DNA of 28,579 nucleotides, taken from positions 1 to 28,579 of IMG/VR virus record IMGVR_UViG_3300032431_000032. The stretch is one strand, 5' to 3'. A program made the position numbers and the translations under genes. The DNA is from a virus. Under the pieces are notes generated by a model. The model saw only the letters and a program-made list of their open reading frames with translations. It was not told where the DNA came from and did no database searches. How positions within the stretch are numbered: the stretch's first letter is position 1; each line of letters begins with the position of its first letter. Positions 1-28,579 of this stretch are shown here, piece after piece.

Positions 1-932
1 CCGGTGTCCGACAGCGCAACACCCGACATTGTGTCCATCAGACCGGCAGGGCCTTCGATGTCGAACTTGCACACATCGAACCGGGCCAGGGGCAGCGTCA
101 CGGTGAGCTGCGGGAGCGTGGTGCCACCGTGCGCCACTGGACCGTTGAACGTGGCCACGATCGCAGCGAGAGCACCGACACGGGTCGCTGAGCGGTACCG
201 GTCGAAGTTCGTCAGCGCCGTGTGTTCAGCAACGGCCTCCCACGAGTACGTCCGCATCGCGTTCTCGGTCGGTTCCTTCTTCAACGTCGAGCCACGCAGG
301 AACCGACGCTCGGTGTCGAGCCCGAGATCGGCGGACACCTTGAAGTTCTTCAACTCGACCGCGCCGGCAGCGAACGTGACCGACGCACCAGCGAACGAGA
401 ACACCCGGTAGTCGGTTGGGTACGACGCCGTCGCGAGAGCGGTCGCAGTGTCTTCGTCTTCGGCGTCGATGTCACCCGAGAACACGAGCACCCCGTCAAT
501 GTCGCAACCGAGCGCCCACTTCGTCAGCTTGCATCCGTGGTTGGTGTGCGGCTGGTTGGTGCCGGCCGGGTGCAGCGGCTGGTTGGTCTGAGCGGTGAAG
601 ACGTCACCGAGCAGCGAAGCCTCGATGCCGGTCTGCGTGAAGTTCGAATCGACGACCGTACCGATCGACGAGGCGCCGAGCATGTGCGGCAGGAAGAACC
701 CGAACCCTTTCGTCGGGACGTCCAGCTCGAACGCACCGGCCGCGCCTTTCGTGTACGGCTCGAACCGGTCAGCGCGTGCCGTGCGCGTACCCGCCCGCAT
801 TCCGGTCGACGCGGCGCGGCCCTGGTCGATACCGACCGACCACTTGTTGAACTCGAAGAACCGGGTCACCGTCACCGGGGTGCCGTACGTGACCTCGTTC
901 ACGACACCGAGCTGTGTGTTCATCGTCGTCAT
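1..932 (-). CDS. Major tail tube protein (C-terminus cut by window edge)
   Basis: This gene encodes the subunit that polymerises into the inner tube of a long non-contractile tail. The reading frame is open from the ATG at 932 to base 1, about 310 codons, so the C-terminus is missing. The N-terminus carries the pattern typical of the Phage_tube_2 type of tail tube protein: LGVVNEVTYGTPVTVTRFFE followed by a conserved DQGR. The start overlaps the stop of the preceding gene as ATGA, with GGTGACGAG upstream as a weak ribosome binding site. It follows a probable tail terminator and a small protein, as expected for head-to-tail gene order, and a tape measure gene should lie beyond the left edge. 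Family assignment is by pattern recognition. Confidence 0.8.
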   Translation of the reverse strand, partial: MTTMNTQLGVVNEVTYGTPVTVTRFFEFNKWSVGIDQGRAASTGMRAGTRTARADRFEPYTKGAAGAFELDVPTKGFGFFLPHMLGASSIGTVVDSNFTQTGIEASLLGDVFTAQTNQPLHPAGTNQPHTNHGCKLTKWALGCDIDGVLVFSGDIDAEDEDTATALATASYPTDYRVFSFAGASVTFAAGAVELKNFKVSADLGLDTERRFLRGSTLKKEPTENAMRTYSWEAVAEHTALTNFDRYRSATRVGALAAIVATFNGPVAHGGTTLPQLTVTLPLARFDVCKFDIEGPAGLMDTMSGVALSDT

Positions 933-1213
933 GACTCGTCACCCTTCTTGGTCTTGTCGGCTACCAGTTCCCAGCAGTCCTGTGCGAGCAGACCCTCACC
1001 GGCGTCGAGTCCAATGATCTCGTCACGCAACGCAACAGCGAGGTTGTGATCGAGCGCACCGATCGCGTCGCGCAACTCGACGTGCGCCGCAGCCACCCGA
1101 GGGTCAGGCACTCGGCCGGCGAGTTCGGACGGCACCGAAACCGTCTTGCCTCGAGCGAACACTTGGGCGCCGACTTCGACGGCATCGAATGGGCCGATGT
1201 AACGAACGTTCAT
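929..1213 (-). CDS. Small conserved phage protein between tail terminator and tail tube
   Basis: A 94-residue protein whose function I cannot name. It opens with NVRYIGPFDAVEV and a short beta-rich stretch (residues 1-30), followed by a mostly helical half and a charged end (DKTKKGDES). Proteins of this size and N-terminal pattern are common in actinophage head-tail blocks. Its position between the tail terminator (10 bases upstream) and the tail tube gene (4-base ATGA overlap) suggests a structural or assembly role, but this is inference from position only. Confidence 0.7.
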   Translation of the reverse strand: MNVRYIGPFDAVEVGAQVFARGKTVSVPSELAGRVPDPRVAAAHVELRDAIGALDHNLAVALRDEIIGLDAGEGLLAQDCWELVADKTKKGDES

Positions 1214-1223
1214 GGCTGCTCCC

Positions 1224-1724
1224 TCATGTGATGAATCTGGTCTCGAACTCTATCCGTAGCGTTCGCCGGCAGCCGACACCCTGATCGGTGACGCCTCGCT
1301 CGACGTCGCCGCCACGCACGAACGCATGATCCACGATCGCCGGCTGCTGCAACGCTGACGGGTGCGTGGCGATGTCGAGATCGATGATCTGCTCAATGCC
1401 GTGCACGAACTGGTCGGCTTGCTGCTGCAACGGTGACGTCACCTCGTCGGTCTTGCCGACGAGCACGCACGAGATGACGATCTCGAACAGCGAGGTCACC
1501 TGACGTCGGCGCACGTTCGCTCGCAGCGAATGCGTGACGTAGCTGTCGGTGATGTTCCCGAACCACACCACAGCCGACCCGGCGAACCTGTCCGAGGGTT
1601 CACCGTAGAACACCGGCACCGCGACAGCGATCTGGCCGGCGACCGGTTGAGGCTGCACCGGCATCAACGGACGCAGCCACGCCGCGTAGGTGGCCATCAC
1701 CTCGAACGTCGGGTTGCCTGCCAT
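1224..1724 (-). CDS. Probable tail terminator / tail completion protein
   Basis: A 166-residue protein that sits where tail terminators are found in siphoviruses, after the head-tail connector and before the tail tube. Such proteins cap the growing tail tube and join it to the head. The sequence is a mixed alpha/beta domain with a helical N-terminus (FEVMATYAAWLRPLMPVQPQ), a central beta region, and a long helix near residues 95-115 (QQQADQFVHGIEQIIDLD). Its ATG shares one base with the stop of the connector gene (TGATG). No diagnostic motif is visible, so the call rests on position, size and general fold pattern. Confidence 0.55.
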   Translation of the reverse strand: MAGNPTFEVMATYAAWLRPLMPVQPQPVAGQIAVAVPVFYGEPSDRFAGSAVVWFGNITDSYVTHSLRANVRRRQVTSLFEIVISCVLVGKTDEVTSPLQQQADQFVHGIEQIIDLDIATHPSALQQPAIVDHAFVRGGDVERGVTDQGVGCRRTLRIEFETRFIT

Positions 1725-2581
1725 CAGCCGATCTCGCCGATGCGATGGTCGTGCGCACGGATCGCTTGATCAACGAAGTCGAGACCGGTCGGATGATTCA
1801 GACCGGGGAACGAGAACTGCTGCACGACCCCGAGATCGTTCGTCGCCGACCGTGTGCGCTCCGACAGACCCGACGCCCCACGCAACAGCACATCGGCAGC
1901 AGCAAGCAGCGCAGCACGACGCAGCGTCTCGGAAGGTTGGTCGTAGCCGTGCGTGTAGCCGATCTCGCACTCGCCGTACCAGCCGACGTCATGCACAACA
2001 CCCGCCACCCGGTCGAGTCGCGTGTTCGAGATGTCGAGCACCGAGCCGGCGTTGACCATTGCGTACCGCAGAGCGATCACCGGGCGGCAGGTGAGCACGT
2101 GCGTCATCGACAGATCAGTGCGGTACCAAGCGTCGACGTCGTAGCGAGGGTTCCAGGCTGCACCGGTCTGGTGCTCGATCATGTTCGTCGCCCACTCGCG
2201 CGCCTGCAACCGGACCGGGGTCGTGAACGCTGCGACGCCTGCCATCTCAGCGAGGTCGTCGGTGGAGAACATGAACCCGCCGACGATGCGCGCGTAGCTC
2301 GACGCTCTGAACACGCCTGCATCAAACCAGTCGACACGCCACACGTTCAGCGTCGCGCACTCTGCAGTCGTCAACACCAGTGTGTACGCACCAGCACCCG
2401 ACGAGGTCGTGGCCCGGTTCGCTGCACCCGAGCGCACGCCGGCCGCATCGAACAGCGACGCCGTGACCGAGCCGGCAGCGTTCGCTGCGACGCCGTCTTG
2501 GTCGCGCAGCGTGCCGCGAGCGACAGCACCAACAGATCCGAGCAGGATCCGCTGAGCGTTCGCCCGCGGCAACGTCGTCAC
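1724..2581 (-). CDS. Head-tail connector protein with N-terminal Ig-like domain
   Basis: A 285-residue protein probably forming a ring under the portal that joins head and tail. Residues about 15-100 look like a beta-sandwich of the kind seen in Ig- or transthyretin-like domains (GTLRDQDGVAANAAGSVTAS, then GAYTLVL). Residues about 105-285 are helical. They contain a stretch typical of actinophage adaptors: EIGYTHGYDQPSETLRRAAL, then an ADVLLR helix, then LGVVQQFSFPG. The start is a GTG at 2581, 6 bases after the preceding stop, with only a weak GAAGAAG ribosome binding site. The two-domain layout is longer than a simple adaptor, which is usually 100-180 residues. Confidence 0.6.
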   Translation of the reverse strand: MTTLPRANAQRILLGSVGAVARGTLRDQDGVAANAAGSVTASLFDAAGVRSGAANRATTSSGAGAYTLVLTTAECATLNVWRVDWFDAGVFRASSYARIVGGFMFSTDDLAEMAGVAAFTTPVRLQAREWATNMIEHQTGAAWNPRYDVDAWYRTDLSMTHVLTCRPVIALRYAMVNAGSVLDISNTRLDRVAGVVHDVGWYGECEIGYTHGYDQPSETLRRAALLAAADVLLRGASGLSERTRSATNDLGVVQQFSFPGLNHPTGLDFVDQAIRAHDHRIGEIG

Positions 2582-2587
2582 GGCTGC

Positions 2588-3082
2588 TTACTTCTTCGCC
2601 GGGGGACGCGAAGCCGTGCGCTTCGCCGGACGACTCTTCGCCGCTGCACGCTTCGCCGGACGCTTCGCCGGACGCTTCGCCGGTGAGGTCTTCACGGTGG
2701 CCGTCTCGACCCCGGTGAGATCCTGCGCGGTGTTCTCGACGTCGTCGATCACGATGCCATCCTTCGCGAGTTGCGCTTCCCAGTACTCGAGCTGGTCGTC
2801 GACTTCGCCGACCCGATCATCCTTGCCGGTCGACGCGTACCCGGCGCGCTCCACTCGGAGCGAACCGATGATGGCCACGATCTTGCGGACATGATCCGGC
2901 TGAGCCAACGACTGGCCACCAGCAACAGCCAACTCGGTCGCTGCGCCCTGCTCGGCGTCGAGTCGGTCCTGCCACAGCCCGATCTGCTTGTCGACCTCGG
3001 CGACCCTGTCGGGACGGTCGTGGGTGACGTACCCGACACGCTCCGATTCGAGCGCCTCGATCATCACGGCGGCGCTGGTCAT
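2588..3082 (-). CDS. Head-region protein with duplicated module and basic AKRPAKR tail
   Basis: A 164-residue protein with two visible copies of one module, residues 9-42 (ALESERVGYVTHDRPDRVAE...) and 72-106 (SLRVERAGYASTGKDDRVGE...). Each is a helical unit of the pattern ER-GY-(x)n-DRV-EVD-QL-W. Residues 130-164 are a low-complexity basic tail rich in AKR and PAK, like those of histone H1-like proteins. The repeat pattern is familiar from small actinophage proteins near the capsid gene, but I know no function for it. The basic tail suggests binding to nucleic acid or to an acidic capsid surface. The start overlaps the preceding gene's stop as ATGA. Confidence 0.65.
   Translation of the reverse strand: MTSAAVMIEALESERVGYVTHDRPDRVAEVDKQIGLWQDRLDAEQGAATELAVAGGQSLAQPDHVRKIVAIIGSLRVERAGYASTGKDDRVGEVDDQLEYWEAQLAKDGIVIDDVENTAQDLTGVETATVKTSPAKRPAKRPAKRAAAKSRPAKRTASRPPAKK
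2649..2683. repeat. Tandem 12-base repeat encoding the basic tail
   Basis: Three tandem copies of CGCTTCGCCGGA (2649-2660, 2661-2672 and 2673-2683, the last ending CGGT). On the minus strand they encode repeated AKRP units in the C-terminal tail of the gene at 2588-3082. Repeats of this kind can change in copy number by slippage, so the tail length may vary between relatives. Confidence 0.9.
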
Positions 3083-3669
3083 GATCCGGTCAGCGCGAAG
3101 TAGTTGACCGTGGCGACCGTCGTCGGCGTCGCGATCGTTGCCGGGGCAACAGCACCCACCGCGGAGCCGTGGGTCTGGCCGAGGATGCGAGGTGTCGATG
3201 GTGCCGACAGCCCGAGAGCGCCAGCGAGCACAGCGTTGCCGACCGTGAGTCCGCGAAGTGTCGGCACCGTGCCGGCAGTGAACGAGATCGCGACGAACAC
3301 ACCGGACTGACCGGACGCCTGACCGGTGATCGCGATCGGTGTGACCAGCGGAACGGTGAACGCCGTGTTCGCTGCACGTGCCGTCGCCGCGAAGTCTGCG
3401 GTCTGGCCGAGCAGCACACCGGCCGACGAGTAGATCGCAGCGAACCCTGCGGTCGGCGTTGCAGCAGCGGTGCCACCGGTCACGAACGTGATGTTCGAGA
3501 TGGTGTCACCTGGCTGCACCGGCACGAACGTCGAGTGAACGACACCCGTCGCGGCGATCGCGTTGTCGGTCCCAGCAAGGATGCGAGGAATCGACTCGGC
3601 GAACGTGGCGTTCATTGGCCCACCCTGACGGATGTGGTCCTCGTTAAATGTGGTGAATTGTCGGGTCAT
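3079..3669 (-). CDS. Probable capsid decoration or head protein
   Basis: A 196-residue, almost all-beta protein rich in Ala, Thr, Gly and Val, encoded just after the major capsid protein. The N-terminus (about 30 residues) is charged and the rest looks like one beta-sandwich (VQPGDTISNITFVTGGTAAA, then FAAIYSSAGVLLGQT, then SGVFVAISF). Abundant beta-rich proteins directly after the capsid gene often stabilise or decorate the shell. The start at 3669 is favoured by a good ribosome binding site (AAAGGAATCATC). An internal Met at 3615 is a weaker alternative. The gene lies 27 bases after the capsid stop, so it is probably translated at high level from the capsid transcript. The function is inferred from position and composition. 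Confidence 0.55.
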   Translation of the reverse strand: MTRQFTTFNEDHIRQGGPMNATFAESIPRILAGTDNAIAATGVVHSTFVPVQPGDTISNITFVTGGTAAATPTAGFAAIYSSAGVLLGQTADFAATARAANTAFTVPLVTPIAITGQASGQSGVFVAISFTAGTVPTLRGLTVGNAVLAGALGLSAPSTPRILGQTHGSAVGAVAPATIATPTTVATVNYFALTGS

Positions 3670-3696
3670 GATGATTCCTTTCGAAGATGCTCAGGC

Positions 3697-5193
3697 TCAG
3701 AACGCGGGTGGGGTGAAGCCGGTGCCGCCGATGGTGGCGATCGCGGTCGGGTAGCGGCCGGGGACGAACAGTTGGAACTGTCCGACAGCGAGCCGGACCT
3801 GGCCCGGTGCGGTCGGCATCGCCTGCTCGAACGTGAACGACATCACCGGGGCACGCCAGTACTTGATGTCGTTCATGCGGGCCATGAACATGATGTCCTC
3901 GTTCGCGCCGACACCGAGGTTCGTCGGGATCGATGCGTCGGTGATGACCGGGATCGACTGCAACGTGCCGACGATCTGGCCGTACTCGGCTGCGTCGCCG
4001 AGGCCGAACACGGTGTTCGGGACGGTCTTCGAGAAGTCGAACAGCGGGCGACCGGTCGTGTCGACCGCGGAGGTGACGAAACCCCAGCGGCGCGGGTGCA
4101 TGTAGATCGCCGACACCGGCATGAACCGCAGCGAGTTGACCCGCTGAATGGCGTCGGAGATCTTCGGCCACAACTCGGGCACCGTGGGCGAGCCATCGGT
4201 GTACGCGACTGCCGAGATGCCGGCGACCTGCAGGATGCCACGGTGCTGCGGGGCGATGCCGTTGCCGTTGATCGCCGACACGTTCCCGGCGAGCGCGAGC
4301 GCTTCCATCAGGTCGGGGAAGATGATCGAGTCGACGACCGAACCGCCACGCATGAACACCGTGCGTGAGATGTCCTGCTGCGCGGTGATCAGGTTGACCG
4401 TCGAGGTCAGGTCGGTGTTGATCATGTCCTGCTCGACGAAGCCTGCACCCTCGGCGGTCGGACCTCCGAGGGAGCCGGTGGTGCCACGCGGGATGATGAA
4501 CGACACACCGTCGTCGGGCAGGTCCATCGCGTTGAGCGAGTTCAGGAACGGCGAACCGGCACGGGCGAGCGGTGCGAACTCGTCGACCAACCAGACCGGA
4601 GGGATCGCGCCGGCCATCGCAGCAACACCGATGTCGCGTCGGTCGACCGCCTGCTCGGTCGTGTTGCGCTGCAACCGCTCCGAGACGTCAGGACCGCCGA
4701 GACGGAAGTTGTGCGCGAACAGGTCGGAGAAGAACGAATGCTCCCCACCCTTGCGGTAGGTGTGCTCTTCGGACGTGACCTGGATGCGGGCCTCGGTCTG
4801 ACGGACCGCTTCGTGACGCACTTCGAGTGCGTCCATCTCGGCGACGCGTGCCCGCATCGAAGCGATCGAGTCGGCGAACCCGGCGTCGGTGGCGTCGGTG
4901 ATGTCGAACGCTGCGATCGATGCGCGCAGCTCAGCGAACTGCGCGGTCTCGGCGGCGTTCAGGTCGCGAGCCTCGGCGGTCGGAGCTTCGAGCAGGGCGG
5001 TCAGTTCGTCGTGAGCGGCCTGGCGGGCGGCGATGCGCTCGTTGAGCTTGTCGACGAGCTGTGAACGGAACGACACCGGCAGGGTGGCGGTCTCGTCGCC
5101 ACCAGCGACGACAGGCAGGGTCCTGCCATCGGCGAACAACCAGACCTCGCGGCCCTCGATGTTCGAGCGGACAGGGTTGCGGGACTTGCGCAT
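3697..5193 (-). CDS. Major capsid protein, HK97 fold, with N-terminal scaffolding (delta) domain
   Basis: A 498-residue HK97-type capsid protein that forms the icosahedral shell. Residues about 50-150 form a charged helical region (LVDKLNERIAARQAAHDELT and the following helices) that fits the delta domain, which acts as an internal scaffold and is normally cut off by the prohead protease. The mature fold begins near residue 165 and contains recognisable capsid stretches such as AGAIPPVWLVDEFAPLARAG, ADTLISRTVF-like strands (QQDISRTVFMRGG), and FVPGRYPTAIATIGG at the end. The ATG at 5193 has GAAAGG upstream as ribosome binding site. The protease gene lies 146 bases upstream. The family assignment is confident; the cleavage site is not resolved. 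Confidence 0.92.
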   Translation of the reverse strand: MRKSRNPVRSNIEGREVWLFADGRTLPVVAGGDETATLPVSFRSQLVDKLNERIAARQAAHDELTALLEAPTAEARDLNAAETAQFAELRASIAAFDITDATDAGFADSIASMRARVAEMDALEVRHEAVRQTEARIQVTSEEHTYRKGGEHSFFSDLFAHNFRLGGPDVSERLQRNTTEQAVDRRDIGVAAMAGAIPPVWLVDEFAPLARAGSPFLNSLNAMDLPDDGVSFIIPRGTTGSLGGPTAEGAGFVEQDMINTDLTSTVNLITAQQDISRTVFMRGGSVVDSIIFPDLMEALALAGNVSAINGNGIAPQHRGILQVAGISAVAYTDGSPTVPELWPKISDAIQRVNSLRFMPVSAIYMHPRRWGFVTSAVDTTGRPLFDFSKTVPNTVFGLGDAAEYGQIVGTLQSIPVITDASIPTNLGVGANEDIMFMARMNDIKYWRAPVMSFTFEQAMPTAPGQVRLAVGQFQLFVPGRYPTAIATIGGTGFTPPAF

Positions 5194-5339
5194 CGTGGTG
5201 AACCTTTCACAGGAGAGAACGTGGGATTGCGTCTCGGTGGTGAAAGCCAGGAGATGCCCGGATGGTGCCCTGACGGGACCGGTGCGAGCTTCGTCGTGTC
5301 AGACGGCGACTGATTGAGCGATGACTGTAGCGGCGATCG
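5194..5339 (-). other. 146-base gap between protease and capsid genes
   Basis: I see no gene here apart from a 14-codon GTG frame that overlaps the protease stop and is too short to call. The stretch next to the capsid gene holds its ribosome binding site. It is one of the longer gaps in the late region and could carry a capsid-specific promoter or an RNA structure, but I see no clear promoter hexamers or stable hairpin. Confidence 0.4.
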
Positions 5340-6035
5340 TCACGCCGACGCAAGCATCTGAGCTTGCGCGAGCGCCAACCCGAGCGGCAACCCGACGATC
5401 ACAGGGATCTCGTCGACCGATCGTGCAGCGTTGCGCATGCCGATGATCGTGGCCGAGTTCGCCGGGTACGTCACAGCCGACACGTCGAAGAGTTGCATCT
5501 CCAACACCCGACGCTCGGTGTAGTCGTCGTTCCATTCCTGGCGGATCGCACGGAACGCGAACGACATCTCGTCGACGTCGCCACGCTCGATCGCCGACGC
5601 CACTGCAGCGGCGAACACGTTGCGCGCCACGTCAGGCTCTGGTACGTCGACGTGCAGGCCTGTCGAGTCCGCGGTCAGCGTCATCGTGCCCGACGTGTTG
5701 CGAGCCAACGGGATGCCTTCATGGTCGAACAGGAACGCGATCTTGTCGGTGCGCATCTGCAACGACTTGTCGGCCGAGCCGGCTTCGATCATCTCACGGA
5801 ACCCGTACGGCGGTCCCCCGGCCACGTTGTACCAGGTGCCCCACGTCGTCGCGTACCCGACGAACGCTGCGTTGCCGTCCTCGTCGACTCGCCGTTCGAT
5901 CGGTGCTCGCCGCTGCTCACCGAGCACGACACCGCGCCGTGCGATCACGTCGAGTTCGAGCAGGTCGTCGTCGGAGTCGGCCCAGCGGGCACGCACCTCA
6001 TCGGGCAGCGAGTACTTCGTGATCAGAGCAGACAT
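5340..6035 (-). CDS. HK97-family prohead protease
   Basis: A 231-residue serine protease of the HK97 gp4 type. It cuts the delta domain from the capsid protein during head maturation and then digests itself. The family's catalytic histidine is visible in FLFDHEGIPLAR (H105) and the nucleophile in VDEMSFAF (S158). The acidic residue in VLEMQLFDVSAVTYPA (E179 or nearby) closes the active site. The core spans residues about 44-200, preceded by a charged N-terminus. The start has one of the best ribosome binding sites in the window (AGGAGGTGTC before the ATG). It lies between portal and capsid, the usual order. Confidence 0.9.
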   Translation of the reverse strand: MSALITKYSLPDEVRARWADSDDDLLELDVIARRGVVLGEQRRAPIERRVDEDGNAAFVGYATTWGTWYNVAGGPPYGFREMIEAGSADKSLQMRTDKIAFLFDHEGIPLARNTSGTMTLTADSTGLHVDVPEPDVARNVFAAAVASAIERGDVDEMSFAFRAIRQEWNDDYTERRVLEMQLFDVSAVTYPANSATIIGMRNAARSVDEIPVIVGLPLGLALAQAQMLASA

Positions 6036-6061
6036 GACACCTCCTGTTGGTGACGACGATG

Positions 6062-7261
6062 CTACAAGCCGTCAGATGAGCGCTGCGTGATCGGTGGCTC
6101 CATGCCGGTGCCGGCGCGCACGAACACGTCGCCGCCCTCGATTGCCGGATAGCCCTCGTTGTTGCGCATCTCGTTCGTCGTCCACAGCGGGGTCCCCGAC
6201 AGCGCCCCAATCTCGGCCGACGCCTTGTACGCCTTCATCCGCTCGTCGAGCGCAGCACGCAGGAACGCGTCGAAGTTGAAGCGCAGCACCCGACGCTGAC
6301 CGTCCGGCACCAACCGCGACAGCGCCGCTTCGAACATCGACGTGTAACGCAGCAGACCGGACATGCGCCAGTCCTCGTTCGCCTGGTTGACGTTGGCGTA
6401 GGTGACGTTCGAACCGGACGTCGAGTAGCCGATCTTGCCGGGGTTCACACCGAAGATCCGGGCGATTTCCTCGCCCGAGTAGCGCATCGTTTCGAGGAAC
6501 TGCGACTCGTCGGGGTTGATCTGCCACCGTTCGAACGTCGTGCCAGCGGGCAGCATGATCGGCTCGCGCGACCCGGCGAGCACTTCCATGATCTTCGCCT
6601 TGAACGCTGCAGCACCACCCGGCCCCGGGTCCTTCGTCGGGGTGAACACCGCGGTCGGGTGCATGCCGTCACGGAAGAACTGCGCCCCGAACTTCTGCGC
6701 GGCGAGCCCGACGCCGATCACTTCGGCGTGATGCGCGATCGGAGACATCCCCTCGGGTCGGCCCGGTCGCGTGTAAAGACCGACGTGCCACAGCGGGCCA
6801 CGAGGCCACAGCAGCACCTCCTGCCGATCGAGGTACACCTTCCATTCGCCCTGACCGCGCTCACGTCTCCACTCGACACGCTCATCAGCGACCGGTGTCA
6901 TCGTCGTCGGATACCCAAGATTGTCCACGGTCGCGATGAACGCGTAGCACCGGCCGAGCTGCGCGAGCGACCACGACTGCTGCCAAATCCACGTCTCCCA
7001 CGACATCCCCGGCGACGGTTCCCACATCCAATCCGGTGGGTCCCGACGCACGACGTCGTCGCCCATCCTGACGACCTCCTGCAACGGCAACGCCAGGTGC
7101 GCTTCGGAGATCGCAGCGAGCGACGACCACACAGCGCTGTGACGTTGCGCCCGGTCAGCGTCAACTGGCACACCCGACGACGTGCCACCCCCACGACGGG
7201 TCATCTGATCGAGCGCCGACGTGGCGTTGCGTCGCTCACCAGGGAACCGAAACACGCTCAT
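6062..7261 (-). CDS. Portal protein, HK97 gp3 family
   Basis: A 399-residue portal protein, the dodecameric ring through which DNA is packaged and ejected. Family features include the N-terminal clip and wing region with HSAVWSSLAAISEAHLALPL, the FGAQFFRDGMHPTAVF stretch, and the stem helix region. Conserved late patterns are EEIARIFGVNPGKIGYSTSG and the C-terminal LWTTNEMRNNEGYPAIEGGD, where the (N/T)-E-x-R-x-x-x-G-x-P-x-x-GGD motif is characteristic. The ATG overlaps the stop of the small membrane protein gene as ATGA. The protease gene starts 26 bases downstream. Confidence 0.92.
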   Translation of the reverse strand: MSVFRFPGERRNATSALDQMTRRGGGTSSGVPVDADRAQRHSAVWSSLAAISEAHLALPLQEVVRMGDDVVRRDPPDWMWEPSPGMSWETWIWQQSWSLAQLGRCYAFIATVDNLGYPTTMTPVADERVEWRRERGQGEWKVYLDRQEVLLWPRGPLWHVGLYTRPGRPEGMSPIAHHAEVIGVGLAAQKFGAQFFRDGMHPTAVFTPTKDPGPGGAAAFKAKIMEVLAGSREPIMLPAGTTFERWQINPDESQFLETMRYSGEEIARIFGVNPGKIGYSTSGSNVTYANVNQANEDWRMSGLLRYTSMFEAALSRLVPDGQRRVLRFNFDAFLRAALDERMKAYKASAEIGALSGTPLWTTNEMRNNEGYPAIEGGDVFVRAGTGMEPPITQRSSDGL

Positions 7262-7467
7262 TGCTTGACCGGCCGCTTCGACCAGCCAGCCCAGAACAGC
7301 AACACACCGACCGTCACGACCGCTGCAACCGTCGACGCCAGAGCAACACCGGCCACCACGATTACCGCGCCGCCGACCTCGAACAGGCTCGACAGCAACT
7401 TGTCGCGACGTGCGAGTCGTCGCAGCTCCCGGTTCGAGGCTTCGAGCTGGTTGGCGTCAGTAGACAT
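7258..7467 (-). CDS. Small two-helix membrane protein between terminase and portal
   Basis: A 69-residue protein beginning MSTDANQLEASNRELRRLAR. The first 25 residues are charged and helical, and residues about 28-62 are strongly hydrophobic (SLFEVGGAVIVVAGVALAST, then VVTVGVLLFWAGW), enough for two membrane passes, ending in a basic KRPVKQ. The start at 7467 is chosen because GAGGAG lies 5 bases upstream; the longer frame to 7536 would extend into the terminase gene without a ribosome binding site. It overlaps the terminase end by 11 bases and the portal start by 4. Its function is unknown. A membrane protein here is unexpected, and a holin-like role is conceivable but unsupported. Confidence 0.7.
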   Translation of the reverse strand: MSTDANQLEASNRELRRLARRDKLLSSLFEVGGAVIVVAGVALASTVAAVVTVGVLLFWAGWSKRPVKQ

Positions 7468-8983
7468 AGAACTCCTCGTCCTCATCGACCGGTGGCTTGT
7501 ACGACTCGATCGCCCGATGCGCCGCCGTCGCACCACACAACGGTGCTATGTCGGCCTCGGCGGTGAGCCTATCCCACACCCACCCCTCGCCCCGATGCTT
7601 CTTGTCAGCACCCTCGACAGCGAACGTCAGCCAATCCTGGTTGAGATGGCACAACCGGTTCTCCTTGAACGCCGAGTAGAACGACCCGCACGCAGCAGAC
7701 CATTCACCGCCCGAGTAGCGCACCAGCTCGCAGCGACCGTCGACGGCACGCTCGATCGACGGGCCGATCTGCCGGGTCGGGCCACCGTTGTCCCACGCCA
7801 CAGCGACCGGCGAATAGCGCTCGACTGCCTGATCAATGAACGTCTCGATACCCGACGAACCGGTCTGCTCATGCACGACCTCGACGAGCACCCGACCGTC
7901 CGCTGCGGGGCCGGCGATCGTCAGGTACACCGTGCGATGAACCGGCGACATATCGACCGACAGCGCCAGCTCGCCCACGTGCTTCGCCTTCTTCGCTGTC
8001 CGAAGCTGCCACTCGTCGGCGTCGATCACCCTCGGCTTGTCGTCGTCAGACATGATCGGAGTCCTCACCCACTGGTTGCACATCGTGCGCCGGAACACAT
8101 CCTCGCCGTCCTCGTCGGTGGTGCGCCGAGCCTTCTCCAACTTGCGGCGGATGGTCTCGACGTCGATCGTGCGACCGAGCGCCGGCATGAACTCCCACCA
8201 TGCTTCCTCGTTACCGATGTCAGCCTCTGGAGGGAGCGACCACTCGAAGTAGCAGATGTTCGACGCCTCACCCGACTCGACGAGCTTGCGTCCGTCGCGC
8301 ACCTTCGGCCACAAGTAGAACGACTTCTCGTCGCCAGCAGTCGACACGATCCAGAGCTGCGAGTTCGTTCGGGTCACCGTCGCACCCTCAACCGACTGCT
8401 CGACCGCGTCCGATTGGTGAGCGAACGCCTCGTCGATCGTCGCGTCATCGATCGTGTCGCCGTGGCCGGCCTCGCGGTTCGGTGCGTCGATCTGCAAGTA
8501 GCTCGCCGGCCCGAACAGGATGTGCTCCTGACCGTTGTTCATCGACGGCTTGAACTCGGTCGGCGACATCGGTCGCGCCTTCGGGTTCTTGATCTCGGTG
8601 AACGAGCCATGGGTAGCAGCTCGCCGAAGGCCGGGAGTGAAGTCTCGTTCCAGCTTGCGTCGCGACGCACCGCGAGTCTGCGCCAGGTACAGCGAGATCT
8701 GCTGATCACCGAACCGGGTCTGCCCGGTCGTGCATCGCCATATCGACTTCGCCCGAACGCCCGTCGTCTTGCCCGACTGGCGCATGATCGTCCAGCGGAT
8801 CTCGTCGTACTTCAACCGGCCGTCGTCGTTCAGCTCGTACGCGACGTCCATCACGTGCTGCTGGTGCGGCATGAACGGGGTTCCGAGTCGTGCAGAAACG
8901 TCACCGATCTGCGGCCCGAGCGTGCGTGCATCGGTGCGAGGCGTGCCGATCCTCGGCGGCACGAACTCGCGAGCGCTGCTCAT
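7457..8983 (-). CDS. terL: Terminase large subunit
   Basis: A 508-residue DNA packaging motor with an ATPase domain followed by a nuclease domain. The Walker A-like loop is MRQSGKTT (residues 67-74). Walker B is DDATIDEAF, with the acidic pair at D184-E185, and the coupling motif is STAG (214-217). The RNase H-fold nuclease shows aspartates at D344 (LSVDMSP), D398 (AWDNGG) and D478 (ADIAPL), as expected for the metal-binding triad. The Met at 8983 overlaps the stop of the small subunit gene as ATGA; the longer open frame to 9130 would run into that gene. The gene precedes portal, the standard order. Confidence 0.94.
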   Translation of the reverse strand: MSSAREFVPPRIGTPRTDARTLGPQIGDVSARLGTPFMPHQQHVMDVAYELNDDGRLKYDEIRWTIMRQSGKTTGVRAKSIWRCTTGQTRFGDQQISLYLAQTRGASRRKLERDFTPGLRRAATHGSFTEIKNPKARPMSPTEFKPSMNNGQEHILFGPASYLQIDAPNREAGHGDTIDDATIDEAFAHQSDAVEQSVEGATVTRTNSQLWIVSTAGDEKSFYLWPKVRDGRKLVESGEASNICYFEWSLPPEADIGNEEAWWEFMPALGRTIDVETIRRKLEKARRTTDEDGEDVFRRTMCNQWVRTPIMSDDDKPRVIDADEWQLRTAKKAKHVGELALSVDMSPVHRTVYLTIAGPAADGRVLVEVVHEQTGSSGIETFIDQAVERYSPVAVAWDNGGPTRQIGPSIERAVDGRCELVRYSGGEWSAACGSFYSAFKENRLCHLNQDWLTFAVEGADKKHRGEGWVWDRLTAEADIAPLCGATAAHRAIESYKPPVDEDEEFYVY

Positions 8984-9345
8984 CCCTCGACGAGCGCTAG
9001 CTTCGCCGTCCAGTCGTCGGCTTTCTGCTCGGCCAGCGACGGCAGGATCGTGCGAATCCCGAGCCGTTCGAGGCCGACGTCGATCTGATCGTCGAGCGAA
9101 ATCAGCGCAGCGAGGTCGGCCTTGTCCCACGACCTCAGCACACGCACCCGCAGAAACGACCGGACATCGAACCGCTCACACAGCAACAGCAACGGCTCAC
9201 TCGACCCGCGCACTTCGCCAGCAGCGTGCAGATCGTCCCACAGTTTCAGGCCGGCCTCACCGAGCGGTCGAGTAGGGACAGCGCGCGTCGGCGTCGGTGT
9301 GGGAGCCGGCTTCGCTGCGACTGGTTTCGTTCGCCTTGCTGCCAT
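8980..9345 (-). CDS. Terminase small subunit-like protein
   Basis: A 121-residue protein directly upstream of the large terminase, with a 4-base overlap. The N-terminus is basic and proline-rich (residues 1-27). It is followed by the pattern RPLGEAGLKLWDDLH and EPLLLLCERFD, a helical arrangement seen in P27-like small terminase subunits of actinophages, which bind the packaging start site on phage DNA and guide the large subunit. The C-terminus is helical and charged. The call rests on this pattern plus position. The ATG shares one base with the stop of the ParB-methyltransferase gene. Confidence 0.75.
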   Translation of the reverse strand: MAARRTKPVAAKPAPTPTPTRAVPTRPLGEAGLKLWDDLHAAGEVRGSSEPLLLLCERFDVRSFLRVRVLRSWDKADLAALISLDDQIDVGLERLGIRTILPSLAEQKADDWTAKLALVEG

Positions 9346-10589
9346 CAGCCAATCGTACTTTCGGTGAAGTCGTGAGGCGCGCCCGTCGCCTCCAGGACAG
9401 GGTGCGTACCGGTGGCGTCCTGATAGCGCCGACAGATCACGTCGACATACCGGGGGTCGAGCTCAACGAGGCGCGCGACCCGGCCGGTCTGGTGGCAAGC
9501 GATCAGCGTCGAACCGGACCCACCGAAAGCGTCGGCGACGATGCTGCCCTCCGCTGACCACCTAGTCAGGATGTCAGCCATGAGGGCGACCGGTTTCTGC
9601 GTCGGGTGCATTCTGTCGCGCGCCTCGGGAGCCCCGAACGCTCCGCACCAGTAGTGACGCAGCAGTCGGCGCTGGTGTGGGACGGCGCTCCAGCACGTCT
9701 CGAAGGTGCTGCCGATCACGTCGTCTTGGCTGCCGTCTTCCTTGCGCTTGTCCCAGATGAGCCACGACCCGTCACGGTCATCTTGCGACAACGTGCTGCG
9801 GTAGTAGTCGGCGCCGAACCAAAACTGTTCTTTGACGGCACCGAAGTACGTACGAAGGAACGCTGCATCGAACGGCTCATCGTCACCGATGACCGGATCG
9901 TACTTTTTCGGCTGCTTGTTCATGCGTGATTTCGCATTGCCACCGGGCATCTTCGAGTAGTCCGTGTCGAGGTTCATGCCGTAGGGCGGGTCCATCAGAA
10001 GGCAGCCCGCTTGCTCGCCCATCATGAGCAAGTCGAGCACATCAACACTCGTGGCATCACCGCACACCACCCGATGCGGGCCGAGCACCCACACATCACC
10101 AAGCACCGACCTCGCCTTGACCGGGAGCTTCGGTGCGTCGTCCTCGCGAGGAGCGAGACCCGGCGAGGAACCCAACGTCGCGAGCAGACCAGCAAGATCG
10201 TCGTCGGTGTACCCGGTACCGAGCAGACCGTTCTTCTCCTGCGACTGGATCTCAGCGAGCAGATCGACCAGCGCCTGCTCGTCGTACTCGGCGAGATCCG
10301 ACGTTCGGTTGTCAGCCAGCATGATTCGCTTCGCCTGAGCCGGCGAACACGACACCCAGAACCCGGGCACCGTCTCAGCACCCGCCGCCCTCATCGCACG
10401 CCACCGTGTGTTCCCGCCGATGATCCGCTTCGACTGCTTGTGAATCAGGATCGCCCCGTAGAACTTGTTCACCCCGATCGACTCGGACACGGCAGCGTCA
10501 TCACCACGCCGCGGATTGTCCGGATGCTCCTTCAACGCATCGATCGGGATCGCATCGTCGAACACCTGCTGAATGACTGATGGAGGCAT
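9345..10589 (-). CDS. ParB-domain / DNA N4- or N6-methyltransferase fusion
   Basis: A 414-residue two-domain protein. Residues about 12-120 form a ParB/Srx-type domain with IPIDALKEHPDNPR and the signature GGNTRWRAM (58-66). Residues about 160-395 form an amino-methyltransferase, with DPPY at 200-203, HPTQKP at 328-333 and the S-adenosylmethionine site AFGGSGSTL near 354-362. The order, with DPPY before the FGGSGS loop, is that of beta-class enzymes. It probably methylates adenine N6 or cytosine N4 in phage DNA, protecting it from restriction or marking packaging sites. The start is uncertain: 10589 is chosen because the ParB fold begins shortly after it, and 10637 is possible. No strong ribosome binding site is seen at either. 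Confidence 0.85.
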   Translation of the reverse strand: MPPSVIQQVFDDAIPIDALKEHPDNPRRGDDAAVSESIGVNKFYGAILIHKQSKRIIGGNTRWRAMRAAGAETVPGFWVSCSPAQAKRIMLADNRTSDLAEYDEQALVDLLAEIQSQEKNGLLGTGYTDDDLAGLLATLGSSPGLAPREDDAPKLPVKARSVLGDVWVLGPHRVVCGDATSVDVLDLLMMGEQAGCLLMDPPYGMNLDTDYSKMPGGNAKSRMNKQPKKYDPVIGDDEPFDAAFLRTYFGAVKEQFWFGADYYRSTLSQDDRDGSWLIWDKRKEDGSQDDVIGSTFETCWSAVPHQRRLLRHYWCGAFGAPEARDRMHPTQKPVALMADILTRWSAEGSIVADAFGGSGSTLIACHQTGRVARLVELDPRYVDVICRRYQDATGTHPVLEATGAPHDFTESTIG

Positions 10590-10714
10590 CACCGAACAGT
10601 ACCCCGCACGACGACATCGCACGCTCGTCGCGGTCATCACACTGAGTGATCCCGAAACGTCAGAGAGAGAGCGAGAAAGCGTGGGCAGAGGTCGACCGGA
10701 CTTCACGTTCGTTC

Positions 10715-11206
10715 CTAAAACTGATTGCCCGCCTCCGCTTTCCATGCAGACCACCAAGTATCCACGGCGGCGTGTTGACCGTCGAGGTCTCTCCCGTCAA
10801 TACCCGATCTGTTGCGTGCGGTGATGCGCTGATGGCAGGTGTCGGGATCGGTTAGCAGGATGACCGTCCGGCTTGGGCGGGTCAGTGATTCGAGGTGGGA
10901 TCGGCTGGCGGCGAGCGGTGCGCAGCGGACGACGGCGAGATTTGGGTGAGGCTGTCGGCCTGCCCGGTGGGCGAGACGTCCGAACCGCCTCATCCGTCCT
11001 TGCGGTGTTCCGGGGGGGAGATCACCGATGTCGAGTGTGGTCGGGTGGAGTCGCAGGGCGTAGGTGGTCTTACCAGCACCAGGTGGGCCGCAGATCAGTG
11101 TGAGGGAGCGTGATGACCAAGCGTCGTGTTCGATCACAAGGTGGGGCCCGAGAGTGAAGCTGGCGTTGTCAGGGGGTGGGATGGTGTGGTGCATGTAGTA
11201 CATCAT
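10715..11206 (-). CDS. Small P-loop NTPase / kinase-like protein
   Basis: A 163-residue protein with a clear Walker A motif, LICGPPGAGKTTYALRL (about residues 37-53), and a short C-terminal region with RTVILLTDPDTCHQRITAR, which resembles the lid and second strand of small nucleotide or polynucleotide kinases. The substrate cannot be told from the sequence. Two adjacent ATG codons at 11206 and 11203 are possible starts, with GAGG just upstream better spaced for the second. It follows a hairpin-containing gap and precedes the ParB-methyltransferase, so it may belong to a DNA-processing group upstream of packaging. Confidence 0.7.
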   Translation of the reverse strand: MMYYMHHTIPPPDNASFTLGPHLVIEHDAWSSRSLTLICGPPGAGKTTYALRLHPTTLDIGDLPPGTPQGRMRRFGRLAHRAGRQPHPNLAVVRCAPLAASRSHLESLTRPSRTVILLTDPDTCHQRITARNRSGIDGRDLDGQHAAVDTWWSAWKAEAGNQF

Positions 11207-11232
11207 GCCTCGGCGGTCGGGTGCGGGCGCAC

Positions 11233-11268
11233 AGCGGGGACTCAGGCTGTGTGCCGTGAGTCCCCGCT
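11233..11268 (-). terminator. 12-base-pair perfect hairpin between two genes
   Basis: The arms AGCGGGGACTCA (11233-11244) and TGAGTCCCCGCT (11257-11268) pair perfectly around a 12-base loop. It lies between the stop at 11291 and the start at 11206, the position of a terminator or attenuator before the packaging genes. No run of U follows on the minus strand, so classical intrinsic termination is not shown; in GC-rich phages a strong stem alone may be enough. Confidence 0.55.
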
Positions 11269-11290
11269 TCCTACCTTGCGATGTTCGTGG

Positions 11291-11602
11291 TCAGTCAGCA
11301 CGGCGAACGAATCTGAACTGACCGGGCGCTACCCGTTCAAGTGATCCGTAACATACGTTGTTGACCAGAGCCTTTCCTGCGAGAGCGACGAGGCCGACAG
11401 TGACGGCGTCATGACGCGGAGTCCGCTCGGGTCTTGTGCGTGACCTCCAATCCGAGTCGCTCACACGGTTATTCATGCATGCTCGGGCAGCGACCATCGG
11501 GTTGACGACACCTCGGATCGCTTCGGCCGCTTCTGCTGTCGTGAAGACCTGGCCGTCAGCGAAGGTCTGCTGTATGCGGAGCCACACAGGGCCTGACCTC
11601 AC
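11291..11602 (-). CDS. Hypothetical protein, possible winged-helix fold
   Basis: A 103-residue basic protein. The N-terminal half (WLRIQQTFADGQVFTTAEAA) has the look of a short helix-turn-helix or winged-helix domain, and the second half is basic (RSRTRPERTPRH) and ends FRFVRRAD. I recognise no family. It overlaps the ParB-like gene's stop as ATGA and so is translationally coupled to it, which suggests a shared role in DNA binding. The region downstream is the hairpin at 11233-11268, so this gene may end the operon that starts at the 12546 promoter. Confidence 0.6.
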   Translation of the reverse strand: MRSGPVWLRIQQTFADGQVFTTAEAAEAIRGVVNPMVAARACMNNRVSDSDWRSRTRPERTPRHDAVTVGLVALAGKALVNNVCYGSLERVAPGQFRFVRRAD

Positions 11603-12546
11603 AGCGCTTGCTGGATCTGTGACGCCACGTACCGCAAGTCGTCGGCAAGGTGCTTTACGCTGTCAAGCCGGTGTGGTGGGGTGGCCGCGATGATCGCTTC
11701 GACATCCAGTGCAATGACGCCTTTCGCATGCATGACGAAGTGATGTGATGGGTCGATAGCTCTACGGGTAGAGCCCTTCTTGATGTTGATCGCGTCGCGG
11801 TGCTGCTGGATGTGTTCGGCGATGGCGGTCACACGATCGGTGGCAGTCATCGGCTCGATCATCCTCACCAATGCCTTGAACTCCCCGATGTTGGCAGTAG
11901 TTGCTGCAAGAGCGAGCTGTTCGAACTGTTCCCGGTCAAGCGAGTCGCGAATCGGGAACATGTCGCCGACGTGGGTCACATGCATTTTCTCGATGACGTG
12001 CCCGACGCCCAGTGACCTGGCCCGCTGCTTGACGGTGTCGGCTTTGATGTTGGCAGAGAGCGCCGTCGCTGCGATTGACACCTGGCGCGCCGCGTCCTTG
12101 ATTGTCATGCCCTGGGCAACCATGCGAACACCGTGCTTGACCCGATCGCTGAACGTTGCTTCCTTGCCGTTCAGGGTTGCGTTCGCCGACAAGATCATGT
12201 TCAACGTCATGTGGGTGTCGGTCTCAATTGCCAGCTCGTAGACCCACAGATGAGTGGCTTTCGCTGCGATTGCCGCAGCGAGCCGATGGTTCCCGTCGAC
12301 CAGTACCGTCCCCTTGGGTGTGCTGTATCCGACGAGTGCGGGGAATATTGCACCCGCAGTCATAGCGTCGCGGTAGACGCGAGCCATGTCGGGGTCCATC
12401 GGGTCGAGCCTGGCCTGGTTTTTGAGACTGAGCTTGACGTTGATCTCGTGGATCTCAAGCTCTTGCAGGTTGGGGATCACCCCGTACGTTTCGATCCATC
12501 GAGCGGTGTGCGTTGACGGCTCGGTCGGGTTGAACTTGGTGTTCAT
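11599..12546 (-). CDS. ParB-like nuclease-domain protein
   Basis: A 315-residue protein with an N-terminal ParB/sulfiredoxin-type domain. Its signature is VLVDGNHRLAAAIAA (residues 81-95), preceded by the conserved lead strand and helix. Residues about 145-185 (GMTIKDAARQVSIAATALSA) look like the helix-turn-helix that follows this domain in ParB. The C-terminal third is helical. Phage proteins of this type bind DNA and some cut it, and their substrates are mostly unknown. The start at 12546 has the shared leader AAGGAGCATCCACCC, and a promoter-like site with an operator-like dyad lies just upstream, so this gene probably heads an independently regulated unit. Base composition looks somewhat less GC-rich than its neighbours. 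Confidence 0.8.
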   Translation of the reverse strand: MNTKFNPTEPSTHTARWIETYGVIPNLQELEIHEINVKLSLKNQARLDPMDPDMARVYRDAMTAGAIFPALVGYSTPKGTVLVDGNHRLAAAIAAKATHLWVYELAIETDTHMTLNMILSANATLNGKEATFSDRVKHGVRMVAQGMTIKDAARQVSIAATALSANIKADTVKQRARSLGVGHVIEKMHVTHVGDMFPIRDSLDREQFEQLALAATTANIGEFKALVRMIEPMTATDRVTAIAEHIQQHRDAINIKKGSTRRAIDPSHHFVMHAKGVIALDVEAIIAATPPHRLDSVKHLADDLRYVASQIQQAL

Positions 12547-12561
12547 GGGTGGATGCTCCTT
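12547..12561 (-). promoter_or_regulatory. Start-associated leader sequence, copy 1 (ParB-like gene)
   Basis: On the minus strand this reads AAGGAGCATCCACCC directly before the ATG at 12546. It holds the ribosome binding core AAGGAG but is conserved far beyond it. It is identical to the leaders at 18652-18666 and 26384-26398. Confidence 0.85.
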
Positions 12562-12587
12562 CGGTGGATGGATTCGGTGTACGACAC

Positions 12588-12618
12588 GAACAGTAGCAGG
12601 TGTTCAGCGTCGGCGCAA
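12588..12618 (-). promoter_or_regulatory. Promoter-like site with operator-like dyad (ParB-like gene)
   Basis: On the minus strand a -35-like TTGCGC (12618-12613) is followed after 17 bases by a -10-like TACTGT (12595-12590). The dyad GAACA-N8-TGTTC (12588-12592 and 12601-12605) overlaps the -10 box, the position expected for repressor control. The 16 bases AACAGTAGCAGGTGTT (plus strand, 12589-12604) recur exactly at 18685-18700. The stop codon of the CHC2 gene falls at the edge of the dyad. Confidence 0.6.
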
Positions 12619-12852
12619 TAGGTTGATGTGCTCGACCTTCTGCATGAACTCGAACACGTCGCCGCCCTTGTCGCAACCGAAGCACTTGTAGCGCCCCGTG
12701 TCTTCACGGACGACGAACGAGCCGACCCTGTCAGTGTGGAACGGGCAGAGCCCGACCCAGTTGCGTCCGACCTGTTTTAGTGCGACGTACTGCTCAACGG
12801 TGTCGACGATCGACGCCGTCCGTCGGGTCGAAATTCTCTTACCGTCTGTCAT
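12604..12852 (-). CDS. Stand-alone CHC2-type zinc finger protein (primase-like N-domain)
   Basis: An 82-residue protein matching the zinc-binding domain at the N-terminus of DnaG-type primases. The ligands are C36 and H39 (GLCPFHTDR) and C57 and C60 (YKCFGCDKGGDVFEFM), the CHC2 spacing, preceded by the family's IVDTVEQYVALKQVGRNW. In primases this domain recognises the template start site. There is no polymerase (TOPRIM) part here or nearby. The start at 12852 follows AAGGAGACACC; the longer frame to 12942 has no ribosome binding site and overlaps the HNH gene. The protein might help host primase or act as a transcription or replication cofactor. Confidence 0.85.
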   Translation of the reverse strand: MTDGKRISTRRTASIVDTVEQYVALKQVGRNWVGLCPFHTDRVGSFVVREDTGRYKCFGCDKGGDVFEFMQKVEHINLLRRR

Positions 12853-13142
12853 GGTGTCTCCTTGGTTGTGCGTCGGATCAATAGCCCGTTGGCGTAGCTG
12901 CGTGTCGGGTGTGCGTGTACGTGTGCGTGGTGGTGATCGCACAGGGTGATCAGGTTCGACTCGTCGTGGATGGCCGGGTCCCTGTCTCCGCCCATCTGGC
13001 GTGGTTTGCGGTGATGTACGACGAGACGCATCGTGCAGGCGTCGGCGGTGTAGTCGGGGTCTTGGTCAGGTGCCTGGCAGCGCCAGTTGTCTCGGGTGAG
13101 AATCTGGTCGTGTCGTCCGGCCGGCATCGGGTTGCGGGTCAT
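12849..13142 (-). CDS. HNH endonuclease
   Basis: A 97-residue HNH nuclease with the pattern ILTRDNWRCQ, then LVVHHRKPRQMGG, then NLITLCDHHHAHVHA. Zinc-binding cysteines are C22, C36 and C68, the catalytic histidine is in HH (43-44), the Asn is N63 and the last His is H71 or H72. Small HNH proteins near terminase often assist DNA packaging or cleavage in HK97-like phages, while others are homing enzymes. The start at 13142 overlaps the methylase-like gene as ATGA; a second Met 5 codons on is possible. It overlaps the CHC2 gene by 4 bases. Confidence 0.88.
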   Translation of the reverse strand: MTRNPMPAGRHDQILTRDNWRCQAPDQDPDYTADACTMRLVVHHRKPRQMGGDRDPAIHDESNLITLCDHHHAHVHAHPTRSYANGLLIRRTTKETP

Positions 13143-13894
13143 CGGTCGACCGTTCTGGCCAGCGCTATCAGCTCGGCGAGGAACGCTGGCGGCGTGTGGA
13201 TTGCTTCGCTCGGACTCAGCCGCCCACGCCCGACGCACTCACCGCTGTTGATGCCGGCCCCGACCACTGCTCGTCCGGGCACTTCGCCCCATCGCATCTC
13301 GGTGGGTTCGACACCGATGGCGTACAGCCACGTCCGCTTGCGTGCTGCGTGGCCGTACATGACCTGCGAGATCTCGGTGACCATGCCCGGGTCGTGCAGC
13401 GATTGCGTCCAACACCCTCGGGTCGGTGTCGGCAGACCGAATCGTTTCCATGCGATCGAGTAGGCCGGGTGTTCCAGCACGCCACCGAAGGTGCGTACGG
13501 CGTCGAGCGCAGCGGCAAACGTGCCACCGTCAGCGCCGATGACGGTCCCCCATCGTTTCTGATTGACCGACGCCAACTGGCACCATGTGTTGCACGGTGG
13601 GTGGGCGACGACCGGGTGCGGCCCGTCGTAGGTGCGGGCGTCGCGCTTGATGCCCCACACGTCGACACCTGGCTCGCCGGCATAAGGCCCGTGCGTATCG
13701 ACGTAGAGCGCAGCGATCTGGCGGAGTCGATCGGTACTCGGTCGTTGGTGTGCGCCGAGCTGCTCAGCGTTGATCGTCAGTGTGCAGTCGTTGCAGCGCC
13801 GCCAGCGTTTCGGTCCGATGTGTGTGCTCCCGGTGTTCGGGCACCACTCGCAGCCCTGTGCGAGGTCGTGGTCGGCGTCGCCTGGCAGCGTCAC
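13139..13894 (-). CDS. Cytosine-methylase-like protein with N-terminal zinc knuckle
   Basis: A 251-residue protein. An N-terminal CxxC...CxxC pair (C15, C18, C34, C37) suggests a zinc-binding knuckle. The main domain contains PVVAHPPCNTWCQLAS with a PPC loop (99-101), GGVLEHPAYSIAWKRFG (138-153), and GHAARKRTWLYAIGV (181-195). These resemble the PC, EN- and QxRxR-like motifs of cytosine-5 methyltransferases. I cannot see the usual FxGxG cofactor motif, so it is either a divergent enzyme or a related protein with another activity. The start at 13894 overlaps the preceding stop as ATGA. Confidence 0.6.
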   Translation of the reverse strand: MTLPGDADHDLAQGCEWCPNTGSTHIGPKRWRRCNDCTLTINAEQLGAHQRPSTDRLRQIAALYVDTHGPYAGEPGVDVWGIKRDARTYDGPHPVVAHPPCNTWCQLASVNQKRWGTVIGADGGTFAAALDAVRTFGGVLEHPAYSIAWKRFGLPTPTRGCWTQSLHDPGMVTEISQVMYGHAARKRTWLYAIGVEPTEMRWGEVPGRAVVGAGINSGECVGRGRLSPSEAIHTPPAFLAELIALARTVDR

Positions 13895-14106
13895 CAGTCG
13901 CCGCCGTCATTCGGGATCCCGTCGACGTACCACATGACCATGTCGGGCGACCTGTCTCCCTCGCGATCCAGACTGGCCTCGTCCGTGTACACGACACACA
14001 GGCTCCCGGCCATCGACAAGAGCGTGAGCGACCTCGGCCACCGCTTCGCGACGCGCCGCAATGCAGCGACTGCCTTGATCTCGTCGTCGGTCGGTTCGCG
14101 AGTCAT
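13891..14106 (-). CDS. Small conserved phage protein
   Basis: A 71-residue protein of unknown function. It starts MTREPTDDEIKAVAALRRVA, a helical region, followed by a beta-rich half (SLTLLSMAGSLCVVY) and an acidic tail (MVMWYVDGIPNDGGDW). The Met at 14106 is chosen because it overlaps the preceding gene as ATGA; the frame open to 14208 lacks a ribosome binding site. It is coupled on both sides. Confidence 0.6.
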   Translation of the reverse strand: MTREPTDDEIKAVAALRRVAKRWPRSLTLLSMAGSLCVVYTDEASLDREGDRSPDMVMWYVDGIPNDGGDW

Positions 14107-14264
14107 CGGCTCGTCGGTTTCTTGCACACGGCGCGCCCACACGTCCCGGTCAGCAGCTTCCACACATCCTCGATCGGTACCCACACGATCTCGGCACGGC
14201 ACCAGCATTCGACCTGCACGTCATCACCCGAGCGAGGGTTGCGAGGGTTGCGTCTGCGTGTCAT
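14103..14264 (-). CDS. Small cysteine-containing protein
   Basis: A 53-residue protein with a basic N-terminus (MTRRRNPRNPRSGDDVQVEC) and cysteines in ECWC and TCGRAVCKK that could bind one zinc ion. It lies in a 4-base-overlap chain between a tiny membrane protein and the gene at 13891. The length is below that of most annotated genes, but the coupling on both sides supports it. The function is unknown. Confidence 0.5.
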   Translation of the reverse strand: MTRRRNPRNPRSGDDVQVECWCRAEIVWVPIEDVWKLLTGTCGRAVCKKPTSR

Positions 14265-14383
14265 CGGGTCACCAACGCGACGAACAGCGCCAGGATGACC
14301 AGCCACGGCCCAAGCGTGAGCGCGAGCAGCAGCAGACAGCCGATCACGAACCATCGCCACTCGCCGCTGTCGTTGTTGCTCAC
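14261..14383 (-). CDS. Tiny membrane protein (40 residues)
   Basis: A GTG-started protein: SNNDSGEWRW is followed by a continuous hydrophobic stretch of about 28 residues (FVIGCLLLLALTLGPWLVIL and on) with a Gly-Pro in the middle, ending VTR. That is one long or two short membrane helices. The GTG at 14383 overlaps the stop of the HNH-like gene as GTGA, and its end overlaps the next gene as ATGA. The function is unknown; size and topology fit small holin-like or inner-membrane-acting phage proteins. Confidence 0.6.
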   Translation of the reverse strand: MSNNDSGEWRWFVIGCLLLLALTLGPWLVILALFVALVTR

Positions 14384-14688
14384 GTGAACCACCTGCGGCT
14401 CGTCGGGTTGCCGTTGCGTCGCTTCGCTCGTTCGTGCTTCAACTTGCCGCCGAACTTGAAGTTGCATGTCGACACCTCGGGTGCGAGCGGCGAGTTCGGG
14501 TCGGAGTCAATGACGTGGCCGGCAGTCCAGAACGCCGGCCGACCGTCCTTGTGCGGTCGGTGCTCGACCAGGGTCTTGCCGCACCGCCAGCATGTGGTCA
14601 GCGAATCCCGTCGAGCGTGAGCGACGAGGGTGCGGGCCCGTCGTGCGTAGTCGCCTCGGTAGTGCGCCGGCTTCGGTCGGTAGCTCAT
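14380..14688 (-). CDS. Second HNH-type nuclease-like protein
   Basis: A 102-residue basic protein with TCWRCGKTL (C33, C36), WTAGHVIDSDP (H58) and EVSTCNFKFGGKLKHERAKR (C75, N76). The arrangement CxxC, then (G)H, then C-N is that of HNH zinc-stabilised nucleases. The start MSYRPKPAHYRGDYARRART at 14688 overlaps the preceding gene as ATGA; the open frame upstream to 15018 is a shadow of other genes. It is distinct from the HNH gene at 12849, with little similarity outside the motif. Confidence 0.7.
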   Translation of the reverse strand: MSYRPKPAHYRGDYARRARTLVAHARRDSLTTCWRCGKTLVEHRPHKDGRPAFWTAGHVIDSDPNSPLAPEVSTCNFKFGGKLKHERAKRRNGNPTSRRWFT

Positions 14689-14885
14689 GCGTCGACCGGT
14701 GCCAGACGCAGGTCGCTGATCGGGATCTGCTGGCCGCAGGTGCCGCACACCGCGATCGTGCCGTGTTGCGGTGTCGTGCCGTCGAGCAGGATCACGTTTG
14801 ATGCTCGGACTGGGTGGCCTCGTTGGATCGGGCCGCGATGGCGCATCGCCACGTGCATGTCCCGGTGCCACAGGTCGACGATCAT
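14685..14885 (-). CDS. Small zinc-ribbon protein
   Basis: A 66-residue protein starting MIVDLWHRDMHVAMRHRGPI. The C-terminal half has one CxxC (VCGTCGQQIPISDLRL), with histidines in the N-terminal half (H7, H10, H15) that might complete a zinc site. The start at 14885 overlaps the previous stop as ATGA. I recognise no family, and the role may be DNA or protein binding. Confidence 0.55.
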   Translation of the reverse strand: MIVDLWHRDMHVAMRHRGPIQRGHPVRASNVILLDGTTPQHGTIAVCGTCGQQIPISDLRLAPVDA

Positions 14886-15067
14886 CGCCGCGCCCGAGAC
14901 CGTCGCCACTGCACGCCGAGCACACGCTCACCCCGAAGCCGAAGGTACGCACCACGCGACAGATCCGACCGCCATAGTCGCGCTCGGTCCCGCTTGCTTG
15001 TGTGGCCTGCGTAGGCACGCAACCACCACCCGCAGCGTTCGAGCACGATCTCTCCCTCTGCGCTCAT
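14882..15067 (-). CDS. Small basic protein
   Basis: A 61-residue arginine-rich protein (MSAEGEIVLERCGWWLRAYA, then LRLRGERVLGVQWRRSRARR). Its high positive charge suggests contact with nucleic acid. The start at 15067 overlaps the stop of the 27-residue gene upstream as ATGA. I see no family motif. Confidence 0.5.
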   Translation of the reverse strand: MSAEGEIVLERCGWWLRAYAGHTSKRDRARLWRSDLSRGAYLRLRGERVLGVQWRRSRARR

Positions 15068-15147
15068 CGTCGAGTCAGCTTGCCGTCGAGCCACACGATC
15101 GCTGCAACCAGCACCACCAGCGCGACGATCGCCTGCAGATCACTCAC
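15064..15147 (-). CDS. Micro membrane protein (27 residues)
   Basis: A GTG-started frame of 27 residues, SDLQAIVALVVLVAAIVWLD followed by GKLTRR: a single perfect membrane helix with a short acidic N-terminus and a basic end. The GTG at 15147 overlaps the stop of the ribbon-helix-helix gene, and its TGA overlaps the next ATG as ATGA. The exact coupling at both ends makes it credible despite its length. The function is unknown. Confidence 0.55.
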   Translation of the reverse strand: MSDLQAIVALVVLVAAIVWLDGKLTRR

Positions 15148-15358
15148 GTTTCGCTCCCTGCTTGGTTTGACGAGTCCAGACGATCTCCTCGACCGGGAGC
15201 AGGTCGCGGAGGAACTGCTCGACAGCCCGATTCACGAGGAAGTTGACAGACAGGTCTCGCTCGTCGGCGGCGGCGTGGAGTCGAGCGAGGGTGTCGGCTT
15301 GGAATCGAACCCCCGTAGCGGTCCGATTCCTGTTCGCCGGGTTTCCTGGTCGGCTCAT
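15140..15358 (-). CDS. Ribbon-helix-helix DNA-binding protein
   Basis: A 72-residue protein with an Arc/CopG-type fold: strand TGVRFQADTLARLHAAADER, then helix-turn LSVNFLVNRAVEQFLRDLLP. Such proteins dimerise and bind operators through the paired strand. The N-terminal MSRPGNPANRNRTA is basic and unstructured. It is the clearest small transcription-regulator candidate in the window and so the best candidate to bind the GAACA-N8-TGTTC dyads, although that link is only inference. The start at 15358 overlaps the preceding zinc-ribbon gene as ATGA. Confidence 0.75.
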   Translation of the reverse strand: MSRPGNPANRNRTATGVRFQADTLARLHAAADERDLSVNFLVNRAVEQFLRDLLPVEEIVWTRQTKQGAKRE

Positions 15359-15612
15359 CGCTTCCTCCTGTGCTCGCCAGCGTTCGGACACGTGACGAAG
15401 TGTGACAGGTACCGGTACTCGGTGAGCGTGGCTGTCGGGTTCGCCGCGACGACCGGCACCGGCATCGCAGGTGGCCCGCCACGCCACTCCACGACCCCGA
15501 GGTTGCCGTTCGGGTTCGCCTCGGCGTCGAGCGGCACCCGTCTGCCTGTCGTCGCTGAGACCGCCCATCTGATCTTGGCCCCGCACGACTTGCAGACACC
15601 GTCAGACCTCAT
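15355..15612 (-). CDS. Zinc-ribbon protein
   Basis: An 85-residue protein starting MRSDGVCKSCGAKIRWAVSA with a CxxC knuckle, then TGRRVPLDAEANPNGNLGVV, and a second set of ligands near the end (SHFVTCPNAGEHRRKR: H, C, H). This layout, with a CxxC, a P-L-(D/N)-x-E-P stretch and a late H/C pair, is common in small actinophage proteins. It overlaps the gene upstream by 11 bases. The function is unknown. Confidence 0.65.
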   Translation of the reverse strand: MRSDGVCKSCGAKIRWAVSATTGRRVPLDAEANPNGNLGVVEWRGGPPAMPVPVVAANPTATLTEYRYLSHFVTCPNAGEHRRKR

Positions 15613-15790
15613 CGGGCCACTCCTTGCGCATCGCACGGAACTGGAACGAGGCACCGCTGAGGTCGCGAACCCGGTAGGCCTCGATCGCATGACACAACGC
15701 GTTGAAGCGTCGTTCCGCCTTGCGTCGCCGCCAGCAGCGGAACGCGAACAGCGGGTGTCTCAGCGAGTAGCGCCACAGCGGCCAGTTCAC
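15602..15790 (-). CDS. Small basic hypothetical protein
   Basis: A 62-residue protein, MNWPLWRYSLRHPLFAFRCW followed by RRRKAERRFNALCHAIEAYR. The N-terminus is aromatic and basic and may lie on a membrane; the rest is one or two helices ending KEWPDEV. The start overlaps the preceding stop as ATGA. I recognise no family. Confidence 0.5.
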   Translation of the reverse strand: MNWPLWRYSLRHPLFAFRCWRRRKAERRFNALCHAIEAYRVRDLSGASFQFRAMRKEWPDEV

Positions 15791-16020
15791 TGCACGACCC
15801 CGATGATGTCGGCGACAGCGACCGGGCGGATCGTGTCACGGTGCTCGTCCGGGAATCGCACCCCGCACATCGTCGGGTCGCCGTGACGACACCTGACCGT
15901 CTTGTGCGGGTTCGGGTTTGCTGGCGGTGCGTACACGATCACTCCGGTGCGCCCGTCGAGCAGCGTCACCGTTGCTCGCGCCTTCGCAGCAGCGACGAGC
16001 GCCTTGTTGGCTGCGCTCAT
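15787..16020 (-). CDS. Small hypothetical protein
   Basis: A 77-residue protein: helix MSAANKALVAAAKARATVTL, then a beta-rich part (TGVIVYAPPANPNPHKTVRC) with C and H residues (CRHGDPTMCGVRF) that may bind zinc, and an end ADIIGVVQ. The Met at 16020 overlaps the preceding stop as ATGA. The frame open to 16431 is a shadow of the gene at 16017. The function is unknown. Confidence 0.55.
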   Translation of the reverse strand: MSAANKALVAAAKARATVTLLDGRTGVIVYAPPANPNPHKTVRCRHGDPTMCGVRFPDEHRDTIRPVAVADIIGVVQ

Positions 16021-16385
16021 GCGTGGCTTGCCAGTTCGGCGCCGAGCGCGTTCAGGAACAGAGCGAACACGGTCGCCGTCCACGTCCCCTGCGGGTCGGT
16101 GACGTAGTGGCTGAGCGCATAGTCGGGATGCATGACGTCGCGACCCGACCATGCAGCCATTGGGCCCATGCTCGAAGCGAACCGGTAGTCGTCGGTGATC
16201 TGGCTCCACATGATCGCAATCTGGTATCGGGTGCCGTCGTTGGGTTGGAGCTCCACCCACGCCCACCCCTGATCCATGATGGCCGGCCATGCCACGATCG
16301 CGGCGCGCTCGATGTGTTCCCGGTCGAGTTCGATCACTGCCGGGAAGCGGACAGGGTCGCCCCGGATGTCGTCGTTCATGCTCAT
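16017..16385 (-). CDS. Paralogue B of a two-member small protein family
   Basis: A 122-residue protein clearly related to the one at 16794-17168. Shared stretches are ELxPxDGTRY(Q/E)(I/L)AI, FxSSxGxxxxW, HPDYAxxHxV and WTATVFALFLN near the end. The N-terminal helix follows DPVRFPAVIELD in this copy and NPDQFPAVTELD in the other. Two Met codons (16385 and 16379) could start it; the first overlaps the preceding stop as ATGA. I know no function. The pair brackets the secreted-protein gene, which suggests local duplication and insertion. Confidence 0.65.
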   Translation of the reverse strand: MSMNDDIRGDPVRFPAVIELDREHIERAAIVAWPAIMDQGWAWVELQPNDGTRYQIAIMWSQITDDYRFASSMGPMAAWSGRDVMHPDYALSHYVTDPQGTWTATVFALFLNALGAELASHA

Positions 16386-16768
16386 GACCGAGGCTCCGCC
16401 TGGCGAACCGTTTCCGGTGCCCGCACTGCAACTGGTGCCGGAGCGTGCTCGACCGTGGTGATGGCCGGCGCGACCGCTTCGACGACGAGCGGGGCGACGT
16501 AGTCCTTCGACACGTGAATCACCAGCGGCTCGCCGTTGAACGTCCAGTCAGCGTCAGGGACCCAACCGGTCGGCATGCACACCTCTTGCGGTGCGCCCTG
16601 GTACCAGCCGGTGTAGCAGTTCGTCTGGTCGGGGATCGGTGGCGGGCACACCTCGATCGGCGCTCCCTGGTACCAGCCCGTGTAGCACTCGGCCTCGGCC
16701 GACGCTCCGGTGCTGTAGGTGATCGTTGCGGTCGCTGCGATCAGTGCAGCGGTCAATGTCTTGTTCAT
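16382..16768 (-). CDS. Secreted protein with duplicated CYTGWYQGAP motif
   Basis: A 128-residue protein starting MNKTLTAALIAATATITYST with a signal peptide: charged start, hydrophobic core, and a likely cut after GASA at residue 24. The mature part has two copies of CYTGWYQGAPxEVC (28-41 and 51-64), each able to form a disulfide, then a valine- and proline-rich C-terminus. The start follows AAGGAGCACACC. Exported proteins are rare among phage early genes. Possible roles are a cell-surface factor or exclusion protein, but neither is shown. The end overlaps paralogue B by 4 bases. Confidence 0.7.
   Translation of the reverse strand: MNKTLTAALIAATATITYSTGASAEAECYTGWYQGAPIEVCPPPIPDQTNCYTGWYQGAPQEVCMPTGWVPDADWTFNGEPLVIHVSKDYVAPLVVEAVAPAITTVEHAPAPVAVRAPETVRQAEPRS
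16590..16687. repeat. Duplicated segment encoding CYTGWYQGAP
   Basis: Two near-identical segments (about 16590-16618 and 16659-16687) share CTGGTACCAGCC and GTGTAGCA, with few differences over about 29 bases. They encode the two copies of the disulfide motif in the secreted protein. The close DNA match suggests a fairly recent duplication or ongoing gene conversion. Confidence 0.8.
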
Positions 16769-16793
16769 GGTGTGCTCCTTGTTGGTTGGGTGT

Positions 16794-17168
16794 TCATGAG
16801 GTTTCGATGATCTCGGCGACGGTGTTGAGGAACAGAGCGAACACAGTGGCGGTCCACGGGTTGCCGTTGCTGACGAAGTGCTCTTTCGCGTAGTCCGGGT
16901 GGACGCTCGGCTCACCCATCCACGGGTACAGCGCACCGAACGACGAACCGAACCGGAACGGGGCACCGACAGCGAAGTCGAGCACCGTGACGATCGCGAG
17001 TTCGTACCGGGTGCCGTCGTCGGGTTCGAGCACCACGAACGCCCACCCTCGTTCCCTGAGCATGCCTGCTGCTCGAACAGCCGCTGCGTCGATCGCTCCG
17101 GCGTCGAGTTCGGTGACCGCAGGGAACTGGTCCGGGTTGTTCCAGATGTCTTGGCTCATCGTGCTCAT
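16794..17168 (-). CDS. Paralogue A of a two-member small protein family
   Basis: A 124-residue protein starting MSTMSQDIWNNPDQFPAVTE. It shares with the gene at 16017 the stretches DGTRYELAI, FRFGSSFGALYPW, SVHPDYAKEHFVS and NPWTATVFALFLN. The predicted fold is mixed alpha/beta. The Met at 17168 overlaps the preceding stop as ATGA; a second Met 3 codons later is an alternative. A 25-base gap then leads to the secreted-protein gene. The function is unknown. Confidence 0.65.
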   Translation of the reverse strand: MSTMSQDIWNNPDQFPAVTELDAGAIDAAAVRAAGMLRERGWAFVVLEPDDGTRYELAIVTVLDFAVGAPFRFGSSFGALYPWMGEPSVHPDYAKEHFVSNGNPWTATVFALFLNTVAEIIETS

Positions 17169-17560
17169 CGCTGCACCCACGACGGCGGGCAGACCCATTC
17201 CGTCACGTCCTCTTCGACTTCGACGGTCACGTATGCCGGTGCGACATAGTCGGGGTCGGCCGGGACCTGCTTGGTGACGATGCGAGTACCGACGACCTTC
17301 TGCTCGCAGATGTCGGAATGCTTGATCGTGCTCTCGACGGTGATTGGGCCGAACGCCTTGGTGGCGTTCAGGAAGTTGCCGCTCGTGCCCTTGGTGAACG
17401 TTCCCAGCAGTGCGTTGTTGGTCTTGAAATCGGCTTCGTTGAACGCCCAGAGGTACAGCGTCGGCGGGCCGAGCGCTGCGCCGAGTTCGGGGTTGAGATC
17501 GAGGAAGTCGGCGAGCTGTCGTAGCCCGTCAACGAGGTTGGTGTGATGTTCGGTGTTCAT
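17165..17560 (-). CDS. Conserved phage protein with start-associated leader
   Basis: A 131-residue protein starting MNTEHHTNLVDGLRQLADFL. The N-terminus is helical. Residues about 60-131 are beta-rich, with FGPITVESTIKHSDICEQKV and a closing EVEEDVTEWVCPP. This C-terminal pattern (VTVE...C..KVVGT....VEW.C.P) is familiar from actinophage proteins of unknown function. The leader is AAGGAGCATCCACTC, one mismatch from the copies at 12547, 18652 and 26384. Only 28 bases separate it from the gene upstream, so it has no obvious promoter of its own. Confidence 0.65.
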   Translation of the reverse strand: MNTEHHTNLVDGLRQLADFLDLNPELGAALGPPTLYLWAFNEADFKTNNALLGTFTKGTSGNFLNATKAFGPITVESTIKHSDICEQKVVGTRIVTKQVPADPDYVAPAYVTVEVEEDVTEWVCPPSWVQR

Positions 17561-17575
17561 GAGTGGATGCTCCTT
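17561..17575 (-). promoter_or_regulatory. Start-associated leader sequence, copy 2
   Basis: On the minus strand this reads AAGGAGCATCCACTC before the ATG at 17560. It differs from the consensus at one base. No dyad or promoter-like pair lies upstream, so the leader can occur without them. Confidence 0.8.
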
Positions 17576-17588
17576 GTGTTGGTGGTTG

Positions 17589-17873
17589 TCATCGCAGCCA
17601 CGGTCGTGGCATGTCGAGTTCGTCGAGAAACAGCATGCGGTCCCCGGTCGCAGCGAACCGGGCCGGCTCCGGGCGAGGCTCCCAGATCGCCACACCAGCG
17701 CGTGCAGCAGCGAACGCCTTGCGGATCGAGAACAGGTTCCCGGCGACGTCGATGTGGGCACGCCGATCCTCCGGTGACATCTCGGTGTGGATCTGGTGCG
17801 GTTCGATGCCGCACGTCGTGCAGGCCACCTCGTCGCCCGGGTACTCGCGCCACGAATGCACGTGAGCGTTCAT
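17589..17873 (-). CDS. Small zinc-knuckle protein
   Basis: A 94-residue protein starting MNAHVHSWREYPGDEVACTT with HxH and CTTCGIEPHQIH near the N-terminus, a possible zinc site. A helical domain follows (MSPEDRRAHIDVAGNLFSIR), then LFLDELDMPRPWLR. The start overlaps the preceding stop as ATGA. I recognise no family. Confidence 0.6.
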   Translation of the reverse strand: MNAHVHSWREYPGDEVACTTCGIEPHQIHTEMSPEDRRAHIDVAGNLFSIRKAFAAARAGVAIWEPRPEPARFAATGDRMLFLDELDMPRPWLR

Positions 17874-18289
17874 CGAAGATCACCGTTGATGCGGGCGGAG
17901 CGGATGCACTTCTCGCAGAGCGCAACGAGGTCGCCGTTGTTCCACCGGATGCGCCGCCCTGGTCGTGCTGGCTCGCTGCCGCAGCCGTCGCACGACTTGA
18001 CGTCGTCTTGAGGAACGAGCGCAGTCAGACGTTGGATCTCGGCGACAAGTTTGGTGTCTCGTTCCTGTCGGTACCCCAACGTCTCGGCTGCCTGTCGTGC
18101 GGCCGCATTGCGATTCCATGCGATGGTTTCTCGTAGCTGCTCGACAAGGGCAGCGCCGGCGGCGAGTTCTTCGCCGAGAGCGTCGATGTGATCGAGGATG
18201 ATCGTGGCGCGATCGCAACCCCACGAAATGGGCTGGCCCTTGGCAGTCACTTGCCGCCAGTGATCGATGAGGCCGGCAGCGTCACTCAT
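17870..18289 (-). CDS. Coiled-coil protein with C-terminal zinc ribbon
   Basis: A 139-residue protein. Residues about 25-95 are a long helical region (IILDHIDALGEELAAGAALV, then QAAETLGYRQERDTKLVAEI). The C-terminus carries two CxxC pairs (SCDGCGSEP and ALCEKCIRS), the layout of a treble-clef or zinc ribbon. The helical part could make it a dimer. It may be a transcription or DNA-binding accessory protein. The start overlaps the preceding stop as ATGA. Confidence 0.6.
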   Translation of the reverse strand: MSDAAGLIDHWRQVTAKGQPISWGCDRATIILDHIDALGEELAAGAALVEQLRETIAWNRNAAARQAAETLGYRQERDTKLVAEIQRLTALVPQDDVKSCDGCGSEPARPGRRIRWNNGDLVALCEKCIRSARINGDLR

Positions 18290-18651
18290 GCCGGATCACC
18301 GACGTCGAGCGTCCTGACGACGGTGAGCACTGCGCCACCACCGTTGCGGTTGTGTGCCCACGTCACGATGCGGCCCTGAGCGTCGGCGTAGGACTGGATG
18401 CGTCGGATGTCGTCGTAGGTCGCGATGCCGTTGACCTCGAACCGGTGGACGGCGTGATTGCCGAGACGTTCAGCGAGGGTTAGGTCGCACATCTGTGCGT
18501 GGATGCTGTCGGATGCCATGGTGGATGCTCCTTCGGCGATGTCGGCGTCGGCAATCTCGTGTGCGCTGGCGGTGGCGTAGTAGTTGGCGATCACGAACTC
18601 GTCGCTGTCTCTGTGGGTGGTGTCTTCGTCGTAGCCGTCGGTCGTTCCCAT
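18286..18651 (-). CDS. Promoter-proximal gene with an internal start-associated sequence
   Basis: A 121-residue frame of unknown function, starting MGTTDGYDEDTTHRDSDEFV with an acidic N-terminus. The ATG at 18651 carries the full shared leader AAGGAGCATCCACCC and lies below a promoter-like site with a dyad. Unusually, a second copy of the leader (AAGGAGCATCCACC) lies in frame inside the gene, directly before an internal ATG at 18519. A 77-residue short form (MASDSIHAQMCDLTLAERLG...) could therefore be made as well. The C-terminal half has a beta-strand pattern (IVTWAHNRNGGGAVLTVVRT). The gene may be a fusion of two small genes or a deliberate two-product gene. Confidence 0.65.
   Translation of the reverse strand: MGTTDGYDEDTTHRDSDEFVIANYYATASAHEIADADIAEGASTMASDSIHAQMCDLTLAERLGNHAVHRFEVNGIATYDDIRRIQSYADAQGRIVTWAHNRNGGGAVLTVVRTLDVGDPA
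18520..18533 (-). promoter_or_regulatory. Start-associated sequence inside a coding region, copy 3
   Basis: AAGGAGCATCCACC on the minus strand lies immediately before an in-frame ATG at 18519, within the gene at 18286-18651. It is an exact 14-base match to the external leaders and encodes part of EGAST in the long form. It predicts internal translation initiation. Confidence 0.75.
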
Positions 18652-18666
18652 GGGTGGATGCTCCTT
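18652..18666 (-). promoter_or_regulatory. Start-associated leader sequence, copy 4
   Basis: AAGGAGCATCCACCC on the minus strand before the ATG at 18651, identical to the copies at 12547 and 26384. Confidence 0.85.
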
Positions 18667-18683
18667 CGTGGTGGGTGGATGAC

Positions 18684-18714
18684 TAACAGTAGCAGGTGTT
18701 TACGTTGGTGTCGA
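18684..18714 (-). promoter_or_regulatory. Promoter-like site with operator-like dyad (gene at 18286)
   Basis: On the minus strand a -35-like TCGACA (18714-18709) is followed after 17 bases by TACTGT (18691-18686) as -10. The overlapping dyad is AACA-N8-TGTT (18685-18688 and 18697-18700), shorter-armed than the other two. It shares the exact 16 bases AACAGTAGCAGGTGTT with the site at 12589-12604. Confidence 0.6.
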
Positions 18715-18906
18715 GAGTCGACGCCGTTTGTGTGAGGTGTGCATGTTCGCCATCCCACACACCCGGTTGATCGTCGGCCACGAACACCCCGCGGCACGCA
18801 GCTTCCCGATCAGGTCGTCCTGCTCGGTGAGCAGCGCCGCGCGTTCGGTGTCGCCCTGTCGTAGGTGGCCGGTCACGACCGCCAGAGCTTCGAGCATCTC
18901 ATCCAT
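18700..18906 (-). CDS. Small helical protein with possible helix-turn-helix
   Basis: A 68-residue protein: helix MDEMLEALAVVTGHLRQGDT, then TEQDDLIGKLRAAGCSWPTI, then NRVCGMANMHTSHKRRRLST. The central pattern (x-L-x-x-AG-x-(S/T)-x-x-x-I-x-x-x-x-G) resembles the helix-turn-helix of small DNA-binding proteins, and the C-terminus is basic. The ATG shares one base with the preceding stop (TGATG). It ends just before the promoter region at 18684-18714, with its stop overlapping the dyad, so it could be regulated with or by that site. Confidence 0.6.
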   Translation of the reverse strand: MDEMLEALAVVTGHLRQGDTERAALLTEQDDLIGKLRAAGCSWPTINRVCGMANMHTSHKRRRLSTPT

Positions 18907-19412
18907 CAGAACACCTCATTGTTGATTGTCGGGATAGGTCTCGCCGTGGTGCTCTCGGCAACGAATCGTTGCGGGCAGCGCTCACGGTTGTATTCGGCTT
19001 CGAACGTCTTACGGTCCGGGTAGTCAAGGATCTTGTGCAGGGCGACACCGTCACGGAACCGGCGCAGCAGAGCGGGATTGGCGTACACCAGACGCAACGC
19101 CGGACAGCACACCGCGCACGGTTCCCCGTCGACCCAGCCCCACCCGTCGCACCGTTCCTCGAGCGCTTGTGCTTCGCGTGTCGCGTTCAAGGCGACGGCC
19201 TGCTCGTGGTGGTAGGCGTCGACGATGACACCGAGCGGTACCCGACCCTGCGACGTCCAGGTGCGAGCAATCTTGCGCGTCGCGAGCTCCAACGCTGCAG
19301 GGTCGTCGAGCTTCTCGAACTCGTACACGAGCATTTCGGTGGCGTCGTCGTTCCAGCCCGATGTCATCGACGTCAGGTATGCCACGCACGCCGCAGCCTC
19401 TTCGACCCTCAC
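18906..19412 (-). CDS. Conserved phage protein with cysteine-rich zinc-binding part
   Basis: A 168-residue protein started by a GTG at 19412 that overlaps the preceding stop as GTGA. Residues 1-75 are helical, with LTSMTSGWNDDATEMLVYEF and TRKIARTWTSQGRVPLGVIV. This pattern is familiar from actinophage proteins encoded near replication genes. Residues about 95-130 hold CDGWGWVDGEPCAVCCPALR, a cysteine cluster that looks like a zinc finger of the DnaJ kind. The exact function is unknown; position and family suggest a replication accessory role. Confidence 0.65.
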   Translation of the reverse strand: MRVEEAAACVAYLTSMTSGWNDDATEMLVYEFEKLDDPAALELATRKIARTWTSQGRVPLGVIVDAYHHEQAVALNATREAQALEERCDGWGWVDGEPCAVCCPALRLVYANPALLRRFRDGVALHKILDYPDRKTFEAEYNRERCPQRFVAESTTARPIPTINNEVF

Positions 19413-19609
19413 GGCTTGACCTCTCGTTCTCGATCGGCTTTCAATGCGTGCCTCGGACAGACCGGCAGCCACACACGCATCCGGAGTTCCCAACGCCAGA
19501 ACTCGCCCTGCTGATTGCACTGCCCCCAATCACACGACGACGATTCGATGTCTGGCGGTGGGTCGGGCCGTTCGCTCCACTTTGTCGTCACGGACGTGTT
19601 GCCGATCAT
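19409..19609 (-). CDS. Small zinc-knuckle protein
   Basis: A 66-residue protein starting MIGNTSVTTKWSERPDPPPD. It has SSSCDWGQCNQQGEFWRWEL and VWLPVCPRHALKADRE, so C, C, C and H could bind zinc. The start at 19609 overlaps the preceding stop as ATGA. The function is unknown. Confidence 0.55.
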   Translation of the reverse strand: MIGNTSVTTKWSERPDPPPDIESSSCDWGQCNQQGEFWRWELRMRVWLPVCPRHALKADREREVKP

Positions 19610-19860
19610 GTGCTCATCTTTCGGTAGACGGCGACGCTGCCTCGTGGGCGATCGAAGGCCGTGGCGTACAGGTCCGACTCGCCTCGGTTGTGTTCCCAAC
19701 TCTCGACCTCGATGTCGAGACCGAGCAAGTCGATGCGGCCCTCAGCGATCTCCACCGAAGGCGTCGGTAGGCGTGGCACGGAAAGGATCGACCGGTACTC
19801 GATCTCCAACTCCCTGACGATCTGGTCGTCGTGTCCGAGCAGGATCGCGTGGACTCTCAC
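19606..19860 (-). CDS. Small hypothetical protein
   Basis: An 84-residue, beta-rich acidic protein started by GTG at 19860 (GTGA overlap with the preceding stop). It contains RVHAILLGHDDQIVRELEIE and IDLLGLDIEVESWEHNRGES. The frame open upstream to 19998 is a shadow. I recognise no family. Confidence 0.55.
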   Translation of the reverse strand: MRVHAILLGHDDQIVRELEIEYRSILSVPRLPTPSVEIAEGRIDLLGLDIEVESWEHNRGESDLYATAFDRPRGSVAVYRKMST

Positions 19861-20150
19861 GTCCCACCCCTGCCGGTCTTGGCGTACGGGTGTGCGTTGT
19901 GACGTTCGAGCCACCGAGTGAGAGGCCAGGGCAGCGCAAGGCATTCGATCAGCCATTCGTCGTAGGTCGTCGGCAGTTCGGGAAATGCCAACTTCCACGC
20001 TCGGAACATGACCGGTGGCGGCACGTCCTCTCGCAGCAGTTCCGCCCGAGGGCCCAACACGTCGGTGAACCCGATCTCAGCCAGTGACATGTTGACCCGC
20101 TCGGCTCGGAGTCGGTGCTCGGCGTCGGACATATTCATGAGCCTGCTCAT
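19857..20150 (-). CDS. Small hypothetical protein
   Basis: A 97-residue protein starting MSRLMNMSDAEHRLRAERVN. It is mostly helical, with a proline-rich centre (REDVPPPVMFRAWKLAFPEL) and an aromatic end (LPWPLTRWLERHNAHPYAK). The start at 20150 overlaps the stop of the 38-residue membrane protein as ATGA. Met codons at residues 5 and 7 are alternatives. The function is unknown. Confidence 0.55.
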   Translation of the reverse strand: MSRLMNMSDAEHRLRAERVNMSLAEIGFTDVLGPRAELLREDVPPPVMFRAWKLAFPELPTTYDEWLIECLALPWPLTRWLERHNAHPYAKTGRGGT

Positions 20151-20263
20151 GTCCCACCCCTTCCGGTCTGGTCGTCGGAGAGCTGCGTGTACCACAGGTA
20201 CGCGAACAGCACCGCCGCGCTGCACGTTGCCATGAACCCGCCGAGAGCGACCAGCAGCATCAT
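20147..20263 (-). CDS. Tiny membrane protein (38 residues)
   Basis: MMLLVALGGFMATCSAAVLF followed by AYLWYTQLSDDQTGRGGT: one membrane helix of about 25 residues with a short polar tail. The ATG at 20263 overlaps the preceding stop as ATGA, and its own stop overlaps the next ATG the same way. There is no family. It is one of three very small membrane proteins in the accessory block. Confidence 0.6.
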   Translation of the reverse strand: MMLLVALGGFMATCSAAVLFAYLWYTQLSDDQTGRGGT

Positions 20264-20460
20264 GCGCCGGCCTCGACTGCTGCGACGATGCCAGCAGCGA
20301 ACGCCAGCAACTGCTCGCGATCACCGAACAGCACGATGCGCGCCCAGCGTCCAGCGTCGGCTCCGATGTCGACGAACGTGACACCATCGCGCTCACGCAT
20401 GATCGCCGGCACCGGCTCGTCGTCGAGGTACACCGATGTGAGCGAACCGATCCCGCTCAC
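20260..20460 (-). CDS. Small hypothetical protein
   Basis: A 66-residue protein started by GTG at 20460 (GTGA overlap). It reads as a compact beta-alpha unit: SVYLDDEPVPAIMRERDGVT, FVDIGADAGRWARIVLFGDR, then a helix EQLLAFAAGIVAAVEAGA. No family is recognised. The frame open upstream to 20685 is a shadow of the next gene. Confidence 0.55.
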   Translation of the reverse strand: MSGIGSLTSVYLDDEPVPAIMRERDGVTFVDIGADAGRWARIVLFGDREQLLAFAAGIVAAVEAGA

Positions 20461-20933
20461 GATCCGCTCCGGTCCGTGCTTGCTGGCATCAGCGCGAGCG
20501 GTTGGCCTGCGTACAACTCGTCCAGGTGAGCGACCATGCGCTCCCCGACAGTCGACCCATCGGGCAGCATGATGTGCGCAAGGAACTCGTCCTGGAACTC
20601 GGTGATCCCGGCCTCGACCGCTTCGAGCTTCGCCTTGATCACGAGAGCAAGGGCACGCCACCGTTGCCGTGTTGCCTGCTCCCATGCGGCCTCGGCCTGC
20701 TGCGGCGATCGCGCGTTCCTCCGCTCAGGTGTGTGCGTGAACTCACGAGACGTCGGGTCGGGCATGGCGAGCACGAACTTCACCCGTCGACCTTCTGCGA
20801 TGAACGCCACGGTTGCCTGCGTCTTGTTGGTCATGTAGGCGAACTCGTCGGCACCGTACCGGCGCAGCGTCGACTCGATTTCCATGCGCGACTTCTCGGC
20901 GGCGACGGACGTGTTCTCTGCGTAGCGGCTCAC
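20457..20933 (-). CDS. Conserved actinophage protein next to the replication initiator
   Basis: A 158-residue protein started by GTG at 20933. Its pattern recurs in many actinophages and prophages: an N-terminal IESTLRRYGADEFAYMTNKT, a beta strand with GRRVKFVLAMPDP, FTHTPERR, then ERWRALALVIKAKLEAVEAG-like (here RQRWRALALVIKAKLEAVEA) and FQDEFLAHIMLPDGSTVGER. The function is unknown to me, and it lies consistently near replication genes. It is coupled to the initiator gene by a GTGA overlap. Confidence 0.75.
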   Translation of the reverse strand: MSRYAENTSVAAEKSRMEIESTLRRYGADEFAYMTNKTQATVAFIAEGRRVKFVLAMPDPTSREFTHTPERRNARSPQQAEAAWEQATRQRWRALALVIKAKLEAVEAGITEFQDEFLAHIMLPDGSTVGERMVAHLDELYAGQPLALMPASTDRSGS

Positions 20934-21706
20934 GATCCGGTTCCGATGCCACGCTGCGAACGTGCTGCGAGCGCCGCTTCGATCCCACCACGACCCGGCA
21001 TCACCTTGCGTTGCTGCTCGTCGCGCACGGGTGGAGGTGGTGTCTCCCACTTGCCCTGATTCAGGAACCCCTGCGCGTACATCGCTTTCGACGCGTCAGG
21101 TGTTCGCCAGTAGACCACCCACGCCCGAAGGCCTTCGAGGATCAACTCGGGATCGTCACCGCGCTTCATGGCAGCGTCCCAGCACTCGCGTGACTTCTTC
21201 TTTCCAGAGCCAGCGAGGTTGCCGTAGATAGACCAGAACTCGTCAAACGGCTCGTACGTCAACAAGCTGAGCGATAGCTCGCTTGAAGAAACGTTTGGGT
21301 CAATCTGGGTCTGCTTAGAACTGGGTCTACTTCGTGCGACATCTGTGTCCCTACGGGTGTGGACATCTGTGTCCAGAGGGGTCTGGACGTACGTGTCCCG
21401 GGGTAGGGACGTCAGCAGCCGGTAGTTGCTGCTCGTCATGTCACCCTGATCCGTGTGTCGGTGCGTCACTTCGAGCGCCCCGACGTCGACGAGAGCGGCG
21501 ATGTACCGGTCGATCGTCTTGGTCGAGCAGCCGATGTAGTCGGCGACGGTCTTTCGGCTCGGGTGGCAGTCGCGGTCGTTGCCGTTCGTCCATTTGGAGA
21601 GCCCGACGTACAGTCGAAGCGCTTCGGTCTGGTCGATGCCGACGAGGCGTTCGAGCACCCACAGCGGGGCGATAGAGAAGGGACCGATATCAGTGGTGGT
21701 GGTCAT
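20930..21706 (-). CDS. Replication initiator-like protein (helix-turn-helix + C-terminal helical domain)
   Basis: A 258-residue protein. Residues about 25-100 form a winged helix-turn-helix of the HTH_36 kind: EALRLYVGLSKWTN, CHPSRKTVADYIGCSTKTID, RYIAALVDVGALEV. Residues about 102-145 are a low-complexity linker with repeated DTDV and DTYV units. Residues about 150-225 resemble the C-terminal part of phage replication proteins (YEPFDEFWSIYGNLAGSGKK, then AMYAQGFLNQGKWE). The layout is that of lambda O-type initiators: origin binding first, helicase recruitment last. The DNA for the linker holds three iteron-like repeats (21338-21409). The Met at 21706 overlaps the preceding stop as ATGA. Confidence 0.75.
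   Translation of the reverse strand: MTTTTDIGPFSIAPLWVLERLVGIDQTEALRLYVGLSKWTNGNDRDCHPSRKTVADYIGCSTKTIDRYIAALVDVGALEVTHRHTDQGDMTSSNYRLLTSLPRDTYVQTPLDTDVHTRRDTDVARSRPSSKQTQIDPNVSSSELSLSLLTYEPFDEFWSIYGNLAGSGKKKSRECWDAAMKRGDDPELILEGLRAWVVYWRTPDASKAMYAQGFLNQGKWETPPPPVRDEQQRKVMPGRGGIEAALAARSQRGIGTGS
21338..21409. repeat. Three 24-base iteron-like repeats, candidate replication origin
   Basis: Plus-strand units start at 21338, 21362 and 21386 with a 24-base period. The first two share GACATCTGTGTCC exactly, followed by related GGGT-rich halves; the third reads GACGTACGTGTCC. Each core is a near-palindrome (GACA-N4-TGTC). They lie in the linker of the initiator gene, and the flank at about 21270-21320 looks less GC-rich than the surroundings. 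In lambda the origin iterons occupy the same place in gene O. The origin role is inference. Confidence 0.5.
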
Positions 21707-22245
21707 GAGAACTTGCCGCCTGATTCGAGTTCTGCTCGAACGGATCCGATGTCCAGAGCGGTCACCAGATCGTCGACCTGCGGCAGCGCTGCCAGCCACT
21801 CGGACGCCTCGCTCGATACCAACGCGGTCGCAGCAAGGCGACCCTCGATCGAAACCGCCTCCCGGTCGACGGCCAGCTTCGCGGCGTCACACATGGCGTC
21901 AGCGCGCTTCGATGCGACCCGTCGAAGCTGAGACTTGCGCATGTCGATGTCGGGGCGGGAGTGCCAGCCCATGCCGATGTACGGGCGCAGATCGGTTCGA
22001 ATGTGGAGCCGGTCGAAGATCTCGGCGAGGTCTCGGTTGGCGTCCTTCACGGCCTTCTCGGCAGCCCTGGTCACCTCAACCCAGCGGGCGTCTTCGGCTG
22101 AAAACTCTTCGGTGAGTTCCGTCTCGAAGTCGGCGAGCAGTGACGACTTGCGGGCGTCGATGTCTTTCTTGGCGACCATCGCTCGTCGTCGGATCAGCGA
22201 ACGCAGTTCGGATCGTTCGGCTTTGGTCAGCGTTTCGTTCATCAT
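21703..22245 (-). CDS. Helical conserved phage protein
   Basis: A 180-residue, strongly helical, highly charged protein starting MMNETLTKAERSELRSLIRR. Long heptad-like stretches (SLLADFETELTEEFSAEDAR, VTRAAEKAVKDANRDLAEIF) suggest a coiled coil in the first half. The second half contains AAKLAVDREAVSIEGRLAAT and ends VRAELESGGKFS. It is the first gene after the 22313-22360 hairpin, so a new transcript may start here. Two ATG codons (22245 and 22242) follow GAAAGCGAGAG. The function is unknown; it precedes the initiator with a 4-base overlap. Confidence 0.65.
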   Translation of the reverse strand: MMNETLTKAERSELRSLIRRRAMVAKKDIDARKSSLLADFETELTEEFSAEDARWVEVTRAAEKAVKDANRDLAEIFDRLHIRTDLRPYIGMGWHSRPDIDMRKSQLRRVASKRADAMCDAAKLAVDREAVSIEGRLAATALVSSEASEWLAALPQVDDLVTALDIGSVRAELESGGKFS

Positions 22246-22312
22246 CTCTCGCTTTCGGGTTGAGTTCCCGATGCGTGTAGGATGGAACGCATCAGGCCAG
22301 CACCTGTAACGT

Positions 22313-22360
22313 AGCACGACCCCGACCGCCTGCGTCAAGCAAGCCGGTCGGGGTCGTGCT
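22313..22360 (-). terminator. 16-base-pair perfect hairpin after the methyltransferase gene
   Basis: The arms AGCACGACCCCGACCG (22313-22328) and CGGTCGGGGTCGTGCT (22345-22360) match perfectly around a 16-base loop. It begins 5 bases after the stop of the adenine methyltransferase gene, the place of a terminator ending the recombination block. A TTTT run follows on the plus strand only; on the minus strand the next bases are ACGTTAC, so for the genes here termination would rest on the stem. It could work in both directions. Confidence 0.7.
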
Positions 22361-22365
22361 GGTTT

Positions 22366-22857
22366 TCAGGCCGTTGGATCTTGTCGAAGCACCCTGACGG
22401 GACCGAGCCGACTGATTGCGTCAACGCACTCCTCGCCGAACGCTGCGAACACGACGGGCATGAAGACGTTTTCGAGCTTGCCGTCCGAGGCGCGCATGAA
22501 ACGAAACATCCCTGCGTCGGCGATTGCTGGTGCCGACGACCACAGACGGCCCCACCACGCCGATCGCGAGTGCGGGATGAGCGCCACCCCGTTGCCGTGT
22601 TCGATGAACCTGTCGGCCCAGGGCGTCGTATTGCTGTACGGCGGGTTCATCCACACACGACCAACCCACGGCGTAGCGAGTCCGTCGTCCTCCTGTGTCA
22701 TGAACCGGGCAGCCGGCACCCAGTCCACGCCACCAGGTGGCGCACACACGTCGATGTCGAACTCGATGCCCATGCGCTCGAACACCCACGGCGGCGTGTA
22801 GTAGTCGTCCGACGTCGTGCCGTGCTGAGCAACGGGGAACAGCCGAGGTTCGAGCAT
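22366..22857 (-). CDS. Phage DNA N6-adenine methyltransferase (Dam-like)
   Basis: A 163-residue protein of the phage Dam type. It shows SDDYYTPPWVFERMGIEFDI and DVCAPP near the N-terminus, EDDGLATPWVGRVWMNPPYS with the catalytic NPPY at residues 71-74, then RFIEHGNGVALIPHSRSAWW. The family methylates adenine N6, often in GATC, and may protect phage DNA or time replication and packaging. The protein is about the usual family size. It is the last gene before the long hairpin and follows the gene at 22860 with a 2-base gap. Confidence 0.88.
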   Translation of the reverse strand: MLEPRLFPVAQHGTTSDDYYTPPWVFERMGIEFDIDVCAPPGGVDWVPAARFMTQEDDGLATPWVGRVWMNPPYSNTTPWADRFIEHGNGVALIPHSRSAWWGRLWSSAPAIADAGMFRFMRASDGKLENVFMPVVFAAFGEECVDAISRLGPVRVLRQDPTA

Positions 22858-22859
22858 CG

Positions 22860-23219
22860 TCAGGCTGCTGTGTGAGCGTCTACGGGTGTTCGCAGCGCGA
22901 CAGACTCGGCGAGCGCTTCCTCACGCAGCAAACGCCACACAGGTACCTCTACGTCGACCGCGGCCCACTCGGGCCACAGCGCTGCAGCGTGCAAGCCGAG
23001 CGTCGTCGCGATCGTGTCGCAATCGAAGTACAGGGCGCCGTGTACGCGCCATCCCAGGATCTTGCGGCGATCGACTTGCAGCACGTCAGCGAGCCACACC
23101 GCGGCGTTGATGCCGCCACCGGTTTCGGCTTGTGCTTGTCGGTTGCCGTTCGGGTCTGGGTGGCGGATGCGGATGTACTGCTCGACCGGGTCGAACGGGA
23201 AACGAACCGGGCGCGTCAC
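22860..23219 (-). CDS. Small protein with a possible helix-turn-helix
   Basis: A 119-residue protein started by GTG at 23219 (GTGA overlap). The N-terminal TRPVRFPFDPVEQYIRIR is followed by helices NAAVWLADVLQVDRRKILGW and then CDTIATTLGLHAAALWPEWA. The repeated turn pattern and the closing WPEW resemble small phage DNA-binding proteins. The C-terminus (EVPVWRLLREEALAESVALR) is helical. No precise family or function can be assigned. Confidence 0.6.
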   Translation of the reverse strand: MTRPVRFPFDPVEQYIRIRHPDPNGNRQAQAETGGGINAAVWLADVLQVDRRKILGWRVHGALYFDCDTIATTLGLHAAALWPEWAAVDVEVPVWRLLREEALAESVALRTPVDAHTAA

Positions 23220-23533
23220 TCGTCCCCGCCTTCTGATTGCACGCTTGCGTGAGTGACGGCAACAGCCCTCGCCACCGCTTCGTCGATGCTGTCGAATTCG
23301 TCGCACCGCACGCCCCACTTCGATGGCTTGCGTCCCTTGCCGCAGACCTCGCGCCCGCTGCCGTCGAGCACCAGCAGCTCGCCCACGTAGAACACAGGAA
23401 CCCGCAGGTCCAGTGCGCCGGCCAATCCGATCGCCCCACCTTGGCTGTCGAACAGTTGGCCCCATGCCGTGGCGAGGTTGCCGACGTCATCGGTGTCGAC
23501 GTAGGTGACGACTGCGTACGTGACGTCGCTCAC
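23216..23533 (-). CDS. Hypothetical protein
   Basis: A 105-residue protein: a beta-rich N-terminal half (SDVTYAVVTYVDTDDVGNLA, then DLRVPVFYVGELLVLDGSGR) and a charged helix near the end (DSIDEAVARAVAVTHASVQS). The ATG at 23533 overlaps the preceding stop as ATGA. It belongs to the recombination block by position. I recognise no family. Confidence 0.6.
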   Translation of the reverse strand: MSDVTYAVVTYVDTDDVGNLATAWGQLFDSQGGAIGLAGALDLRVPVFYVGELLVLDGSGREVCGKGRKPSKWGVRCDEFDSIDEAVARAVAVTHASVQSEGGDE

Positions 23534-23922
23534 GACTCGGCCTGTTCCTTCGCTGCCTGCTCGGCGATCTCGGCGTCGGTGAAGTCGAATTCCTCGACGC
23601 CCTTCGCTGACTGGATCGCCTTGCGTTGCTTCTCGATCAGCTCGACAGCGAACTCGGGGTCGACGAGCGTCGCAGTGCCGGCTTTCAACGTGTGGACCCG
23701 CTTCAACACGTCGGTGTCTTTCAGCTCGTCGTACTGCACCCGGGTGACTTCGGCCTCGATCAGCAGGTACCGGGTCTCGCCGTGACGCATCTCGATCGGC
23801 TCGATCGACATCGCCTCGGACAGACCGTCGCCGGCGTTCGTGACTTTGATCGTCGCCTGTACGACGTCGCGGCCCTCGTAGCTCGACAGGCCTTTCGTCG
23901 AGGTCGTCTTCTTCTTCGTCAT
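23530..23922 (-). CDS. Conserved protein of the recombination block
   Basis: A 130-residue protein with a basic start (MTKKKTTSTKGLSSYEGRDV), a central beta domain (EPIEMRHGETRYLLIEAEVT, RVQYDELKD, RVHTLKAGTATLVDPEFAVE) and an acidic C-terminus. The central pattern is common in actinophages directly beside ERF/RusA-type genes, so a role in recombination or DNA binding is likely but not defined. The ribosome binding site AAGGAGCAACCATC lies inside the end of the RusA-like gene, which it overlaps by 4 bases. Confidence 0.7.
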   Translation of the reverse strand: MTKKKTTSTKGLSSYEGRDVVQATIKVTNAGDGLSEAMSIEPIEMRHGETRYLLIEAEVTRVQYDELKDTDVLKRVHTLKAGTATLVDPEFAVELIEKQRKAIQSAKGVEEFDFTDAEIAEQAAKEQAES

Positions 23923-24458
23923 GATGGTTGCTCCTTGGTGTTTGGTATTGGGATGGGTCGGACCGGTGGCGGTGCGCCGTCCGGGTCGATGGTGTGGATC
24001 TGGATGGTGCAGCCGACCTCGTGGGCGTGGATCGTTTCGATCTTCGCCGCAGCGAACGACACGATTCGTGCGTCGTCGTGAATCAGCCGGCCATCGGTCA
24101 GCGAGTCACCGACCGCCCGGAACAGCTTGTCTCCGTCAGGGACCGACACCTTCCAGCACCAGCCCCTGACGAAGTCGGCTTTGGGTCGCGACTGCGGCAT
24201 TGGGAACCGGAACACGATCGCACAATGCAGGGGACCGTCGAGCGGCCCGAGGTTGCGTGCCGTGCGTTGCTGCGCTGCGAGACGTGCGACGCCGGCCACG
24301 TTCCTGCGCCACGGCTTCAATGTCCCGGCGTTCGTGTCGAACAGCTCGGCGATCAGCTTCGTGCCGACCATGCGCGCCCGGGCACCCTTCGAGCCTTGCT
24401 GCACCGGGAGACCGACAACACGGATCTGCGCGCCGTCAAACTCGTACGGCGCGCTCAT
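23919..24458 (-). CDS. rusA: RusA-like Holliday junction resolvase
   Basis: A 179-residue endonuclease that cuts four-way DNA junctions formed during recombination or replication. The RusA signature is VSVPDGDKLFRAVGDSLTDG (D108, D110, K111, R114, D118), followed by RLIHDDARIVSF with D128 and D129. The acidic residues would hold the catalytic magnesium. The protein is longer than E. coli RusA (about 120 residues) because of an N-terminal extension of about 35 residues and a proline-rich tail. The Met at 24458 overlaps the preceding stop; the frame open to 24842 is a shadow. The neighbouring ERF-type gene supports the assignment. Confidence 0.82.
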   Translation of the reverse strand: MSAPYEFDGAQIRVVGLPVQQGSKGARARMVGTKLIAELFDTNAGTLKPWRRNVAGVARLAAQQRTARNLGPLDGPLHCAIVFRFPMPQSRPKADFVRGWCWKVSVPDGDKLFRAVGDSLTDGRLIHDDARIVSFAAAKIETIHAHEVGCTIQIHTIDPDGAPPPVRPIPIPNTKEQPS

Positions 24459-24793
24459 CCCGACACCCGCCACACTGACGGCACCTCGGTCAGCGACGCC
24501 CGCAGCATCTCGCGCAGCACCGGCAGCAGCGTGTCGTAGCTCCCCCACTCGTTCGGTGGGTCCATCGCTCGATACCTCGCCGGGTTGGAGTCCAGCTCCA
24601 CGATGATGTCGGTGAGGAACTTCGCGCCGGTCGGGGCCGACATCCCGTCGAGCACTTTCCACCATGACATCTCGATCAGGGTGCCGCTCTGCGCGAGCGC
24701 CATCGTGATCATCGGGTTGCAGTTGTGTGTGTAGTTCCAATCGGACGCTGAGCAGTGACATGCCGTGCAGTGCAGAGTTGCGTCCCAGCTCAC
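24455..24793 (-). CDS. Conserved small protein between ERF and RusA genes
   Basis: A 112-residue protein with an N-terminal cysteine/histidine-rich stretch (TLHCTACHCSASDWNYTHNC) that may bind zinc, followed by helices (GSYDTLLPVLREMLRASLTE) and an end VPSVWRVSG. The pattern NPARYRAMDPPNEWGSYD with paired helices is familiar in actinophages next to recombination genes. No activity is known to me. It overlaps the ERF-type gene by ATGA. Confidence 0.65.
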   Translation of the reverse strand: MSWDATLHCTACHCSASDWNYTHNCNPMITMALAQSGTLIEMSWWKVLDGMSAPTGAKFLTDIIVELDSNPARYRAMDPPNEWGSYDTLLPVLREMLRASLTEVPSVWRVSG

Positions 24794-25623
24794 GCCGGTT
24801 CCGTTTCTTCGACATCGGATGAGGCCACATCGACCACACCATCGGCGGGAACGTCGGCGCGTTCCTCGTCGAGTTCGTCGAGCATCTTGATCACCTCGGC
24901 TCGCCAGTCGTCGTCAGCGAGCAGCCACCCCGGCGACAGGCTTCGATCCATCGCCTTCGCCCACTCCTTCACGACAGCCGCCTCGTCGGGTCGAGCCTTG
25001 AACGCTGCGAGTCGAACACCCAGCTCGTCGACCTCGCGCTCAGCCTCGGTCGGCTCACGTGGTGCAAGTTCCTCGTGGTTGCGGTTGTCGCGTTCGTGCG
25101 TGATGCCATCGGTGTCGTCGTCGGGGTCGCCGATGGTCAGCATGCGCAGCACCAGATTCTTGTACGCCTGCGTCATCGCCTTCGCGTAGCCCTTGTCGGA
25201 GTTGTCGCGACCGAGGCCCACCGTTCGAGCGGTCAGCGTCGTCCCGTTCGGGCCGGCGATCAGCCACGTCACCGTCACCGTCGTGTCTGTCCACGGCTTC
25301 GAGTTGACCATGATGTCGTCGACTACGTGTGAGTCGACGTTCGGCACGATCACGATGCCGTACTTGCCGAACAACGGTTGGGCCGCGGAGGTCACTGCGT
25401 CGATGCCACGGAACGGATATTTGAGGCCACCGGACTCGCCGGGTTCCGGCGTCTTCCTCTTCTTGGCGATGCCGCCGATCTCGGCCTGCACCCGGGCGAG
25501 CGCAGCGACGACGTCGACCGGACCATCTGCTCGGACTGCCGCGATCTGCTCGGCGACAGCTTCAAGCGCTTTCTCTGCTGCCCCGGTGTTCGTGTCGAAC
25601 GGCTCAGCCTTCCGAGCGGTCAT
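24790..25623 (-). CDS. ERF-family single-strand annealing recombinase
   Basis: A 277-residue protein of the ERF superfamily, which pairs complementary single strands in phage recombination. The core covers residues about 38-172: DVVAALARVQAEIGGIAKKR, YPFRGIDAVTSAAQPLFGKY, GIVIVPNV, and the strongly conserved GYAKAMTQAYKNLVLRMLTI followed by GDPDDDTDG. The C-terminus is acidic (DELDEERADVPADG), a common feature of single-strand DNA partner proteins. The start at 25623 overlaps the small zinc protein as ATGA. A Gam-like gene upstream and RusA-like gene downstream form a complete recombination cassette. Confidence 0.85.
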   Translation of the reverse strand: MTARKAEPFDTNTGAAEKALEAVAEQIAAVRADGPVDVVAALARVQAEIGGIAKKRKTPEPGESGGLKYPFRGIDAVTSAAQPLFGKYGIVIVPNVDSHVVDDIMVNSKPWTDTTVTVTWLIAGPNGTTLTARTVGLGRDNSDKGYAKAMTQAYKNLVLRMLTIGDPDDDTDGITHERDNRNHEELAPREPTEAEREVDELGVRLAAFKARPDEAAVVKEWAKAMDRSLSPGWLLADDDWRAEVIKMLDELDEERADVPADGVVDVASSDVEETEPA

Positions 25624-25799
25624 GACGGCACCGGCGTCGAAAGGATGGCGCGCTTGCACCAGTCGCACTGCATTGCCTGCCACGGCAGCAGCAACGTCGG
25701 TTGAGGAATCTCACACGTACACACGTCGTACCGGTCGATGCTGTGTCTCCCTGTGTGGCCAGCGGAGAGAGTGCAGTGGGACGTTCGCTCACACCTCAT
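25620..25799 (-). CDS. Small zinc-binding protein
   Basis: A 59-residue protein starting MRCERTSHCTLSAGHTGRHS with C and H pairs (C3, C9, H15, H19). Later it has DVCTCEIPQ and QAMQCDWCKRAIL, so two small zinc sites are possible. The start at 25799 overlaps the Gam-like gene's stop as ATGA. The longer frame to 26156 is a shadow. The function is unknown; co-transcription suggests a role in the recombination block. Confidence 0.6.
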   Translation of the reverse strand: MRCERTSHCTLSAGHTGRHSIDRYDVCTCEIPQPTLLLPWQAMQCDWCKRAILSTPVPS

Positions 25800-26383
25800 G
25801 ACTGCACCTCGGATTCGTAGCTCAGCACACTTGACTCGTAGCTGACCGACCACGACGGATCCGGCATCGCAGCGTCGACACCCGGCACTCTCTCGCCGTT
25901 CGAGTCGATCACGTTGATCCCGACGATCGTCGCGGTGATCGACTTGACGCCGGTCACGTTCACGGTTCGGCCGAGGATGTCGGGGTGGTTCGCTTCGGCC
26001 CACACCAGCAGCGCCGGCCGGTCGACGATCTCGACGTGCGGGGTCTTCGATACTCGGATGCGCGACGTGCCATGCGGCAGCGCCAGCGTCTTCGACGACT
26101 TCGGGTCGCGTGCGAGGCGTGCGAGGTGGAACGCTCGGACAGGTTCCTCGTGCCATGCGATGCGCGCGTCGAGCGTGCGTTGGCGCTCAGCGAGCCGCAG
26201 TTGCAGCCGTTCGATCTCGGCACGGAACACAGCGGTGAGCTGATCGCGTTCGTGCTGATACCTCGCCGACATCGACAGGTGCCAGCTTGCCCGTTCGAGC
26301 GCTTCGGCGTCACCGGGCGGCATGTTCGCCGGCTCGTCGTAGTCGAGGTCGGATGCGTCGTCGGGGTACAGGTCGGGATTCAT
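25796..26383 (-). CDS. Gam-like host-nuclease inhibitor
   Basis: A 195-residue protein. Residues about 42-92 are a long helix (HERDQLTAVFRAEIERLQLR, then LDARIAWHEEPVRAFHLARL). It is followed by a beta part: SSKTLALPHGTSRIRVSKTP, HVEIVDRPALLVWAEANHPD, and TVNVTGVKSITATIV. This coiled coil plus strand pattern matches Mu Gam-type proteins, which bind double-strand DNA ends and block host RecBCD/AddAB-type nucleases. The C-terminal tail repeats SYESSVLSYESE. The start at 26383 has the full shared leader and a promoter-like site above it, so this is probably the first early gene. Longer frames to 26491 lack a ribosome binding site. Confidence 0.65.
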   Translation of the reverse strand: MNPDLYPDDASDLDYDEPANMPPGDAEALERASWHLSMSARYQHERDQLTAVFRAEIERLQLRLAERQRTLDARIAWHEEPVRAFHLARLARDPKSSKTLALPHGTSRIRVSKTPHVEIVDRPALLVWAEANHPDILGRTVNVTGVKSITATIVGINVIDSNGERVPGVDAAMPDPSWSVSYESSVLSYESEVQS

Positions 26384-26398
26384 GGGTGGATGCTCCTT
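26384..26398 (-). promoter_or_regulatory. Start-associated leader sequence, copy 5 (Gam-like gene)
   Basis: AAGGAGCATCCACCC on the minus strand directly before the ATG at 26383, identical to copies at 12547 and 18652. Here it heads the recombination block. Confidence 0.85.
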
Positions 26399-26418
26399 CG
26401 TTGGATGGATGTACGACA

Positions 26419-26451
26419 CGAACACTAGCGCATGTTCGGAGGGTGTGCGAA
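26419..26451 (-). promoter_or_regulatory. Promoter-like site with perfect dyad at the head of the early genes
   Basis: On the minus strand a -35-like TTCGCA (26451-26446), an 18-base spacer, and -10-like TAGTGT (26427-26422). The dyad CGAACA-N8-TGTTCG (26419-26424 and 26433-26438) is perfect and overlaps the -10 box. The next bases down, GTGTCGTAC, are also shared with the 12546 promoter region. Confidence 0.6.
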
Positions 26452-26483
26452 TGTTCGGGCAGGATGGAGCACCCACCCGAACA
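26452..26483. promoter_or_regulatory. Second dyad TGTTCGGG-N16-CCCGAACA
   Basis: A perfect 8-base inverted repeat (26452-26459 and 26476-26483) with the same TGTTC/GAACA half-sites as the promoter dyad 14 bases away. It may be a second binding site of the same protein or a hairpin in the RNA. Confidence 0.5.
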
Positions 26484-26499
26484 CTCAGCACGCCAGGGG

Positions 26500-26536
26500 A
26501 AGGAGCATCCCTGTTCCACCCTGACAGGGAGCATCC
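26500..26536. repeat. Inverted start-associated sequence, direct repeat and 7-base-pair hairpin
   Basis: On the plus strand AAGGAGCATCC (26500-26510) matches 11 bases of the shared leader but points away from all genes. GGAGCATCC recurs at 26528-26536. Between them TCCCTGT (26508-26514) and ACAGGGA (26524-26530) form a 7-base-pair stem with a 9-base loop. The hairpin lies 56 bases or more after the tail spike stop and could end the tail operon. Confidence 0.55.
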
Positions 26537-26591
26537 TACAGCGAGCGTGCGCGACGCTCAGGCCGTGCGGACATCTTGGAAGTAACGGGCG

Positions 26592-27869
26592 TCAGGTGCG
26601 GACGGTGATGTTGTCGGTTGCTGCCGGTGTCCCGGTGAGCCCGACCTGCGCTGCGGTAACGAATGCGTCCACCTGGATCGTGTTCTTGGAACCGGGTGTG
26701 TACGCCACGGCAGTCGTGCAGTTGGTGATGAAACCCGACGTGACACGCTGTCGTGTTCCGGAAACCCTGACCCCGGCCATGCTGGCGGCGTTGAACTCGA
26801 TAGCAAGGACCGATGCCACCTGATTCGAGGTGCCGGAAAGAACGAGACCGTCATTTGTGTGGCTGTTGCCGGACAAACGGACCTGTCCGAACTGGCTCCT
26901 TGCACACTCGACCAGCATCGCCGTTCTGGATGCAGCGTCAACCGGGGGCCTCATCGTGATATCGATCTGGTCGATCTGTGTGAGGTCGGCGTTCGCTGTG
27001 AGATGGAGTGCGTCACGCCTCGATCCCGCATTCAAGATTTTTAACTGCGAAATGGTGCATTTGGTGGCGTCGATCTGGATGTTGTCGCCGTCACCGATCA
27101 ACCGGTCGAAATGAACGACAGTGCCCACATATGTTCCCTTGTCGCCACCGTTGGCGTACGTGTGCAGGACTGCCACTTGGTCGCAGTTGCCGTCGTAGTT
27201 TGCAGAAACCTCGAACGATGCACCCCAGTCGCCATTGAAAGCGGATGAGATGTTTCCGACCTGGGCGTTGTGTGGCCCTCGGAAGTGAAACCCGATCCCA
27301 TCGTTGTTTCGACAGCGCACGTCGCCGATGTACGTCTCGGGAAGATCGGTCCAGTCGCTTTGGCCGGTCTTGGCCCCGCATTCCGAGTAGTAGCCGGCCC
27401 CCGACGCGTCACGCACGAGGACACCATGCACCGTGTATCCCTTGCCGTAGATCCTGATTCCCCCGCCGCTGGTGTTGTTGGCCTTGTTGCCGTTGACCTG
27501 TAGGTCTCTGATGGCGAATCCGTACGGGACGTTCTCCGACGAGAACCAGGCGTCAGTGTTGGTCAGCGAAGAAAAGCCGACCGTCCTGATTACATCATCG
27601 TTCGCACCTGCGGCCAGCTTGATCTCCGTGACGGCGAAACCCGCTCCCCTGAGCGCAACCCTCGACGGGAGCACGAGAGCTTGCGACACGACGAAGATGC
27701 CTTCCGGCAGCAACACCTCGCCGCCGCCAGCGGCAGCCACGGCATCAATCTTCGCTTGGATGTGAGTATACGAGTCGGTCGAATCGTTGCCGAACGACGA
27801 AGCGACAGTGAACTGCGCCAAGCGGTTGTGCTCTACCGTGTGGCCCGCATCACCAATACTGAAAGTCAT
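26592..27869 (-). CDS. Tail spike with pectate-lyase-like beta-helix
   Basis: A 425-residue protein, probably the receptor-binding spike or a glycan-degrading enzyme on the tail. The N-terminus contains SYTHIQAKIDAVAAAGGGEV and LLPEGIFVVSQALVLPSRVA followed by LRGAG. This is the signature (D/S-T-x-x-I-Q-x-A...GGG-V-x-(L/F)P-x-G-x-(Y/F)) of the Pectate_lyase_3 / right-handed beta-helix family. The rest (residues about 110-420) is a run of short beta strands with Asn and Gly turns. The start lies 1 base after the tail-fibre stop (TGAAATG). The gene looks richer in A+T than its neighbours, especially near 27030-27060, which may mark a recent exchange of a host-range module. Confidence 0.8.
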   Translation of the reverse strand: MTFSIGDAGHTVEHNRLAQFTVASSFGNDSTDSYTHIQAKIDAVAAAGGGEVLLPEGIFVVSQALVLPSRVALRGAGFAVTEIKLAAGANDDVIRTVGFSSLTNTDAWFSSENVPYGFAIRDLQVNGNKANNTSGGGIRIYGKGYTVHGVLVRDASGAGYYSECGAKTGQSDWTDLPETYIGDVRCRNNDGIGFHFRGPHNAQVGNISSAFNGDWGASFEVSANYDGNCDQVAVLHTYANGGDKGTYVGTVVHFDRLIGDGDNIQIDATKCTISQLKILNAGSRRDALHLTANADLTQIDQIDITMRPPVDAASRTAMLVECARSQFGQVRLSGNSHTNDGLVLSGTSNQVASVLAIEFNAASMAGVRVSGTRQRVTSGFITNCTTAVAYTPGSKNTIQVDAFVTAAQVGLTGTPAATDNITVRT

Positions 27870-27870
27870 T

Positions 27871-28579
27871 TCACGACACCCTTACGAGTAGAAGTCCGAT
27901 GACCCCATACGCCCCCGCCGTGTCTGCTGCGGCGTTGCCAAACCGAGTGAAACCCACTCGGACGTACGGTTTCGCAGCAGGCCACGATTCCCCCGATTCG
28001 ATCGCCAGTTCTTGCACCACCTTGTCGCCGCCCACGGTCAGCGTGGCACCCGCTGGGCCGGGCAACGCAGCCACGGCATCGCCAACGGCGTATCCGTTAA
28101 CCGCAAGGGCGGTGATGGAGATGTCCCCACCGGCAGCATCGAGTGCCATACCGACGACGAACACGTCGAACGTCAACCAATGAGCCACACCTCTTTCCGC
28201 TGGCCGTATCACGCACGACATCTCCGAAGATCCTGCTGCGGGCGTGGAAATGATCGGCGTGTCGTTCGAGACCGTCTCGGTTGCCAACGTGACCGCCCTT
28301 AGATCACCGGCCGGCAGCCAAAGCTCCGTCCGACGCGACTGGTACGCAAGCGCATCCGTCGCTGCCTGCTGCGTCCGGTTGGCCTTCACATAGGCGGTCG
28401 TCGCCAACTGCGTTGTGTTGGTTGCGGTGACGGCGGTAGGTGCAACAGGCACGCCGGTGAACGTCGGCGAGGCCAGCGGGGCCGTTTTGGTCACGATGTC
28501 AGCGAGCGACTGGTTTACGGTTCCTCCGTTGAACCAAGCAGGGAACGGGCCAAGGAACGGGTCGAAAATGAGCGGCGCA
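27871..28579 (-). CDS. Tail fibre protein (N-terminus beyond window edge)
   Basis: The frame is open from the stop at 27871 to the right edge, about 236 codons. A GTG at 28494 could serve as a start, but the frame continues upstream with DPFLGPFPAWFNGGTVNQSL, which belongs to the same protein, so the true start is outside. Residues after TVNQSLADI carry TKTAPLASPTFTGVPVAPTA and TQLATTAYVKA, the phage tail-fibre linker motif. The C-terminal part is a beta-rich domain (LTFDVFVVGMALDAAGGDIS, then KPYVRVGFTRFGN) that may bind a surface ligand. The tail spike gene follows after 1 base. Confidence 0.8.
   Translation of the reverse strand, partial: APLIFDPFLGPFPAWFNGGTVNQSLADIVTKTAPLASPTFTGVPVAPTAVTATNTTQLATTAYVKANRTQQAATDALAYQSRRTELWLPAGDLRAVTLATETVSNDTPIISTPAAGSSEMSCVIRPAERGVAHWLTFDVFVVGMALDAAGGDISITALAVNGYAVGDAVAALPGPAGATLTVGGDKVVQELAIESGESWPAAKPYVRVGFTRFGNAAADTAGAYGVIGLLLVRVS

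Follow-up and report, generated by a model that had tools for sequence, protein, structure and literature searches.

In cluster K mycobacteriophages, a 13-bp repeat termed SAS stands before start codons, and about half of the copies also have an inverted repeat, ESAS, upstream of them (Pope et al., 2011; PMC3203893). In the phage Adephagia, ESAS contains SigA-like promoters with a spacing of 17-18 bases, and the authors propose that a regulator binds the repeat (PMC11373665). The function of SAS and ESAS in mycobacteriophages is stated in this literature to be unknown, as is the regulator (PMC3203893, PMC11373665). Judged by comparison of the sequences, the cassette described here resembles SAS/ESAS in its layout but is not a member by sequence.

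Genome Setting and Probable Host

The DNA analyzed, hereafter the window, is the whole of virus record IMGVR_UViG_3300032431_000032 (positions 1-28,579; 28,579 bases, 64% G+C), and its recognisable genes are carried by the minus strand. Terminase (7457-9130) and capsid genes occupy the left part of the window and a tail-spike-like gene (26592-27869) the right part; between them stretches a long series of genes for replication and recombination, together with genes without assignment. A replication initiator is encoded at 20930-21709. The window also contains a diverged direct duplication of at least about 170 bases (16212-16379 and 16992-17159, spacing 780). Megablast of positions 9000-28579 against 50,697 phage records, cluster K genomes included, returned no DNA match, and the cassette itself found no convincing match in phage-record DNA. 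Since the terminase and the capsid are remotely related to those of actinophages, the host is likely an actinobacterium; one remote relative of the terminase was found in Cryobacterium (32% identity).

Leader Repeats and the Genes behind Them

The 13-bp sequence CGAAGGAGCATCC precedes the ATG codons at 12546, 18519, 18651 and 26383. Three of these codons are preceded on the minus strand by the leader CGAAGGAGCATCCACCC: SAS 1 (12547-12563) directly before ATG 12546, SAS 2 (18652-18668) before ATG 18651, and SAS 3 (26384-26400) before ATG 26383. These three of the four exact SAS copies in the window are the ones associated with the promoter-dyad element described below, which is absent both from the fourth (18523-18535, minus strand) and from the variant ACAAGGAGCATCCAC (17563-17577, minus strand, before ATG 17560), the latter being kept in a relative, G001, at position 5671. 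The fourth copy lies in frame inside gene 18286-18651, 132 bases in and before ATG 18519, which suggests either a second possible start or a leader fused into the gene and left behind by gene exchange. Weaker leader variants, CAAGGAGCA after CAACCAAC or CAAACAC, stand before start codons at 16768 and 23922, and at L011 positions 11552 and 11869; some CAAGGAGCA variants directly follow TGA, which may be the stop of the upstream gene. Two GGAGCATCC-type copies lie on the plus strand at 26498-26536, upstream of site 3, and no plus-strand gene comes after them.

The genes behind the three complete cassettes, all on the minus strand, are diverse. Behind the first promoter (P1) is a ParB-like gene of 315 aa (11599-12546; phrog_1033, E 5.9e-9); behind P2 is a gene of 121 aa (18286-18651) with no family match, in whose place G001 has an unrelated gene; and behind P3 is a Mu Gam-like end-protection gene (25796-26383; PF07352, E 2.6e-8; phrog_2205, E 3e-14). 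The Gam-like gene is the first in a recombination/replication run, being followed by ERF (24790-25626) and RusA-like (within 23919-24842) genes, both assigned by family match.

Like the cluster K SAS, the leader is a 13-bp repeat with a ribosome-binding core (AGGAGC in both) placed just before the start codons of a subset of non-structural genes. The two differ in sequence, CGAAGGAGCATCC in the window against GGGATAGGAGCCC in cluster K, and the latter consensus has 0 matches in the window at up to two mismatches. They also differ in copy number, with 4 exact copies plus variants in the window versus 11-19 copies in cluster K.

A Small Dyad over Three Promoter-like Sites

All three dyads belong to the minus strand, and each precedes a gene of that strand. 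Dyad 1, an operator candidate (12588-12605; minus strand GAACACCTGCTACTGTTC, listed as GAACAGTAGCAGGTGTTC), is exact with 5-bp arms. Dyad 2 (18684-18701; minus strand AAACACCTGCTACTGTTA, listed as TAACAGTAGCAGGTGTTT) has the arms TAACA/TGTTT, in which only AACA and TGTT pair. Dyad 3 (26419-26438; minus strand CGAACATGCGCTAGTGTTCG) has an exact core, GAACACTAGCGCATGTTC, at 26420-26437, reads GAACATGCGCTAGTGTTC on the coding (minus) strand, and reaches 6-bp arms when 26419 and 26438 are counted. The preliminary description had reported three dyads of the GAACA-N8-TGTTC type, all of which exist, but site 2 departs from that formula in lacking the outer G and C and has 4-bp arms. Its observation that sites 1 and 2 share 16 identical bases is confirmed: AACAGTAGCAGGTGTT is common to these two sites only (shuffle mean 0.07).

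The motif AACA-N8-TGTT was observed 3 times in the window, where shuffles give 0.155 on average (max 2), GAACA-N8-TGTTC twice versus 0.03 in shuffles, and RAACANNNGCTASTGTT 3 times on the minus strand versus 0 in 200 shuffles; since the cassette copies share ancestry, the dyad may be a single event that was copied and not several independent ones. Pairs of AACA and TGTT with spacers other than N8 occur 0-1 times in the window, without enrichment. At two sites the left arm shares bases with a stop codon: TGA (12604-12606) of a primase-like gene (a primase zinc finger gene of the minus strand, ending at 12604) at site 1, and TAA (18700-18702) of the 18700 gene at site 2. The outermost base pair at both sites is thereby partly constrained. 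Because the right arm coincides with the -10, the left AACA is the main independent evidence for the dyad.

Each dyad overlaps a TANNNT hexamer, which at sites 1 and 2 is preceded by an extended TGN. On the minus strand, the predicted P1 pairs the -10 TACTGT (12590-12595, preceded by TGC) with a weak -35-like TTGCGC (12613-12618) over a 17-base spacer; P2 pairs the same hexamer (18686-18691, again preceded by TGC) with a weak -35, TCGACA (18709-18714), also over 17 bases; and P3 pairs TAGTGT (26422-26427) with a weak -35-like TTCGCA (26446-26451) over 18 bases. To read these pairs as promoters is to rely on -10s of the actinobacterial TANNNT type, with the hexamers and the spacing judged by inspection. 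By this criterion the promoter-like pairs that had been placed under the dyads show such -10 hexamers and 17-18 base spacers; all three -35s are weak, and none of the three was called by a strict, E. coli-style sigma-70 scan. The interval from the end of the dyad to the start codon (ATG 12546, 18651 and 26383) is 32-41 bases, close to the 33-42 bases previously given as the distance from dyad to leader; its endpoint is the start codon, and the leader lies within it.

Just upstream of P3, a hairpin without a T run (26445-26491, minus strand; -31.3 kcal/mol, z -5.2) includes the -35 of this promoter in its 3' arm. It is kept in G001 (-33.8 kcal/mol, z -5.5), where its loop is shorter and a U-G is replaced by C-G, and is probably the terminator of the tail-gene transcript; the position of P3 right behind a strong conserved hairpin fits the start of a new transcription unit. 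Upstream of sites 1 and 2, no hairpin of comparable strength is present.

The likeness to ESAS lies in the placement before a subset of SAS genes, the -10 TACTGT, an inverted repeat over what, in the window, would be a SigA-like promoter by its -10 and its 17-18 base spacing, and a possible terminator hairpin upstream. ESAS, however, is an imperfect repeat whose arms are 15-17 bp long and extend from the -35 to past the -10, whereas those of the window are 4-6 bp (18-20 bp in total) and cover the -10 only. The Adephagia ESAS sequence runs TGTTGACATGCATACAG...TTACTGTATGCATaTCAACA with the -10 TACTGT; its right-arm region contains no AACA-N8-TGTT, and its arm TGTTGACATGCATACAG has no match in the window with 3 mismatches allowed.

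The Same Cassette in a Relative

G001, the IMG/VR contig IMGVR_UViG_3300020203_000057 (33,154 bases), was reached through its terminase, which is 98% identical. Its structural genes share about 91-93% DNA identity with those of the window, and the early region is mosaic. The sequence RAACANNNGCTASTGTT is found in 3 copies in each of the two genomes. In G001, cassette g1 (6875) is orthologous to site 2 and leads into a different gene, g2 (9847) occupies a new position before a replication-initiator-like gene, and g3 (15488), like its orthologue site 3, precedes the Gam-like gene. For site 1, no orthologue was found in this contig. In all six copies some 30-42 nt separate the element from a start codon, and the SAS falls within this interval. 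Of the regulon predicted earlier, what gains support from this recurrence, three times in G001, once in a new place and once before a swapped gene, is a promoter-operator shared by several early or middle units.

Across the four non-orthologous copies, AACA, GCTA and TGTT are all invariant, whereas none of 40 upstream columns is (0/40), and variation is seen at the three bases that separate AACA from GCTA. Since the arms and GCTA have remained invariant while the upstream columns diverged, the alignment supports reading the element as a conserved promoter-operator, and this patchy retention is the main evidence for a function beyond recent copying. Between site 3 and g3, 1 of 80 promoter-leader bases differs, compared with 52 of 588 bases of the following gene. 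Site 2 and g1 are closely alike in the upstream HTH-like gene, the promoter and the leader; immediately past the start codon, the genes of the two sites are unrelated. The leader is thus also a boundary for gene exchange, because the similarity between these two sites ends at the start codon and because an in-frame SAS lies at 18523. Separately, G001 encodes (L011 1549-2355) a queuine tRNA-ribosyltransferase-like protein (phrog_1279, E 5.8e-92), a possible sign of deazapurine DNA modification or of host takeover.

In the collections searched, the cassette was found in these two genomes only. Apart from matches judged to be due to chance, a scan of 2.9 million viral contigs found it only in G001, which was also the only relative found when the Gam-like and 18906 proteins were used as queries. 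Looser IMG/VR scans returned L013 and 22 matches outside G001, which were set aside as chance; their G+C is lower (0.27-0.53), they lack the leader CGAAGGAGCATCC, and most have a single operator match. The terminase led to more distant relatives at 28 loci; the operator is absent from eight larger contigs among the terminase relatives, and G003, a 62% terminase relative, contains neither the operator nor a SAS-like leader repeat. A pattern search across 84,980 genomes of bacteria and archaea found no copy of the cassette, which therefore names no host.

A Proposed Modular Control Cassette and Alternative Explanations

The repetition and conservation of the cassette, its position, and its presence in a relative at a new place and before a swapped gene are observed. 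We consider it fairly probable (about 0.6) that all three sites represent a single modular promoter-operator-leader control cassette, repressed by a dimer and co-switching the units behind it. In the mechanism that we infer, as regards promoter identity, repressor binding at the dyad and choice of protein, a host-type, actinobacterial SigA-like promoter with a TANNNT -10 would have its -10 region covered by a small dyad operator, AACA-N8-TGTT. A small DNA-binding protein would bind the dyad as a dimer and thereby keep RNA polymerase from the -10; the units that begin with the Gam-like gene, the ParB-like gene and the gene without family match would be switched together; and a ribosome-binding leader (SAS) about 30 nt downstream would give their mRNAs a common, strong translation start. 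An RNA-hairpin reading of the dyad was ruled out, because the predicted transcript start is downstream of the left arm, which would therefore be absent from any transcript made from the promoter.

The alternative that survives best is that the sites share only a promoter type, in which AACA and the extended -10 (GCTANTGTT) would be contacts of RNA polymerase or sigma, perhaps of one specific sigma factor from host or phage, with the symmetry being incidental. We regard this as possible, if unlikely. The -10 itself makes up the right arm, the left one has 4 bp, symmetry beyond these 4 bp is inconsistent, and another element could compensate for the weak -35s. Incidental symmetry nevertheless fits poorly with the specific enrichment of the N8 spacing over other spacings, with the 6-bp arms retained at site 3 despite differing inner bases, and with the inverted repeats that similar cluster K promoters also bear.

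Alternatively, the sites could be recombination boundaries, that is, recent cassette copies that mainly provide homology for early-gene exchange and owe their identity to copying and not to a common regulator. The near-perfect match of promoter and upstream gene between site 2 and its G001 orthologue, with unrelated genes after the start codon, the further G001 cassette before a different gene, and the extra in-frame SAS inside the gene behind site 2 all agree with exchange at these places. Simple recent copying does not, however, predict patchy conservation, in which the arms, GCTA and SAS are kept and the inner 3 bases, the -35 region and the linker are lost; exchange would moreover be compatible with a regulatory role as well, and we hold boundaries without common regulation to be quite improbable.

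Finally, binding of the dyad by a host regulator, e.g., of the LexA type, which would couple the phage promoters to the state of the host, seems very improbable: the half-sites of site 3 (CGAACA/TGTTCG) match the actinobacterial LexA half-site CGAAC/GTTCG (SOS box), with which the window has GAAC/GTTC in common, but they are 6 bp too far apart (N10, not N4), site 2 lacks the G and C, and GAAC-N4-GTTC occurs 0 times in the whole window.

Candidate Regulators

As the controlling phage protein, the preliminary description had named a ribbon-helix-helix protein at 15140 as one candidate. This is a real open reading frame encoding an Arc-like protein of 72 aa (15143-15358, minus strand; phrog_3180, E 0.0012), but the gene was not found in G001 despite the same operators: its flanks are colinear there and joined at G001 4921-4924, and tblastn for the protein in G001 gave nothing significant. 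The ribbon-helix-helix protein is thus disfavored and probably not the regulator; G001 may be slightly incomplete, with the gene possibly in the missing part.

The HTH-like 18700 protein (68 aa; 18700-18906, minus strand; phrog_686, E 0.013, a weak match) appears a better candidate than the others named earlier, because it is conserved (98.5% identical in G001), its gene directly precedes site 2, and it has this weak HTH match. Its similarity to annotated HTH/sigma-like proteins of Microbacterium phages is non-significant (E 0.2-0.9), and its structural model shows three helices at moderate confidence, with no significant PDB match. The 17870 protein has no family match, and no relative of it was found in G001. 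A conserved protein encoded at 22860-23219, HTH-like by eye, was rejected as family searches and its model (pLDDT 41) gave no support. The regulator could also be a host protein or an unseen phage protein.

Concluding Remarks

A second, sequence-unrelated system with the SAS/ESAS layout suggests that the layout itself is functional, and the cassette of the window, being smaller, is simple to test. Since the gene is swapped cleanly after the leader, the site also shows how such leaders can act as joints in mosaic genomes. More speculatively, and with considerable doubt, cassettes of SAS and promoter-operator may have originated, or dispersed, on several occasions among actinophages, each time with an unrelated sequence, and the 18700 protein would be the founding regulator. 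If true, this would be a widely used means of controlling scattered early genes as a single regulon, at the levels of both transcription and translation, while leaving the genes swappable at the leader.
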